From the NCBI RefSeq assembly GCF_013409595.1, contig NZ_JACCBD010000001.1, positions 496,001 through 560,000 of the forward strand: a stretch of 64,000 nt of DNA, read 5' to 3'. The notes beneath the pieces are model-generated. The model saw only the letters and a program-made list of their open reading frames with translations. It was not told the DNA's origin and did not search any database. The stretch comes from Leucobacter aridicollis. GTDB taxonomy: Bacteria > Actinomycetota > Actinomycetes > Actinomycetales > Microbacteriaceae. A program made the position numbers and the translations under genes. Positions 1 to 64,000 of the stretch are shown here, piece by piece. Each line of letters starts with the position of its first letter. Positions within the stretch are counted from its first letter, which is position 1.

Positions 1-1
1 C

Positions 2-736
2 TACAACCCCGCGCAGGACGTCTCGCCGTTCTACGTGAAGCAGGTTGTCGACGCCGGCGACATTGTGGCGAACCCGTTCAACCTCGACGAGGCCGTCGAC
101 CAGGTCGAAGCCGCCGCAACCGAGCTCGGCGAGAAGGTCGACAAGATTGTCACCATCGGTGGCGATCACACGATCGCGCTCCCGCTCCTCCGCGCCATCA
201 ACAAGAAGCACGGCCCGGTCGCCGTGCTCCACTTCGATGCGCACCTCGATACGTGGGACACGTACTTCGGCGCCCCCACGACGCACGGCACCCCGTTCCG
301 CCGCGCATCCGAGGAGGGGCTCATCGACATGACGGCGTCGATGCACGGCGGCACCCGCGGCCCGCTCTACGGTAAGCAGGACCTCGAGGATGACGCGATG
401 CTGGGCTTCCAGATCGTGACGAGCGAGTTCATCGAGGAGAACGGCGTGCCCGCCGCCCTCGAGAAGATCCGGAAGCGTGTCGGCGACAAGCCGCTCTACA
501 TCTCGATCGACATCGACGTGCTTGACCCGGCGCACGCGCCCGGCACCGGCACCCCCGAGGCGGGTGGCCTGACGAGCCGCGAGATGCTGCGGCTGATCCG
601 CGGCCTCGCCGACCTGCACATCGTGGGCGCCGACGTCGTCGAGGTCGCTCCCGCGTATGACCACGCGCAGATCACTGCGGTCGCGGCGAGCCACGTCGTG
701 TACGAGCTCGTGAGCGCCATGGCTGCGCGCGACTAA
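2..736 (+). CDS. speB: Agmatinase-family ureohydrolase, 5' partial
   Basis: This is a Mn-dependent ureohydrolase of the arginase/agmatinase family, which hydrolyses a guanidino compound to an amine plus urea. The frame is open to the left window edge ([10 protein letters not shown] is agmatinase-like), so the N-terminus is outside the window. All metal-binding blocks are visible: [15 protein letters not shown] and [20 protein letters not shown] 15-bp-stem terminator follows the stop codon. It lies upstream of a cyclase-family hydrolase and near a PucR-controlled transporter/ThDP-enzyme set, so the substrate may be another guanidino acid (for example guanidinobutyrate) rather than agmatine. 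Family confidence is high, substrate confidence low. Confidence 0.9.
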
Positions 737-752
737 CCCTCGCCCCGTCTGA

Positions 753-786
753 CGCAGGGCCCCCGGGTGATCCCGGGGGCCCTGCG
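753..786 (+). terminator. Terminator hairpin after agmatinase gene
   Basis: A perfect 15-bp GC-rich stem runs from 753-767 to 772-786 around the loop TGAT. It starts 16 bp after the ureohydrolase stop. No T-tract follows, which is common in high-GC actinobacteria. Confidence 0.8.
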
Positions 787-870
787 CTGTGTTGTCGCCG
801 AGTCGACGGGTCTACTGTTGAGGTGGACGGGGTGGGGAGCCGCCCGACTCCGCGGACCCGGGAGGCGTGC

Positions 871-1503
871 ATGACGAACTACGTGGATCTCAGCCACCCG
901 CTGCGGACCGGGATGCCCGGGTACCCGGGGGACCCGACGGTGGAGTTCGCGAGCGCCCTCACGATCGCGAGTGATGGCGTTGCCGTTGAGCGTCTCAGCC
1001 TGGGGTCGCACGCTGGGACTCACCTCGACGCTCCAGCGCACGCGGTGCGAGGCGGGCGGACGGTCGACGCGATCCCGCTCGATCGCCTCATCGGCGACGC
1101 GCTGGTGCTGCGCGCAGTCGCGGCAGCGGACCAACGGATCGGGCCCGCCGATCTGGCGATTCCCGCGACATTGCCTGGGATCGTGTGTATCGCAACGGGG
1201 TGGGACGCTCACTTCGGCACCGCGCAGGCGCTGCGGCATCCGGTCGTCACGCTGGAGCTTGCGGAAACGCTCTGGGCCCGCGGTGCCCGCGTGCTGGCGC
1301 TTGACACGCTGAGTCCCGACCCGACCGCACAGCCCGACCAGGGAATGCCGGTGCACGAGTACTGGCTCGGGCTCGACGGCGTCATCGTGGAGAACCTCCG
1401 CGCGCTCGCGCAGATCCCCGACGCCGTCGAGCTCTCGCTGGTCCCGCTTCGCCTCGCGGGCGTCGACGGCTCGCCGATCCGTGCCGTCGCGCGGGTCGGT
1501 TAG
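871..1503 (+). CDS. Cyclase family protein (kynurenine formamidase-like metal hydrolase)
   Basis: This 210-residue protein belongs to the cyclase/arylformamidase superfamily, metal-dependent hydrolases acting on amides or formamides. The family metal motif HxGTHxDxPxH appears as HAGTHLDAPAH, and the N-terminus DLSHPLRTGMPGYPGDP is typical. The ATG at 871 is chosen over an in-frame start at 823 because GGGAGG lies a few bases upstream and the family homology begins at MTNYVDLSH. The stop codon overlaps the stop of the convergent PucR gene. It may act on an amide intermediate of the neighbouring nitrogen pathway; that is inference from position. Confidence 0.85.
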   Translation: MTNYVDLSHPLRTGMPGYPGDPTVEFASALTIASDGVAVERLSLGSHAGTHLDAPAHAVRGGRTVDAIPLDRLIGDALVLRAVAAADQRIGPADLAIPATLPGIVCIATGWDAHFGTAQALRHPVVTLELAETLWARGARVLALDTLSPDPTAQPDQGMPVHEYWLGLDGVIVENLRALAQIPDAVELSLVPLRLAGVDGSPIRAVARVG

Positions 1504-3203
1504 CTCGGACCGCCGCCCCGCGCCGCGGCGGTGTGCTCGGCGCTGTCGCTCGCGCGATCGTCGCCGAGCGCCGTGAGCGCGAGCAGCACGCGCGCCCGCT
1601 CGAGCGGGTCGTCGAGGTCGCGCCCGAGGCGCAGCTGGGCCTCTCCTACGAGCCGCCGCACGGTGTTGCGGTGGAGGCCGAGCTCGCGGGCGCTGCGATC
1701 CCACGAGCCGTGCTGGTGCAGCCAGACCGTGAGCGCCGCGCGCTGCTCGGTTGACTCCGCGGTGAGGATCGGCGCAAGCCAGTGCGCCGCAGCGGCGCGG
1801 GCAACCGCCGGGTCGGCGGCCGCCCCGATCGGCCAGCTCGCCTCCGCAGGCGGGGCGGTGCCGTCGATGTGTGCGCCGATGTGTAGTGCGGCGCGCGCGA
1901 GCACCTCCGCCTCCTGCATCGCGCTCGGGAGTTCGAGCAGCGGGTGAGGCCTGCTGACGGCGAGGAGCCAGCCGAGTTGTCTGGCGTGCTGAAATTCGCC
2001 CTGGGTTGGCACGCTTGCCACGAACGCTCTGAGTTGCTTCGAGCGGTGCTCGACGAGCGGGGTGTGGAGGAGCTGGCGCAGCCAGTTCGTGTCGGACGCG
2101 ACGGTCTCGCCGACCGGGACGGGATCCCCGCTGGTCGCCGCGTTTGGATCCCGCATCGCGATGACGGCGTGCGCCGTCCGGGCGCCGCCGCCGAGCGAGT
2201 TTGCAAGCAGCCGCGCGAACCTGTCACGCTCGGCGCCAAGCAGCTGAGAGCCGTGCCGCTCCATGAGCAGTTGCATGAGCAGCTGGTCGACAGCCATCGA
2301 CTGCGCGGCCGGAAGCTGCAGCAGGAGGCCGACGAGATTCGCGGCGAGCTGCAGTGCCGTGAGGTCGATCCGTGTGAGGCGCGGCGCGCGGGCGACGGTC
2401 AGGATCGCGTTGCCGTCGACACTCCGGTTGCGCGACGTGCGTGGCGTCGCCTCGTGAGCGGCGACCTCGTACTCGGCGCCGCCCGCGCGCACGGTCGTGA
2501 ACACCGTTGAGGCGCCGCCCTTCGCGCCGCGTGGGCGGCGGAGGCGCTCGTCGAACTCCGCGAACACCTCGGCGAGCGCGACCTCGTCAGGGACGTCACC
2601 GCCGAGGTACAGCTCGTCCCCGATGCGGAGCGCCGCCCAGCTCCCGGGTTCCGCCGCGAGGCGTTCGACGAGTCGCTGCGCGGGCCGGTGCTGCAGTACC
2701 GCCTCGGTGAGGTGTCTCGCGAGAGTGTTCATCTGCTCGAGCGCGCGAGTGCGCTCGGTCTCGAGGGCGCGGTTGACGATACTCGTGACCGCCGCGAAGT
2801 AGATCGGCGGAGGCAGCACGATGAGCGGGAAGTTTGCCTCGCGGCAGGCGGCGAGGAGGGTCGGCGGGACCGCCGCGTGCACAGGCTCGAGCCCGAACAC
2901 GAGCGCGGAAACCCCACTCGCGCGCAGCCTCGCGACGTAGTCGCGGTCGTGTTCGGCGTCGTCAGAGAACGCGAGACCGGTCACCATGAGCAGGTCGCCG
3001 GGCAGCATGTACTGGCCAGGGTCGTCGAGCTCGATCACGATGGCCGCCGCGACCGGGGTGCTGCGGATGCGGGCGGCAAGTGCGCGGTCGGAGCGGAGCA
3101 CGCCGGGCGCCGGCGAGGCGAGCTCCGCCTGCAGCGTGGGCTCGTCGAGCAGCGTCGCCAGCGGCACCGTCGCGCGGTCGAGATAGTCGGGTCCGTCGTG
3201 CAC
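1500..3203 (-). CDS. PucR family transcriptional regulator
   Basis: This 567-residue PucR-type regulator has an N-terminal PucR sensor domain (about residues 1-130, with the IVIELDDPGQYMLPGDLLMVTG stretch), a long middle region and a C-terminal PucR helix-turn-helix around WLHQHGSWDRSARELGLHRNTV. The GTG at 3203 is preferred because AGCGGAGG lies directly upstream; longer in-frame extensions lack this and show no homology. It is divergent from the symporter operon at 3369 and most likely controls it. PucR proteins usually respond to nitrogenous or purine-derived effectors. A 16-bp palindrome lies in the shared intergenic region. Confidence 0.88.
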   Translation of the reverse strand: MHDGPDYLDRATVPLATLLDEPTLQAELASPAPGVLRSDRALAARIRSTPVAAAIVIELDDPGQYMLPGDLLMVTGLAFSDDAEHDRDYVARLRASGVSALVFGLEPVHAAVPPTLLAACREANFPLIVLPPPIYFAAVTSIVNRALETERTRALEQMNTLARHLTEAVLQHRPAQRLVERLAAEPGSWAALRIGDELYLGGDVPDEVALAEVFAEFDERLRRPRGAKGGASTVFTTVRAGGAEYEVAAHEATPRTSRNRSVDGNAILTVARAPRLTRIDLTALQLAANLVGLLLQLPAAQSMAVDQLLMQLLMERHGSQLLGAERDRFARLLANSLGGGARTAHAVIAMRDPNAATSGDPVPVGETVASDTNWLRQLLHTPLVEHRSKQLRAFVASVPTQGEFQHARQLGWLLAVSRPHPLLELPSAMQEAEVLARAALHIGAHIDGTAPPAEASWPIGAAADPAVARAAAAHWLAPILTAESTEQRAALTVWLHQHGSWDRSARELGLHRNTVRRLVGEAQLRLGRDLDDPLERARVLLALTALGDDRASDSAEHTAAARGGGPS

Positions 3204-3227
3204 GCGGCCTCCGCTCAAAAGATGATG

Positions 3228-3243
3228 TATCCCAGCTGGGATA
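3228..3243. promoter_or_regulatory. 16-bp perfect palindrome between pucR-type gene and symporter operon
   Basis: TATCCCAGCTGGGATA is fully self-complementary. It sits 25 bp upstream of the PucR start codon in the 165-bp divergent intergenic region, a natural position for an operator of PucR or a partner regulator. Function is inferred from symmetry and position only. Confidence 0.5.
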
Positions 3244-3368
3244 GAACATAGGATAAATCGTCGTCGAGTTCCGCGCGAATCCTGAGTACCTTCCCTAGAA
3301 GTAACACGCAGTCGGCGTCGACACCACGGATCGGTGTCGATCCACACCACCGGATCAAGGAGGACACT

Positions 3369-4874
3369 GTGGTCCTGGACTACATCATCATCGCCGCGTA
3401 TCTCGTCGGCATCCTCGGCGTCGGCTATTGGGGCATGAAGCGCTCCAAGTCGAAGAGCGACTACCTCGTCGCCGGCCGCAGGCTCGGCGGCTTCATGTAC
3501 TCGGGCGCGATGAGCGCCATCGTGCTCGGCGGCGCGTCGACGGTCGGCGGCATCGGCCTCGGCTGGGAGTACGGTATTTCGGGAGCCTGGCTCGTGACCT
3601 GCATCGGGCTCGGTATCCTCGTGCTCAGCGCGTTCCTCGCGAAACGCATCGTGAAGCTCAAGGTCACCACCGTCACCGAGATGCTCGACCTGCGTTACGG
3701 CGGGTCGAACGGGCTCATCTCGGGCATCGTGATGTTCCTGTACACGCTCATGCTCACCGTGACCTCGACGCTCGCCTACGCGACGATCTTCCACGTGCTG
3801 TTCGGCATCTCAAACGTCTGGGGCGTCGTCATCGGCGGCTCCATCGTGGCGATCTACTCGATCATGGGCGGCATGTGGTCGATCACCATGACCGACGTCG
3901 TGCAGTTCGTCATTAAGACGGTCGGCATGTTCCTGCTGCTGCTCCCGATCGCGCTCATGACGGCCTCGGACGAGGCGGGCGGCTGGGCCGGCATCAGAGA
4001 GCGCCTCGGCGACTCCTTCTTCTCGCCCTGGTCGATCGGTGGCATGACCATCGTCACCTACGTCATCGTCTACACCCTGGGACTGCTCATCGGGCAGGAC
4101 ATCTGGCAGCGCGTCGTCACCGCCCGCACCCCGCGCGTCGCGAAGTGGGGCGGCATCGCCTCCGGCGTCTACTGCCTGCTCTACGCATTCGCCGGCGCTC
4201 TCATCGGCATGGCCGCGCGCGTGCTGTTCCCCGACATGCCGAACCGCGACGACGCGTTCGCGTTCATGGCGCAGGAGATGCTGCCGCCCGGCGTCCGCGG
4301 CATTGTGCTCGCCGCGGCCCTGTCCGCGATGATGTCGACCGCGAGCGGCGCGCTCATCGCCTCGGCGACCGTCTTTACCTCCGACCTCATGCCGGCGATC
4401 CGCCGCGTGTTCGGGATGAAGCCGAAGCGGGCAAAGATCGAGGACGGCCACGTTGCCGGCGACAGTCTCGTCAGCTACCGCGTCACGATCTTCGTGCTCG
4501 CAGGTATCACGATGTTCATCTCGACCCTCGTCACCGACGTCGTCGCGGCGCTCACCATCGCGTACGACATCTTGGTCGGCGGCCTGCTCGTCGCGATCGT
4601 TGGCGGACTGTTCTGGAAGCGCGGTACCCGTGCCGGGGCTCTCGCGAGCATGCTCGTCGGCACCGTCACCGTCGTCGTCTCGATGTTCATCTGGGGCATC
4701 CTCGCCAACGAGCCGATCTACTTCAGCCTGCTCGCGAGCCTCATCACCTACGTCATCGTGAGCCTGTGCACGAAGCCCGTCGCGCCGCAGGTGCTCGACG
4801 AGTGGACGCACCGACTGAGCCTCGACGACCGCACCGCAGTGAACGACGTCGTCTACACGGACGTCGAACGCTAG
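3369..4874 (+). CDS. Sodium:solute symporter family protein
   Basis: This 501-residue multi-spanning membrane protein belongs to the SSS family, which uses the sodium gradient to import small organic solutes. About 13 hydrophobic segments are evident. The early segment with GRRLGGFMYSGAMSAIVLGG and the ALSAMMSTASGALIASATVFTSD motif are characteristic of the family. The GTG start has an ideal AAGGAGG ribosome site 5 bases upstream. It is the first gene of an operon with the ThDP enzyme and hydroxyacid dehydrogenase and is divergent from the PucR gene. The substrate is probably the acid or amine metabolised by those enzymes; it cannot be named from sequence. Confidence 0.9.
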   Translation: MVLDYIIIAAYLVGILGVGYWGMKRSKSKSDYLVAGRRLGGFMYSGAMSAIVLGGASTVGGIGLGWEYGISGAWLVTCIGLGILVLSAFLAKRIVKLKVTTVTEMLDLRYGGSNGLISGIVMFLYTLMLTVTSTLAYATIFHVLFGISNVWGVVIGGSIVAIYSIMGGMWSITMTDVVQFVIKTVGMFLLLLPIALMTASDEAGGWAGIRERLGDSFFSPWSIGGMTIVTYVIVYTLGLLIGQDIWQRVVTARTPRVAKWGGIASGVYCLLYAFAGALIGMAARVLFPDMPNRDDAFAFMAQEMLPPGVRGIVLAAALSAMMSTASGALIASATVFTSDLMPAIRRVFGMKPKRAKIEDGHVAGDSLVSYRVTIFVLAGITMFISTLVTDVVAALTIAYDILVGGLLVAIVGGLFWKRGTRAGALASMLVGTVTVVVSMFIWGILANEPIYFSLLASLITYVIVSLCTKPVAPQVLDEWTHRLSLDDRTAVNDVVYTDVER

Positions 4875-4972
4875 GGGCCGATAGTCACCTCACCGGTCCC
4901 GCGGAGGGCACGCCCGCGGGACCGGATCCTTCCCCTGAGTGCCTGCTCAACACAGTTCTTATGGAGGAACCA

Positions 4973-6682
4973 ATGCCCACTCAGACACCCGACACCGGAC
5001 AGCGCATCGGCGGCGACGTCGTGCTCGAGACACTGCTCGCGCTCGGCGCGCGCGGTGTCGTCGGACTCCCCGGCCAGCATGCGCTTGGCCTGTTCGACGC
5101 GCTCCGTCGCTCAGACCTCGCCTACCTCAGCGCACGCGTCGAGAACAACGCCGGGTTCATGGCCGACGGCCTCGCCCGCGTGACGGGCGACGTCGCGCCG
5201 CTGCTGCTCTCGACGGGGCCCGGCGCGCTCACCTCGCTCGCCGCGCTGCAGGAGGCCGCGGCCTCCTCGATCCCCGTCCTCGCGATCAGCGCGCAGATCC
5301 CCGTCGCGGGGCTCGGCGGGGGCCGCCACGGCTACCTGCACGAGTTGCCCGATCAGTCTGCCTCGTTCCGCGGGGTCGTGAAGCACGTCGTGACCGTACG
5401 CACGATGGCGCAGATCCCGACGGCGATGGCCGAGGCCTGGCGGGTGGCAGCGGCCGCGCCGCAGGGTCCCGTGCTCGTCGAGGTGCCGCAGGACATCCTG
5501 CTCGCCTCCGCGCACGATGTTCCCGTGCTCTCGGGCGCGACCCTCGCGAAGACGCCAGCGCCGCTCACGCCAGTCGCGGAGACCGTCGCACACGCCGCGG
5601 CCGCCCTCGCCGCCGCCGAGCGCCCGGTAATCTTCGCTGGCGGTGGCGTCGTGCGCGCCGGAGCGGAGCGCGAGCTCGTCGCGCTCGCGGAGCGCCTCGA
5701 CGCGCCAGTCGTCACGACGTTCAGCGGTAAGACCGCACTACCCTGGGGACACCCGCTCTCCGCGCAGGGGTGGATCGAGGACATCGCGACGACCGAGTTC
5801 CTCGAGAACGCCGACGTGCTCGTCATCGTCGGCAGCGGCGTCGGGGAGCTCTCCAGTAATTACCACACGTTCCGTCCGCACGGTCGCGTGATCCAGATCG
5901 AGGCCGATCTCGGCAAGCTCGGTTCGAACCACCCAGGCATCGGGATCCACGCCGACGCGAAACTCGCGCTCGCTGATCTCGAGGCCGCGGTCTCCGCGGC
6001 CGGTCGCGAGTCGACACCCGAGCGCCGCGCGGCGGCGACGGCGAGCATCAACACCCTGCTCGACACCGTCCTCGCCCGCGTCGAGGGCCAGGGCCGCGAA
6101 GCCGAGATCGCGCTCGTCCGCGGGCTGCGGGAGGCGATCGCTGACGACACGAAGGTGTACTGGGACATGACGATCCTCGCTTACTGGGCGTGGTCGGCCT
6201 GGGACGCCCGCGGCGCCGAGTTCGCGTCGGCGCAGGGCGCCGGCGGTCTCGGGTATGGCTTCCCCGCGGCGCTGGGCGCGGCGTTCGGCCGCAGGATCCT
6301 GGGGGAGACCGGGTCCGTCCTCGCCGTCTCCGGCGACGGTGGCGCGCTCTATGGCATCGCCGAGCTCGCGGTCGCGGCCCAGCACGACCTGCCGGTCGTG
6401 TGGCTCATCGTTGACGACGGCGGGTACGGCGTGCTTCGCGAGTACATGGAGGGCGCGTTCGGCGCGGCCACGGCGACCGAGCTCACCCGCCCGAACTACG
6501 TCGCGCTCGCCGAGTCGTTCGGCATTCCGGCCGAGCAGACGACGCTCGCGGACGCCCCCGCAACCGTCGCGCGTGCGCTGGCCGCTGGCGGCCCCCGGGT
6601 CGTGGTGCTGCCCGCAGTGCTTGAGCTCTTCGCGCCGACGCACCTCGACCGACTCACCGGCGCGGACGGAGCGACAGCATGA
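4973..6682 (+). CDS. Thiamine pyrophosphate-binding enzyme (acetolactate synthase-like)
   Basis: This 569-residue ThDP-dependent enzyme has the three-domain layout of acetolactate synthase/benzoylformate decarboxylase. The catalytic glutamate lies in ARVENNAGFMADGLAR, the central domain is in the middle third, and the C-terminal ThDP motif begins SGDGGALYG. The usual NN end of that motif is replaced by DDGG. The ATG at 4973 is chosen for the upstream GGAGG. Downstream the stop overlaps the next start (ATGA). Operon partners suggest it decarboxylates a 2-oxo acid from the imported compound; a true anabolic IlvB is less likely because no IlvN lies beside it. Confidence 0.85.
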   Translation: MPTQTPDTGQRIGGDVVLETLLALGARGVVGLPGQHALGLFDALRRSDLAYLSARVENNAGFMADGLARVTGDVAPLLLSTGPGALTSLAALQEAAASSIPVLAISAQIPVAGLGGGRHGYLHELPDQSASFRGVVKHVVTVRTMAQIPTAMAEAWRVAAAAPQGPVLVEVPQDILLASAHDVPVLSGATLAKTPAPLTPVAETVAHAAAALAAAERPVIFAGGGVVRAGAERELVALAERLDAPVVTTFSGKTALPWGHPLSAQGWIEDIATTEFLENADVLVIVGSGVGELSSNYHTFRPHGRVIQIEADLGKLGSNHPGIGIHADAKLALADLEAAVSAAGRESTPERRAAATASINTLLDTVLARVEGQGREAEIALVRGLREAIADDTKVYWDMTILAYWAWSAWDARGAEFASAQGAGGLGYGFPAALGAAFGRRILGETGSVLAVSGDGGALYGIAELAVAAQHDLPVVWLIVDDGGYGVLREYMEGAFGAATATELTRPNYVALAESFGIPAEQTTLADAPATVARALAAGGPRVVVLPAVLELFAPTHLDRLTGADGATA

Positions 6683-7677
6683 CCCGGCCGCTCGTCCTCT
6701 TCACCGACGAAACCGACCTCGATCCAGCCCCCGGCCGCGCGCTGCTCGAAGCCGCGGGCTGCGACACGGTCCTCGCTGAACTCCCGTCGCGCGCGGGTGA
6801 GCCGCAGACGCTCCCCGCCGGGGCTGAGCGGGCCGTCGCGCTCGTCGTGGGCTACGCCAGGATCGACGAGGCTCTGCTTGAACGGCTGCCGAACGTCGGG
6901 TTCATCGCGACAATGAGCGCGGGCTTCGACATGATCGACCGCGCGGCGGCCGAGGCGCGCGGCATCTGGGTCGTGAATCTCACGGACGCCGCGACCGAGG
7001 AGGTCGCCGCGCACGCGCTGACGCTCATGCTCGCCCTCGAACGCGACCTGCGCGGCAGCGTCGCGGTGACGGCGGCCGGCGGCTGGACCGACGACGTGAC
7101 CGCGGTGCCGCGCCGGCTCAGCGGGCTCACCCTTGGCCTGTTCGGGTTCGGGCGGATCGCGCAGCGGCTCGCCCAGGTCGCGGGCCCAAGCTTTGCCCGG
7201 GTGATCGCCCACGACCCGTTCGTGACTGCGCCCGTGCACGGCGTCGAACTCGTGGAGCGTGACGCGCTCATCGCGGAGTCGGACGTGCTGTCCCTCCACC
7301 TGCCACTCACCGCCGACACTCACGGCGCGATCGACGGGGCCGCGTTCGCGGCGATGCGGCCGGGGGTAAGCCTCGTGAACGTGTCGCGCGGCGAGCTCGT
7401 CGACCCGGAGGCGCTCACCGCTGCGCTCGACTCGGGGAAGCTGCGCGGCGCCGCGGTCGACGTGCTGCACGGCGAGCCCCCGGCTGCCGACCACCCGCTC
7501 AGAAACGACCCGCGCGTGATCGTCACGCCGCACGTCGCGTTCCTGTCAGACGGCTCGCTCGAGCACTACACGCTCGACCCCGCACGGAATGTGCTCGACT
7601 GGCTGCGCACCGGAACCGCTCCGCGGGCGGCGGTGCGGGGTCGCGACGCTGAGCCGCTGCTCCCGGCGGGGGAGTAG
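6679..7677 (+). CDS. D-2-hydroxyacid dehydrogenase (NAD-binding)
   Basis: This 332-residue member of the D-isomer-specific 2-hydroxyacid dehydrogenase family interconverts 2-oxo and 2-hydroxy acids using NAD(P). The nucleotide loop is GLFGFGRIA (residues 153-161). The catalytic residues appear as R237 (NVSRG), E266 (DVLHGEPP) and H285 (VTPHVAF). The start overlaps the ThDP-enzyme stop by 4 bp, implying translational coupling. It probably reduces or oxidises an intermediate of the same pathway; the specific substrate is unknown. Confidence 0.88.
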   Translation: MTRPLVLFTDETDLDPAPGRALLEAAGCDTVLAELPSRAGEPQTLPAGAERAVALVVGYARIDEALLERLPNVGFIATMSAGFDMIDRAAAEARGIWVVNLTDAATEEVAAHALTLMLALERDLRGSVAVTAAGGWTDDVTAVPRRLSGLTLGLFGFGRIAQRLAQVAGPSFARVIAHDPFVTAPVHGVELVERDALIAESDVLSLHLPLTADTHGAIDGAAFAAMRPGVSLVNVSRGELVDPEALTAALDSGKLRGAAVDVLHGEPPAADHPLRNDPRVIVTPHVAFLSDGSLEHYTLDPARNVLDWLRTGTAPRAAVRGRDAEPLLPAGE

Positions 7678-7693
7678 CTCTACGCCCCTGCCG

Positions 7694-7749
7694 GAGTTGG
7701 CAGTTGTTGTCGCCACTGGACCACGTTTAGCGACAACAACCGCCAACTC
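7694..7749. terminator. 20-bp imperfect inverted repeat between convergent genes
   Basis: Arms at 7694-7713 and 7730-7749 match over 20 bp with one G-T wobble and are separated by 16 nt. The element lies between the convergent hydroxyacid dehydrogenase and murJ genes, so a bidirectional terminator is the simplest reading. Its TTGTTGTCGC core is AT-richer than the surroundings and there is no T-tract, so a dispersed repeat element is an alternative. Confidence 0.55.
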
Positions 7750-7763
7750 GACGCGACCCGTAG

Positions 7764-9389
7764 CTACCCGGTGCCGAAGCGCCTCGCGACGAGGCTCCAG
7801 GTCTGCCTGACTTCCGCATTCCGCAGGAGCAGCAGGGCCCCGGCGTAGACGGCGGTCATCAGCGCGGCGACCGCGACGCAGGTGAGGACCGCCGCGCCAA
7901 GCCCGCTCAGTGCCCAGCTCTCGGTGGTGATCCCGCCGAGGGCATGCAGCGCCCACGCGCCGGCCACGGCCGAACCGGCGCCGGCGATGGCGCTCTGCCA
8001 CCAGGCACGCCCAATGGCTCTGCCACCGACGCCGCCGAGCCTGCGCCGCAGCACGAAGAAGGTCACGGCGAGCTGCACCCAGAACAACAGGTTGGTCGCG
8101 AGCGTGATGAATGCCGTCGCCGCACTGGACGGCACGGCGAAACTCGCGGCGATCGCGGCGAGCGAGCACACCGCGATCGCCGACTGGATGACGAACGGGG
8201 ATCGGGTGTCGCTGTAGGCGTAGAACCCGCGGTTCAACACGAACAGCACGCTGAAGGCCACCGCCCCGGTGACGTGGCAGAGCAGCACCGCCATCACCGG
8301 GTACAGTTGCTCGACGCTCGCCTTCGCCATCAGGATCCTGGTGATCGGCCCCGCGAGCACCGCAATCACGACCGCGATGAGCGTGATCGACACGACGGTG
8401 AGGCGCGAGACGAGCGACAGGTCGCTTCTGATCGCCCCCGTGTCGCCCCGTTCGGCGGCCACGCTCATGCGGGTAAAGCGGGAGGCCACGAGTGACATCA
8501 CGATGATCGAATGCGGCAGCACGGTGACGAGGGACACGAGCTGCCAGGCCGCGATGCCCGCCTCGTTGCCCGCGGCCCGGTTCATTGCCTGGTTGAGCGC
8601 CAGCGCCACGACCTGCGATACGAGCACGCCGAGAAACGTCCAGCCGCCGAGCTTGGCAGTCGCCCCGAGGCCCGTGCCGCGGAAGCGAAAGTCGGGGCGG
8701 TAGGAGACGCCGGCTCGGCGAAGGAACACGAAGAGGGCCAGCGCCTGCAGCGCGACCCCGAGCGTCGCCGTGCCCGCGAGCAGTGCCGTGCCACCGACGG
8801 GCCATTCGCCTGAGGCGCGCTGTCCGTCAGCGTCCGCCCCCAGGAACCAGATGAATCCCGCAAGGCCAGCGATCGAGACGACGTTGTTGAGCACGGGCGT
8901 CCACGCGTACGGGCCGAAGTGGCTGCGAGAGTTCAGCACCTCTCCGAGCACCGTGTACAGCGTGAAGAACACGATCTGCGGGAGCAGCCAGAACGCGAAG
9001 CCGGTCGCGAGCGCGAGCTGGCCGGGGTCCTGCCAGCTCGCCCCGAGCACTCCCATGAGGGCTGGGAGCAGCGCCGCGACGACGGCGCACACCGCGAGCG
9101 ACCCGCAGAGGGCGAGCGTGATCAGCTTGTTGACGTAGTCGGCGCCGCCGTCCTCGCGCAGTCGCGCGCGGGTGAGCTGCGGCACAAGCACCGACGTGAG
9201 CACTCCCGTCGCGACGAGCGTGTACACCACGTTCGTGACCTGGCTGGCGGTGCTGAACGCGTTCGCGGCAACCCCGGTCGCACCGATTGCGGCGACGAGC
9301 ACCATGCTGCGGGCGAGGCCGAGCACCCGCGACAGCAGTGTGCCCGATGCGATCCACACACTCGCGCGCGCTGCGCTGTCGGTTGCCAT
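7764..9389 (-). CDS. murJ: Lipid II flippase MurJ (MviN family)
   Basis: This 541-residue polytopic membrane protein belongs to the MOP/MATE-like MurJ family, which flips lipid II across the membrane during peptidoglycan synthesis. The N-terminus (ASGTLLSRVLGLARSMVLVAAIG, then ANAFSTASQVTNVVYTL) is the MurJ signature, and about 14 hydrophobic segments follow. It lacks the extra C-terminal pseudokinase domain of long actinobacterial homologues, so it could be a paralogue of an oriC-proximal copy. There is no clear Shine-Dalgarno; a -10 element TATATT ends 6 nt before the ATG, suggesting a leaderless transcript. Confidence 0.88.
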   Translation of the reverse strand: MATDSAARASVWIASGTLLSRVLGLARSMVLVAAIGATGVAANAFSTASQVTNVVYTLVATGVLTSVLVPQLTRARLREDGGADYVNKLITLALCGSLAVCAVVAALLPALMGVLGASWQDPGQLALATGFAFWLLPQIVFFTLYTVLGEVLNSRSHFGPYAWTPVLNNVVSIAGLAGFIWFLGADADGQRASGEWPVGGTALLAGTATLGVALQALALFVFLRRAGVSYRPDFRFRGTGLGATAKLGGWTFLGVLVSQVVALALNQAMNRAAGNEAGIAAWQLVSLVTVLPHSIIVMSLVASRFTRMSVAAERGDTGAIRSDLSLVSRLTVVSITLIAVVIAVLAGPITRILMAKASVEQLYPVMAVLLCHVTGAVAFSVLFVLNRGFYAYSDTRSPFVIQSAIAVCSLAAIAASFAVPSSAATAFITLATNLLFWVQLAVTFFVLRRRLGGVGGRAIGRAWWQSAIAGAGSAVAGAWALHALGGITTESWALSGLGAAVLTCVAVAALMTAVYAGALLLLRNAEVRQTWSLVARRFGTG

Positions 9390-9395
9390 CGCACC

Positions 9396-9401
9396 AATAT
9401 A
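9396..9401 (-). promoter_or_regulatory. -10 element of leaderless murJ promoter
   Basis: TATATT (read on the minus strand) fits TANNNT, and the A of the murJ ATG is the 7th base after it, the expected transcription start. No ribosome-binding site is present, so the mRNA is probably leaderless. Confidence 0.6.
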
Positions 9402-9435
9402 CCCACGGCGGGATGGCGCGGGACTGTGGAGACAC

Positions 9436-9472
9436 GAGCGGGGCGCGCACGGTATACGTGCGCGCCCCGCTC
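9436..9472 (-). terminator. Terminator after NCS1 permease gene
   Basis: A perfect 15-bp inverted repeat (GAGCGGGGCGCGCAC and its complement) flanks a 7-nt loop. It starts 21 bp beyond the stop of the NCS1 permease gene and upstream of murJ on the same strand, so it separates the two transcription units. Confidence 0.8.
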
Positions 9473-9493
9473 AGCGACGTTTCCGGGTCTCGG

Positions 9494-10939
9494 CTAGCGG
9501 TGCCAGGTGCCGAAGACTTCCTGGCTGCGGGCGATCGCGCGCTCCTCAGCCGAGGTGTCCCGGCGGAGCGAGAACAGGTAGTACGAGACTCCAGACACGA
9601 CGAGTCCGATCGCGAACGAGAAGTCGGCGCCGTCGAGTGCCTTCGCGACCGGGCCCGTGTAGAACGAGAGCGAGAAGAACGGGATCATCGCGACGAATCC
9701 GAGCGCGTACGCCGCGACCCCGCGCCAGGCCCACTTGCCGTAGACGCCGCCGCGCGGGTCGACGATGTCGGTCAGTGCGTAGCGCCCCTTCCGCACGAGG
9801 TAGAAGTCGACGAGGTTGACCGCCGACCACGGCACGAGGAAGTAGAGCATGAGGCCGACGAAGCTGTTGAAGCTATCGACGTAGTTGTCTGGGATCGCGA
9901 GGGCGATGACCAGGGTGATGATGCCCACGATGGTGAGCGCGACCACGCGCATCTTCACGGTGGGCTTGACCGGCGTGAACCCGTCGATCGCGCTTGCGCC
10001 GGTGAGCATCGCGCCGTATGCGTTCACGCCCATGATCGAGACGAGCGCGAGCACCGAGACGAGCACGGCAACCGTGCCGAAGCCGGGAACGATCATGTCG
10101 CCGACCTCGCGGAGGGTGCCGATGGGATCCGCGCCCGGAATGTAGCTCGCGAGCACCGCCCCGAGCGACATGAGCCAGATCGCCGAGAGGCCCGCGCCAG
10201 CGTAGACAGAGGAGATGAGCTTCGGCGCCGAGGCGTTCACGGGCAGGTAGCGGGTGTAGTCGGAGACGTACACGGAGTAGCTGATGTTGTAGCCGGCGGA
10301 GAGCGAGAACTGGATGAGGAACGCTGAGGTGCTCCAACCAGCGGTCGCGACGGCGGCCGCAGGATCGATGGGTGCCTGCGTGAAGTGCACGATCGCGAAG
10401 ACGGTAATGATGGCAAACACGGCGACGAGGGCGTAAGTGAGCCAGCGCTGGATGAAGTGCAGCAGGTCGTGGCCGACGACCGCGATGACGATCGAGACGG
10501 CAATGATGATCGGATACCAGAACCACGTCGCTTCGGAGTAGACACCGATGCCCTGCGTGACGAGGATCGTGTCGAAGACGAGGAACCCGATGTAGACGAA
10601 CACCGTTGCGATGAACGGCACGACGGCGCCGCGGCTGCCGAACTGAGCGCGCGACTGGATCATCTGGGCGAGCCCCATCGTCGGCCCCTGGTTCGCGTGG
10701 AAGGCCATGAAGAACGTGCCAAACCCGGCTCCAAGCACCACCGCGAGCACGGTCCACCACACGCTCAGCCCCAGGCTCGGCCCGGTGAATCCGACGACCA
10801 TCGTCGTGAGGACGAAGTTTCCGGTGAACCAGAACGGCCCCTGGTGCCACACCTTGCCGTGGCGTTCCTCAAGAGGCACGACGTCAATCGAGCGGGTCTC
10901 GATCACGCCCGTGCGTGGTGTTGAAGTGTCTGAAGACAT
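9494..10939 (-). CDS. NCS1 family nucleobase/allantoin-type permease
   Basis: This 481-residue permease of the nucleobase:cation symporter-1 family (cytosine, uracil, hydantoin, allantoin, thiamine-type substrates) has about 12 transmembrane segments. The family start PFWFTGNFVLTTMVVGFTGPSLGLS and the GxNQGPTMG-like stretch HANQGPTMGLAQM are visible. The gene begins with two adjacent ATGs; the second (10939) is better spaced from AAGGAT, although 10942 is possible. It lies 83 bp downstream of a nitrilase-family amidohydrolase on the same strand, suggesting uptake plus hydrolysis of an amide or N-carbamoyl compound. Confidence 0.87.
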   Translation of the reverse strand: MSSDTSTPRTGVIETRSIDVVPLEERHGKVWHQGPFWFTGNFVLTTMVVGFTGPSLGLSVWWTVLAVVLGAGFGTFFMAFHANQGPTMGLAQMIQSRAQFGSRGAVVPFIATVFVYIGFLVFDTILVTQGIGVYSEATWFWYPIIIAVSIVIAVVGHDLLHFIQRWLTYALVAVFAIITVFAIVHFTQAPIDPAAAVATAGWSTSAFLIQFSLSAGYNISYSVYVSDYTRYLPVNASAPKLISSVYAGAGLSAIWLMSLGAVLASYIPGADPIGTLREVGDMIVPGFGTVAVLVSVLALVSIMGVNAYGAMLTGASAIDGFTPVKPTVKMRVVALTIVGIITLVIALAIPDNYVDSFNSFVGLMLYFLVPWSAVNLVDFYLVRKGRYALTDIVDPRGGVYGKWAWRGVAAYALGFVAMIPFFSLSFYTGPVAKALDGADFSFAIGLVVSGVSYYLFSLRRDTSAEERAIARSQEVFGTWHR

Positions 10940-11022
10940 CATTATCCTTAGCTTTCAGTTTCCCGCGGTCGTTGCGGGAAGTGCGATCCGCCCCGGCCTG
11001 TCGACGCACGGGGCGAGGGGAG

Positions 11023-11916
11023 TCAGCGCGAGTAGCGCTCGTAGAGATCGGTGCGACGATCCGCGATCACGTCGCTGTACGCCGCAATCCGCTTCGTGCG
11101 GCTCGCCGCAAGGTCGATCTCGGCGAAGATCGTCGTCGCTGGATCGATGCGGTCGGGCAGCGTCGAGCCGTCGGCCGCGGTGGTGGGCTGGGGAGCGGGG
11201 CGACGGCGATCTCCCGCTCGCTCGGTGAGGGCGAGCGGCCAGCCGTCGGCGTCAACGATCACCGAGGCTCCGGACCACTCCACGCCACGCTCATTGCCGC
11301 CGCGGTCGCAGGCCGCAATCGCGACACGGTTCATTGATGCCTCGGCCTGCACGCGAACCACCTCGCCGGGGCGCTCCCCGTTGGGACGCTGCACCGTCGG
11401 CCAGTTCACCGGAGCGCAGATGAGCTCCGCGCCCGCGAGCGCGGCGATCCGCACCCACTCGGGGAACTCCAGGTCATAGCAGACCATCACGCCAATGCGC
11501 CCGACGAACGTATCGACGACCGGTGGGAGGTCGTCGCCCGGCGTGAAAATGAGCCGTTCGCGATCCCACAGATGGGCCTTGCGGTAGATCACCGGGTCCG
11601 CGCCCGGCATGACCAGCGCCGCGCTGTTGTAGGGCGCGCCATCCGGGTTGGTCTCTGCAAAGCCAGCGACAATGACGATGCCGAGTTCGGCCGCGGCGTT
11701 GTGCCAGCGGGTGACGCTCTCGCCAGTGGCGGGCTCGCTGGCCGCCGCGGCTTCCGCGGTGTCCGCGAAGGCATAGCCGGAGCTCGCGAGCTCGGGAAGC
11801 ACGACCACCTGCGCTCCGCGTCCGGCGGCCTCACGGATCAGCTCGAGCGAGCGATCGACGTTCTCGCGCACCGCCCCGAGTACCGGGGTGAATTGGCTAC
11901 ATGCCACCAATGCCAT
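11023..11916 (-). CDS. Carbon-nitrogen hydrolase (nitrilase superfamily)
   Basis: This 297-residue amidohydrolase carries the complete nitrilase-superfamily triad: E42 in LPELASSGY, K113 in YRKAHLWDRE and C146 in VCYDLEFPEW. The family cleaves C-N bonds in amides, N-carbamoyl acids or nitriles. The ATG at 11916 is chosen over an in-frame extension because AAGGGA lies 8 bases upstream and the homology begins at MALVACSQF. It precedes the NCS1 permease in an apparent two-gene operon and is divergent from a double Lrp/AsnC regulator, the probable controller. An N-carbamoylase or omega-amidase role is plausible; substrate unknown. Confidence 0.88.
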   Translation of the reverse strand: MALVACSQFTPVLGAVRENVDRSLELIREAAGRGAQVVVLPELASSGYAFADTAEAAAASEPATGESVTRWHNAAAELGIVIVAGFAETNPDGAPYNSAALVMPGADPVIYRKAHLWDRERLIFTPGDDLPPVVDTFVGRIGVMVCYDLEFPEWVRIAALAGAELICAPVNWPTVQRPNGERPGEVVRVQAEASMNRVAIAACDRGGNERGVEWSGASVIVDADGWPLALTERAGDRRRPAPQPTTAADGSTLPDRIDPATTIFAEIDLAASRTKRIAAYSDVIADRRTDLYERYSR

Positions 11917-12123
11917 GACGAGTCCCTTCGTTGGATGCCGCAAGCGCGGGCGACTTCGTAGCCTACGTCGCCGGCGAGGCTCGCGCGAGCGGAACGGTAG
12001 CAAGAATGAAGTGAGTTTGATGAACTGTGCGCTAGAGCGCGCAAAATGATTCGAAATTGAGGATTCGGAGTAGAATGGCTAAGAAATTGTTGGATCGTAA
12101 CCTATGGGATTGGGGCCGCCAGC

Positions 12124-13113
12124 GTGGCAGGTGCAACGGGCGAGACGCCGCTGGCTGTGCGCACGGCGATCCTGCGCGAGCTCCAAGAGGATGGCCGCGC
12201 GAGCTATTCGCGTATCGCCGCTGACCTCGGCGTGACCCGTCGGCTCGTGACCCAGGTCGTGCAGCAGGCCGTCGAGTCAAACGAGCTACGCCTCACAGTC
12301 TCAATCAGTCCCGACCTACTCGGGCTCGAGCGGTTTGCCTACCTACAGGTCGCCGTCGAGGGCGCGGTTGAGCCAGTTCGTCAGGCGCTGGTGTCGCTCC
12401 CGGAGTCGAGCTTCGTTGCCGACGTCGCGGGGGCGTTCCCCATCGACGTCGAAATCAGGGTCGGCGCCGACCCGCACCTGAGCGAGGTGCTCGCGACGAT
12501 CCACGACATTCCTGGAGTGCGCAGTGTGCGGACGCACCTATACGAGAGCATCGAGGTCAACCGCTACTCGCCACTGCGAACGGGCCACACCGACTTCAAG
12601 GTGGACGGTCAGGATCGCGCGGTGATCGCCCACCTCCAGCGTGACGGGCGGGCGAGCTATCGCGAACTGGGGGAGGCCGCGGGGCTGTCCGCGGGAGGAG
12701 CGCGCCTGAGATTCGAGCGCCTGAAGCGCGCGGGCGTCGTGAAGGTCGTGGCCATGCCCGTCCGAGATCACCAGCGCGAGACGCCGTCGATCGGGATGGG
12801 GATCAGGACGAGGCTCGCAACGGTGCAGGTGCTCGAGCTGCTGCGCGATCTCGAGCCAGAGTTTCTTGCAGCGACCATTGGGAGCTACAACTTCGTCGCG
12901 ACGTTCTCGCGGGAGTCGGCCGCGGAGCTCATCGCGGTGACGGACGCGCTGCGCGCGGAACCCAGCATCACCGCGGTTGAGAGCTGGGCGAACCTCCGGG
13001 TGCTCAAGGAACAGTACGGCGAGGGAGACAGGCTGATCGTGGCCAGTCGCGAGGCGGCGGGCGGCGACGAGCGGCGAGACACGCCCGGCGGTCTGGGTGG
13101 ATCGTTGCGGTGA
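12124..13113 (+). CDS. Lrp/AsnC family regulator, tandem-domain form
   Basis: This 329-residue regulator contains two AsnC-type winged helices and two ligand-binding-like segments. The first helix-turn-helix is near residues 12-50 (ILRELQEDGRASYSRIAADL), the second near 160-200 (VIAHLQRDGRASYRELGEAA). Normal Lrp proteins are about 150 residues, so this is a fused double unit, a form known from actinobacteria. The GTG start has only a weak upstream site. Divergence from the nitrilase/NCS1 operon across a 207-bp AT-rich gap suggests it regulates those genes, perhaps in response to an amino acid. Confidence 0.85.
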   Translation: MAGATGETPLAVRTAILRELQEDGRASYSRIAADLGVTRRLVTQVVQQAVESNELRLTVSISPDLLGLERFAYLQVAVEGAVEPVRQALVSLPESSFVADVAGAFPIDVEIRVGADPHLSEVLATIHDIPGVRSVRTHLYESIEVNRYSPLRTGHTDFKVDGQDRAVIAHLQRDGRASYRELGEAAGLSAGGARLRFERLKRAGVVKVVAMPVRDHQRETPSIGMGIRTRLATVQVLELLRDLEPEFLAATIGSYNFVATFSRESAAELIAVTDALRAEPSITAVESWANLRVLKEQYGEGDRLIVASREAAGGDERRDTPGGLGGSLR

Positions 13114-13115
13114 TT

Positions 13116-13139
13116 GGGATCCCCGCTTCGGGTCCCGTG
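13116..13139 (+). terminator. Hairpin after Lrp/AsnC gene
   Basis: GGGA pairs with TCCC and CCCG with CGGG around a CTT loop, with a small bulge. It starts 3 bp after the stop codon and isolates the regulator from the rRNA operon. Confidence 0.5.
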
Positions 13140-13365
13140 TCGATTTGTGTGGTGTGGTGTTTCCGCGTAATGTATTCATCTGTTGGCCGGCGCGGAAAAC
13201 GCGACTGGCAGCGAGAATCTCTCACACAACACCCCCACTTGAACCGCAGTTTGGTTTGTAAAGCGGGTAGGGAAAATGGGATTCATCTTCACCCCAGCGG
13301 TGCATGGTTCTTCGGGACTGTGTGGGTCTGGTCCGGGTGGTGGCAGGAATGCTGCAAGCCTGGAG

Positions 13366-13395
13366 TTGCGCGGAAGCGTGAGGGTGGTCTAAGAT
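13366..13395 (+). promoter_or_regulatory. rRNA operon promoter
   Basis: TTGCGC and TAAGAT are spaced by 18 bp, giving a start near 13402, about 230 bp upstream of the 16S. This is the best sigma-70-like match in the 520-bp leader (13114-13633), which contains no gene. Further promoters may lie upstream, for example around 13255-13280. Confidence 0.6.
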
Positions 13396-13448
13396 AGAAA
13401 AGTTGCTCTTCGGAAAGCCTCAGGGTGAGTACGGTGGGTGTCTGGATC

Positions 13449-13468
13449 TTGAGAACTCAATAGTGTGC
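13449..13468 (+). promoter_or_regulatory. rRNA leader antitermination (boxA-type) element
   Basis: TTGAGAACTCAATAGTGTGC matches the conserved element that precedes actinobacterial 16S genes. A related copy lies in the 16S-23S spacer at 15466-15485. Both probably bind Nus factors on the nascent RNA. Confidence 0.6.
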
Positions 13469-13633
13469 ACTTAAATTGTCAAATGCCAATTTATTATCCC
13501 CGGCATTGAACCTGTTGGTTTGGTGTTGGAGATTCCTTTTTTATGGATAACGAAATCGTCAGATGATGGTTTCTGTCCAGGTTGAACTCGCAGTCTGGCC
13601 TACCTTATTCCGGTGGCTGGCTGCTATTCGTTT

Positions 13634-18709
<5,076 letters not shown>

Positions 18710-18756
18710 ATCCCAAATAGTGTTTTGGGGCGTAAGTATGTTGTTGTAACGATGTT

Positions 18757-18796
18757 CGCGTCTACTTTGTGGTTCTTGACGTACGGCCACGACCCC
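18757..18796 (+). other. 3' strand of 23S processing stalk
   Basis: This spacer segment is complementary to 15451-15488 over almost 38 bp, and most differences are G-U pairs. The two strands bracket the 23S gene, forming the long helix cut by RNase III. Confidence 0.75.
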
Positions 18797-18846
18797 TTGC
18801 ATCCTGTGTGGTGCCTGGTGTGGGGTTTGTGTGTTATGTCAATAGA

Positions 18847-18963
18847 GTTTCGGTGGTTATAGCGTCAGGGAAACGCCCGGTCACATTCCGAACCCGGAAG
18901 CTAAGGCTGACAGCGCCGATGGTACTGCGAGGGGGACCTCGTGGGAGAGTAGGACACCGCCGA
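18847..18963 (+). rRNA. rrf: 5S ribosomal RNA
   Basis: About 117 nt, recognised from GTTTCGGTGGTTATAGCG at the 5' end, CCGAACCCGGAAGCTAAG in the middle, GCGCCGATGGTACTGC, and a 3' end GACACCGCCGAAC complementary to the 5' end. It is the last gene of the rRNA operon; ends are accurate to a few bases. Confidence 0.95.
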
Positions 18964-18979
18964 ACAACCTTTATTGAAA

Positions 18980-19036
18980 GGGGTTGTTCAGATGAAGTTG
19001 ACCATGTTGGTCGCCTCATCTGAACAGCCCCTTTTT
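18980..19036 (+). terminator. rRNA operon intrinsic terminator
   Basis: A 16-bp stem (18980-18995 with 19016-19031, one G-T pair) is followed by TTTTT at 19032-19036. The 20-nt loop contains a small GACCA/TGGTC hairpin. It is the strongest canonical terminator in the window. Confidence 0.9.
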
Positions 19037-19095
19037 CATTTTGTAGACTAAGAAGTACTGTCTCTGAGAGACAACAACCACATAGGGAGCACCAC

Positions 19096-21237
19096 ATGAA
19101 CGATCGACAGGACCGACCCGAGGATTCCGGGCGTCCGCGCCGTTCAAATGGTGACCGCCCTCGGAATTCAGGCTTCGATCGCAATCGTGCCCCCCGCGAA
19201 GAGCGCGGCGGACGCGATGACCGTCGGCCCTTCCGCGACGAGCCCGGCGGGCGCGACGGGAACCGCCCGTACCGCGGTGACCGCGACGACCGGGGCCAGC
19301 GAGGCGAACGCACACCCTACCGTGGGGATCGTGACGGAGGCCAGCGTGGTGATCGTCCGGCCTACCGAGGCGACCGCGACGGTGGCGAGCGCCGCCCGTT
19401 CCGCGGTGACCGTGATGATCGTGGTCAGCGTGGAGATCGTCCGTCGTACCGTGGAGATCGCGACGGGGGCCAGCGTGGAGATCGTCCGTCGTACCGCGGC
19501 GACCGCGATGGTGGCCAGCGCGGTGACCGTGCGCCTTACCGCGGCGACCGCGACGGAGGCCAGCGTGGTGACCGTGCGCCTTACCGTGGGGATCGCGATG
19601 GTGGCGAGCGTCGTCCGTACCGCGGAGACCGCGATGACCGGGGCCAGCGTGGTGACCGTCCGTCGTACCGCGGCGACCGCGATGGTGGCCAGCGTGGTGA
19701 CCGTCCATCGTACCGCGGCGACCGTGACGGAGGCCAGCGTGGCGATCGTCCGGCGTACCGCGGCGACCGTGATGGTGGCGAGCGTCGTCCGTTCCGTGGT
19801 GACCGTGATGATCGCGGTCAGCGTGGAGATCGTCCCGCGTACCGTGGGGATCGTGACGGAGGCCAGCGCGGTGACCGTCCGACCTACCGCGGCGACCGCG
19901 AAGGTGGCGAGCGTCTTCCGTTCCGTGGTGACCGTGATGATCGGGGTCAGCGTGGTGATCGTGCGCCTTACCGCGGCGACCGTGACGGGGGCCAGCGTGG
20001 CGACCGGGCGCCGTACCGCGGCGACCGTGATGACCGGGGCCAGCGTGGCGACCGTCCGCCCCACCGGGGCAACCGTGACGGAGGCGAGCGTCGTCCGTTC
20101 CGCGGGGACCGGGATGACCGCGGCCAGCGAGGCGACCGGGCGCCCTTCCGCGGCGGCCGCGATGATCGCCGCGAGCACGACTCGCGCGGGCGCGGTGGCA
20201 CCCGTGGCGGGGGTCGCAGTGATCGTGGTGGACAGGATCGCGAATTCACTGAGGAGGAGCGTCTCCAGCACTCGCTCCGTCCCGTGCGCAGTGAGCACGA
20301 CGACCCGATCATCGCCGACCACATTCGGGTCAACGACCTGCACCCGTCGGCACGCAACGAGCTGAAGACGCTGCAGCCCGAGGTGCAGGAGCGCGTCGCG
20401 CTCCACCTCGCGATGGCCGCGGAGCTGATTGAAGACGATCCAGAACTTGCGCACCAGCATGCGATCTCGGCAAGCCGGCGAGCAGGCCGCATTCCGGTGA
20501 CTCGTGAGACCCTGGCGATGACGGCGTATCGGACGGGCGACTTCGCGCTCGCCATCCGAGAACTCCGCACGTTCCGTCGCCTGAGCGGTCGCGATACCCA
20601 CCTCGCGATCATGGTTGACTCCGAGCGAGGTCTGGGCCGCCCAGAGAAGGCGATCGAGACTGGCCTGGAGGTCGACGTCTCCACCCTCGAAACCGCGGAC
20701 CGCGTCCACCTTGCCATCGCAATGTCGGGTGCTCGTCTGGACCTTGGCCAGACGCAGCAGGCACTCTTCGAACTTGAGATCCCTGAACTCGATCCGAAGA
20801 AGGGCTTCTCATGGAGCCCGGAGCTGTTCGGCGCGTACGCGACCGTGCTTGAGGATCTCGGCCGTGATGAGGAAGCCAAGACCTGGTTCGCCTACGCCGA
20901 CCGCGCTGAGGCAGCGCTCGAGGAGCACTTCGGCGGCATGGATGAGATCGAGGTGCTCGAGATCACCGAGTACGACGATCTCTACGACGCCGACGAGGCT
21001 GAGCCAGCAGCGGACGAAGCCGCCGATGAGGGGGCTGTAGTCGAAGACGTCGAGGCAGGTGACGCTCCCGCAGAAGTGAGCACCGAGACCGTCGATTCCG
21101 ACTCCGATGGTGTCGACGAGGAGGCGGACGCCGACGCGGACGAGTACCTCGACGCGTACGTCGAGGCTGAGGCCGAGACCGGGATCGCTGAGGACGCTGA
21201 CAACGCCGCTGCCGCTGAGCAGGGCGAAAAGGAGTAA
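19096..21237 (+). CDS. RGD-repeat TPR-like protein (Rv1691-position protein)
   Basis: This 713-residue protein has three parts. Residues 1-365 are low complexity and very basic, holding about 21 imperfect 12-16-residue units built on RGDRDGGQRGDR and RGDRDDRGQRGD. Residues about 385-610 are helical and resemble TPR repeats, including AHQHAISASRRAGRIPVTRE. The last 100 residues are strongly acidic. By gene order it corresponds to the TPR protein Rv1691 of M. tuberculosis, of unknown function. RG-rich tracts commonly bind RNA, and the gene sits just downstream of the rRNA operon, so a role in RNA or ribosome metabolism is possible but unproven. The ATG has AGGGAG upstream. Confidence 0.85.
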   Translation: MNDRQDRPEDSGRPRRSNGDRPRNSGFDRNRAPREERGGRDDRRPFRDEPGGRDGNRPYRGDRDDRGQRGERTPYRGDRDGGQRGDRPAYRGDRDGGERRPFRGDRDDRGQRGDRPSYRGDRDGGQRGDRPSYRGDRDGGQRGDRAPYRGDRDGGQRGDRAPYRGDRDGGERRPYRGDRDDRGQRGDRPSYRGDRDGGQRGDRPSYRGDRDGGQRGDRPAYRGDRDGGERRPFRGDRDDRGQRGDRPAYRGDRDGGQRGDRPTYRGDREGGERLPFRGDRDDRGQRGDRAPYRGDRDGGQRGDRAPYRGDRDDRGQRGDRPPHRGNRDGGERRPFRGDRDDRGQRGDRAPFRGGRDDRREHDSRGRGGTRGGGRSDRGGQDREFTEEERLQHSLRPVRSEHDDPIIADHIRVNDLHPSARNELKTLQPEVQERVALHLAMAAELIEDDPELAHQHAISASRRAGRIPVTRETLAMTAYRTGDFALAIRELRTFRRLSGRDTHLAIMVDSERGLGRPEKAIETGLEVDVSTLETADRVHLAIAMSGARLDLGQTQQALFELEIPELDPKKGFSWSPELFGAYATVLEDLGRDEEAKTWFAYADRAEAALEEHFGGMDEIEVLEITEYDDLYDADEAEPAADEAADEGAVVEDVEAGDAPAEVSTETVDSDSDGVDEEADADADEYLDAYVEAEAETGIAEDADNAAAAEQGEKE
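19270..20178 (+). repeat. Tandem repeat array encoding RGD(R/D)-rich units
   Basis: About 21 degenerate units of 36-48 bp encode three unit types: RGDRDDRGQRGDRxxY, RGDRDGGQRGDRxxY and RGDRDGGERRPF. They are arranged mostly as one first type, one to three second type, then one third type, a higher-order period. The array leaves two other frames open over long distances, which creates false ORFs. Confidence 0.9.
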
Positions 21238-21241
21238 CACG

Positions 21242-22279
21242 ATGGCCCTGTTCGGCAGGCGTGAGAAGTTCGACCCCGCACCCCTGGAGGGCAGGGAGGT
21301 GCTGCTCACCGACCTCGACGGCGTCATCTATCGGGGCCACGGGGCGATCGCTGGCGCCGTGGAGGCGCTCAACCTCGCAGCCGAACGGGCTCGCGTCGGC
21401 TACGTCACGAACAACGCAGCGCGGACCGACGCCACGGTCGCAGCGCACCTGAGCGAACTCGGGCTCCGCGCGACCGCAGCCGACGTGATCACTTCCCCGC
21501 AGGCAGCCGTCGCGCTGCTGCGCGAGGTGGTCGCGCCGGGCTCGCGGGTGCTCGTCGTTGGCGGCGAGGGGCTCACCCACGAGCTCGAGAAAGCTGGCTT
21601 CGAGTGGACCCGCAGCGCGGAGGACAGCCCGGTCGCCGTAGTGCAGGGCTTCGCCAAAGACGTGGGATGGGAGCACCTCGCGGAAGCCGCGTACGCGCTC
21701 CAGGAAGAGCCCGGCCGCGAGCCGCTGCCCTGGATCGCGACGAACACGGACTGGACGGTGCCCAGGGCGCGCGGTATCGCGCCGGGCAACGGGACGCTCG
21801 TGTCCGCGGTCCACACGGCAGTCCAGCGCCTCCCGGATTTTGCGGGTAAGCCGGAGACGCCGATTTACGAGGCCGCGTTTGAACGATTCGGTTCGCGCAA
21901 CGCGCTCATGCTTGGCGACCGCCTCGACACCGACATTAAGGGCGCCGTCGCCGCGGGAATCCCGTCGCTGTTTGTCTTGACGGGCGTCGACCGCCCGAAG
22001 CAGCTCATCGCCGCATCCGCGGACATGCGGCCCGACTACATCGTCGCCTCGCTCGCAGAGTTGCACGAACCCTACCAGCGCGCTGAGACGCTGAAGGATG
22101 GAACCGTGCGGGTCGGCGGGGCAAAGGTGCGCATGGACGGGCACATCGTCACCGTGGTCGCCGAGGGGGACACCCCGATGGAGTTGCTGCGTGCGGGCTG
22201 CGGCGCGATCTGGGCCTCGGGCCTCGCGATCTATGGGTTGAAGGTGCCCGAGATCCTCGTCGAGGATCACTGGCGCTAG
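21242..22279 (+). CDS. HAD-IIA family hydrolase (NagD/glycerol-3-phosphate phosphatase type)
   Basis: This 345-residue HAD-superfamily phosphatase carries motif I as LLTDLDGVIYRG near the N-terminus and motif IV as MLGDRLDTDIKGA, with a type IIA cap between. Gene order places it at the position of M. tuberculosis Rv1692, a glycerol-3-phosphate phosphatase of lipid turnover. The ATG at 21242 follows AAAAGGAG, 4 bp after the upstream stop, so the two genes are cotranscribed. Substrate assignment rests on synteny. Confidence 0.88.
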   Translation: MALFGRREKFDPAPLEGREVLLTDLDGVIYRGHGAIAGAVEALNLAAERARVGYVTNNAARTDATVAAHLSELGLRATAADVITSPQAAVALLREVVAPGSRVLVVGGEGLTHELEKAGFEWTRSAEDSPVAVVQGFAKDVGWEHLAEAAYALQEEPGREPLPWIATNTDWTVPRARGIAPGNGTLVSAVHTAVQRLPDFAGKPETPIYEAAFERFGSRNALMLGDRLDTDIKGAVAAGIPSLFVLTGVDRPKQLIAASADMRPDYIVASLAELHEPYQRAETLKDGTVRVGGAKVRMDGHIVTVVAEGDTPMELLRAGCGAIWASGLAIYGLKVPEILVEDHWR

Positions 22280-22346
22280 CCTCAGACACCACAGACGTCG
22301 CTCAGATACCATAGAGGTGCAGAACGATGACCGGGAGGTTGAGCCC

Positions 22347-22985
22347 ATGCGCCACGTAGGATCCACAATCACCATTGCAACTGCTTTGGGAGCGGCGCTG
22401 CTGCTCTCGGGCTGCGCGCCGACCGTGACGGCGATTCCGCCGACCGCGTCACCCACTCAGCCAGCACCCGAGGCTACGCCGGACGCCACGCCCGAAGCAG
22501 GCGATGGCGACGCTGCTGTCGGCACGACCCCGCGCGACGTCGACCTCACGAAGACCGAGTTCGCGACGAGCTGGCGCGACGCGCTCGCCACGGGTGCGAA
22601 GTCGTTTGACGGTGAGCCGGTCTCGGTGTCCCTCGAGTGGAACCGCACCGCTTGGGCGTACACCGTCAAGTTGCTCTCGGCCGACGAGGTGTACCTGGCG
22701 ACGGTGAATGCCGACAGTGGCGCGGTCATCGGTGAATGGACGAAGCAGCGTGACGGCGGCGGTCGCGCCGGAACCCCGTCGAACGTGTTCCCCGCTGACG
22801 GCGTCATCGAACCCTCGGCGGCGATCGCCGCCGCCCTCGCCGCGGCCCCGGGAACGTTCGAGGAGTGGGAGCTTGAGGAAGACAACGGCGTGCTGGCGTA
22901 CGAGGTGCAGATCGATCAGGGCCACGACGACGTCGATGTGCGGATCGACGCCGCCTCCGGCAAGGTCCTCGAAGTCGACCAGTAG
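22347..22985 (+). CDS. PepSY-domain lipoprotein
   Basis: This 212-residue secreted lipoprotein has a signal peptide ending in the lipobox LLSGC, followed by a Pro/Thr/Ala-rich linker to about residue 50. Two PepSY-like segments are visible, around VSLEWNRTAWAYTVKLL and WELEEDNGVLAYEVQI. PepSY domains are found in secreted inhibitors and sensors of unclear function. The ATG at 22347 is chosen because the signal peptide starts there and GGGAGG lies upstream. It converges on the NRAMP gene. Confidence 0.85.
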   Translation: MRHVGSTITIATALGAALLLSGCAPTVTAIPPTASPTQPAPEATPDATPEAGDGDAAVGTTPRDVDLTKTEFATSWRDALATGAKSFDGEPVSVSLEWNRTAWAYTVKLLSADEVYLATVNADSGAVIGEWTKQRDGGGRAGTPSNVFPADGVIEPSAAIAAALAAAPGTFEEWELEEDNGVLAYEVQIDQGHDDVDVRIDAASGKVLEVDQ

Positions 22986-23018
22986 TCTGGCGCCAACTGG
23001 ACGCTCCGCGACGGCGAA

Positions 23019-24269
23019 CTACGCCCCGAGCACGACCGTCGAGTAGATCAGCCAGAGGTTGAGGGCGACGATCGCGAGCACGACGGCGAGCGAGACGTAG
23101 CGGAGCACCGCGCCGTTTCTGAATTCCCCCATGAGGTCGCGCTGACCGGTGAGCGCGATGAGCGGAACGAGCGCGAACGGGATTCCGAACGACAGCACGA
23201 CCTGGCTCACGACGAGCGCCCAGGTGGGGTCGATGCCGAACCCGAGCAGAATGAGCGCTGGCAGGATCGTCACGATCCTGCGCGCGATCAGCGGGACTCG
23301 CACGTGGAGCAAGCCGGCCATGATCTCAGACCCTGCGTAGGCGCCGACGGACGTGGAGGCGAGGCCCGAGACGAGCAGGCCGATCGCGAAGAGGAGCCCG
23401 ACGGCGGGCCCGACGTGCTCGGTGATTGCGGCGGCCGCGCCCTCGATGGTGTCCGTCCCCTCGATACCGGGGAGCGAGGCTGCAGCCAGGAGTAGCATCG
23501 CGATGTTCACGCCGCCGGCGACGACGAGCGCGAGCACCACGTCGAGTTTCGTTGCGCGCAGCAGCCGGGTGATGCGGGTGGCGCGACCTTCCGCGTGGTC
23601 GTCCGGGGTATGTCCGTGCCTGTCGCGCGCGAGTGACGAGTGGAGATAGATCGCGTGCGGCATCACCGTCGCGCCAAGCATGCTCGCTGCGAGTAGCACC
23701 GACTGCGTATCGACGAAGCGCGGCACGAGACCCGCGAACATCGCGCCGACGTCGAGATGACTGACAAACAGGCCCCCGACGAAGCCGACGGTGATGATGA
23801 ATAGCATCGCCATGATGACAACCTCGAAGCGGCGCTGGTGCCGGCCCTGGAGGAGCAGGATCAGGAGCGACACGGCGCCGACGATGACACCACCCGCGAC
23901 GAGTGGAACGCCGAAGAGGATGTACAGGGCGATCGCTCCACCGATGACCTCGGCGAGATCGGTTGCAGCGGCGACGAGTTCAGCCTGGGCCCAGTAGAGC
24001 CTGCGGCCGGCCGGGCGGAGGCGCTCGCCGAGCAGCTGGGGAAGGCTCTTGCCCGTCACGAGACCGAGCTTCGCCGAGAGGTACTGCACGATCACCGCCA
24101 TCACGTTCGCCGCGACGAGCACCCAGAGCAGCGTGTAGCCGTACTTCGCGCCGGCCGAGAGGTTTGCGGCCACATTTCCTGGGTCGACGTATGCAATGGC
24201 GGCGACGAACGCAGGCCCGAGGAGCCCGAGCAGTCGCCGTTCAGGGCGTCTTGTCCGGGTCGAGGGCAT
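23019..24269 (-). CDS. mntH: NRAMP family Mn2+/divalent metal transporter
   Basis: This 416-residue proton-coupled divalent metal importer has about 11 transmembrane segments. The metal-site motifs are present: DPGN in TM1 (AIAYVDPGNVAANLSAGA) and MPH in TM6 (ATVMPHAIYLHSSLARDR). Two adjacent ATGs start the gene; the second (24269) has the better spacing from GGGAG. A 26-bp inverted repeat 34 bp upstream resembles an MntR operator, which supports a manganese role and repression by Mn-loaded MntR. Confidence 0.9.
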   Translation of the reverse strand: MPSTRTRRPERRLLGLLGPAFVAAIAYVDPGNVAANLSAGAKYGYTLLWVLVAANVMAVIVQYLSAKLGLVTGKSLPQLLGERLRPAGRRLYWAQAELVAAATDLAEVIGGAIALYILFGVPLVAGGVIVGAVSLLILLLQGRHQRRFEVVIMAMLFIITVGFVGGLFVSHLDVGAMFAGLVPRFVDTQSVLLAASMLGATVMPHAIYLHSSLARDRHGHTPDDHAEGRATRITRLLRATKLDVVLALVVAGGVNIAMLLLAAASLPGIEGTDTIEGAAAAITEHVGPAVGLLFAIGLLVSGLASTSVGAYAGSEIMAGLLHVRVPLIARRIVTILPALILLGFGIDPTWALVVSQVVLSFGIPFALVPLIALTGQRDLMGEFRNGAVLRYVSLAVVLAIVALNLWLIYSTVVLGA

Positions 24270-24302
24270 CATGCTCCCTATCGTAATACGGCGGTCCGGA
24301 AT

Positions 24303-24328
24303 CTCAAGTTCGATGCAACGAACTTGAG
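24303..24328. promoter_or_regulatory. Candidate MntR operator
   Basis: Perfect 10-bp arms, CTCAAGTTCG and CGAACTTGAG, flank ATGCAA. The core GTTCGATGC...GAAC resembles the corynebacterial MntR site. It lies in the divergent region between mntH and the small ORF preceding tlyA. Confidence 0.6.
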
Positions 24329-24357
24329 GTTCACGGTGGCGCGGCAGGGGGGACGGA

Positions 24358-24363
24358 TAGGCT
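24358..24363 (+). promoter_or_regulatory. -10 element of leaderless promoter for the 24370 gene
   Basis: TAGGCT fits TANNNT and ends 6 nt before the ATG at 24370, with no ribosome-binding site, as at murJ. Confidence 0.5.
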
Positions 24364-24369
24364 TGACCC

Positions 24370-24573
24370 ATGCAGCACGACCCACAGGACGATCCATCGG
24401 GGGAAGCTCCGACCTCGAGTGAGTCGACCGCGGGTGGCGCCGAAAGCGACGGGCTGCTCGATCGCATCGAACTCATCGAGTCGCAGCCGCTCGACCGGCG
24501 CGCGCAGGGCTTCGAACAGCTCCACGATGAGTTGCTGGCCGAGCTGCAGCGCAGCGACACCGAGGGGGCCTGA
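24370..24573 (+). CDS. Small acidic protein preceding tlyA (Rv1693-position)
   Basis: This 67-residue protein is Glu/Asp/Ser-rich for its first half and then has an amphipathic helix (DRRAQGFEQLHDELLAELQRS). A small ORF of this kind precedes tlyA in many actinobacteria (Rv1693 in M. tuberculosis). Its function is unknown. Only 4 bp separate it from tlyA, suggesting cotranscription and possibly a joint role. Confidence 0.75.
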   Translation: MQHDPQDDPSGEAPTSSESTAGGAESDGLLDRIELIESQPLDRRAQGFEQLHDELLAELQRSDTEGA

Positions 24574-24577
24574 CCCG

Positions 24578-25426
24578 GTGGCAGCGGAGAGCCGGTGGGA
24601 CGGCCCACTCGAACGGGTCGACCGCGCCGTCGTCGAGCTCGGGCTGGTGCGGTCACGCAGCCGTGCGGCGGAGCTGATCGGCGCGGGCGGGATCGCGATC
24701 GACGGCGTCACCGCCACCAAGCCGGGGACGCGGGTGCGCGCCGGCGCGCTCGTGAGCGTGCGCGGCGACGACCACTACGTGAGCCGCGGCGCCCACAAGC
24801 TCATCGCCGCACTGACGGCGTTCGCCATCGACCCAGCGGGCAGGCTCGCGCTCGATCTCGGAGCCTCGACGGGCGGCTTCACGCAGGTGCTGCTCGAACA
24901 CGGGGCCCGGGAGGTGCTCGCGGTCGACGTCGGCCACGACCAGCTCGCACCGGAGCTGCGCGCGGACCCGCGCGTGCGCGTCGTCGAGGGCTGCAACGCG
25001 CGCGAGCTCGACGCCGCGCTGCTCGCCACGCTTACCGGCGTAGCCGAGCGACCGAGCCTCGTCGTCGCCGACCTCTCCTTCATCTCCCTTACGTTGATCC
25101 TGCCCGCGATCACCCGCTGCACCGACCCGGGGGCGGAGCTTGCGCTCCTCATCAAGCCCCAGTTCGAGGTCGGGCGGGTGCGCGACGGGATCGTGACCGA
25201 CCCGGCGCTGTGGCGGGAGGCGATCCTGAAGGTGCTCACCTCGGCGGCGGAGAACGGGCTCGGCGTGCGCGGCCTCGCCCCGTCACCGATCGCGGGCGGC
25301 GAAGGCAATCGTGAATTCCTCGTGCATCTGCTGCGCGGCGAACCGACCGATCCGGGAGAATGGACGGAGCGCATCGACGAGGTGTGCGCGCCCGCATACA
25401 CGCGTGAAGAGGGGAGCGGCGAGTGA
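24578..25426 (+). CDS. tlyA: TlyA family rRNA 2'-O-methyltransferase
   Basis: This 282-residue protein has an N-terminal S4 RNA-binding domain (RVDRAVVELGLVRSRSRAAELIGAGGI) and an FtsJ-like methyltransferase domain with the SAM motif LDLGASTGGFTQVLL. TlyA methylates 16S C1409 and 23S C1920; its loss gives capreomycin resistance in mycobacteria. The GTG at 24578 lies just before the S4 domain. The stop overlaps the NAD kinase start (GTGA). Confidence 0.92.
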   Translation: MAAESRWDGPLERVDRAVVELGLVRSRSRAAELIGAGGIAIDGVTATKPGTRVRAGALVSVRGDDHYVSRGAHKLIAALTAFAIDPAGRLALDLGASTGGFTQVLLEHGAREVLAVDVGHDQLAPELRADPRVRVVEGCNARELDAALLATLTGVAERPSLVVADLSFISLTLILPAITRCTDPGAELALLIKPQFEVGRVRDGIVTDPALWREAILKVLTSAAENGLGVRGLAPSPIAGGEGNREFLVHLLRGEPTDPGEWTERIDEVCAPAYTREEGSGE

Positions 25427-26406
25427 CAGTTTCAGCGCAGGACCGGTGCATGCTCATCGTGTCGCACACCTATCGAACCGAGGCGATTGAGGCAACGGCC
25501 GCGGTCGTCGACGCCCTTATTGCTGCAGGCGTCGTTCCCGTGCTTGGCGCGGCGGACCGAGCGGAGTTCGCGCCGCATATGGACGTCACCCGCACTGCGG
25601 TACTCGGTGACGAGGTCCCCCTGAGCCAGCTCGAGGCGGCGTTTGTGCTCGGCGGTGACGGCACGATCCTGCGCGCGGCGGAGATGCTGCACGGCTCGGC
25701 GTGCCCGATCGCGGGCGTGAACCTCGGCCACGTCGGCTTCCTCGCCGAGATGGAAAGCTTCGACCTCGGCTTCACGGTCGAGCAGGTGCTTGCCGGCAAC
25801 TACACGGTCGACGAGCGCCTCACCCTCGACGTGCGTGCCGAACTCAACGGTGAGGTGCTCGCGGAGACGTGGGCGCTGAACGAGGCGACAGTCGAGAAGC
25901 GCAGGCGCATGCTCGAAGTGTCGGTCGGGATCGACGACCACCCGGTGTCTGTGTTCGCCTGCGACGGCGTCGTGCTCGCGACCCCGACCGGATCGACGGC
26001 CTACGCGTTCTCGGCGGGAGGGCCGATCGTGTGGCCCTCCGTGCAGGCGCTGCTCATGGTGCCGATCGCCGCGCACGCCCTGTTCAATAAGCCGCTCGTC
26101 GCGGGGCCCGACTCCGAGCTCACCGTGCGGATCCTGCCCGAGAACATCGGTCCGGGCGTCATGTGGTGCGACGGCCGGCGCCGGACCGAGCTGCCCGCCG
26201 GATCGGTCGTGACGGTGCGGCGCTCGCCCGAGACCGTGCGCATCGCGCGGCTGAACGAGGCGCCGTTCTCTGAGCGTCTCGTGCGCAAGTTCGACCTCCC
26301 GGTCTCGGGGTGGCGGGGCGACCGGAATGGGAACGGCCGCAGCGGCGGCGCGAGCGCGGCAGCGACCCGCGCTGACGACGGCACCAACGGAGGTGGTGAG
26401 GCATGA
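25423..26406 (+). CDS. nadK: NAD kinase
   Basis: This 327-residue NAD kinase (PpnK) makes NADP from NAD. Family motifs are the GGDGT loop (VLGGDGTILRAAEM), NLGHVGFLAEME and the TPTGSTAYAFSAGGPI block. The C-terminal 35 residues are a Gly/Ala/Arg-rich extension without homology. Start and stop codons overlap those of tlyA and recN by 4 bp, indicating a tightly coupled operon. Confidence 0.95.
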   Translation: MTVSAQDRCMLIVSHTYRTEAIEATAAVVDALIAAGVVPVLGAADRAEFAPHMDVTRTAVLGDEVPLSQLEAAFVLGGDGTILRAAEMLHGSACPIAGVNLGHVGFLAEMESFDLGFTVEQVLAGNYTVDERLTLDVRAELNGEVLAETWALNEATVEKRRRMLEVSVGIDDHPVSVFACDGVVLATPTGSTAYAFSAGGPIVWPSVQALLMVPIAAHALFNKPLVAGPDSELTVRILPENIGPGVMWCDGRRRTELPAGSVVTVRRSPETVRIARLNEAPFSERLVRKFDLPVSGWRGDRNGNGRSGGASAAATRADDGTNGGGEA

Positions 26407-28088
26407 TCGAAGAACTCCGCATCAAAGACCTCGGGGTGATCGCCGACGCGACGCTCCCGCTCGGGCCAGGCTTCACCGCGATCACCGGCGAGACCGGCGC
26501 GGGCAAGACCATGGTCGTGAGCGCGCTCGGCCTCCTCATGGGCGAACGCTCGGACGCCGGGGCGGTGCGCATCGGCGCGAGCCAGGCGCGCGTCAGCGGC
26601 ATCGTGCACACCGCAGACGCCGCGGTCGCAGACATCGTCGACGAGCTCGGCGGCGACGTCGAAGACGGCGACCTCGTCATGAGCCGCACCGTGTCGGCCG
26701 AGGGCCGCAGCCGTGCGGCAGTCGGCGGCGCAAGCGCGCCCGTCGGCGCCCTCGGGCGGCTCGCAGACCGGCTGTTCGCCGTCCACGGCCAGTCGGAGCA
26801 GCTGCGATTGAAGTCGCAGTCGGCGCAGCGCAACACCCTCGATAGGTTCGGTGGTTCGAAGATCGCGGACGCCCTGCGCGCCTACCGCGACGTGCACGCC
26901 GAGCGGGTCGCGGCCGAGGAGCGCCTGCTCACGCTCACCGAGACGCAGGAGTCCAGGGCGGCCGAGGCCGCGAAGCTCCGCGCCGAGCTCGAGGAGATCA
27001 ACGCCGTCGAACCGGTTGCCGGCGAGGAGATCGAGCTCACCCAGCGGATCGAGATGCTCGGCAACGTCGAGGGCCTGCGCGCGGCCGCGGTCGGCGCGGG
27101 GGAGGCGCTCGCAAGCGAGTCCGACGACCCCATGCAGCGCGACGCCGGCGGGCTCGTCGATCTCGCGGTGCAGGATCTTGAGCGGGTCGCCGACCTCGAC
27201 CCGCGCATCGCCGCAGTCGTCGAACAGCTGCGCTCGGTGAGCTTTCAGATCGCCGACGCCGCGAAGGAGCTCGCGGCCTACGCGAGCGACCTCGACGAAG
27301 AAGGGCCGGGCGAACTCGCCCGTGCAAACGACCGCCTCGCGCAGCTGACGGCGCTCTTCCGCTTCTACGGCGCGACGAGCGCGGAGGTGCTCGAGCACGC
27401 GGAGGCCTCGTCGCGCGCGCTCCTCGAGCTCGACAACGACGACGAGGCGCTCGGAGGGCTTGCCGACCGCGTCGCCGAGCTCACCGAGCAGGAGGGCGCC
27501 CGCGCCGCGACGCTCACGGAGCTGCGCACGCGCGCGGCCGCCGAGCTCGGCACCGCCGTCAGCGCGGAACTGCGCGAGCTTGCGCTCCCCGACGCCCAGT
27601 TCGTGGCGTCGATTGCTCCCCTCGACGCGCTGACCACGTCTGGCGCCGACGAGGTCCAGTTCCTGCTCGCCCCGCACCCGGGATCGACGCCGCGGCCGAT
27701 CGCGAAGAGCGCCTCCGGCGGCGAGCTGTCGCGCGTCATGCTCGCCCTCGAGGTCGTGCTCGCGGGCGCTGACCCCGTGCCGACCTTCGTCTTCGACGAG
27801 GTGGACGCAGGCGTCGGCGGCGCCGCAGCGATCGAGATCGGGCGGCGGCTCAAACAGCTCTCGAAGACGTCGCAGGTCATCGTCGTCACCCACCTCGCGC
27901 AGGTCGCCGCCTTCGCGACGAACCACCTCCGCGTCGTGAAGGACTCGAGCGGCGGGTTTACGCAGTCGAGCTGCCAGCGGCTCGACGGTGACGCCAGGCT
28001 CGCGGAGATGGCGCGCCTGCTGTCCGGCCTCGATACGTCCGAGAGCGCCCTCGACCACGCCGCAGAACTGCTGCAGCTCGGGGCGTAG
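26403..28088 (+). CDS. recN: DNA repair protein RecN
   Basis: This 561-residue SMC-like ATPase acts in double-strand break repair. The Walker A motif GETGAGKTM is near residue 30, a coiled-coil-rich centre spans about 150-370, the signature ASGGELSRVMLAL follows, and Walker B is FVFDEVDAGVGG. The length is normal for the family. The start ATG overlaps the nadK stop. Confidence 0.96.
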   Translation: MIEELRIKDLGVIADATLPLGPGFTAITGETGAGKTMVVSALGLLMGERSDAGAVRIGASQARVSGIVHTADAAVADIVDELGGDVEDGDLVMSRTVSAEGRSRAAVGGASAPVGALGRLADRLFAVHGQSEQLRLKSQSAQRNTLDRFGGSKIADALRAYRDVHAERVAAEERLLTLTETQESRAAEAAKLRAELEEINAVEPVAGEEIELTQRIEMLGNVEGLRAAAVGAGEALASESDDPMQRDAGGLVDLAVQDLERVADLDPRIAAVVEQLRSVSFQIADAAKELAAYASDLDEEGPGELARANDRLAQLTALFRFYGATSAEVLEHAEASSRALLELDNDDEALGGLADRVAELTEQEGARAATLTELRTRAAAELGTAVSAELRELALPDAQFVASIAPLDALTTSGADEVQFLLAPHPGSTPRPIAKSASGGELSRVMLALEVVLAGADPVPTFVFDEVDAGVGGAAAIEIGRRLKQLSKTSQVIVVTHLAQVAAFATNHLRVVKDSSGGFTQSSCQRLDGDARLAEMARLLSGLDTSESALDHAAELLQLGA

Positions 28089-28097
28089 CGCGGGAGG

Positions 28098-28202
28098 GAT
28101 GCCTCGCTCTGAGCGGCTCTCCTCCGCGGTTCCCGCGTCGGCCGGGCCCGAGGGCGTGCCCGGCGGCGTCGCCGCGCGAGGCGATGCCTCGCTCTGAGCG
28201 GC
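28098..28202. repeat. 20-bp direct repeat pair with hairpin between
   Basis: GATGCCTCGCTCTGAGCGGC occurs at 28098-28117 and again at 28183-28202. Between them, GCCGGGC (28141) and GCCCGGC (28158) can form a hairpin. The gap between recN and the next gene thus looks like a duplicated element with a possible terminator. Confidence 0.7.
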
Positions 28203-28212
28203 GTGCCGCTGC

Positions 28213-28218
28213 TACGCT
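28213..28218 (+). promoter_or_regulatory. -10 element of leaderless AI-2E transporter promoter
   Basis: TACGCT fits TANNNT, and the A of the ATG at 28225 is the 7th base after it. No convincing -35 element was seen. Confidence 0.45.
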
Positions 28219-28224
28219 CACTGC

Positions 28225-31250
<3,026 letters not shown>

Positions 31251-31256
31251 CCACAC

Positions 31257-31916
31257 GTGCTGAACGCGGCCGGCCACGAGCCCCCGATCGCCGACGAGCC
31301 CGCACCCGACGTGCGCGTGCTCGAGAGCACGGAGCTCGTGGCCGGTCACGTCTGGGACATCAGGCGCGACCGCCTCGACTTCGGCGGCACCGTGCTTGAG
31401 CGCGACTACATGGACCATCCGGGCGCCGTCGCCGTGCTTGCGCTCGACGACGAAGATCGCGCGCTCATGTTCCGGCAGTACCGCCACCCGATCGCGCACC
31501 GCGACTGGGAGATTCCCGCGGGCCTCATGGACGTCGCCGGCGAGAGCGGCCTCGTCGGAGCCAAGCGGGAGCTCGCCGAGGAGGCGGACCTGCAGGCGAC
31601 CGAGTGGTCGCTGCTGCTCGAGATGTTCCTCAGCCCCGGCGGCTCCAGCGAGGCGATTCGCGTCTTCCTCGCCCGCGGCCTGAGCGAGGCCGTGCACGAG
31701 TTCGTGCGCGAGGGCGAAGAGGCCGAGCTTGAGCCGGTGTGGGTGCCGCTCGAGGACGCGGTCACCGCGGCGCTCGACGGGCGCATCGGAAACGCGCTCA
31801 CCGTCGGGGCCGTGCTCGCGGCGGCCGCGTCGAAGGCGGCGGGGTGGACGACGCTCCGCGATCCTGATCTGCCGTGGACCGCGCGCGACCGCGTGCGCGG
31901 CGAACGCTCGAGGTAG
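31257..31916 (+). CDS. Nudix hydrolase (ADP-ribose pyrophosphatase type)
   Basis: This 219-residue Nudix protein carries the box G-x5-E-x7-REUxEExGU as [24 protein letters not shown], preceded by the FRQYRHPI and WEIPAG segments typical of ADP-ribose pyrophosphatases. Gene order matches M. tuberculosis Rv1700. The GTG lies 6 bp after the pyrG stop, so the two are cotranscribed. Confidence 0.9.
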
Positions 31917-31920
31917 GCGC

Positions 31921-32934
31921 ATGGAGCCGGGGCAAGCGATCGCGAAATACCTCAGGCACCTGAGCATCGAGCGCGGCCTGAGCGACAACAGCATGGCCGC
32001 GTACCGGCGCGACTTCGCGAAGTACGCCGACTGGCTCGGTGCGCGCGGCGTCGACGACCTCGCCGCCGTCACGCCCGACACGATCTCGGCGTACGTCGCC
32101 GCGCTCGCCGAGGAGACGCGCGCCCCGCGGGCCACGGAGCCCGGCGGCGAGACGGCCGATCAGGATCCGGTGCCCGCGTACTCCGCCGCCTCCATCACGC
32201 GAATGGTGTCGACCGTGCGCGGGCTGCACCGGTTCCTGTACGACGAGGGCGCGCTCCCCGAGAACGCCGGCCGCGGCGTGCGCACCCCGAAGAAGGGCAA
32301 GCGGCTCCCGAAAGCGCTCCCCATCGAGGACGTCGAGGCGCTGCTCGCGGCCGTGACCGGCGACGACCCGGTGTCGCTCCGCGACCGCGCGCTCCTCGAA
32401 CTGCTCTACGCGACCGGCGCGCGGGTGAGCGAGGTCGCCGCGATCGACCTCGACGACCTGTACGCAGGGACGGGCCGCGAGGGCTCAGACGTGTGGGGCG
32501 ACCCGGAGGGGACCCTCAGCGACGGCGGCCTGCTGCGCGTTACCGGCAAGGGATCGAAGACCAGGATCGTGCCATATGGCAGCTACGCCGGCCGCGCGCT
32601 CGCCGCCTACCTCGTGCGCGCCCGGCCGCAGTTCGCGGCCCGCGGCACCGGCACACCCGCGCTGTTCCTCGGGCCCCGCGGCGCGAGGCTCTCCCGCCAG
32701 AGCGCATGGCTCGTCATCCGGGCCGCGGCAGAGGCGGCGGAGCTCACGCAGGAGGTGTCGCCGCACACGCTGCGGCACTCGTTCGCGACGCACCTGCTCG
32801 CCGGGGGCGCCGACGTGCGCGCCGTGCAGGAGCTCCTCGGGCACTCCTCGGTGACGACGACCCAGATCTACACGCAGGTCACCGCGGACACGCTGCGCGA
32901 GCACTACGTGAACGCGCACCCGCGGGCGAAGTAG
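31921..32934 (+). CDS. xerD: Tyrosine recombinase XerD
   Basis: This 337-residue tyrosine recombinase resolves chromosome dimers at dif with XerC. All catalytic residues are visible: R168 (ATGARVSE), K210 (VTGKGSKTR), H282 and R285 (HTLRHSF), H308 (GHSS) and Y317 (QIYTQV). Two short insertions (near residues 68-85 and 181-202) make it longer than the usual 300 residues. The ATG lies 4 bp after the Nudix stop. Synteny identifies it as the housekeeping XerD rather than an integrase, although it directly borders the island. Confidence 0.92.
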
Positions 32935-32952
32935 GGGCGCGCTGGGCGTTGA

Positions 32953-32994
32953 TCGGCCCCCGGGCTCAGGAAGCTTTCTGATTCCGGGGGCCGA
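32953..32994. terminator. Bidirectional terminator between xerD and island
   Basis: Perfect 11-bp arms (TCGGCCCCCGG and complement) enclose a 20-nt loop. The loop itself contains the near-palindrome CAGGAAGCTTTCTG. It separates xerD from the convergent hydantoinase gene and marks the left edge of the lower-GC island. Confidence 0.75.
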
Positions 32995-33033
32995 CTAGTG
33001 GCGAGAGACGAATGTGTCCCGCTATTTCCAGTG

Positions 33034-34524
33034 TTACTGTGCGGCTAGTATCTCTCCGGCTCGGGGGCCTCGCGGCACGTAACGTCCGGTGGGACCCCCC
33101 ACAACGGCACCGTTCTTGAGGACGTGTGAGCCACGCACGAACGTGTCGGTTACGAGTGCTTCGAGCGTAAACCCATCAAACGGCGTGTACTCCTGGCGCG
33201 ACTCGGAGTCCTCCGGGCGAATGACAGTGGTCTGCGTCGGATCGACGAGGGCAATATCCGCGTCATACCCAACAGCCAGATCTCCCTTGTCGGTCAGCCC
33301 GAAACGGCGTGCAACGTTCCACGAGGTGAGCTGTGCGATTCGCTGCTCTGACACCCCCCGCTTCAGACCCTCACCAACGAACCCGGGTAGGAGATACTCT
33401 GCCCCACCAAATCCCGATCGTGCAGCGAAAATGTCGTCGTGGGCGTCACCTTTGCCAAATTTCTCATCTTCAGTGCAGCACGCGTGGTCGCTGACGATCC
33501 AGTCGATGTTTCCTTCACCAACGTGGTGCCAAAGCGCTTCGATATCTGCCTCCGAGCGCAGAGGCGGGTTGACCTTGCCACCGAAGTTTGCCGCCGTGTT
33601 GTAGCTCGCCAGGAGATGCCCGATCGTTACCTCACGACGGAAGTTGACGTGCGGGAATGCGTCCTTCATGAGCATGGCCGCCTCCAGCGCCTTGGCCGAA
33701 GTCAAGTGCAGGAGGTTAATAGTGGGCAGTCGTGTTTCGTGCGCCAAGTACGAGGCAATGGTGATCGCCAGCCCCTCCGAGTGCGGCGGGCGTGCCGCGC
33801 TGTAAGCCTCGAGACCTTTGAGCTTGCCTTCTTCCTGCACTATCTCGGTGTACGCGCGCATAATCTCCGCGGTCTCACAGTGGAGGCCGAGGGAAATCTC
33901 GTCCGCGAATTCTGGCAGCTCTTCGCGCAACCGCTGCACGCCGCGCATGACGAATTCGAAGTGGGCGATGTCGTAATTCTCACCCTCAGGCAGCATGAGA
34001 AACTCTCGCTGGCTCGACGATGCTCCGTGCAAACCGAAGCCGCCGTAGAACATGTAGATTTTGAATGAGGTTACGCCAAATTCGTTGGTCAGCATGGGCA
34101 ACTCGTCGATGTGCTGCTTCGACATCGGTGCGACGTGAAAGGCGTAATCAATGTGCGAGCGGCCGGCGCAGGCGTTGAGAACCTTGGGCATGAACTGAGC
34201 GTATGAGCCGCCCTCGTTCATGTAGTACTGGCCAGTTCGGGTGTAGTTGATGCCTGTGGTTACGCCGCCCTGGGCCGATGCACGCGACTCACTGACGATG
34301 TCTTGATCAATGGGATTGTAGATGCCCCAGTGTTGGTGCGCATCAATCACACCGGGGAAGGCAAGCTTGCCCTCGCCATCGACAACGTGCTTTGCGAGCT
34401 CAGCGTTAATGGAAGACTCAATTGCCGCGATCTTGCCGTCTTTGACCGCGATATCGCCGACGATCGGGTCTGCGGTAGCGCTCACTACTTTGACATTCCT
34501 GATGAGAAGGTCGAATTCAGACAT
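33034..34524 (-). CDS. Dihydropyrimidinase/hydantoinase-family amidohydrolase
   Basis: This 496-residue cyclic amidohydrolase opens hydantoin, dihydropyrimidine or allantoin-like rings. The binuclear metal site is complete: H63 and H65 (DAHQHWG), the lysine to be carboxylated K155 (TSFKIYMFYGG), H215, H273 (LLHLTSAKA) and D346 (VSDHACC). The ATG at 34524 is preferred to a GTG at 34530 because AAGGAG overlaps the GTG but is well spaced from the ATG. It is the last gene of the CoA-transferase/cyclase/PrpD operon. A hydantoin racemase-like gene in the same island suggests a hydantoin or imide substrate; no carbamoylase is present. Confidence 0.87.
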   Translation of the reverse strand: MSEFDLLIRNVKVVSATADPIVGDIAVKDGKIAAIESSINAELAKHVVDGEGKLAFPGVIDAHQHWGIYNPIDQDIVSESRASAQGGVTTGINYTRTGQYYMNEGGSYAQFMPKVLNACAGRSHIDYAFHVAPMSKQHIDELPMLTNEFGVTSFKIYMFYGGFGLHGASSSQREFLMLPEGENYDIAHFEFVMRGVQRLREELPEFADEISLGLHCETAEIMRAYTEIVQEEGKLKGLEAYSAARPPHSEGLAITIASYLAHETRLPTINLLHLTSAKALEAAMLMKDAFPHVNFRREVTIGHLLASYNTAANFGGKVNPPLRSEADIEALWHHVGEGNIDWIVSDHACCTEDEKFGKGDAHDDIFAARSGFGGAEYLLPGFVGEGLKRGVSEQRIAQLTSWNVARRFGLTDKGDLAVGYDADIALVDPTQTTVIRPEDSESRQEYTPFDGFTLEALVTDTFVRGSHVLKNGAVVGGPTGRYVPRGPRAGEILAAQ

Positions 34525-34526
34525 GT

Positions 34527-35969
34527 TCACTCCTTGGAAGTTGTTCGGTTGCTAGGGGAATGTGAGGCGAGCGGTACTGCAATCGCTTCGCCGACGGACG
34601 TCAATCGCTCGAATTCTGCGACTGAAGCACGCACGTGTTGCACGGAATGCTCACTGAGCACTCTGGAGGCGTTGTCCTGAAACTTCGCCCCGAGCTCGTC
34701 AAAGCTGAGTGGATGCTCCGGCCCTCCGCGATTGACGAGCACCTTCTTCTCGAGGCGCTGCCCGTCGACGGTTAACACACGTAGTACCCCGGGGAATTGA
34801 TGAGGGAAGATGGCATCGCACTCGGCGTCGGCGACCACCGTAACCTTGTCCATGATCTTGCGTAGTTCCGGATCCGTCGCGCGTGCATCGGTGAAGTCGT
34901 CCAGGCCGAGGCCCAAACCACCGCCCCCGGTAAGGGCGGCAGCGATCACGAAGGGGGCGCTGAACTGTGCCATGTATCCAGTTTCGGGGCGCCGCTTGAC
35001 TGCGATAGGTTCCCCAATGGTGCGCGCGGGGGCCGCAGCCGCGCCGAGCTCGATGCTCTTGATGGCCTCGGGTCGGAGCCCCTCCGCGCGGAAAGCCAGG
35101 GCTGCGTCAATTGCTGCGTGAGTGAAATGGTTCGCCGGATACGGCTTGAAGAAGATACTCGGGACTGACCACACTTTTCCGAGATCCCGAGTGATCTCTT
35201 CCGGATCGAACTTTCCGTGCAACCAAGCTTCGTAGAAGCCGAATCTGCCCTCCAAGACAGTCGGTGGGCCAGTGAACCCGAGCGATACGAGTTGCGATGC
35301 CGACACTGCTGCGTGGGCTGCCCAGCCGCAGTGCATTCGTTTCACCGTCCCGCCGGTGCGGTTGGACTCGATCAGCCCTGAAGCCATGGATGCAGTGACT
35401 CCAAGCACGTCGGCGAGGCCAGTCTCGTCCAACCCGCTCAGCAGGCCGGCGGCGACCGCTGCGCCCATGGCGCCGGTGATTGAGGTGGCGTGTTGGCCGT
35501 GCTCAAAGAATGTAGAGTTGCCAGCTTCCTGGTCATAACCGGCCATTCCCAGCCGGACGCACACCTCAATTCCAACGGCGATCGCTGCAATCGTGGCCTC
35601 GCCGGATGCCCCAGTTGCCTCGGCGACTGCGAGCGTAGCGGGGACGATAGTTGCACTTGGATGCAGCACCGAAGGGAGATGGGTGTCGTCGTAGTCGAGG
35701 GAGTGGGCCAGCACGCCGTTGACGAATGCGGCGTTCTGGGCGGGGACCGCGTGGGAGAGCCCAATGGCGGTCGCCTGTGGGGTACCGCCTTGTCGCTCTA
35801 CCCATTGCATGGCTGCCTGGCTCGTTGACAGTTCTGTTGCGGCGAAACAGATGCCAAGAATATCGAGGATCCTACCTCTCACGCTTTCTACCACCGCCGA
35901 GGGAAGCGTATCGAAGTGAGTCTCGTATGCGAAGCGTGCCAGCTGCTGCGAAAGGGTCAGACTACTCAC
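34527..35969 (-). CDS. MmgE/PrpD family protein (first copy)
   Basis: This 480-residue member of the MmgE/PrpD family includes 2-methylcitrate dehydratase, cis-aconitate decarboxylase and iminodisuccinate epimerase. The family segment NGVLAHSLDYDDTHLPSVLHPSATIVPATLA is clear, as are GLIESNRTGGTVKRMHCGWAAH and FKPYPANHFTHAAIDAAL. The GTG start overlaps the upstream cyclase stop. It probably dehydrates, decarboxylates or epimerises a polycarboxylate; which of these cannot be told by eye. Confidence 0.88.
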   Translation of the reverse strand: MSSLTLSQQLARFAYETHFDTLPSAVVESVRGRILDILGICFAATELSTSQAAMQWVERQGGTPQATAIGLSHAVPAQNAAFVNGVLAHSLDYDDTHLPSVLHPSATIVPATLAVAEATGASGEATIAAIAVGIEVCVRLGMAGYDQEAGNSTFFEHGQHATSITGAMGAAVAAGLLSGLDETGLADVLGVTASMASGLIESNRTGGTVKRMHCGWAAHAAVSASQLVSLGFTGPPTVLEGRFGFYEAWLHGKFDPEEITRDLGKVWSVPSIFFKPYPANHFTHAAIDAALAFRAEGLRPEAIKSIELGAAAAPARTIGEPIAVKRRPETGYMAQFSAPFVIAAALTGGGGLGLGLDDFTDARATDPELRKIMDKVTVVADAECDAIFPHQFPGVLRVLTVDGQRLEKKVLVNRGGPEHPLSFDELGAKFQDNASRVLSEHSVQHVRASVAEFERLTSVGEAIAVPLASHSPSNRTTSKE

Positions 35970-36777
35970 CAGCGACCACCGCCAGCGGGCGCACTGGAGA
36001 GCCAGTTGCCCCGAAAATGTTCAAGGGTACGAGCACGAGGGTGAATTCCCACACCTGTTCGTGAGAGATCTCCTCGAGATTCATCGCTTCAATGATGTAG
36101 ATCCCGTGTTCGACAAGGAAGATGCGGTGAACGGGTAGCAAGCCATGGCCGGCACCGGGCTGGAGGCACTCGAACGCGATCGAATCGGCTCCTGCAGCGT
36201 GGATTTTCCGATCGGCAAGCCACTGGCCGACCTCCGGGCCGATACCCGGCACGCCGGATGGACCACCGACAAATGTAGCGCCCTCGTCAAATTTTGCACC
36301 CCAGCCGGAACGAATGAGCACGACGTCGCCTTCACGAACTTCGGTCCCCTGCTTCTCGAGTGTCGCCTCGAAGTCAGCGAGTGTGATCTCATAGCCACCG
36401 TCGAGCGTGGTTACGCCCAGATAAGCCGCGACATCGACGAGGATTCCCCGACGTAGCATTGGTTCGATCGTATGAACGCCATGCTCAACGTACTTCCCGC
36501 CCAGGCACGCGTCGCCCGCGTCGGCGCCGCCATACAACTCACCATCCTGACTGACGTGCGCGAGAGCATCGATATGGGTGCCCACATGGGTGCCAGTCGT
36601 GATCATGTCGTTTGCCGCGCTGCCGCCATCGGCACGCACCATGTCGCCATGGCGCCGCGGCAGCACATGCCAGAATTGAGGATGGTTCGGCGACTGCGGC
36701 ATCCCGACGCGCAGCTGTCGCGCTAAATCGTACGTTCGAACGTCCCCGTTCAGGGCCTGAACTAACCGGTCGGTCAC
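35962..36777 (-). CDS. Cyclase family metal-dependent hydrolase
   Basis: This 271-residue cyclase/kynurenine formamidase-like protein has the metal motif as THVGTHIDALAH near residues 62-73 and the closing GHGLLPVHRIFLVEHGIYIIE block. It belongs to the longer form of the family (about 270-300 residues) and so is a different subgroup from the 210-residue protein at 871-1503. The GTG overlaps the CoA-transferase stop by 4 bp and its own stop overlaps the PrpD start, so translation is coupled through the operon. A role as amide or lactam hydrolase is inferred. Confidence 0.86.
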   Translation of the reverse strand: MTDRLVQALNGDVRTYDLARQLRVGMPQSPNHPQFWHVLPRRHGDMVRADGGSAANDMITTGTHVGTHIDALAHVSQDGELYGGADAGDACLGGKYVEHGVHTIEPMLRRGILVDVAAYLGVTTLDGGYEITLADFEATLEKQGTEVREGDVVLIRSGWGAKFDEGATFVGGPSGVPGIGPEVGQWLADRKIHAAGADSIAFECLQPGAGHGLLPVHRIFLVEHGIYIIEAMNLEEISHEQVWEFTLVLVPLNIFGATGSPVRPLAVVAGE

Positions 36778-37973
36778 TTGATCGCACCACTTTCTCTAAG
36801 GTCTTGGATTTGGTCAGCCGTATAACCGGCTTCGAGGAGAACTGCGTCGGTATCTGCTCCGTGAGCGCGGCCCGTGAAACGAATCGACCCGGGTGACTTT
36901 GACATCCGCCACATGACGTTGTGCTGGAGGAGCGGTCCGAGGTCAGGATCGTTGACCTCCGTCAGCATTTCTGTTTGTCGAATATGAGGGTCATCCACGA
37001 TGTCAGCAGCGTCATATACGGGGGCGATGGCGGCGCCGGCTTCGGTGAAAGCCTCGACGACTTCGTCGAGAGTGCGGGCGGCGATCCAGTCACCGACGTA
37101 CCCATCCAGGAGCTCAACGTGTTCGACTCTGCCTGCGCCGGTCGCAAACCAGGGTTCGGTGATGACCTCTGGGTGCCCGACGAGTGTGAGAACACGTTCT
37201 GCAATTGATTGCGCGCTTGTTGAAATTGCGAGCCACTTACCGTCTCCAGTGAGGTAGGTGTTCCTGGGGGCGTTGTTCACGGATCGATTGCCGTTGCGCT
37301 CGCCGATGATGCCGAGCTGCTGGTAAACCGTCGGTGAAGGGCCAACAGCGGTGAGGATAGGTTCGAGAATGCTCATGTCAACAACCTGCCCTTCGCCTGT
37401 GGCATCGCGATGACGAAGTGCCATGACAGTGGCCGACGAGGCAGCGATACCGCAAATACTGTCAGCAAGTCCAAAGGCAGGCAGGCTCGGCGCGGCATCG
37501 GCGGGACCGGTTAGGTGGGCGAAGCCGCTCATCGACTCAGCCAGGGTGCCGAAGCCCGCGCGCGCGGCGTATGGGCCGGTTTGGCCAAATCCGGTAATCC
37601 GGACGATGACGAGGCCTGGATTGAGCGCGTGTAGTTCCGCCGGGGAAAGCCCCCATCGTTCAAGCGTTCCTGGTCTGAAATTCTCAACCAACACATCGGC
37701 GTCCCGCACGAGGCGTTTAAGGGCCTCGGCTCCGCTCGGCACGCTCAAACTAAGTGCAACGCCACGTTTGTTACGAGAGACTTCTTTCCACCAGATGGGA
37801 TGACCGTTCTTTTGGTGGCCATGCCCACGTAGCCCGTCAGGCTTCGTAGGATGCTCGATCTTGATGACCTCTGCGCCAAAGTCGCCGAGAATCTGGCAGC
37901 ACAGGGGACCTGCGATGATCGTCGACGCGTCTATGACCTTGATTCCCGAAAGCGGGGCCTGATCTGTGCCCAA
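36774..37973 (-). CDS. Class III CoA-transferase (CaiB/BaiF family)
   Basis: This 399-residue CoA-transferase moves CoA between carboxylic acids. The family opening GIKVIDASTIIAGPLCCQILGDFGAEVIKIEHP, the catalytic-loop region ENFRPGTLERWGL and the TGFGQTGPYA block are present. A TTG at 37973 is the likely start: the sequence AAAGGAGG stands 5 bases upstream. A longer reading from another TTG at 38030 would put this strong ribosome site inside the gene. It is the first gene of a four-gene operon and probably activates the substrate acid. Three candidate operators or operator-like repeats lie upstream. Confidence 0.88.
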   Translation of the reverse strand: MGTDQAPLSGIKVIDASTIIAGPLCCQILGDFGAEVIKIEHPTKPDGLRGHGHQKNGHPIWWKEVSRNKRGVALSLSVPSGAEALKRLVRDADVLVENFRPGTLERWGLSPAELHALNPGLVIVRITGFGQTGPYAARAGFGTLAESMSGFAHLTGPADAAPSLPAFGLADSICGIAASSATVMALRHRDATGEGQVVDMSILEPILTAVGPSPTVYQQLGIIGERNGNRSVNNAPRNTYLTGDGKWLAISTSAQSIAERVLTLVGHPEVITEPWFATGAGRVEHVELLDGYVGDWIAARTLDEVVEAFTEAGAAIAPVYDAADIVDDPHIRQTEMLTEVNDPDLGPLLQHNVMWRMSKSPGSIRFTGRAHGADTDAVLLEAGYTADQIQDLRESGAIK

Positions 37974-38045
37974 TGGTGCCTCCTTTGGCAGCGGGTGAGC
38001 GTCACGGGCGGGAGCCGCAACGGACGCCAATGAGTCTACAGAAAA

Positions 38046-38062
38046 GTTTCGTTCAAAGAAAC
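38046..38062. promoter_or_regulatory. Island inverted repeat, site 1 (upstream of CoA-transferase operon)
   Basis: GTTTC-N7-GAAAC lies 73 bp upstream of the TTG start. It has the same 5-7-5 architecture as four other sites in the island and may be an IclR operator; it differs at one base per arm. Confidence 0.4.
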
Positions 38063-38176
38063 ATGCGGTTCAGAATTTACGATCTAAGCGTGGCGGTTAA
38101 TTCAAAATCTATCTCAGAATATCGTTTTGATCTGGTTTTATTGTTTGAACAACGAGAGTTTTGTTCCTGGAAGACT

Positions 38177-38193
38177 GTTCCTACTTGCGGAAC
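38177..38193. promoter_or_regulatory. Island inverted repeat, site 2
   Basis: GTTCC-N7-GGAAC, perfect arms, overlaps the 3' end of the lyase gene and lies about 200 bp upstream of the CoA-transferase operon. Same architecture as the other island sites. Confidence 0.45.
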
Positions 38194-39050
38194 GTCAGCG
38201 AGTCGTTAATCGCAACTATGCGTTTGGCTCCCTCAACCATTGCGGCATCGAGGAATGATCCATCAGGCAGCACCACCGTGCCGGAACTGTCTGCAGCTGC
38301 CTCGCCAACGCGGGTCAGAGTCTCCCGCGCCCGAACGACTTCCTCGGTTGAAGGCGCAAACGACTCTCGGATTGGGGCAAGCTGCGAAGGGTGTATCGCT
38401 GCGCGGCCCAGGAAGCCCAGCATTCGACCCTTGGTGCAGCTTGCGCGAAGGCCCTCGCTGTCTCTCACGTTGGTAAAGACGCTCATGAGTGGGGGGACGA
38501 TCCCTGCGGCAGCCGCGGCGTTGACGATTCGTGATCGGGCCCAGGCGAGGCCAAAGTTCGCCTCGAGACCCGGGGGAAGTCCGAGTGCAGAGCAAAGGTC
38601 CGCTTCCCCTAGGCCGATTGAGGACACTCCGGCCTGCGCAATCGCAAAAGCGTTCTCGACGCCGAGCGGTGACTCGATAAGGGCGTGCCAGTGTCTCCCC
38701 GGGAGGAGCTCCTGAGCCCGCTCTACGTCCTCGGCGGCGTGAACCTTCGGCATACGGATTTCTACGTGTGGTGGAAGGTGCGCAACTGCGGCGAGATCGG
38801 CATCGTGCCAGATTGAACCTCGCGGGTTCACCCTTACCTGCACTTTTTGTTCCCCCATGGCAAGGTCGGACAGAGCACTGTGCATCCCCAGTCGTGCCCG
38901 GTGCTTATTGTCGGCGCTTACGGCGTCTTCCAAGTCAACGATGACGATATCGGCACCGGACCCGAGTGCTTTCCGCACACGATCTGTGCGGTCTCCAGGA
39001 ACGTAGAGCGCAGTGAGTGCGACACTGGCAGGTGAGCGATGCATTTCCAT
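38181..39050 (-). CDS. HpcH/HpaI aldolase/citrate lyase family protein (CitE-like)
   Basis: This 289-residue CitE-like lyase starts with the typical ALYVPGDRTDRVRKALGSGADIVIVDLEDAVS and carries the metal-binding Glu region IESPLGVENAF, the SIGLGEADL loop and the GFLGRAAIHPSQ block. CitE-like enzymes cleave or form beta-hydroxyacyl-CoA esters such as malyl-CoA or citramalyl-CoA. With the neighbouring CoA-transferase this gives an activation-plus-cleavage pair, as in itaconate degradation. It lies 29 bp after iclR on the same strand, so the two are probably cotranscribed. Product identity is inferred. Confidence 0.87.
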   Translation of the reverse strand: MEMHRSPASVALTALYVPGDRTDRVRKALGSGADIVIVDLEDAVSADNKHRARLGMHSALSDLAMGEQKVQVRVNPRGSIWHDADLAAVAHLPPHVEIRMPKVHAAEDVERAQELLPGRHWHALIESPLGVENAFAIAQAGVSSIGLGEADLCSALGLPPGLEANFGLAWARSRIVNAAAAAGIVPPLMSVFTNVRDSEGLRASCTKGRMLGFLGRAAIHPSQLAPIRESFAPSTEEVVRARETLTRVGEAAADSSGTVVLPDGSFLDAAMVEGAKRIVAINDSLTFRK

Positions 39051-39079
39051 AGTTTGTTCGACTCCTGTGCAAGTGATGG

Positions 39080-39895
39080 TTACGGGTTGAGTGGGGCCTT
39101 GAGCCCTGCAGTGAGTTGATCGGCTGCGGCCATGGCCTGGTTCGCTAGCGACACCTCCCTTTCGGGAGTAAGGCGTGACGTGAGCGCGGCCACGCTGATC
39201 GCGCCAATCACTTCGTTGAATCGGTTGCGCACGGGAGCAGCGAAACTCGTTGAGTCCCGAACCCGCTCGCCGGTGGTGCGCGCGAAACCCTCTTGGCGTA
39301 CACGTTCGAGTCGGGCTCTGAGCATCTCCGGTGCAGTAATGGTGCTTTCGCTGAGTGCGGGAACTGGAGCGCGCAGCGAAGCCTCGATCTCGTCGTCAGG
39401 GAGGAACGCGAGGATTGCGGCGCCTGAGGCTCCAACCGTCAGGGGATGCGTTGCTCCGACCTCTACGGAAATGCGCACAAGCTGTCGGCTCTCGACTTGC
39501 CCAATGTAGACCCGGCGGTGGCCGATGCGGGACGACAGCGTCGTGGTTTCGCCTGCTATTTCTGCTAGGTCTGTGATGATCTCCATTCCTAGCCGGCGAA
39601 ACCGAGTCGTCTGGTTCGCAGAGTCAACGAGCGAAAAGGCAGCGAAGCCAACCTGATACTTGCGGGTTTCGGGATTCTGCCAGAGGAATCCCGTCGAGCA
39701 TAGTGTCTGCACGATTCTGTGAACCACGGCTTTGCTGAGGCCCGTTGTTTGAGCAATGTGTGTAATCCCAATCGGCTCCTTGGAGCCTGCGAAAGCTAGG
39801 AGTACCTCTGCTACTCGGGCGGTCGTGGAGTCAGCTGGGGTTTGGGGGCGGATCGGCGTCTCGCTCATCGGATCACTTTCTGTCTCTGTGTGCAT
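39080..39895 (-). CDS. IclR family transcriptional regulator
   Basis: This 271-residue regulator has an N-terminal winged helix (ARVAEVLLAFAG to HIAQTTGLSKAVVHRIVQTL, about residues 26-66) and the IclR effector domain, with the late motif GFARTTGERVRDSTSFAAPVRN. It is divergent from the second PrpD gene and sits in the centre of the island, so it is the obvious pathway regulator. IclR proteins bind short imperfect palindromes; the GTTCC-N7-GGAAC sites are the candidates. The ATG at 39895 lacks a good ribosome site, and an ATG at 39868 is an alternative. Confidence 0.9.
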   Translation of the reverse strand: MHTETESDPMSETPIRPQTPADSTTARVAEVLLAFAGSKEPIGITHIAQTTGLSKAVVHRIVQTLCSTGFLWQNPETRKYQVGFAAFSLVDSANQTTRFRRLGMEIITDLAEIAGETTTLSSRIGHRRVYIGQVESRQLVRISVEVGATHPLTVGASGAAILAFLPDDEIEASLRAPVPALSESTITAPEMLRARLERVRQEGFARTTGERVRDSTSFAAPVRNRFNEVIGAISVAALTSRLTPEREVSLANQAMAAADQLTAGLKAPLNP

Positions 39896-39939
39896 GGGAG
39901 CTCACCGAAAAGAGTGTCGGTGTGCGTAAAGCGTATGTA

Positions 39940-39945
39940 TATACT
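39940..39945 (+). promoter_or_regulatory. -10 element upstream of second PrpD gene
   Basis: TATACT lies within an AT-rich stretch 52 bp upstream of the ATG at 39998. A clear -35 was not seen. Confidence 0.4.
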
Positions 39946-39977
39946 CGCAGGAGTCGGGCTCGATGCCGAGTCTGAAT

Positions 39978-39994
39978 GTTCCATTTAGAGGAAT
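39978..39994. promoter_or_regulatory. Island inverted repeat, site 3 (iclR-PrpD intergenic)
   Basis: GTTCC-N7-GGAAT lies just before the PrpD start and downstream of TATACT. It overlaps the ribosome site AGAGGA, so part of the match may be coincidental. Confidence 0.35.
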
Positions 39995-39997
39995 TCT

Positions 39998-41332
39998 ATG
40001 CGTGAAGATGTATTGAGGGAACTCTCCGCTTTCGCGGCGGGAGTGGATATCGCAGATGTGCCCGTGTCGGTGCGGGAAGCGCTTGGAAAGACCCTGTTCG
40101 ACTCCATCGGAGTCGCCGTGGCTGGGGCTGGTACGCCGGAGCTGGTTTGCCTGCGGGGAGCCTGGCCCCGCACGCCGGGACCCTGCACGCTCTGGGGCGG
40201 AGAAGGAGACGTTAACCTCGAAGCGGCCGTGATGCTCAACGGGGTCGCGCTGTGCTCGCTTGAGCTCGACGAGGGAAACAAATTCGCTCGAGGCCATCCC
40301 GGGGCTCACGTTATTCCGGCGGCTATCGCGGAGGCCGAGCGCCTGAATGTTTCCGGGGCCGAAATGCTCTCGGCGGTGCTGGCTGGCTATGAAATCGCAG
40401 CGAGGGTAGCGCGCGCATTCTCCCCAGTGGAGGGGCTGCATCCGCACGGCAACTGGGGAGCGATCGGTGCGGCAGTGGCAGTAGGGCGATTGAATGGCTT
40501 TTCAGAAGCTGAGCTTGCGGAAAGTATGGATGCCGCCGCTGGCCTGGTGCTGGCTTCGCCGTTTGCGAGTGCGATAGCTGGATCATTCGTGAGGAACACG
40601 TGGGTGGGGACCGCTGGGCTCAACGGGGTTACGGCGGTGCGTCTCGTCCAGGCTGGTCTCGGCAGTGTTGACGAGACCGGGCAAGTAACGCTCGGCCAGA
40701 TTCTCGGGAGAATAGACACGGCAGAGCTCACCGCAGAGTTAGGCACGCGCTGGGAAGTTTCGGGCGGTTACTACAAGCGCCACGCCTCGTGCAACTACAC
40801 CCACCCACCGGCCGACGCCGCACTGCTGCTGCGGAAGACGTTCAGCCCGCAACTCGACGATATCGAAGCGATTGAGGTGGCGACTCACCGATTAGCGGCG
40901 CCGCTGGCATCGGTCGAGCCGACAAATCGGCTAGCGGCCATGTTCTCAATCCCGCACGTCGTGGCTGTAGCGCTACACCGCGGCATGTGCCTGCCAGAGA
41001 GCTTTGCTCCGGGGGCGCTCAATGCGCCCGAGATTGCCCAGCTGCGTGGCCTCGTCAATGTGGTCACTGACCCCGTGATCGACTCTCGGCTGCCGGCGGA
41101 ACGGGGGGCAAGAGTCACTGTGTCTATGCGAAACGGAACTCACCATGAAATCAGTGTTCCGAACGCAATTGGAGACGCAGATCACTTCCCGCTGACAATG
41201 ACGAATCTCCTGGAGAAGTTGCAGTCTCTTCTCGGGGATGAGCGTGCGGCGGCTCTACAAGCGCACGTCGCTCGCCTCTGGCAAGGGGAGAGCGTGCGAG
41301 AGGTGATGGCCGCTGTCCGGAAGGTCGCCTAG
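39998..41332 (+). CDS. MmgE/PrpD family protein (second copy)
   Basis: This 444-residue MmgE/PrpD protein has the conserved LNGVALCSLELDEGNKFARGHPGAHVIPAAIAEAE segment, where the typical D-Y-D-D of the first copy is replaced by LDEGNK. It also has HPHGNWGAIGAAVAVGRLNG and YKRHASCNYTHPPADAAL. It is clearly diverged from the copy at 34527-35969 and so probably catalyses a different step. AGAGGA precedes the ATG. The racemase-like gene follows 52 bp downstream. Confidence 0.87.
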   Translation: MREDVLRELSAFAAGVDIADVPVSVREALGKTLFDSIGVAVAGAGTPELVCLRGAWPRTPGPCTLWGGEGDVNLEAAVMLNGVALCSLELDEGNKFARGHPGAHVIPAAIAEAERLNVSGAEMLSAVLAGYEIAARVARAFSPVEGLHPHGNWGAIGAAVAVGRLNGFSEAELAESMDAAAGLVLASPFASAIAGSFVRNTWVGTAGLNGVTAVRLVQAGLGSVDETGQVTLGQILGRIDTAELTAELGTRWEVSGGYYKRHASCNYTHPPADAALLLRKTFSPQLDDIEAIEVATHRLAAPLASVEPTNRLAAMFSIPHVVAVALHRGMCLPESFAPGALNAPEIAQLRGLVNVVTDPVIDSRLPAERGARVTVSMRNGTHHEISVPNAIGDADHFPLTMTNLLEKLQSLLGDERAAALQAHVARLWQGESVREVMAAVRKVA

Positions 41333-41384
41333 TAACCAGGGAGCGTGGCATCGCGCCCGACAACATAGTGGACAGGAATGAGAA

Positions 41385-42050
41385 ATGAGAATACGAGCAA
41401 TAACGCCAATCCGGGTAGACGAGTCGGAACTCACGCGAAGGCAGAAACGTTACGACAGGCTCGCACCGGAGGGGTGGCAGTTTGATGTTGAGAACCTCCC
41501 GCCAGGAGCGCCTGATCAGCTCGGCACGATCGCTGATCTACGCCGGTCCGAGGAAGCCGGTGTACATGTGGCACTGAACTCGCAGCGGAGCGCAACCGCG
41601 GCGGTAATGCCTGACTGTGTGCTCGACCCCGGAGTGCTCGCATTGTCCGAGGACGTTCCCCAGGCTGTGCTTGGAATCACCCGGCTGAGTGCTGGATTTC
41701 TCGCGGCACTGGGTGTGAAGTTCGGTGTCATTACACGGAATCGAGTCATTGCAGACGAATATGAAGCCACTGTTCGCCGCTACGGGATAGCCCACCTTTT
41801 CAGCGGAGCCTATGTGATGGATCTCAGCGTTGAGGACATCTCGAACACGGTGCTCTGGAACGCACGCGTCTCTGCAATTGTGGCCACGGCCTCAGCCGAC
41901 GGTGTGGAGGTGTTGATTAATGGCTGCTCGGCCGTTGAAGTGACGGCAGCCCCAGGAGGGGTCCCCGTCGTGGACCCGACGGCTCTGGCCCTCAAGGTTG
42001 CTGAGCTAGGCGTCCAGGAGGGGTTGCTCGGGAATGTTGCGAGAAAGTGA
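41385..42050 (+). CDS. Asp/Glu/hydantoin racemase family protein
   Basis: This 221-residue protein resembles the Asp/Glu/hydantoin racemase and maleate isomerase superfamily. Two cysteines stand where the catalytic pair is expected: C78 in MPDCVLDPG and C181 in LINGCSAVE. It could racemise a hydantoin or amino acid or isomerise maleate. Pairing with a hydantoinase-type gene in the same island favours a hydantoin-like substrate, while the PrpD and CitE-like genes fit maleate chemistry. Cotranscription with the PrpD gene is likely. Confidence 0.75.
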   Translation: MRIRAITPIRVDESELTRRQKRYDRLAPEGWQFDVENLPPGAPDQLGTIADLRRSEEAGVHVALNSQRSATAAVMPDCVLDPGVLALSEDVPQAVLGITRLSAGFLAALGVKFGVITRNRVIADEYEATVRRYGIAHLFSGAYVMDLSVEDISNTVLWNARVSAIVATASADGVEVLINGCSAVEVTAAPGGVPVVDPTALALKVAELGVQEGLLGNVARK

Positions 42051-42106
42051 TTTCGCTCTACGGAACACGGGATTTCGGGCAAATATTGGGAAAATCTTTT
42101 GTTTTC

Positions 42107-42138
42107 TTGACATCACCGGGGTGCCTCCCGTGTATGCT
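42107..42138 (+). promoter_or_regulatory. Candidate promoter of the liv operon
   Basis: TTGACA at 42107 and TATGCT at 42133 are separated by 20 bp, longer than ideal. They precede the inverted repeat at 42160-42176 and the first transporter gene. Confidence 0.4.
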
Positions 42139-42159
42139 GGGTGTCAGAAGTAACCTCAG

Positions 42160-42176
42160 ATTCCGTTAATCGGAAC
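42160..42176. promoter_or_regulatory. Island inverted repeat, site 4 (upstream of livK)
   Basis: ATTCC-N7-GGAAC (centre GTTAATC) lies about 22 bp downstream of the candidate -10, where a repressor would block transcription. It closely resembles site 5. Confidence 0.5.
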
Positions 42177-42201
42177 TATGTCGATGGTGATGGAGGATGG
42201 C

Positions 42202-43440
42202 ATGAAAGCAAAGAAGCTCACGCTTGTCGCAACGTTTGCAGTGGCCGCACTTGCGCTTACTGCGTGCCAAGGCGCCGCCGCTAGCGGTGGTTCTGGCGGC
42301 GATGGGGCCGTCGAAGAAATTGTAATTGGCGCGCTCCACCCGCTGAGCGGCGCCAACGCAGCCGATGGTCAGCAGATGAGTCACGCGGCCAAGATGGCGG
42401 TCGATGAGATCAACGAGGCTGGTGGAATCGAGTCGCTCAACGGGGCCAAGCTTGTGCTCGAAGCAGTCGATACCAAGGGCGAGCCAGAGACTGGCCAAAG
42501 CGAGGCCACGCGCCTGATCCAGGAGGGGGCTTCGGCACTCGTTGGATCGTTTCAAAGCGGAACGAGCGCCAATATCGCTGCCGTCTCAGAACGCAATGAG
42601 GTGCCGTTCGTGATGGACGTTTCGGCACTTGACTCGATTCTCGAGCAGGGCTATACATATTCGTTCCGAGTGCAGCCATCCGGTGGCATGATGGGCGAGC
42701 GGTCAGCCGTGTATCTCAAAGACATGGCAGATGAGGCAGGCACCGAGATTCAAAGAATCGGATTCCTCTATGAACAGGGCAACTATGGTGCTTCTGTATA
42801 CAAAGCATTTGAGGCAAAAGCCTCTGAGCTTGGAATGACGGTATCCACCGCGATCAGCTACGACCCGGCCGCCAGTGACCTTTCGACTCAGGTGCAGCAG
42901 GCGCTCGCGGGGGGTGTGGATCTGCTCGCCGTGACGGGATACTACCGCGATGGGCTGCTGATCTCGCAGGCAGTCAACGCGATGGCGCCAGACGTAAAAG
43001 CCGTGTTTGGTGTGGCCAATGGAGGCTACGACCAAACCCAGTTTGTCGTGGACGCGCCAAACGGTGGCGAAGGCTACTTGAATGCCAACTATCGAATTGA
43101 TGTCACGAACGATCGCAGCAAGGCTGTAGCCGCAGCGTTTGAAGAATCGTTTGGTGAGCCGATGCGTACGAGCGCCGCCCTAACGTATGACGCTGTGAAC
43201 GTGATCGCTGCCGCGTTGGAAGAGGGCGGGAGCGCGGTTCCCTCTGATATCCGTGACGCCATCGCAGAACTGAGCTATGAGCCGATCGTCGTCAACGACG
43301 GCCCGGTGGAGTTTGACAGTGCCGGGCAGAACAAGAACGCCACAGTCTCTGTGCTGCAGGTGCAAGGCGGCAAGACGCTGACTGTGTTCCCCAACGAACT
43401 CGCTGAGGCCTCGTATGTCTTTCCGGCTCCGGTGAAGTAG
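42202..43440 (+). CDS. livK: Branched-chain-amino-acid-type ABC transporter substrate-binding lipoprotein
   Basis: This 412-residue periplasmic-binding-type lipoprotein of the LivJ/LivK family (Peripla_BP_6) has a signal peptide ending in the lipobox LTAC, a Gly/Ser linker, then IVIGALHPLSGANAADGQQMSHAAKMAVDEIN, the family start. The ATG at 42202 is chosen because GGAGG lies 5 bases upstream; an ATG 24 bp earlier lacks a site. It captures the substrate for the LivHMGF importer. Members bind amino acids, amides, urea or aromatic acids, so the family does not fix the ligand. Confidence 0.9.
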   Translation: MKAKKLTLVATFAVAALALTACQGAAASGGSGGDGAVEEIVIGALHPLSGANAADGQQMSHAAKMAVDEINEAGGIESLNGAKLVLEAVDTKGEPETGQSEATRLIQEGASALVGSFQSGTSANIAAVSERNEVPFVMDVSALDSILEQGYTYSFRVQPSGGMMGERSAVYLKDMADEAGTEIQRIGFLYEQGNYGASVYKAFEAKASELGMTVSTAISYDPAASDLSTQVQQALAGGVDLLAVTGYYRDGLLISQAVNAMAPDVKAVFGVANGGYDQTQFVVDAPNGGEGYLNANYRIDVTNDRSKAVAAAFEESFGEPMRTSAALTYDAVNVIAAALEEGGSAVPSDIRDAIAELSYEPIVVNDGPVEFDSAGQNKNATVSVLQVQGGKTLTVFPNELAEASYVFPAPVK

Positions 43441-43454
43441 GGATCATACGCGCC

Positions 43455-44498
43455 GTGGGAAAAGCAATAACTACACAAGTATCGACGGCCGAGACGTCCC
43501 CCGTCGCCGAGAGCGGTGTCAGCGCTCCGGGCGACGGTCCGGCTCGTCGTTTCAATGGTCCATCAATGCGAACGCTGCTGGTGACCCTCGCAATCATCGT
43601 GGTCGCTTCGGTCGTAGCCGGACTCGTGTCTGGCAGCACTACGGTGCTGGTGCAGGCGCTCAGCACGGGTTTGTTGACCGGTGGAATCTACAGTCTCATC
43701 GCGATGGGACTGACCTTGGTGTACGGGGTGCTACACGTTATCAACTTCGCTAACGGGGCGATGGTTGCGCTGGCAATGTTTATCACGTACGCCGCCGTCA
43801 ACGGGCTTGGGATGCACCCATATGTTGCCTTGCTCGTCACGGTGCCAGCCATGTTCGTTATCGGGGTGGCGATTCAGGCGATGCTACTCAATCCGATCAT
43901 GCGCGCGCCGATTCACACCCAGCTGTTGGTGACAATCGGCGTCGCGCTCGCAATCGAGAACATTCTTCTCCTGACCTTTGGGCCCAATCCGCTCTCAGTC
44001 TCGCTGCCGGGCAATCACGGCGTGAATATCTTTGGTGCCACGGTAGAGCTCAGCAGGATTTACGCATTTGTCGGAGCGCTGGTGCTCGTCGCAGTGCTGT
44101 GGATTGTCTTGCAGCGCACACGAATCGGCACGGCGATTCGGTCTGTGGCGTCGAGCCCGGAAGGGGCGCGACTGGTTGGAATTAACGTGAAGTTCATTTA
44201 TGTGCTTACGTTTGGGCTGGGCGCCGCCGCAGCTGGGGCTGCCGGAACCTTTGTCTCGACCTTTACGACGGTCGAGCCCACGGCCGGAGCAATCTTCAAC
44301 CTCACCGCATTCGTCGTTGTGGTGCTCGGTGGTATGGGTAATGTTCCCGGAGCCCTGGTCGGCGGGCTCATCGTCGGGCTGACAGAGCAGCTCGGCGGGC
44401 TCATCCTTCCCGGCCAATCGCCGCTTCTCGCGGTGTTCATTGTCTTCTTGATTGTGCTGTTTGCTAAGCCCAAGGGGATTTTTGGGAGGTCAGCATGA
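43455..44498 (+). CDS. livH: Branched-chain-type ABC transporter permease LivH
   Basis: This 347-residue inner-membrane permease has an unusual hydrophilic N-terminal extension of about 40 residues, then the LivH core starting LLTGGIYSLIAMGLTLVYGVLHVINFANG, which is the family hallmark. About 8 transmembrane segments follow. The GTG start lies 14 bp after livK, and the stop overlaps livM (ATGA). Confidence 0.92.
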   Translation: MGKAITTQVSTAETSPVAESGVSAPGDGPARRFNGPSMRTLLVTLAIIVVASVVAGLVSGSTTVLVQALSTGLLTGGIYSLIAMGLTLVYGVLHVINFANGAMVALAMFITYAAVNGLGMHPYVALLVTVPAMFVIGVAIQAMLLNPIMRAPIHTQLLVTIGVALAIENILLLTFGPNPLSVSLPGNHGVNIFGATVELSRIYAFVGALVLVAVLWIVLQRTRIGTAIRSVASSPEGARLVGINVKFIYVLTFGLGAAAAGAAGTFVSTFTTVEPTAGAIFNLTAFVVVVLGGMGNVPGALVGGLIVGLTEQLGGLILPGQSPLLAVFIVFLIVLFAKPKGIFGRSA

Positions 44499-45556
44499 CA
44501 ACGTCAACAATTACTCGCCCGGAACCACCTGCTGCGACCGGTGCGATTATCGCCCGCCGTGTGTCGAATAACAACCAGCGGTGGAACTACATCATTCTCG
44601 CTGGAGTCGCATTGATCGGTGCGGTGCTCCCGTTCCTTTTGCCTCCTGCGGAACTAAGCATCGCCATGCGCATCATCATCTTCGCGCTCATGGGTATCGG
44701 CTGGAACATGATGAGCGGCTTCGGCGGAATGTTTAGTTTTGGTCATGCGGCCTATTTCGGTATCGGGGCGTACACCACGGCCTTTCTTGTAGTAGATCTG
44801 GGGATCTCTCCGTGGGTGGGGATGATCGCCGGCATGGCGTTTGCGAGCTTGGCTGCGGTTGGGATTAGCTATCTCGCGTTGAGGTATAGGCTCACGGGGG
44901 CGTACTACGCGTTGTCGACTTTCGCGTTTGCTGAGATGCTCCGACTCTTTGTCATGGGAAGTGGGCCGCTCAACCGCACCGTCGGGTTCACGGTCCCGGT
45001 TTTGCAGGGAGACAACTGGGCAATGTTCCAATTCCGGGCCGGCTCGCCGATCTATTTCTGGATCGGCACTGCTTTTCTCGTCCTGGCGCTCGCAGTGACT
45101 ATTGTGTTTCTGCGCAGCAGGACCGGGCGATTTACGATTGCTGTGCGGGACGATGAGATGGCCGCGGCAGCGATTGGTATTCCGGTATTGCGCCACAAGC
45201 TTACGGTCGTGGCGATTTCTGCGGCAATCACCGCAGTCGCGGGCACGCTGTACCTGCAGTTCTACATGTTCGTTGATCCTGAGATCGCTTTTGGACACGC
45301 GGCATCTAACAACGCAATCATTACAGCGGTGGTGGGTGGTGTCGGCACACTTTGGGGACCAGTTCTCGGCGCAGTGATAGTGGCGCCCTTGAGTGACCTT
45401 GTCACGGCGCTGTTGAGGAACCCTCCTGAGTGGTTGAGCTTCCTTGAGGGGCAGAGCGGGCTCGATATTCTCCTGTACGCCATCATCCTCATTGCGTGTG
45501 TCATTCTCCTTCCGAAGGGCATCGTCGGAACCATGCTGGGTCGGAGGCGGAAATGA
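44495..45556 (+). CDS. livM: Branched-chain-type ABC transporter permease LivM
   Basis: This 353-residue permease has the LivM segment GWNMMSGFGGMFSFGHAAYFGIGAYTTA and the EAA-like loop IAVRDDEMAAAAIGI. About 9-10 hydrophobic segments are present. GGGAGG precedes the ATG, which overlaps the livH stop; the stop overlaps the livG start, so translation is coupled along the operon. Confidence 0.92.
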   Translation: MTTSTITRPEPPAATGAIIARRVSNNNQRWNYIILAGVALIGAVLPFLLPPAELSIAMRIIIFALMGIGWNMMSGFGGMFSFGHAAYFGIGAYTTAFLVVDLGISPWVGMIAGMAFASLAAVGISYLALRYRLTGAYYALSTFAFAEMLRLFVMGSGPLNRTVGFTVPVLQGDNWAMFQFRAGSPIYFWIGTAFLVLALAVTIVFLRSRTGRFTIAVRDDEMAAAAIGIPVLRHKLTVVAISAAITAVAGTLYLQFYMFVDPEIAFGHAASNNAIITAVVGGVGTLWGPVLGAVIVAPLSDLVTALLRNPPEWLSFLEGQSGLDILLYAIILIACVILLPKGIVGTMLGRRRK

Positions 45557-46287
45557 GCTTGCTAGAGATTCGCGGGGTTACGAAGTCGTTTCGAGGCATC
45601 CGCGCGCTTCGTGGCGTCGACATCAGCGTTGAAGAAGGCGAGATTCTTGGCATTATCGGAGCAAATGGCGCCGGTAAGACCACCCTCTTTAACTGCATTA
45701 CAGGTGCGTTTGCCCCTGACTCGGGGGCGGTGACGCTTGACGGCGCAGACATTACCGGAGCCAAGACGCATGTCCTTGCACGCGCTGGCTTCGTGCGCAC
45801 GTTTCAGCTCATGCGGCCGTTTGGAACTATGACGACGCTCGAGAACATTACGGTGGCAGTCCAAAGTCGGGGCGTGCGCACGGAACACGCTGCACGTGAA
45901 GAGGCCGAGGAACTGCTGATACGGACTGGACTTGAGCGTTGGATGGGAAGTACCTCTGCATCCCTCCCCACGGCAGTGCAGAAGCGGCTTGAACTGACAC
46001 GTGCGTTAGCGCTGAAGCCCCGTGTGCTGCTGCTTGACGAGGTGCTTGCAGGACTGGTGCCCTCGGAACGTGCGCCCGTACTGGACTTGTTAGAGGAACT
46101 GCGTCGGGAGGAAGGGGTCACGTTGCTGTTCATTGAGCACATCATGGCCGCAGTTCGGCAGTTGAGTGACCGGGTTGTGATGATGGATCAGGGAGCCGTG
46201 CTCGCGGAGGGCGCGGTAGACGATGTGTTAGCTGACCCGCGTGTGATTGCCGCCTACCTGGGGAAGGAATACGGAGATGCTGCTTGA
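45553..46287 (+). CDS. livG: Branched-chain-type ABC transporter ATP-binding protein LivG
   Basis: This 244-residue ATPase has Walker A GANGAGKTT, the LivG-type LTGxxxP-like region FVRTFQLMRPFGTMTTLENI, and Walker B LLLDEVLAGL followed by the H-loop IEH. The signature motif is degenerate, reading SASLPTAVQKRLELTRAL instead of the usual LSGGQ-type sequence, although the position is right. The ATG at 45553 overlaps the livM stop. Confidence 0.9.
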   Translation: MSLLEIRGVTKSFRGIRALRGVDISVEEGEILGIIGANGAGKTTLFNCITGAFAPDSGAVTLDGADITGAKTHVLARAGFVRTFQLMRPFGTMTTLENITVAVQSRGVRTEHAAREEAEELLIRTGLERWMGSTSASLPTAVQKRLELTRALALKPRVLLLDEVLAGLVPSERAPVLDLLEELRREEGVTLLFIEHIMAAVRQLSDRVVMMDQGAVLAEGAVDDVLADPRVIAAYLGKEYGDAA

Positions 46288-46978
46288 AGTAGACGAGGTA
46301 CGCAGCGGCTATCACGGACTCGAGATTCTGCATGGCGTATCGCTGTCGGTAGAACCGGGAGAGGTGGTTGCGATTGTTGGGGCGAACGGAGCGGGAAAAT
46401 CAACGACCCTGAAGACAATCGCCGGAGAGGTCAAGCAGTTCGCTGGCTCAGTGAAGTTCGATGGGAAGCCGATCTCCTTCGGCGGGAGCCACCAAGTGGC
46501 TCGGAGAGGACTCATGCTCGTCCCAGAAGGACGGGCCCTATTCGGCTCTTTGACGGTTGAGGACAACCTCAAAATGGGTGCTTGGGGTGCTCGGGATCGG
46601 AGCGGATTCTCGGAGCAAGAAATCCTCGAACTCTTTCCGATTCTCGAGGAGCGCCGAGATCAGCTTGCCGACACCATGTCTGGTGGTCAGCAGCAGATGC
46701 TAGCTATCGCGCGAGCCCTCATGGGGGCCCCTCGGCTGCTGATGCTGGACGAGCCGTCAACCGGGCTATCGCCGAAACTGACGTGGGATGTCTTTCACGC
46801 AGTGAACGCGATCCGCGAACGGGGCGTGGGCGTGCTCATCGTCGAGCAGAATGCTCGGCAAGTGCTCGACCTGGCGGACCGTGCATATGTGCTGGAATCA
46901 GGCCTGGTTGCCCTCTCCGGGGACTCAGCAGAACTCGCTAACGATCCACGGGTGCAGGCGGCTTATCTCGGAGGTTGA
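46277..46978 (+). CDS. livF: Branched-chain-type ABC transporter ATP-binding protein LivF
   Basis: This 233-residue ATPase has Walker A GANGAGKST, the LivF-type RGLMLVPEGRALFGSLTVEDNL, signature MSGGQQQMLAIARAL and Walker B LLMLDEPSTGLSP. The ATG at 46277 lies inside the last codons of livG, an 11-bp overlap. Together with LivG it should power the importer. Confidence 0.93.
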   Translation: MLLEVDEVRSGYHGLEILHGVSLSVEPGEVVAIVGANGAGKSTTLKTIAGEVKQFAGSVKFDGKPISFGGSHQVARRGLMLVPEGRALFGSLTVEDNLKMGAWGARDRSGFSEQEILELFPILEERRDQLADTMSGGQQQMLAIARALMGAPRLLMLDEPSTGLSPKLTWDVFHAVNAIRERGVGVLIVEQNARQVLDLADRAYVLESGLVALSGDSAELANDPRVQAAYLGG

Positions 46979-47006
46979 CTCCACCGCGTCCGGTGTGAGC
47001 TCGGCG

Positions 47007-47408
47007 CTAGGAAACCACGCCGAGCTCAGCCAGATCGTTCCAGACGAACTGCTCCACGATGAATCCGTCTCGGATGGTGAACACATCGACATAGCGGATG
47101 TCTGTGAATCCTTCGCCGTGCGGGTCCTCGCCGTACAGGCGTCCCATGCTCGTGACGCTGAGTAGACCCGTGTCCGTGTCGGAACCGACCAAGAACCGGT
47201 CTCGATACTTTCGGACCCACCGATATCGGTTGCCGGTTTCTTGCGCGAGCGCCTCGAAGCTGTCGAATACCCTGCCGCCGGGGAACGTCATGCGGAGATC
47301 GCCGGGCCCCCAGTACCTCGCGGCGGACTTGAAATCTCTATCCTCACAGAGCTGGAGATACCTATCGATACCCGCGGCAACATTGTGGTGGGTGAGCGGC
47401 TTGTGCAT
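47007..47408 (-). CDS. NTF2-like/SnoaL-like small protein
   Basis: This 133-residue protein has the alternating helix-strand pattern of the NTF2-like fold, beginning with a helix (AAGIDRYLQLCEDRDFKSAARYW) and ending with YVDVFTIRDGFIVEQFVW, the usual final strands. Members act as isomerases, dehydratases or ring-hydroxylating subunits, and many have no known role. It is convergent with livF and divergent from the FAD enzyme gene across 146 bp. Function is unassigned. Confidence 0.75.
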   Translation of the reverse strand: MHKPLTHHNVAAGIDRYLQLCEDRDFKSAARYWGPGDLRMTFPGGRVFDSFEALAQETGNRYRWVRKYRDRFLVGSDTDTGLLSVTSMGRLYGEDPHGEGFTDIRYVDVFTIRDGFIVEQFVWNDLAELGVVS

Positions 47409-47490
47409 CAGGCTCTCCGATTGGGTTGTTGCGCTGAAAGGAACATGTATGCAATGAATGCTAAGATTCGTTGAAATAATCGTGTACTCT

Positions 47491-47507
47491 GTACCTGTTA
47501 ACGGAAC
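47491..47507. promoter_or_regulatory. Island inverted repeat, site 5 (upstream of FAD oxidoreductase)
   Basis: GTACC-N7-GGAAC (centre TGTTAAC) lies 48 bp upstream of the FAD gene and downstream of TTGAAA (47471). It has one arm mismatch and shares the GTTAA centre with site 4. Confidence 0.45.
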
Positions 47508-47554
47508 CCTAACTCATGTGATTTGATCCCATCCCTCAGCGAGGAGGTAAAACG

Positions 47555-48931
47555 GTGGACAACGAATTTGAAGGACCTGACGTCGTAGTTGCGGGAGCAG
47601 GCGGCGGCCTCGTCGCAGCTCTCCGCGCGGCCCAGTGGGGGCTGTCCGTGCTAGTAATCGACTCGAATGAGAGCTTCAGTCGGGGGAACAACACGTCGAT
47701 GTCGACGGCGATGATCCCCGCTATGGGCACGAGGTTTCAACGGGCGGCAGGCGTTGCAGACTCCCCAGAGAAGTTTCTGGGCGACGTCGCTGCGAAAACC
47801 GGCGGAAACTATAGCGTAGCTGTCGCAAGGTCGCTCGCGGAAATGAGTGCGGAGCTCGTTGAATGGCTTGCGGACGACGCAGGTCTGGACATCTCCTTGG
47901 TGACTGATTTTACTTACCCGGGGCACAGCGTGTTTCGCTGCCACACGATCCCAGGCCGCTCTGGGGCAGCGATGCTCGGAGGTCTGCTCGCTGCGGTGCG
48001 GGCCCATGATCTTATCGACGTCTATGTGCCAGCCCGACTGCTTGATGTGAACACTTCTCACGGTCAAGTGACTAGCGTGACTGTTGAAACACCAGATGGG
48101 GAAGAAGAGATTTCAACCCGTGCAGTTATCCTCGCGACTAATGGATTCGCTGCAAACACAAGTCTCGTCGCCACCCACATTCCAGAGATTGCTGGGGCCA
48201 CGTACTTTGGAAGCGAACACTCTCGGGGCGATGCTCTGCGTATTGGCTCGTCACTAGGTGCGGCGACTGCCTACCTAGACGCGTACCAGGGGCATGCGGG
48301 CCTAGCAATGCCAGCCGCATCGCTTGCGACCTGGGCCACTGTCATGCACGGCGGTTTCCTCGTGAACGTCGAGGGCCAACGCTACGGGAACGAGGCAAGT
48401 GGTTACTCAGAATACGCGGCTGAATCGCTTCGCCACGCAGCAGGTGAATCGTGGATCATCATTGACCAGCGGATCTACGATGCTTGCCTCGCGTTTCAAG
48501 ATTTTCTCGACGTTATCGCGGGGAACGGTGTGAAATGGGGAGAGGACCCTCGTGCTCTTTCGGCGTCGACGGGTATCGACGTCCACGGACTTTCCAGCAC
48601 GGTCGAAGCGGTGTCGGAGATCGCTCGTGGAACCACCACGGACCCCTTTGGTCGAACCAACTGGTCCGCCCCTCTCGAAGGTCGACTCGCAGCCATTCGC
48701 GTACAGCCAGCGCTGTTTCATACCCAGGGGGGACTGCAGGTGAACGATCGAGCGCAGGTCCTTACGGGCGGAGGGCAACCGATCCCCGGGCTTTACGCTG
48801 CGGGCGGAGCTGCTTCTGGAATCTCAGGTCATGGGGCGAGCGGGTATCTTGCAGGTAATGGCCTGCTTCCAGCCTTGGGGCTGTCGTATATTGCGGCGAC
48901 CGAGATAGCTCGTTGGCTCAAGCCGGCGTGA
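47555..48931 (+). CDS. FAD-dependent oxidoreductase (fumarate reductase flavoprotein-like)
   Basis: This 458-residue flavoprotein of the FAD_binding_2 superfamily includes fumarate reductase, tricarballylate dehydrogenase and ketosteroid dehydrogenase. The dinucleotide loop is VVVAGAGGGLVAALRAA at the N-terminus, and the C-terminal FAD block reads PIPGLYAAGGAASGISGHGASGYLAGNGLLPAL. GAGGAGG precedes the GTG. A probable role is oxidation or reduction of a C=C bond in the island pathway. It is the last island gene before parA. Confidence 0.87.
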   Translation: MDNEFEGPDVVVAGAGGGLVAALRAAQWGLSVLVIDSNESFSRGNNTSMSTAMIPAMGTRFQRAAGVADSPEKFLGDVAAKTGGNYSVAVARSLAEMSAELVEWLADDAGLDISLVTDFTYPGHSVFRCHTIPGRSGAAMLGGLLAAVRAHDLIDVYVPARLLDVNTSHGQVTSVTVETPDGEEEISTRAVILATNGFAANTSLVATHIPEIAGATYFGSEHSRGDALRIGSSLGAATAYLDAYQGHAGLAMPAASLATWATVMHGGFLVNVEGQRYGNEASGYSEYAAESLRHAAGESWIIIDQRIYDACLAFQDFLDVIAGNGVKWGEDPRALSASTGIDVHGLSSTVEAVSEIARGTTTDPFGRTNWSAPLEGRLAAIRVQPALFHTQGGLQVNDRAQVLTGGGQPIPGLYAAGGAASGISGHGASGYLAGNGLLPALGLSYIAATEIARWLKPA

Positions 48932-49711
48932 TCCAGCAAAACCGGATTGGTGACACAGCTCGAGGATCCGCTTAGTTGAGCCGGGCACGGCGCTCTTGCC
49001 GCGCCCGACAAATGTATCGAGCGCATCCGTCGAACTGCAGCGTTCCGGCCGTCCGGGGAAGTTGAGCGTCGAAGAGGTCCGCGTTGCGGCACGTTTCGAG
49101 GCAGGCTGTACCAGCAGCGGTTCGCGCCCTATGCGGTTCGGCGCGGACGGTCGCGCATCGCGCGGACGCCTGAGGAACGCCTCCCTGGGTCGACGTAAAG
49201 CCCCTATGGCACGGACGGATGCAGGAGCGAAAGCCCACCTCGAGACCCGCGCTCGTGTCAGAAGTGGAGCCCTGTGAACGCTTGGACGGCGCCGGGCCCG
49301 GCGCCAGGCCCGGAGCGTCTGCGCGGTCGCATCCGTCCTCGTGCGGGTCATGGGGCGCAGCAACGCTCGGCGCGCCGGGCGCTCTCGATTTTGCACCCGG
49401 CGATGCCTCGTCGGTGGCCGACCGTAGTTTTTAGACGAGCTTCAGGACGGACGTCGTCGACGCGACAGTGTTGAGCCCGCGCATGCCCGAGATCGCTCTG
49501 GGGCTATAGAGACACCGGGCACGGGCGCGACAAGCTGTGGCATCTTGACGACGTTCGGTTCTGCACGTGCTGCGGTCGGCCACGTCGGGTTCCCCATCAT
49601 GTCAACCGATCGGACGGTAACAGAGTGCGAACGCGCGCTTCGTCGGGCTCGCACCCCGGGACCGGCCCCAGGCCCGATAGGATAGGGCGTTAGCGACGGA
49701 AGGGAACTGGA
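48932..49711. other. Gene-poor stretch between island and parA
   Basis: These 780 bp contain only short overlapping open frames on both strands, none with a recognisable product or ribosome site. GGCGCCGGGCCCGGCGCC at 49288-49305 is an 18-bp perfect palindrome. On the minus strand around 49440-49600 two adjacent frames read like the end of a protein broken by a frameshift, so decayed coding DNA is possible. TAGGAT at 49678-49683 may be the -10 of the parA operon. Confidence 0.5.
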
Positions 49712-50566
49712 GTGGCGAAAAAGCAGGTTGAGCTGGGACCGACGGGACGCCCGGAGCGCGTCATCCCCGCGCCCAAGACGCTCGATCGGCACGGGCCCGC
49801 GCGCATCATCGCGATGTGCAACCAGAAGGGCGGCGTCGGCAAGACCACGTCGACGATCAACCTTGCGGCCGCGCTCGCGCGCTACGGCCGGCGTGTGCTC
49901 GCCGTCGACTTCGACCCGCAGGGCGCGCTATCGGCCGGCCTCGGCGTTCCCGCGCACGACGTCCCGACGATCTACGACCTCATGCTCGGCAAGGTGAAGG
50001 ATCCGCGCGAGGCGATCCAGCACACGAGCACCGAAGGTCTCGACGTGATCCCCGCGAACATCGACCTGTCGGCGGCCGAGGTGCACCTCGTGAGCGAGGT
50101 TGCCCGCGAGCAGATCCTCGGCGGCGTGCTGCGGCGCATCACCGACGACTACGACGTGATCCTCATCGACTGCCAGCCGTCGCTCGGCCTGCTCACCGTG
50201 AACGCGCTCACCGCGAGCCACGGCGTGCTCATCCCGCTTGCCTGCGAGTACTTCGCGCTCCGCGGCGTCGCGCTGCTCGTCGAGACGATCGACAAGGTGC
50301 GCGACAGGCTGAACCCGTCGCTCGAGCTCGACGGCATCCTCGCGACGATGTACGACCCGCGCACGCTCCACGCCCGCGAGGTGCTTGAGCGCGTCGTCGA
50401 CACGTTCGGCGACTCGGTGTTTGACACCGTCATCGGCCGCACCGTGAAGCTGCCCGACGCGCAGATCGCCGCGCAGTCCGTGCTCGAGTACGCGCCGTCG
50501 AACCCCGCCTCCGAGGCATACCTGAAGCTCGCCCGCGAGCTCGTGCAGCGCGGCGTGGTTGCCTAA
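49712..50566 (+). CDS. ParA family ATPase of the ScpAB locus
   Basis: This 284-residue ParA/Soj-like ATPase has the deviant Walker A MCNQKGGVGKTTSTINLA and the motif VLAVDFDPQGALS. It starts with an about 30-residue basic extension. In actinobacteria a ParA of this type (Rv1708 in M. tuberculosis) heads the scpA-scpB-rluB operon and is distinct from the oriC-proximal ParA. It probably works in chromosome organisation with the condensin subunits that follow. The GTG start is supported by AAGGGA upstream. Confidence 0.92.
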   Translation: MAKKQVELGPTGRPERVIPAPKTLDRHGPARIIAMCNQKGGVGKTTSTINLAAALARYGRRVLAVDFDPQGALSAGLGVPAHDVPTIYDLMLGKVKDPREAIQHTSTEGLDVIPANIDLSAAEVHLVSEVAREQILGGVLRRITDDYDVILIDCQPSLGLLTVNALTASHGVLIPLACEYFALRGVALLVETIDKVRDRLNPSLELDGILATMYDPRTLHAREVLERVVDTFGDSVFDTVIGRTVKLPDAQIAAQSVLEYAPSNPASEAYLKLARELVQRGVVA

Positions 50567-50576
50567 CCGAGATGCC

Positions 50577-51401
50577 ATGACCGCGCTCGAGACCGGGCCC
50601 GAGCCCGCGAGCGACGATCCCGGATTCAGGGTCTCGCTCGACGGCTTCGATGGCCCGTTCGACCTGCTGCTCACGCTGATCGGCAAGCACGAGCTCGACA
50701 TCACCGAGGTCTCGCTGTCGCTCGTGACCGACGAGTTCATCGCGTACCTGGCGACGCTCGAAGGGCAGGGCCTGCTCGCGCTCGACCAGGCCTCCGAGTT
50801 TCTCGTCGTTGCGGCGACACTGCTCGACATGAAGATCGCCAGCCTGCTGCCCCAGGGGGAGACCGTCGATCCCGAGGACATCGCGCTGCTGGAGGCGCGC
50901 GACCTCCTGTTCGCGCGGCTGCTGCAGTACCGCGCGTTCAAGCAGGCGAGCGACTGGTTTCGCGAACGGCTCATCGCCGAGGAGAAACGCCACCCGCGGC
51001 AGGTGCCGCTCGAACCGAAGTATCGCGAACGCGGCCCCGAACTCGTGTGGACGCTGTCGCTCGACGACTTCGCCGCCGTCGCCCTGCTCGCGTTCACCCC
51101 GCGCGAGCTCCCGACGGTCGGGCTTGACCACCTGCACGCCCCGCTCGTGTCCATCCGCGAGCAGGCGGCCATCATTGTCTCGATGCTGCGTGGCGGGCCG
51201 GCGCGCAGCTTCCGCGAGCTCATCGTCGGGGTGACGGAGAAGGGCGTCATCGTCGCGCGCTTCCTCGCGATCCTCGAACTGTACCGCCGAGACGCCGTGC
51301 TGTTCGACCAGGCTGAGCCTCTCGGGGAGCTCAGCGTGCAGTGGTCGGGGGAGCACTGGAACGACGAAGAACTCTCGACGCTAGGAAGTGACTATGACTG
51401 A
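50577..51401 (+). CDS. scpA: Segregation and condensation protein A
   Basis: This 274-residue ScpA kleisin bridges the SMC head domains. The hallmark FRVSLDGFDGPFDLLLTLIGKHELDI is at the N-terminus and the winged-helix end TEKGVIVARFLAILELYRRDAV is present. The ATG at 50577, 10 bp after the parA stop, is preferred to a TTG at 50559 inside parA. The 3' end overlaps scpB by 8 bp. Confidence 0.94.
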   Translation: MTALETGPEPASDDPGFRVSLDGFDGPFDLLLTLIGKHELDITEVSLSLVTDEFIAYLATLEGQGLLALDQASEFLVVAATLLDMKIASLLPQGETVDPEDIALLEARDLLFARLLQYRAFKQASDWFRERLIAEEKRHPRQVPLEPKYRERGPELVWTLSLDDFAAVALLAFTPRELPTVGLDHLHAPLVSIREQAAIIVSMLRGGPARSFRELIVGVTEKGVIVARFLAILELYRRDAVLFDQAEPLGELSVQWSGEHWNDEELSTLGSDYD

Positions 51402-52029
51402 CGAGACGCTCGATCCTGATCGCGAAACGCCGCTCAGCGTGGCCCGCGCTACCCACACGCTGCAGCAGCAGCTTGAGGCGCTGCTCATCGTCGCCGACGA
51501 GCCGCTCTCGGCAGTGACGCTCGCGACGGCCTGCGACGCGCCCGTGCGCGAGGTACGCAAGGCCCTTGTCGCGCTCGTCGCCGACTACGACGGGACCGGT
51601 GCGAGTGCGGCGGGTGCCACCGAGCCTCAAGCGCCGCGCGGCTTCGAACTGCGGGAGGTCGCCGGCGGCTACCGGTTCTACGTGCGCGAGAGCCTCGACC
51701 CCGTCGTCGAAGACTTCGTGCAGCAGCAGACGCCCGCGAAGCTGTCGCAGGCCGCCCTCGAGACGCTTGCCGTCATCGCGTACAGGCAGCCCGTGTCGCG
51801 CGGCGCGATCGCGTCGATCCGCGCAGTGAACGTCGACTCTGTCGTGCGCACTCTCCTCGCCCGCGGCCTCGTCGAAGAGGTCGCCCACGACGCGGAGACC
51901 GGCGCGATCCTGTATGGCACGAGCGACCAGCTCCTCGGCCACCTGGGCATCGGCGACATCAGTGAACTTCCGTCGGTGGCGCCGCTACTCGACGACGGAT
52001 CGGAAGGATTTGATCATGAATCGCTCTAA
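51394..52029 (+). CDS. scpB: Segregation and condensation protein B
   Basis: This 211-residue ScpB condensin subunit consists of two winged helices. The family motif LSQAALETLAVIAYRQPVSRGAIASIRAVNVDSVVRTLLARGLVEE is clear. The ATG at 51394 is chosen over a GTG at 51388 because AGGAAG is 6 bases upstream of the ATG. It overlaps both neighbours (scpA by 8 bp and rluB by 14 bp). Confidence 0.94.
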   Translation: MTDETLDPDRETPLSVARATHTLQQQLEALLIVADEPLSAVTLATACDAPVREVRKALVALVADYDGTGASAAGATEPQAPRGFELREVAGGYRFYVRESLDPVVEDFVQQQTPAKLSQAALETLAVIAYRQPVSRGAIASIRAVNVDSVVRTLLARGLVEEVAHDAETGAILYGTSDQLLGHLGIGDISELPSVAPLLDDGSEGFDHESL

Positions 52030-53545
52030 AGGCGAAGACAGCGACCGCATGAGCGACGACGGCGGTGACGCCGGCGGGCAGTTCTCAGTCGACGGCACGG
52101 CCGTTGAGATCGACATGGCCGAGTGGGGGTGGGACCGTCCCGTGACGTCCTCGTCCAACGAGGTCGACCGCGAGGGCGAAGAAGGGACCGTCCGCCTGCA
52201 GAAGGCGCTCGCCAACGCGGGCGTGGCCTCACGCCGCGCCTGCGAGACGCTCATTACGAGCGGCCGCGTCACCGTGAACGGGGAGGAACAGCGCGAGCTC
52301 GGCTCCCGAGTGCACCCGGAGACCGACGAGGTGCGCGTTGACGGCGTCGTCGTGCAGCTCGACTCATCGAAGCGCTACTTCGTGCTCAACAAGCCCGTCG
52401 GCGTGGTCTCGACGATGAGCGACGAGCACGGCCGCCCCGACCTGCGCGAGTTCGCGGGCCAGGTGGAAGACCGCCTCTACAACGTCGGCCGGCTCGACAC
52501 TGACACGAGCGGACTGCTGATCCTCACGAACGATGGTGAGCTTGCACACAAGCTCGCGCACCCGAGCTTCGGGGTCGAGAAGACCTACGTTGCGAAGGTG
52601 CGGGGCCGGGTGACGGCCGCGGTGATCCAGCAGATGCTCGAAGGCGTCGAGTTGAAGGACGGGCCGATGCGCGCCGACCGCGCGAAGCTCCTGCCGGGCG
52701 GTTCGACGAAGACGCACTCGCTCGTAGAACTCACCATCCACTCGGGGAAGAACCGCATCGTGCGCCGATTCCTCGCCGAGCTCGGTCATCCCGTCGAGGA
52801 GCTCGTGCGGCGCCAGTTCGGCCCGCTGAACCTCGGTACGCTCCGCGCTGGCGAGCTCCGGGAGCTCTCCGCGGCCGAGCGCGGCGCACTGCTCTCCGCG
52901 GGCGAGGGCAGCGATGCTGAGGCCGAGACGACCGGCGCGCGCGGCTCGAGCCGCAGCGGCGGGCGCGGCGCTGACGGGAAGCACAAGAACGCGAACGCCC
53001 GCGGCAAGAACCGGCCGATCACCGGCGGGCGCCCGGGTGACGGCAAGGGCGCGAAGGGCATGCGCGGGATCGCCGCGCGTGGCAACCCGAACGCCGGTCG
53101 CGGACAGGCTGATGAGGATCGCGGTGGCGCTCCGCGTGGTGGCGCTGGCGGCGACCGGCGCGGTGGCCAGCGGGGTGGCGGTGAACGGCGTGATGACCGG
53201 CGCGATGACTGGCGCGGTGGCGGTAGCGGTGTGCGCGGGCGTGACGGGGAACCCCGCGGGCGCTCGGGCGGCGACCGGGGCCGAACGGGCGATGGCCGCG
53301 GGCGCCCCCTCGAACGCGGCTGGGTCGACAACCCCTGGGACGATTCGCGTGGAGACCGGCGCGGTGGTGCCGGTGGATCGCGCGGCGACTCCCGTGGCGG
53401 CGGCAGCGGTTCGCGCGGTGGGTACCGCGGTGACTCGCGCGGCGGCCGTGACACCGATCAGCGTGGCGGAGGCCCCCGCGGTGGTGGCTCCTCCGGCAGC
53501 CGGTCAGGTGGCGCGCGCGGCGGTCGAGGTCGCGCCGGCCGCTGA
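52016..53545 (+). CDS. rluB: 23S rRNA pseudouridine synthase RluB-type with RG-rich tail
   Basis: This 509-residue enzyme has an acidic N-terminus (1-60), an S4 domain (VRLQKALANAGVASRRACETLI) and the RsuA/RluB catalytic domain with the active-site Asp in GRLDTDTSGLLILTNDGELAHKL. The enzyme core ends near residue 295. The last 200 residues are an extraordinary Gly/Arg/Asp-rich tail (repeated RGG, GDRRGG, RGDSRGG), more than doubling the usual actinobacterial length of about 250. The ATG at 52016 follows GGAAGGA. Such tails often bind RNA. A weak hairpin CGGGC/GCCCG follows the stop. Confidence 0.9.
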   Translation: MNRSKGEDSDRMSDDGGDAGGQFSVDGTAVEIDMAEWGWDRPVTSSSNEVDREGEEGTVRLQKALANAGVASRRACETLITSGRVTVNGEEQRELGSRVHPETDEVRVDGVVVQLDSSKRYFVLNKPVGVVSTMSDEHGRPDLREFAGQVEDRLYNVGRLDTDTSGLLILTNDGELAHKLAHPSFGVEKTYVAKVRGRVTAAVIQQMLEGVELKDGPMRADRAKLLPGGSTKTHSLVELTIHSGKNRIVRRFLAELGHPVEELVRRQFGPLNLGTLRAGELRELSAAERGALLSAGEGSDAEAETTGARGSSRSGGRGADGKHKNANARGKNRPITGGRPGDGKGAKGMRGIAARGNPNAGRGQADEDRGGAPRGGAGGDRRGGQRGGGERRDDRRDDWRGGGSGVRGRDGEPRGRSGGDRGRTGDGRGRPLERGWVDNPWDDSRGDRRGGAGGSRGDSRGGGSGSRGGYRGDSRGGRDTDQRGGGPRGGGSSGSRSGGARGGRGRAGR

Positions 53546-53595
53546 GTCCGGGACGGGCGGCTGCCCGGCAGGAGGGGGTGCTGCCCGCCGGTTCT

Positions 53596-54795
53596 CTATC
53601 CGACGAGTAGCACGCCCGCGTAGGCGATCGCAGCAACGAGCACGGTCGCGAGTGCGGCGAGAACGAAGGGCCTGAACCCGACCTTCACGAGGCTCTTCAC
53701 CTTCACGCCACACCCCAGGCCGAACATTGCTGCGGAGAGCAGCACGGTCTGCAGGAGCTGACCCGTCGCGAGCACACCCTCGGGGAGCGCCGCGAACGAG
53801 CGCAGCAGCACCATGGCGAGGAAGCCGATGATGAACGGGGGCACGATGGGAGGCAGCTTCGGCTGGCTTCCGGCGTGGCCCTCCAGCGGCGCGGGCACGC
53901 TGCCAGCGTCCGTGCCGGCGCCGCTCTGGGTGGGCGCCATGGCGGCCCTGGCGCGTGCCGCCCGCCGGATGCGCACGCTCAGCACCGCCATGATCGGTGC
54001 GAGCAGCAGCACGCGGGCGAGCTTCACGACCACCGCGAGGGTGAGCGCGGTGCCGCCGAGGATGCCGCCGACCGCGACGACCTGCGCGATCTCGTGGATC
54101 GACGCTCCGGCCCACATGCCTGTCTGGTCACTTGTGAGCCCGATGAGCGGGCCGAGGAACGGCACGAGCGGGATCATGATCGTCCCGAAGATCACGACGA
54201 GGGCGACGGCGGTGACGGTGGCCTGCTCATTCTCGTCGTCGGGGTCGGTGACACCGGCGGCGCCTGCGACGGCCGCGGCACCGCAGATCGAGAATCCGCA
54301 CGCGATAAGCAGCGTGAGCTGGGTCGGCACCTTGAGGAGCCTCCCGAGCGCGACGGTGCCGAACAGGCCACCAGCGACGACGCAGACGATTACGGCGAGC
54401 ATCGGCGCGCCGAGGGCGACGATGTCGCCGAGCACGAGCTGCAGGCCGAGAAACACGATGCCTGCTCGGAGCAGCTTCTTCGCCGAGAAGTCGATTCCGG
54501 GGGTTGCGGACCGCGGCAGAACCCCGGTGTTCGCCGCGATGATGCCAAGCGCGATCGCGATGATCATGGGGCTCACCCCGGGCATCGCAGCTCCGGCGGC
54601 GTACGACGCGCCGGCTGCGGCGAGGCAGATCAGCAGCCCGGGGGCGATCCTCCGGGTCCAGGCCGCGAGCCGGTGACCGCGGCGTCGGCCGCGTGCGTCG
54701 GTCGGGCCGCCGTGCGCTGTCAACCGTGGTGCCGCCTGTGCGGCGGGGGCTGCCGGTGATTCAAGGGGTGCGGGTAGGTCGTTCACGCTCCTCAT
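53596..54795 (-). CDS. YeiH/UPF0324 family putative sulfate exporter
   Basis: This 399-residue membrane protein has about 10-11 transmembrane segments and a 50-residue hydrophilic N-terminus. It is recognised by ALGIIAANTGVLP, the LLRAGIVFLGLQLVLGDI segment, LIACGFSICGAAAVAGAAGV and MWAGASIHEIAQVVAVG. Members are annotated as putative sulfate or sulfonate-related exporters, with limited experimental support. The ATG at 54795 follows AGGAGG; the longer GTG reading would swallow it. It is divergent from a LysR gene, the usual arrangement for this family. Confidence 0.88.
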   Translation of the reverse strand: MRSVNDLPAPLESPAAPAAQAAPRLTAHGGPTDARGRRRGHRLAAWTRRIAPGLLICLAAAGASYAAGAAMPGVSPMIIAIALGIIAANTGVLPRSATPGIDFSAKKLLRAGIVFLGLQLVLGDIVALGAPMLAVIVCVVAGGLFGTVALGRLLKVPTQLTLLIACGFSICGAAAVAGAAGVTDPDDENEQATVTAVALVVIFGTIMIPLVPFLGPLIGLTSDQTGMWAGASIHEIAQVVAVGGILGGTALTLAVVVKLARVLLLAPIMAVLSVRIRRAARARAAMAPTQSGAGTDAGSVPAPLEGHAGSQPKLPPIVPPFIIGFLAMVLLRSFAALPEGVLATGQLLQTVLLSAAMFGLGCGVKVKSLVKVGFRPFVLAALATVLVAAIAYAGVLLVG

Positions 54796-54841
54796 GTTCC
54801 TCCTCGGCACACCGACGCGGTAGAGGCACTATCCGCGCAGC

Positions 54842-54860
54842 CCACAAGTTATCCTTGTGG
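54842..54860. promoter_or_regulatory. LysR-type operator between yeiH-like and lysR-like genes
   Basis: CCACAAG and CTTGTGG are perfect 7-bp arms separated by TTATC. The site lies 15 bp upstream of the LysR start in the divergent region, where autoregulatory LysR sites normally sit. Confidence 0.65.
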
Positions 54861-54875
54861 CTAAGAGGAGGCCGT

Positions 54876-55781
54876 ATGGATCGCGAACCAGACACAGCCG
54901 CGCTGCGGGCGCTCGCCCTCATCGCCGAGAACGGCAGCATCTCTGCGGCGAGTTCCGAGCTTGGGGTGAGTCAACAGGCGGTCTCTCTGCGGGTACGCTC
55001 GCTCGAGCACGAGCTCGGTGTGCCGTTGCTCGTCCGATCGGCACGGGGGTCGCAGCTGACCGCGGCCGGAGAACTCGTCGTCGGGTGGGCTCGCCCACTG
55101 CTCGACGCGGCGACCGAATTCGGCGCAGCAGTCGCGGACCTCCGGGCGGAACGCGACGGTAGCCTGCGGATTGCGGCGAGCCTCACGATCGCCGAACACC
55201 TCCTGCCCGGATGGATCGCGCGCTGGCGTGGCCTGCAGGGACCACACGGCGCAACGGCATCCCTCACCGCGGCCAACAGCTCCGCGGTGATCGCCGCGCT
55301 ACACGCCGGCGAGGTCGACCTCGGGTTCGTCGAGACTCCGGACGTTCCGTCAAGCCTCACAGCGGTGACCGTCGGCCGCGACCGGATCGAAGTCGTCGTC
55401 GCTGCGAGCCATCCGTGGGCAGGCCAGACGGTGAGCCCCGCCGAGCTCGCCACGACCCCGATGGTGCACCGCGAGCGGGGGAGCGGCACCCGGCTGGCGT
55501 TCGAGCACGCGCTCGCCGCAGCTGGCCAGCCGCGTGCTGCCGAGCCCGCCGTTGTCCACGACACGACGCTCGGGGCGCGCAGCGCGGTGATGGCTGGCGT
55601 CGCACCCGGCGCGCTGAGCGTGCTCGCCGTGCGCGACGACATTCGGAGTGGACGGCTTGCGCGCGTCGCAGTGTCAGGGCTCGAAATCACCCGGCCGCTC
55701 ACAGCACTGTGGCGCGGCGCTGATCCGACGGCCGCAGCGCAGGCGCTGCTGCAGGAGATCGCGGAGTCCCAGGGCGCGTAG
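54876..55781 (+). CDS. LysR family transcriptional regulator
   Basis: This 301-residue LysR-type regulator has the N-terminal winged helix (LRALALIAENGSISAASSELGVSQQAVSLRVRSLEHELG, residues 9-48) and a LysR substrate-binding domain. The ATG at 54876 is set by GAGGAGG 6 bases upstream. Divergent orientation and the 19-bp palindrome suggest it controls the YeiH-type exporter gene, as its homologues do. The effector may be a sulfur compound, which is inferred from the neighbour only. Confidence 0.9.
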   Translation: MDREPDTAALRALALIAENGSISAASSELGVSQQAVSLRVRSLEHELGVPLLVRSARGSQLTAAGELVVGWARPLLDAATEFGAAVADLRAERDGSLRIAASLTIAEHLLPGWIARWRGLQGPHGATASLTAANSSAVIAALHAGEVDLGFVETPDVPSSLTAVTVGRDRIEVVVAASHPWAGQTVSPAELATTPMVHRERGSGTRLAFEHALAAAGQPRAAEPAVVHDTTLGARSAVMAGVAPGALSVLAVRDDIRSGRLARVAVSGLEITRPLTALWRGADPTAAAQALLQEIAESQGA

Positions 55782-55838
55782 ATCGATTGGGAAAGCGGGC
55801 CCGACCCCGGACCTTCGACCCTCACCACATCTTCCTCT

Positions 55839-55879
55839 CGAGCGCACACCTACTTACGGGTGAATACGGTGTGCGCTCG
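55839..55879. terminator. Strong hairpin between convergent LysR and leuB-like genes
   Basis: Perfect 12-bp arms (CGAGCGCACACC and complement) enclose 17 nt. Weaker complementarity (CACATCTTC with GAAGATGATGTG) extends the stem outward. Position between convergent genes indicates a bidirectional terminator. Confidence 0.7.
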
Positions 55880-55957
55880 CGAAGATGATGTGCTCGGGTG
55901 GGGCAGGCGTGCGGGGCGGCCCCGGCGCCACGCCCTGTCCCGCCCCGGCAAGCCTGG

Positions 55958-57085
55958 TTACCGGCTGGCGGGGAGTGCTGCGAGGGTGGCGAGGAGGGAG
56001 TCTGGCACGAGTTCGGTGTTCGCGCGGCCAGAGCGGACGATGTCGGCGATGCGGGTGCCGAGTTCTGCGGTTGTGGCTCCCATGTCTGCGCCCGCGAGGG
56101 CGGGGAGGCTGCCGAGGACCTCGACGGTTGCGGCCTCGATGGCCTGGGCGGCGTCGCCCTCGCCGAGGTGGCCGAGCATGAGCGCGAGGGAGAGGATCGC
56201 GCCCGAGGGGTTTGCCCAGCCCTTGCCGGCGATGTCGGGGGCGGAGCCGTGGATCGCTTCGAACATGCTGGGCGCGGTTGCGTCGAGGTTGAGGTTTGCG
56301 CTGGTGGCGACGCCGAGGCCGCCCTGGATGACGGCGCCGAGGTCGGTGATGATGTCGCCGAAGAGGTTGTCGGTGACGACGACGTCGAAGCGTTCCGGCG
56401 TGAGTGGCAGGTGGAAGCACATCGCGTCGACGTGGACGTAGTCGGTTTCGACTTCGGGGTAGCGCTGTGCGACGTCAGCGACGACTTCCTGCCAGAGCTG
56501 GCCGGCGGCGACGAGGATGTTCGTCTTGTGGCAGAGGGTGAGCTTCTTGCGGCGTCCGAGTGCGAGGCGGAACGAGAAGTCGACGACGCGTTCGATGCCG
56601 GCGCGGGTGTTCAGCGATTCCTGCATGGCGACGGCGTTGGGGGTGCCGGCGTGGACGGTTGATCCCTGGCCGACGTAGGCGCCCTCGGTGTTTTCGCGGA
56701 CGATGACGAGTTCGCAGCGTTCGGGGGTGAGGCCTGCGATGGGGGTGGGGACGCCGGGGTAGAGGCGGACGGGGCGCACGTTTGCGGCCTGCTGGAAGCG
56801 TTGGCGCATTTCGAGGATGAAGCCGCGTTCGAGGATACCGGGGGTGACGCGGGGGTCTCCCATGGAGCCGAAGAGGATCGCGTCGGCGTCGCGGAGCTGG
56901 TCTTGTACTTCGGTGAAGAGTTCGCCGGTTTCGAGGTAGTGGTTGGCGCCTGCGGCGTATTCGGTGCGGGTGGTGGTGAAGCCGTAGCGGGTTTCGGCTG
57001 CGTCGAGGACTTCGAGGGCGCACGAGACGACTTCGGGGCCGATGCCGTCGCCGGGGAGGATGGCGATGGTGTGGGAGCGCGTCAT
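55958..57085 (-). CDS. leuB: 3-isopropylmalate dehydrogenase-like beta-decarboxylating dehydrogenase
   Basis: This 375-residue NAD-dependent beta-decarboxylating dehydrogenase starts with HTIAILPGDGIGPEVV and has the catalytic Lys in LCHKTNIL, the metal-binding DNLFGDIITDL and the NAD block HGSAPDIAGKGWANP. LeuB is the closest simple name, but VRENTEG is more typical of tartrate, malate or homoisocitrate dehydrogenases, so a catabolic substrate is possible. AAAGGA precedes the ATG. Codon use differs from neighbours: GAA is strongly preferred over GAG, and CTC/GTC over CTG/GTG. It is divergent from the aldehyde dehydrogenase pair. Confidence 0.78.
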   Translation of the reverse strand: MTRSHTIAILPGDGIGPEVVSCALEVLDAAETRYGFTTTRTEYAAGANHYLETGELFTEVQDQLRDADAILFGSMGDPRVTPGILERGFILEMRQRFQQAANVRPVRLYPGVPTPIAGLTPERCELVIVRENTEGAYVGQGSTVHAGTPNAVAMQESLNTRAGIERVVDFSFRLALGRRKKLTLCHKTNILVAAGQLWQEVVADVAQRYPEVETDYVHVDAMCFHLPLTPERFDVVVTDNLFGDIITDLGAVIQGGLGVATSANLNLDATAPSMFEAIHGSAPDIAGKGWANPSGAILSLALMLGHLGEGDAAQAIEAATVEVLGSLPALAGADMGATTAELGTRIADIVRSGRANTELVPDSLLATLAALPASR

Positions 57086-57150
57086 TGGGATCCTTTCGGG
57101 GCCGAAGGGCGCGCGGCGTTGTCGCGGGCCAACTGTTCAACTATATTAAC

Positions 57151-57161
57151 TGGTAAGACCA
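57151..57161. promoter_or_regulatory. GntR/FadR-type operator candidate
   Basis: TGGTAAGACCA is a TGGT-N3-ACCA palindrome, the core of FadR-subfamily GntR sites. It lies in an AT-rich patch of the divergent region between the leuB-like and aldehyde dehydrogenase genes. No GntR gene was found in the window. Confidence 0.55.
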
Positions 57162-57261
57162 CTCGTTTGAAGGCCCGCTGCCGCGCCCAGGTAGCCGCGG
57201 TGCGGCCGGCCGACGATCCTGACCGCACACCCGCACCCCGCACGACAGCAAGGATCCAGCA

Positions 57262-58767
57262 ATGACCGCCATATCCGCCGCATCGACTGCTCCCGAGCTC
57301 GGCACCCCCGAGCTCCGCGCCCCCGCGGGCGCCCTGCCCATCGGCACGGGCTGGCGCGACCTCGCCGCGACGTCCGACATCGTCTTCCCGTTCGACGGCT
57401 CCGTGTTCGCGCACGCGCCGGTGAGTTCGGCCGCCGACTCCCGCGACGCGCTCGACGCCGCCGAGGCCGCGCGCCCGGAGGTCGCGGCGCTCACGACCGC
57501 CGAGCGCAAGGCGATCCTGCAGGGCATCCACGACCGCCTCCGCGCCGACGCCGAGCGCTTCGAGGACCTCCTCGTGCTCGAAACCGGCAAGCCCCGCGCC
57601 GACTGCCGGGTCGAGGTGAACCGCACGATTGTCACGCTGCAGGCCACGATCGAGGAGGTCTCGCACGTCACCGGCGAGACCGTGCCGCTCGACGTGCAGG
57701 AGCTCGGCCGCGGCATGATCGGCTACTACACCCGCAAGCCGGCGGGCGTGATCGTCGCGATCGCCGGTTTCAACTACCCGCTGCTGCTCGCAACCCACAA
57801 GCTCGCGCCCGCGATCGCCGCCGGCTGCCCGGTCATCGTCAAACCCGCGCCGAACACCCCGCTCGCCACGCTCGAGCTGCTCGCGATCACGCGCGACGTG
57901 CTCGCGGAGCACGGGGTGACCGGCGCCGCAGTCCAGCTCGTGAACGGCGGCCCGGAGGTCGGCGAGACGCTCGTGCAGGATCCGCGCGCTGCCGTCGTCT
58001 CCTTCACCGGATCGGCGAAGATTGGGCATCTCATCGCGAAGCAGGCGGCGCCGCGCAAGGCGCTCCTCGAGCTCGGTTCGAACACTGGCTTCATCGTCGC
58101 GGCGGACGCCGATATTGAGGCCGCGGTCGATGCCGTGTTCCGCGGCGGGTTCTACGCGAACGGGCAGGCGTGCATCTCGGTGCAGCGCGTCGTGCTCGAG
58201 CGCCCGATCGCTGAGCGCTTCACCGCCCGCCTCATTGAGCGCATGGGTGAGATCGTCGTCGGCGATCCCCGTGACATCGCGACGAACGTCGCGCCCGTGA
58301 TCAACGAGGCGTCGGGGGAGCGCATCCGCGCGATGGTGGATCGGGCCCTCGCCGCTGGCGCCACGCTCCTCACGCCGGGCACGATTCCCGAGACCGGAGC
58401 ATCTGTGCCCCCGATCGTGCTCGGCGATGTGCCCCGCGAGGTCGACGCCTGGTGCGAGGAAATCTTCGGCCCGGTCGTCTGCCTCACCACGGTGGACTCG
58501 GTTGACGAGGCGATCGACCTCGTGAACGACTCGCGCTACGGGCTGCAGGCCGCCGTCTACACGGCGTCGCTCGAGTCGGCCTTCGCCGCGATCGAGCGGC
58601 TCGAGGTCGGCGGCGTCGTTGTGAACGAGATCCCTGGCTTCCGCTCCGACATCATGCCCTACGGCGGCGTGAAGGACTCCGGCATCGGCCGCGAGGGCCC
58701 GCGCTACGCGATCGAGGAGTACACGGTCACCCGCATGGCGATGATTCGCCCGAGGGCGCGCTCCTAG
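57262..58767 (+). CDS. NAD(P)-dependent aldehyde dehydrogenase
   Basis: This 501-residue aldehyde dehydrogenase has all key residues: N171 (GFNYP), K194 (VKPAPNTP), E270 (LLELGSNTG) and nucleophile C304 (ANGQACISVQRV). It has the length and motif layout of succinate-semialdehyde or lactaldehyde-type enzymes with a Gly-Phe-Asn-Tyr-Pro stretch. An AAGGA site precedes the ATG. It probably forms an operon with the SDR 46 bp downstream, perhaps oxidising an aldehyde generated there. Substrate unknown. Confidence 0.92.
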   Translation: MTAISAASTAPELGTPELRAPAGALPIGTGWRDLAATSDIVFPFDGSVFAHAPVSSAADSRDALDAAEAARPEVAALTTAERKAILQGIHDRLRADAERFEDLLVLETGKPRADCRVEVNRTIVTLQATIEEVSHVTGETVPLDVQELGRGMIGYYTRKPAGVIVAIAGFNYPLLLATHKLAPAIAAGCPVIVKPAPNTPLATLELLAITRDVLAEHGVTGAAVQLVNGGPEVGETLVQDPRAAVVSFTGSAKIGHLIAKQAAPRKALLELGSNTGFIVAADADIEAAVDAVFRGGFYANGQACISVQRVVLERPIAERFTARLIERMGEIVVGDPRDIATNVAPVINEASGERIRAMVDRALAAGATLLTPGTIPETGASVPPIVLGDVPREVDAWCEEIFGPVVCLTTVDSVDEAIDLVNDSRYGLQAAVYTASLESAFAAIERLEVGGVVVNEIPGFRSDIMPYGGVKDSGIGREGPRYAIEEYTVTRMAMIRPRARS

Positions 58768-58813
58768 CCTGCCGCCCCCGTACCGCCGCCACACAACCCA
58801 AAGGACTCACACT

Positions 58814-59605
58814 ATGACCGCCGTTGACTACTCCAAGCTCTTCCGCCTCGATGCGCGCACCGTCGTCGTGATCGGCGGCGGCAGCGGCATCGGCCGCGAG
58901 TCCGCGCAGGCGCTCGCCGCGCACGGCGCACACGTCGTCGTCGCGGACCTCAAGCTCGAGGGCGCCGACGAGACGGTGCAGCTCATCGCCGAGGCCGGCG
59001 GATCCGCCGAGGCGTTCCAGCTCAACGTGCTCGACGACGCCGAGGTTGAGGCCGCGGCGGAGCGCTTCGGCACCGCCAACGCGCTCGTGTTCACGGCCGC
59101 GACGAACGTGCGCAAGCGCATGGAGGACTACTCGCTCGACGAGTTCGACCGGGTTGTGAACCTGAACATGCGTTCGTCGTTCCAGCTCATCCGCCACTTC
59201 GGGAAGCGGTTCGCGGCGAACGGCGGCGGATCGATCATCGGCTTCGCCTCGATCCGCGCGCAGGTCGTCGAGCCCGGGCAGGGCGTGTATGCGGCGACCA
59301 AGGCCGGCCTCGTGCAGCTCGCGAAGACCGCCGCGGCCGAGTTCGGTCCGCAAGGCGTGCGCGTGAACGTCGTCGCCCCTGGCGTTGTCGAGACCCCGCT
59401 GACGGCCCAGATCAAGGCGAACCCCGAGTGGTACGACGCCTACGCGAAGAAGAGCGCCTTCGGCCGCTGGTCGCGCCCCGAGGAGCTCGCGGGCGCCGTC
59501 GTGTACCTCGCGAGCGATGCGTCGTCGTTCGTGACGGGATCCACCCTCATGGTTGACGGCGGCTGGACCGCGATCGACGGCCGCTTCACCCCGCCGGCCT
59601 CCTAG
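58814..59605 (+). CDS. SDR family oxidoreductase
   Basis: This 263-residue classical short-chain dehydrogenase has the cofactor loop GGGSGIG (21-27), catalytic S146, Y159 and K163 (YAATK) and the PGVVETPL block. An aspartate after the second strand (VVVADLK) favours NAD. AAAGGA lies 8 bases before the ATG. With the aldehyde dehydrogenase it suggests a two-step alcohol-to-acid oxidation, or carbonyl interconversion in a sugar-acid pathway. Confidence 0.92.
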   Translation: MTAVDYSKLFRLDARTVVVIGGGSGIGRESAQALAAHGAHVVVADLKLEGADETVQLIAEAGGSAEAFQLNVLDDAEVEAAAERFGTANALVFTAATNVRKRMEDYSLDEFDRVVNLNMRSSFQLIRHFGKRFAANGGGSIIGFASIRAQVVEPGQGVYAATKAGLVQLAKTAAAEFGPQGVRVNVVAPGVVETPLTAQIKANPEWYDAYAKKSAFGRWSRPEELAGAVVYLASDASSFVTGSTLMVDGGWTAIDGRFTPPAS

Positions 59606-59750
59606 CCCCTGCGAGCCGCCGCGCCCGCCGCCGAGATGGCGGGTGCACTGGCGGTCGTATTCGACCCACCGACTCCGGCGGCCTTCCCCAACTTTCCCCA
59701 AGTTCGGCCCCGGTTCCCCATGGGAGCGGCCGAACCGGCCCTCCCAGCGC

Positions 59751-59782
59751 ACACCCCCTTCCTGGTACAGGGAAGGGGGTGT
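59751..59782. terminator. Terminator between SDR and PACE genes
   Basis: Perfect 12-bp arms ACACCCCCTTCC and GGAAGGGGGTGT enclose an 8-nt loop. It lies between convergent genes, so it may serve both. The rest of 59606-59813 shows no gene. Confidence 0.75.
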
Positions 59783-59813
59783 GTCGTAGGCGCGGAAGCG
59801 AGACTGCGGTGGA

Positions 59814-60377
59814 CTACTTCGCGGACTCTGGCAGGCCGACGAGCTTGTCGAACGCCCACGAGTACACGTAGGTGAACACGAGGAAGAACACGAGCAGGCT
59901 GGCCTCGATCATGAACGCCTCGACGAGGCTCACCTTGAGCATGAACGCGACGAGCGGGATCGTGAAGACGAGCACGCCGCCCTCGTACCCGAAAGCGTGG
60001 CCGAGGCGGACGAACACGCCGCGGCCGGTCCAGCCGAAGCGGCGCTCGGCGCGCTCGAAGAGCGTGTTCCAGGCGTAGTTCCAGATGGTCGCCGTCGTCG
60101 ACAGCAGGATCGCGGTGAGCGTCGCCTGCCCGCCGGAGTGGCCGAGCATGCCGCCGAGCACGAACACGGTGAAGAGGACGCTGAGGATCTCGTAGCCGCC
60201 GACGTAGATCACGCGGCGAAGGATCGGGTGCATCGCCGCGCGCGGCGCCGCATCGGTCGACGCGGCAGCAGCGGGAAGGGAGGGCACCCCGGCGGCCTGA
60301 ATGGTGCCGGTGGTGGGGATTGACAGGGTTGCGGTAGCGGGCGCTATCGACAGATCGTGGTGGCCTGGGCCGGTCAC
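59814..60377 (-). CDS. PACE family efflux transporter
   Basis: This 187-residue member of the proteobacterial antimicrobial compound efflux (AceI-like) family has four transmembrane segments in two bacterial transmembrane pair domains. The motifs are IYVGGYEILSVLF, WNYAWNTLFERAERRFG and RLGHAFGYEGG. The family exports chlorhexidine, biocides or polyamines with proton exchange. It has an unusual Ala/Pro/Thr-rich N-terminal extension of about 48 residues before the first membrane segment. GGAG lies 8 bases before the GTG at 60377; an internal ATG at MHPILRRV is another possible start. Confidence 0.82.
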   Translation of the reverse strand: MTGPGHHDLSIAPATATLSIPTTGTIQAAGVPSLPAAAASTDAAPRAAMHPILRRVIYVGGYEILSVLFTVFVLGGMLGHSGGQATLTAILLSTTATIWNYAWNTLFERAERRFGWTGRGVFVRLGHAFGYEGGVLVFTIPLVAFMLKVSLVEAFMIEASLLVFFLVFTYVYSWAFDKLVGLPESAK

Positions 60378-60532
60378 GGGTATCACTCCAGAAGCGAAAG
60401 ATTCGTTGCAGAGGGGTCTTGGCGTGACCGCACCTCTGAATTGCGGATTGCAACGTGTTTCAAGCTTATCTCAACGGATTCCGTCGCGCAAACTCGCTCA
60501 GAAGGAGCATAAGCCCCGAATGACCTTTTCCT

Positions 60533-61522
60533 TTAGTTGTTCCAGAGATCGCTCTCCAGCCATCCTGCAGCGATGCCCATTGACCCCTGATCGATGTGTT
60601 TGCCTGAGGGAAACGCTCTGAGATGCGCCGCAAGCCGCCTGGGCCAGTCCCCATTCGGTTCGATGACCCGCATGAGGTACGCCATGACTGCGAGTGCGTT
60701 GTAGGAGCCGAACTGCTTCGGCGCCTGAACCGAGCCCAAGTGCGCGAGGAGCGGCACTTGGTCAGGCTTGGGGCGCTTTGGAGCAACAACGAGCTTCCGG
60801 TTGAAGAATCGTGCGTGATGGGCAGCAACGTTTCTGACGTAGTTCGTGGTTGCAATCCAGCTGTCGAGTAGCCGTTTTGTTGGAACGCCGAACTCCTCGG
60901 CGATGCTCGTCGCAAGATCGTTTCGCAGCCCAGCATAGAGACGCGACAGATGGCCGAGCTCGAGCAGCTCCGTGAGCGCCCAGATCGGCATTCGGTTGTC
61001 ATACTTCAACCGAAAGTGCATCACAAAAGCCTCATCAGAGCTATTACGTCTCTGCTCGACGCGCGAAAGCCAAGCTTCGTGTCGGCTCGGTAGCGGCGAG
61101 CCGTCTGGCCCAGCGGTACCGGCTCGTGTGAACGAGTCGATAAATATTGACGGATCTTCGTGTGCGAACGCGTCGACCTTGCCGATCGTGTAGCCAATCC
61201 GCGTTCGGAGCGTGGTTTCGATCCGTTCAACCGCGTCAAGCGTCAAAAGGCGAAGAGTTCTGTCGAAGTCGATTAACGCGGCGGCGTTACCGATCGTGGT
61301 CGCTTCACGATATGTACTGAGCACTCTGAGGCGGTCGTTCCCTACTTCGTCGCGGAACGTTTCCGACTTCCGGAAGGGATAGAGGTACCCGGTCAGACGG
61401 TAGTACCCGATAGAACGGAGCAGGGCCTGGGCATCCGATCGATTCGGAATGATCACACCGCGTTCGACGAGCCTGTCAATCTGTTCATCGATCGTCAGCC
61501 AGGGCTTGGCGTAGTGCGCCAT
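60533..61522 (-). CDS. Abi_2 family abortive infection protein (AbiD/AbiF-like, HEPN)
   Basis: This 329-residue Abi_2 protein is recognised from the N-terminus KPWLTIDEQIDRLVERGVII, then LLRSIGYYRLTGYLYPFR and FDRTLRLLTLDAVERIETTLRTRI. The HEPN RNase motif appears as R230-N-V-A-A-H235 (YVRNVAAHHARFFNR). Abi proteins of this type abort phage infection, probably by RNA cleavage. Base composition is lower in GC than its neighbours, consistent with transfer. No antitoxin or methylase gene lies beside it. A hairpin and promoter directly upstream may encode an associated RNA. Confidence 0.88.
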   Translation of the reverse strand: MAHYAKPWLTIDEQIDRLVERGVIIPNRSDAQALLRSIGYYRLTGYLYPFRKSETFRDEVGNDRLRVLSTYREATTIGNAAALIDFDRTLRLLTLDAVERIETTLRTRIGYTIGKVDAFAHEDPSIFIDSFTRAGTAGPDGSPLPSRHEAWLSRVEQRRNSSDEAFVMHFRLKYDNRMPIWALTELLELGHLSRLYAGLRNDLATSIAEEFGVPTKRLLDSWIATTNYVRNVAAHHARFFNRKLVVAPKRPKPDQVPLLAHLGSVQAPKQFGSYNALAVMAYLMRVIEPNGDWPRRLAAHLRAFPSGKHIDQGSMGIAAGWLESDLWNN

Positions 61523-61541
61523 GAGGTCTCCACAATAGAAA

Positions 61542-61573
61542 ATCGGCCCGAGCCGTGAGGCGAGCGGGCCGAT
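61542..61573 (-). ncRNA. Terminator-like hairpin, possible AbiF-type small RNA
   Basis: On the minus strand ATCGGCCCG and CGGGCCGAT form a 9-bp stem followed by TTTTC. A TAGAAT -10 element at 61586-61591 would start the RNA near 61579, putting this hairpin at its extreme 5' end. The result could be a short terminated RNA or an attenuator ahead of the Abi gene. Structured RNAs upstream of Abi_2 genes are described, but the match here is by position only. Confidence 0.4.
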
Positions 61574-61585
61574 CTTGATGACTAG

Positions 61586-61591
61586 ATTCTA
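61586..61591 (-). promoter_or_regulatory. -10 element upstream of Abi_2 gene
   Basis: TAGAAT on the minus strand, 64 bp before the Abi ATG. No strong -35 was seen at 17 bp. The rest of 61592-61747 holds no gene. Confidence 0.45.
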
Positions 61592-61747
61592 GCAGGTATT
61601 CTCTTCGCAGGGCGGCGTGCTCAACACGTTCCCTGGATCTTAACTGGGTTCGCAGAAGGTTGCGAGGGGTGTGCGAGGTTCTCCAAGATTCTCATTATTT
61701 CGGGCGCTGTGAGCCGAGCGAACCCTCCCACACCTGGTCGTCAGGAC

Positions 61748-63154
61748 CTACGGAATCGCGTTCCAGTCCACCTCGGCGCCCGCGCCGCGCACCGTCTCGA
61801 ACCAGTGGGCGACCCGCATGAGGCGGTCGTCGGAGCCGATGGGGCCGGCGATCTGCAGGCCGACGGTGCGGCCGTCAGCCTGGATGCCGGCGCCGATCGA
61901 CACGGCGGGCTGGCCCGACATGTTGTACGGCACGGTGAACGAGATGTGGCCCATCGTGGCGAGCGGGTCGGTGATTGGCATGGGATCCTCAGCGGGGAAC
62001 GCGGCGACAGGGGTCACTGGCGAGAGCACGAGGTCGTAGGGCGCGGTCGCGAGACGCGTGAGCCTCGCCATCTCGTCCGAGCAGTTGCGATTTCGCACCG
62101 TCTCCGCCGCCGTGAAGTCCTTGCCCGCCGAGCACCAGTCGACGATGAACGGCAGCACGAGTGCGCGCTCGGCCTCGCTCAGGAGCTCGAGGTCGGCGTA
62201 TGAACGTGACCGCCAGAAGTTCACGAGTCCGTCGAGCACCTCGGCGCCGACGAACGGGGCGAGCGGCTCGACGGTCGCGCCAGCGTCCGCGAAGAGCGAC
62301 GCCGCACGCTCGATGATCGCGAGCGTCTCGGGCTCGACCTCGAGGCCGGAGCCAGCATCGAGCTGGATAGCGACTCGGAGGCCAGCGGGCGCGAGTGGCG
62401 TCAGCGACCAGTCCATCTCGCGGTACTCGCGGGTGAGGTAGTCGCGCACGTCAGGCTTCGCGACGATCGACATGAGCCGGATCGAGTCGGCTGCGGTGCG
62501 CGTGAGCGGGCCGGCGGCGCGCCCCGTGTACGGCACGTCGAGGGGGATCAGCCCCTCGCTCGGCTTCAGCGCGGTGAGGCCCTGCCAGGTGCCCGGCAGG
62601 CGGATCGAGCCGCCGATGTCGGTGCCGATGTGGAGCGGGCCGTAGCCTGCAGCGGCCGCCGCACCCGCACCGGCGCTGGAGCCGCCCGAGGTGTGGGCCG
62701 GGTTGAGCCCGCCGCGGGTAATCCCGTGCAGGCTGGAGACGCCGGAGGAGAGCATGCCCCAGTCGGGCATCGTCGTCGACCCGACGATGACGACGCCGGC
62801 CTCGAGCAGCCTGTCGGTCGTGGGCGCGTTCGCGGCCGCGATCGGCGGGTTCGGGAGCGCGGTGCCAGACGGCTTCGGGCGGCCAGCGCGCGCGACGTTC
62901 TCCTTCACCGTGCCCGGCACGCCGTCGAAGGGACTGAGCTGCTCGCCCGCGGCCCAGCGGGCGGTCGACGCGGCCGCGTCGGCGCGCACCTCGTCGGGCT
63001 CGTGCAGGTAGAGCGCGTTCAGCTCGGGCTCGCGCTCGGCGACGCGGGCGAGCACGTGTTCCGCGACCTCGGTTGGGGTGAGCGTTCCCGCGGCGTAGCG
63101 CTCGGCGAGCGTTCCCGCGTCGAGGAAGGCGTATTCGGTTGTGGGGTGAGACAT
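61748..63154 (-). CDS. Amidase (amidase signature family)
   Basis: This 468-residue amidase-signature enzyme carries the Ser-cisSer-Lys triad: K84 (GTVKENVAR), cis-Ser S159 (HTSGGSSAG) and nucleophile S183 (DIGGSIRLPG). It hydrolyses an amide of unknown structure; a GatA role is unlikely because gatB and gatC are absent. The ATG at 63154 is chosen since AAAGG stands just upstream and homology begins there, not at an earlier in-frame start. It follows a peptide-type ABC ATPase gene on the same strand, suggesting hydrolysis of an imported amide or peptide. Confidence 0.9.
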   Translation of the reverse strand: MSHPTTEYAFLDAGTLAERYAAGTLTPTEVAEHVLARVAEREPELNALYLHEPDEVRADAAASTARWAAGEQLSPFDGVPGTVKENVARAGRPKPSGTALPNPPIAAANAPTTDRLLEAGVVIVGSTTMPDWGMLSSGVSSLHGITRGGLNPAHTSGGSSAGAGAAAAAGYGPLHIGTDIGGSIRLPGTWQGLTALKPSEGLIPLDVPYTGRAAGPLTRTAADSIRLMSIVAKPDVRDYLTREYREMDWSLTPLAPAGLRVAIQLDAGSGLEVEPETLAIIERAASLFADAGATVEPLAPFVGAEVLDGLVNFWRSRSYADLELLSEAERALVLPFIVDWCSAGKDFTAAETVRNRNCSDEMARLTRLATAPYDLVLSPVTPVAAFPAEDPMPITDPLATMGHISFTVPYNMSGQPAVSIGAGIQADGRTVGLQIAGPIGSDDRLMRVAHWFETVRGAGAEVDWNAIP

Positions 63155-63181
63155 CGGTGCCTTTCGCGCGGGGTGAAACGG

Positions 63182-63212
63182 GGTCAACTGGTGAAACTGG
63201 TGAAGCTGGTCC
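63182..63212. repeat. Short tandem repeat between ABC and amidase genes
   Basis: Two AACTGGTGA units and a degenerate third unit (AGCTGGTCC) stand in line. It is too short for more than a note; it may reflect slippage. Confidence 0.4.
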
Positions 63213-63226
63213 GACAGGTCGGGCGG

Positions 63227-64000
63227 CTACGCGCTCCCCGAGAGCAGCTCCTGCCTGAGCGTGAGCGACGAGTCGATGAGCCGCTTCGTGTACGGGTGCT
63301 GGGGGTCGCGGTAGACCGTCTCGGTCTCGCCTGCCTCGACGATCTCGCCGGACTGCATGACGATGACCGAGTCGCAGAGGTGCCGGACCACGTTCAGGTC
63401 GTGCGAGACGAACACGAGCGTGAGCCCGTACTCGTCGACGAGGTCCGCGAGCAGGTTGAGCACCTGTGCACGCACCGACACGTCGAGGGCGCTCACGGGC
63501 TCGTCGGCGACGACGACCGCGGGCCGGCAGATGAGTGCGCGCGCGATCGAGATGCGCTGCCTTTGGCCGCCCGAGAACTCGTGCGGGTAGCGCTCGGCGG
63601 CCGAGGCGGGAAGGCCCACGGCCTCGAGCATCTCGGCGACCATGCGCGAGCGGTCGGCCGCGGTCTCGTTCCTGCCGCGAACGAGCAGCGGCTCCGAGAT
63701 GATCTGCTCGACGCTCATGCGCGGGTCGAGCGAGCCCATCGGATCCTGGAACACGATCTGCAGCTGCTGTCGGAGCTCCCGGAGCTGCGCCTCCTTCGCC
63801 CCCGCGACCTCGTTGCCGACGACGACCGCCGAGCCTGAGGTTGGCTGGTCGAGGCCAGCGAGGATCCGGAGCAGCGTCGACTTCCCCGATCCCGATTCGC
63901 CAACAACGCCGAGGCGACCGCCGCGCGGCACCTCGAACGAGATCCCCTTGAGCGCGTGCACCTCCGCCGCGGGCTTGAACAGGCTCGTCTTGCCGCGGGT
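63227..64000 (-). CDS. Oligopeptide/dipeptide ABC transporter ATP-binding protein, 5' partial
   Basis: This OppF/DppF-like ATPase is 257 residues within the window. Walker A is GESGSGKST, the Q-loop region IVFQDPMGSLDPRMSV is diagnostic of the peptide/nickel family, the signature is FSGGQRQRI and Walker B is VVVADEPVSALD; the end carries DPQHPYTKRLIDS. The frame remains open to the right edge with family-like sequence (TRGKTSLFKPAAEVHAL), so a GTG at 63961 is internal and the true start is outside. Upstream transporter genes should follow beyond the window. Confidence 0.9.
   Translation of the reverse strand, partial: TRGKTSLFKPAAEVHALKGISFEVPRGGRLGVVGESGSGKSTLLRILAGLDQPTSGSAVVVGNEVAGAKEAQLRELRQQLQIVFQDPMGSLDPRMSVEQIISEPLLVRGRNETAADRSRMVAEMLEAVGLPASAAERYPHEFSGGQRQRISIARALICRPAVVVADEPVSALDVSVRAQVLNLLADLVDEYGLTLVFVSHDLNVVRHLCDSVIVMQSGEIVEAGETETVYRDPQHPYTKRLIDSSLTLRQELLSGSA

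Follow-up and report, generated by a model that had tools for sequence, protein, structure and literature searches.

Fifteen genes lie between xerD and parA of the Leucobacter chromosome (33034-48931), within the 64-kb stretch of DNA analysed here, which we call the window. The genes, both flanks and the candidate operators are as follows, with the basis of each assignment in brackets:

31921..32934, plus strand: xerD, left flank
33034..34530, minus strand: HYD, predicted cyclic amidohydrolase (allantoinase/hydantoinase/dihydroorotase superfamily), putative ring opening (Pfam, NCBIfam, residues)
34527..35969, minus strand: PRPD1, MmgE/PrpD protein (Pfam, binding residues)
35962..36777, minus strand: CYC, PF04199 metal hydrolase, relative of isatin hydrolase and kynurenine formamidase (Pfam)
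36774..38030, minus strand: COAT, class-III CoA-transferase (Pfam, NCBIfam)
38178..38192, no strand: candidate operator for IclR (TTCC-N7-GGAA), some 150 bp upstream of COAT, overlapping the end of LYASE
38181..39050, minus strand: LYASE, HpcH/HpaI CitE-like acyl-CoA lyase (Pfam, NCBIfam)
39080..39895, minus strand: ICLR, IclR-family regulator (Pfam, NCBIfam)
39979..39993, no strand: candidate IclR operator in the divergent ICLR/PRPD2 promoter region
39998..41332, plus strand: PRPD2, second MmgE/PrpD protein (Pfam, binding residues)
41385..42050, plus strand: RACE, predicted two-cysteine racemase (Pfam, predicted fold)
42161..42175, no strand: candidate IclR operator just upstream of livK
42178..43440, plus strand: LivK-type substrate-binding protein (Pfam)
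43455..44498, plus strand: LivH-type permease (by reading)
44495..45556, plus strand: LivM-type permease (by reading)
45553..46287, plus strand: LivG-type ATPase (by reading; the longest ORF starts at 45496)
46277..46978, plus strand: LivF-type ATPase (by reading; the longest ORF starts at 46247)
47007..47408, minus strand: NTF2/SnoaL-like protein (fold comparison)
47555..48931, plus strand: FAD, fumarate-reductase/flavocytochrome-c-like flavoenzyme, FAD_binding_2 (Pfam, NCBIfam)
49712..50566, plus strand: parA, right flank, with scpA and scpB next

The families named in the original prediction (hydantoinase-type enzyme, racemase, two PrpD proteins, cyclase, CoA-transferase, CitE-like lyase, FAD enzyme, LivK and IclR) were all recovered with Pfam and NCBIfam models; LivHMGF were assigned by reading of the sequence and not by family search. 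The protein at 47007-47408, absent from that earlier list, has an NTF2/SnoaL fold and no Pfam match.

The low G+C content reported earlier for these genes was borne out: it is 0.595 in 33034-48931 and 0.69 in the remainder of the window (rRNA operon excluded). Codon use follows the same pattern: GC3 averages 0.663 (range 0.62-0.71) in 13 island ORFs and 0.862 ± 0.064 in 34 ORFs called outside the island. The latter probably include some that are no genes, and their two lowest values (0.69 and 0.74) approach those of the island. As the greedy ORF calling left out the NTF2 and FAD genes, these were taken by fixed coordinates and gave GC3 values of 0.76 and 0.60, respectively. The empty site that had been anticipated in a relative was found in the closely related genome G003, which carries about 126 bp between xerD and parA; it matches the xerD flank up to 32936 and the parA flank again from 49651, which sets the edges of the whole insert at 32937..49650 (16.7 kb). 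On the basis of its atypical composition and the empty site in a relative, the 15-gene stretch is a horizontally acquired genomic island. Neither reading nor Pfam revealed an integrase among the 15 genes, the 64-kb window holds no tRNA, the two junction stretches compared share no words of at least 10 bases, and no att-like repeats pairing both edges were found. An integrase-borne element (ICE, prophage or tRNA island) was therefore rejected.

The insertion site is itself variable within the genus. Of 42 other Leucobacter genomes in which the xerD-parA gap was measurable (a fixed 860 bases being subtracted for parA, and some of the underlying xerD or scpA matches being partial), 12 have a gap of less than 0.4 kb, 6 one of 0.4-1.5 kb and 24 a longer one, and the larger gaps carry other cargo where they were read. 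The interval is thus a variable recombination hotspot in Leucobacter, a place where the genus exchanges cargo, and the notion that a conserved xerD-parA-scpAB block had been split does not hold. The same genes do not occupy the site in all close relatives: an orthologue of HYD is present in 3 and of the FAD enzyme in 1 of 54 genus genomes, the own genome counted. A second Leucobacter carries the core of the island (defined below) at the same xerD-parA site, lacking orthologues of PRPD2, RACE and FAD.

We further compared the best 80 of 311 HYD loci with 10-kb flanks, at whose edges many clusters are cut. With a coverage filter and identity thresholds picked by eye, HYD is accompanied by COAT in 69, ICLR in 59, LYASE in 57, CYC in 56 and PRPD1 in 54 of these 80 loci, and by FAD in 35, RACE in 26 and PRPD2 in 23; ORF families were thinned by a greedy filter, and the DnaB control consists of one gene. 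The loci belong to Micromonospora, Nocardia, Amycolatopsis, Actinomadura, Pseudonocardia, Nonomuraea, Streptomyces, Leucobacter and Brevibacterium as well as to several MAGs. None of RACE, PRPD2 and FAD lies within the flanks in 43 of the best 80 of 311 loci, and these three genes are therefore not obligatory. The carrier type differs from locus to locus, Liv orthologues occurring in 17-18 of the best 80 of 311. Of the 18 loci with Liv genes, 3 have PRPD1 within the stretch compared; in 14 it lies by coordinates 0.06-3 kb past the edge of that stretch (one match being partial), and in the remaining one, L037 (a MAG), it has no match at E ≤ 1e-70. Among 84 loci searched, 7 have the NTF2/SnoaL-like protein next to the core. 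There is, then, a recurring core of HYD, MmgE/PrpD, CYC, COAT, LYASE and IclR with interchangeable front ends, and the 15 genes look like this core plus a separable second module. Of the proposal that they were acquired as a unit, the foreign origin stands, while the single unit is not supported.

Several residues probably essential for catalysis are conserved in the ring-side enzymes, as judged from orthologue sets pre-filtered by coverage and identity thresholds chosen by eye. At least 97% of the 81 HYD orthologues share H65, H67, K157, H217, H275 and D348, and from motif knowledge we assign these residues to the metal site. Judged by its sequence, HYD belongs to the cyclic amidohydrolase superfamily, for which PMC9863593 gives four His, a carbamylated Lys and an Asp at a two-metal centre. 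Its best NCBIfam model among the best 25 of 63 matches is allantoinase; as it stays under every equivalog cut-off among the matches listed (209 bits against 358 for AllB, 190 against 393 for D-hydantoinase, 194 against 452 for dihydroorotase PRK02382), allantoinase, D-hydantoinase or dihydroorotase proper were rejected. CYC keeps H64, T67, H68 and D70 in at least 97% of orthologues (n = 57). C78 and C181 of RACE are invariant in 24 orthologues, and we take them to be the catalytic pair from motif knowledge. The model of RACE (pLDDT 90.9) has allantoin racemase as its nearest fold and hydantoin racemase as the second, so that by predicted fold and Cys pair it is a two-cysteine racemase of the allantoin/hydantoin type.

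PRPD1 and PRPD2 both pass the Pfam cut-offs for the N- and C-domains of MmgE/PrpD. Measured by the rule for 1,4-dicarboxylate-binding residues in PMC12290011, PRPD1 keeps all six positions, one with Asp for Glu, in 54/54 cases; the set is incomplete in PRPD2 (Arg199 for Lys; Val, Ala or Cys for His), which may for this reason not take a 1,4-dicarboxylate. A 2-methylcitrate dehydratase PrpD was rejected, the NCBIfam cut-off being 950 bits and the two scores 57 and 42, and cis-aconitate decarboxylase because PRPD1 has Asn280 at the position of the mouse IRG1 His and further residues are missing in PRPD2. Compared with flavocytochrome c3, the flavoenzyme has Tyr284 at the position of residue 402 and Tyr431 at that of Arg544. 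The single chain compared, 1jrz, itself has Tyr at 402, which we take to be an engineered change of Arg402, and we likewise assume that Arg402 and Arg544 are active-site residues. With Tyr at both of these presumed Arg positions, a fumarate or urocanate reductase was rejected for FAD.

On the CoA side, at least 97% of 70 orthologues share D190 of COAT, and LYASE scores 133 bits where the NCBIfam cut-off for RipC/Ccl is 375. HYD, the PrpD proteins, LYASE, COAT and CYC all remain below every listed NCBIfam cut-off, hence none of them can be assigned to a known specific enzyme. The island contains no CoA-ester hydratase, whether of the MaoC or the ich type, and no acyl-CoA dehydrogenase; a MaoC protein resembling mesaconyl-CoA hydratase is encoded elsewhere in the genome, about 2.07 Mb away. 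With an ich-type hydratase missing from the island and LYASE below the RipC cut-off, an itaconate/methylsuccinate cluster (ict+ich+ccl) was rejected.

The palindrome TTCC-N7-GGAA is found at three presumed promoters of the island. Among the related loci it is enriched ahead of the cluster genes, where 167 kb of upstream sequence hold 34 sites, compared with 43 in 1366 kb of other sequence (Fisher p 1.3e-13, which overstates the enrichment since the loci are related to each other); an upstream site is present in only 30 of 80 loci. Loci L061, L088 and L091, where PRPD2 and ICLR are not adjacent, were left out of the divergent-promoter comparison. The window holds four such sites, a number reached in 1 of 100 shuffles, which gives modest support. 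We infer that the IclR protein binds these candidate operators.

The view of the locus as a self-contained set for import, regulation and degradation is supported, and the likely catalytic residues of this set are conserved in orthologues. The two proposed substrates, a cyclic amide or a di/tricarboxylate, are best taken as successive stages, with a cyclic amide, imide or ureide giving rise to a 1,4-dicarboxylate. A ring-shaped compound of this kind would be taken up by the Liv-type ABC importer, its mirror forms interconverted by RACE and its ring opened by HYD as a two-metal cyclic amidohydrolase, after which CYC as a PF04199 metal hydrolase would take off a leftover amide or acyl-N group. 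The flavoenzyme would add or remove a C=C bond, PRPD1 and PRPD2 may isomerise or (de)hydrate a 1,4-dicarboxylate of the methylsuccinate, citramalate or citraconate type, COAT would load it with CoA, and the CitE-like LYASE would cleave the CoA ester, giving a 2-oxoacid besides an acyl-CoA. The transcription units would be governed by the IclR protein through the TTCC-N7-GGAA sites. We infer the order of the reactions, the direction in which the flavoenzyme works, a single substrate common to importer and enzymes, and the substrate class itself. The chances seem to us evenly balanced that the locus is, as a whole, an acquired catabolic island in a hotspot which leads from a cyclic amide, imide or ureide via a 1,4-dicarboxylate to CoA cleavage under IclR control. 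More tentatively, and with somewhat lower confidence, the substrate may be a cyclic imide or ureide with a carboxylate group, which RACE and HYD would resolve and open; the branched 1,4-dicarboxylate so formed would pass through the PrpD-type isomerases to COAT and LYASE, in a so far undescribed pathway of fixed core and front ends swapped to suit different ring compounds. We found no description of the gene set in the open-licence PubMed Central literature, where the spelling 'MmgE PrpD' may miss the form with a slash, and the term undescribed rests on thin searching.

A pathway for branched short-chain dicarboxylates (itaconate, methylsuccinate, citramalate, tricarballylate or aconitate), in which HYD and CYC would serve a lactone or some minor side substrate instead of a C-N ring, appears unlikely. 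COAT, LYASE and PrpD are the enzyme types of the itaconate/methylsuccinate cluster, FAD gains 112 bits with the NCBIfam models of the tricarballylate dehydrogenase TcuA (cut-off 369), and the variable carrier type would suit such a route; HYD, however, is a cyclic amidohydrolase by superfamily and was the query that defined the loci, CYC accompanies it as frequently as noted above, and the lack of a MaoC hydratase and an acyl-CoA dehydrogenase in the island, the low RipC/Ccl score of LYASE and the Tyr residues opposite the two presumed active-site Arg of flavocytochrome c3 likewise argue against it. We regard it as improbable that the core is the lower pathway for an N-heteroaromatic compound, with a Mo-hydroxylase and a ring reductase encoded elsewhere making a reduced lactam for HYD as in nicotinate-type routes. 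Mo-hydroxylase large subunits and OYE-type reductases were recognised by eye, not by family search, in 4 and 5 of 84 loci searched, respectively, but such proteins are rare among the loci, RACE would have no obvious role, and the genome yields no PF02738 match in a search that was positive in 5 of 14 control genomes. An isonicotinate/citrazinate route to cis-aconitate was rejected for the same missing PF02738 Mo-hydroxylase, and no useful literature was found for it. Classical hydantoin or allantoin utilisation by racemase, hydantoinase and carbamoylase, with the dicarboxylate genes carried by chance, is very improbable: the fold of RACE, the allantoinase model heading the HYD matches and one TIGR01879 (carbamoylase-type) match over cut-off elsewhere in the genome speak for it, but the island lacks a carbamoylase, on which ground the classical set was rejected, HYD falls well short of the allantoinase cut-off, and chance carriage is no explanation for COAT and LYASE accompanying HYD in most loci.

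If the route through ring opening and a 1,4-dicarboxylate is correct, a recurring, unnamed actinobacterial pathway connects nitrogen-containing ring compounds with the CoA chemistry of branched dicarboxylates, and MmgE/PrpD proteins, mostly uncharacterised according to PMC12290011, gain a new context. With five core enzymes, a single regulator, three candidate operators and a brief list of substrates, the question has become testable.

Among known systems, the itaconate/methylsuccinate cluster (ict, ich, ccl, mcd, mmgE) likewise combines a CoA-transferase, a CitE-like lyase and MmgE/PrpD, and PMC12290011 has the CoA-transferase, citramalyl-CoA lyase and MmgE/PrpD isomerase acting jointly on itaconate/methylsuccinate; an acyl-CoA and a 2-oxoacid are the expected products in both. 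In contrast to that cluster, the island lacks ich and mcd, has two PrpD proteins and adds an amidohydrolase, a PF04199 hydrolase, a racemase and a fumarate-reductase-like flavoenzyme. With hydantoin/allantoin utilisation it shares the pairing of a racemase and a cyclic amidohydrolase, which could resolve a racemic ring compound, but it has no carbamoylase or allantoate hydrolase, and the product would feed the CoA-transferase and the lyase. Nicotinate-type pathways, which end in dimethylmaleate or glutarate, also place dicarboxylate steps after a ring-opening amidohydrolase, whereas here the genome is without a PF02738 Mo-hydroxylase and the lyase and dehydratase families are others. Cyclic imide degradation proceeds through an imidase and a half-amidase to a dicarboxylate. 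The island would resemble it in logic, with ring opening, a second amide hydrolysis and a dicarboxylate; PMC9863593 counts imidase in the cyclic amidohydrolase superfamily, and the role of the half-amidase would here go to the PF04199 protein.

The window comes from a single-contig genome of 3.57 Mb (bases 496001-560000), and the island between xerD and parA occupies the following part of the window:

33034-48931, island, filled by 15 genes

With a G+C content of 0.595 vs 0.69 in the remaining window (rRNA operon left out) and a mean GC3 of 0.66 vs 0.86 in the window's ORFs outside, the composition check along the window bears out the lower GC of the original prediction. An empty site was likewise found in a relative, the Leucobacter genome G003, which shares 94-95% identity with the window in XerD and ScpA and in which a gap of about 126 bases separates xerD and parA. 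Sequence comparison showed identity to G003 from xerD to 32936 and again from 49651, which places the insert at 32937-49650 (16.7 kb), where it replaces about 63 bases of G003 without a match to either side. No tRNA was found within the window, no integrase gene among the 15 island genes and, in the junction comparison, no repeat pairing the island edges; exchange by homologous recombination in the conserved neighbor genes is the inferred mechanism that fits best. We conclude that this is a real, foreign catabolic island.

The island genes are sporadic among relatives: an orthologue of the cyclic amidohydrolase HYD is present in three of 54 Leucobacter genomes (the window's own, G065 and G021) and the flavoenzyme FAD in one. 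The closest named relatives of the core (HYD; PRPD1, MmgE/PrpD; CYC, PF04199; COAT, class-III CoA-transferase; LYASE, CitE-like) in our scan of named genomes were Leucobacter. G065 carries the core at the same site and in the same orientation, adjoining xerD, and differs in the parA-side half, the order being parA, other cargo, IclR, IclR, LYASE, COAT, CYC, PRPD1, HYD, xerD. This half contains a cassette (L180, 2740-8246) of racemase, FAD monooxygenase, arylmalonate-decarboxylase-like protein, aldehyde dehydrogenase and class-III aminotransferase, as well as an NMT1-type binding protein (Pfam) and an ABC ATPase (named by reading). Core proteins of G065 and the window are 63-87% identical (xerD 69%, next gene 68%); GC3 of the G065 core is 0.80-0.90, and the two copies therefore differ in compositional history. 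The G021 copy lies at a contig end and does not adjoin xerD.

ScpA was found in 51 and XerD in all 54 genus genomes, both on one contig and strand in 43. Leaving out the window's own genome, three genomes without ScpA and eight with the genes on different contigs, the interval is <0.4 kb in 12, 0.4-1.5 kb in 6 and at least 1.5 kb in 24 of 42 genomes. For 11 intervals the ORFs were listed one by one, and some proteins of four of these intervals were put to Pfam, which gave RHS-repeat proteins in the close relative G019 (L162), an AMP-ligase/hexapeptide protein and an M1 peptidase in G060, an ABC binding protein, enoyl-CoA hydratase, acyl-CoA ligase, SDR and MaoC in G012, and a LuxR-type ATPase regulator in G010. 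Island genes were seen in none of the 11 listed intervals other than that of G065. Because lengths and cargo differ among genomes, the interval is a hotspot with variable cargo in Leucobacter and not the conserved block it had been taken for.

Elsewhere in the window, a complete rRNA operon (13634-18965) lies about 14 kb ahead of the island, and another low-G+C gene (0.58; 60536-61522, minus strand) encodes an Abi_2/AbiD-type abortive-infection protein (Pfam, PADLOC). An NCS1-type cytosine/purine/uracil permease and a carbon-nitrogen hydrolase (9497-13110, Pfam), adjoined by a regulator read as Lrp-like, possibly form a further N-compound operon. A second PF04199 cyclase-family gene (823-1497) follows a gene read as arginase/agmatinase-family, and 55961-63961, downstream of scpAB, holds an isocitrate/isopropylmalate-type dehydrogenase, aldehyde dehydrogenase, SDR and amidase (Pfam) and, by reading, an ABC gene.

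The HYD scan of named genomes yielded 311 relatives, and the best 80 were kept. Within 10-kb flanks, which end inside many clusters, these 80 loci contain COAT in 69, ICLR (regulator) in 59, LYASE in 57, CYC in 56, PRPD1 in 54, FAD in 35, RACE (racemase) in 26, PRPD2 (MmgE/PrpD) in 23, LivK in 18 and NTF2 in 7; all five core genes are present in 47/80. PRPD1 lies within the flanks of 3 of the 18 Liv-bearing loci and, judged by coordinates, just past the fetched edge in 14 (one partial match), leaving one unmatched (L037, a MAG); 23 genomes were put into this beyond-edge check, with a match in 20. Three layouts recur: A, core plus IclR, often with an NMT1-type importer, SDR, M20 hydrolase and alpha/beta hydrolase; B, core plus Liv, PRPD2, RACE and FAD; and C, core plus MFS, PRPD2, RACE and FAD. 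Front-end names are by reading, except for the Pfam-checked M20 (L041) and NMT1 (G065) proteins. Some loci, e.g. several Nonomuraea, have HYD with few partners. Brevibacterium sp. CCUG 69071 (L036) shows nearly the window's gene set and order. On Rhodococcus gordoniae plasmid pDND3A (L156, 2451-9365), annotated HyuA/HyuB, an amidase and a MaoC protein matching the mesaconyl-CoA hydratase model lie directly beside the core, which a second PrpD and CoA-transferase also adjoin. HYD relatives were also seen on plasmids of Variovorax sp. PBL-E5 (33%; beside F420 biosynthesis genes, flavin oxidoreductase and nitroreductase) and Shinella sp. WSC3-e (31%; beside two aconitases, MmgE/PrpD, isocitrate-lyase/PEP-mutase-family and isochorismatase-family genes), the latter another ring-opener close to dicarboxylate enzymes.

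The midpoint-rooted HYD tree (81 rows) was labeled with FAD genes within the fetched flanks only; on it, the FAD label changes 7 times vs a shuffled mean of 26.7 (0/500 shuffles as low). One group of 34 rows is without FAD (support 95/78), and a weakly supported group of 40 (83/72) has FAD in 34. A third group (7 rows, 100/99) comprises the window, two other Leucobacter, Brevibacterium and three MAGs. Since FAD is present in 2/7 of these rows, the window and Brevibacterium, the window appears to carry a layout-A core that has gained the second module; alternatively, the module may have been lost from the other rows. Brevibacterium is nested within the three Leucobacter rows (99/94), a placement that points to transfer between families, though not firmly, because its branch is long. 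Eleven island proteins were found in L036, 51-84% identical to the window's; 8 of them exceed and 3 fall short of the 65% identity of DnaB, a single-gene control.

The candidate operator TTCC-N7-GGAA occurs four times in the window (shuffled mean 0.6; at least 4 sites in 1/100), of which the island has three: one upstream of COAT, one in the stretch separating ICLR from PRPD2 and one immediately upstream of livK. Among the 80 other loci, 30 have sites no more than 300 bases upstream of cluster genes, 34 sites in all in 167 kb vs 43 elsewhere (1366 kb), a 6.4-fold enrichment (p = 1.3e-13, a significance inflated by kinship of the loci). Extending the palindrome by one base each side gave 6.9-fold, seven control patterns 0 to 3.8-fold enrichment. 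Neighboring genes overlap by 4-8 bases in COAT-CYC-PRPD1-HYD and by 4-11 bases in LivH-M-G-F, as would be expected in operons. The island is apparently regulated.

HYD, CYC, COAT, LYASE and the PrpD proteins scored under all NCBIfam cut-offs shown and are therefore placed at superfamily level only. The residues that at least 97% of the pre-filtered orthologues retain, and that we take to be catalytic from motif knowledge or, in part, from alignments, are H65, H67, K157, H217, H275, D348 and Y162 in HYD, H64, T67, H68 and D70 in CYC, D190 in COAT, C78 and C181 in RACE, and Y284, H247 and H389 in FAD. The high-confidence RACE model is closest in fold to allantoin racemase, then hydantoin racemase (17-20% identity), and the 133-aa protein models as an NTF2/SnoaL fold (closest a 4OT-SnoaL protein, 37% identity). 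In alignment, FAD Tyr284 and Tyr431 lie opposite flavocytochrome c3 residues 402 and 544; chain 1jrz has Tyr at 402 too, presumably an engineered change from Arg.

According to excerpts of PMC12290011, a four-carbon 1,4-dicarboxylate is common to all characterised MmgE/PrpD substrates and is contacted in docking by His88, Glu91, His102, His152, Lys202 and Lys266, positions that we carried over via other alignments, not that paper's own sequence. PRPD1 has His89, Asp92, His103, His160, Lys210 and Lys275 (54/54 orthologues), and PRPD2 Val/Ala/Cys86, Glu89, His100, His148, Arg199 and Lys260 (24/24). Judged from these residue sets, the substrate of PRPD1 is very likely a 1,4-dicarboxylate and that of PRPD2 probably something altered. 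The dicarboxylate would arise downstream of the ring-opening enzymes, an order proposed mainly because the PRPD1 residues put it after ring opening; as to the chemistry, it is a reasoned guess and goes no further than the class level. In the itaconate/methylsuccinate cluster, as the same excerpts describe it, the MmgE/PrpD protein is a methylsuccinate isomerase partnered with a CoA-transferase and citramalyl-CoA lyase. The island is a new combination of enzyme types that are themselves already known.
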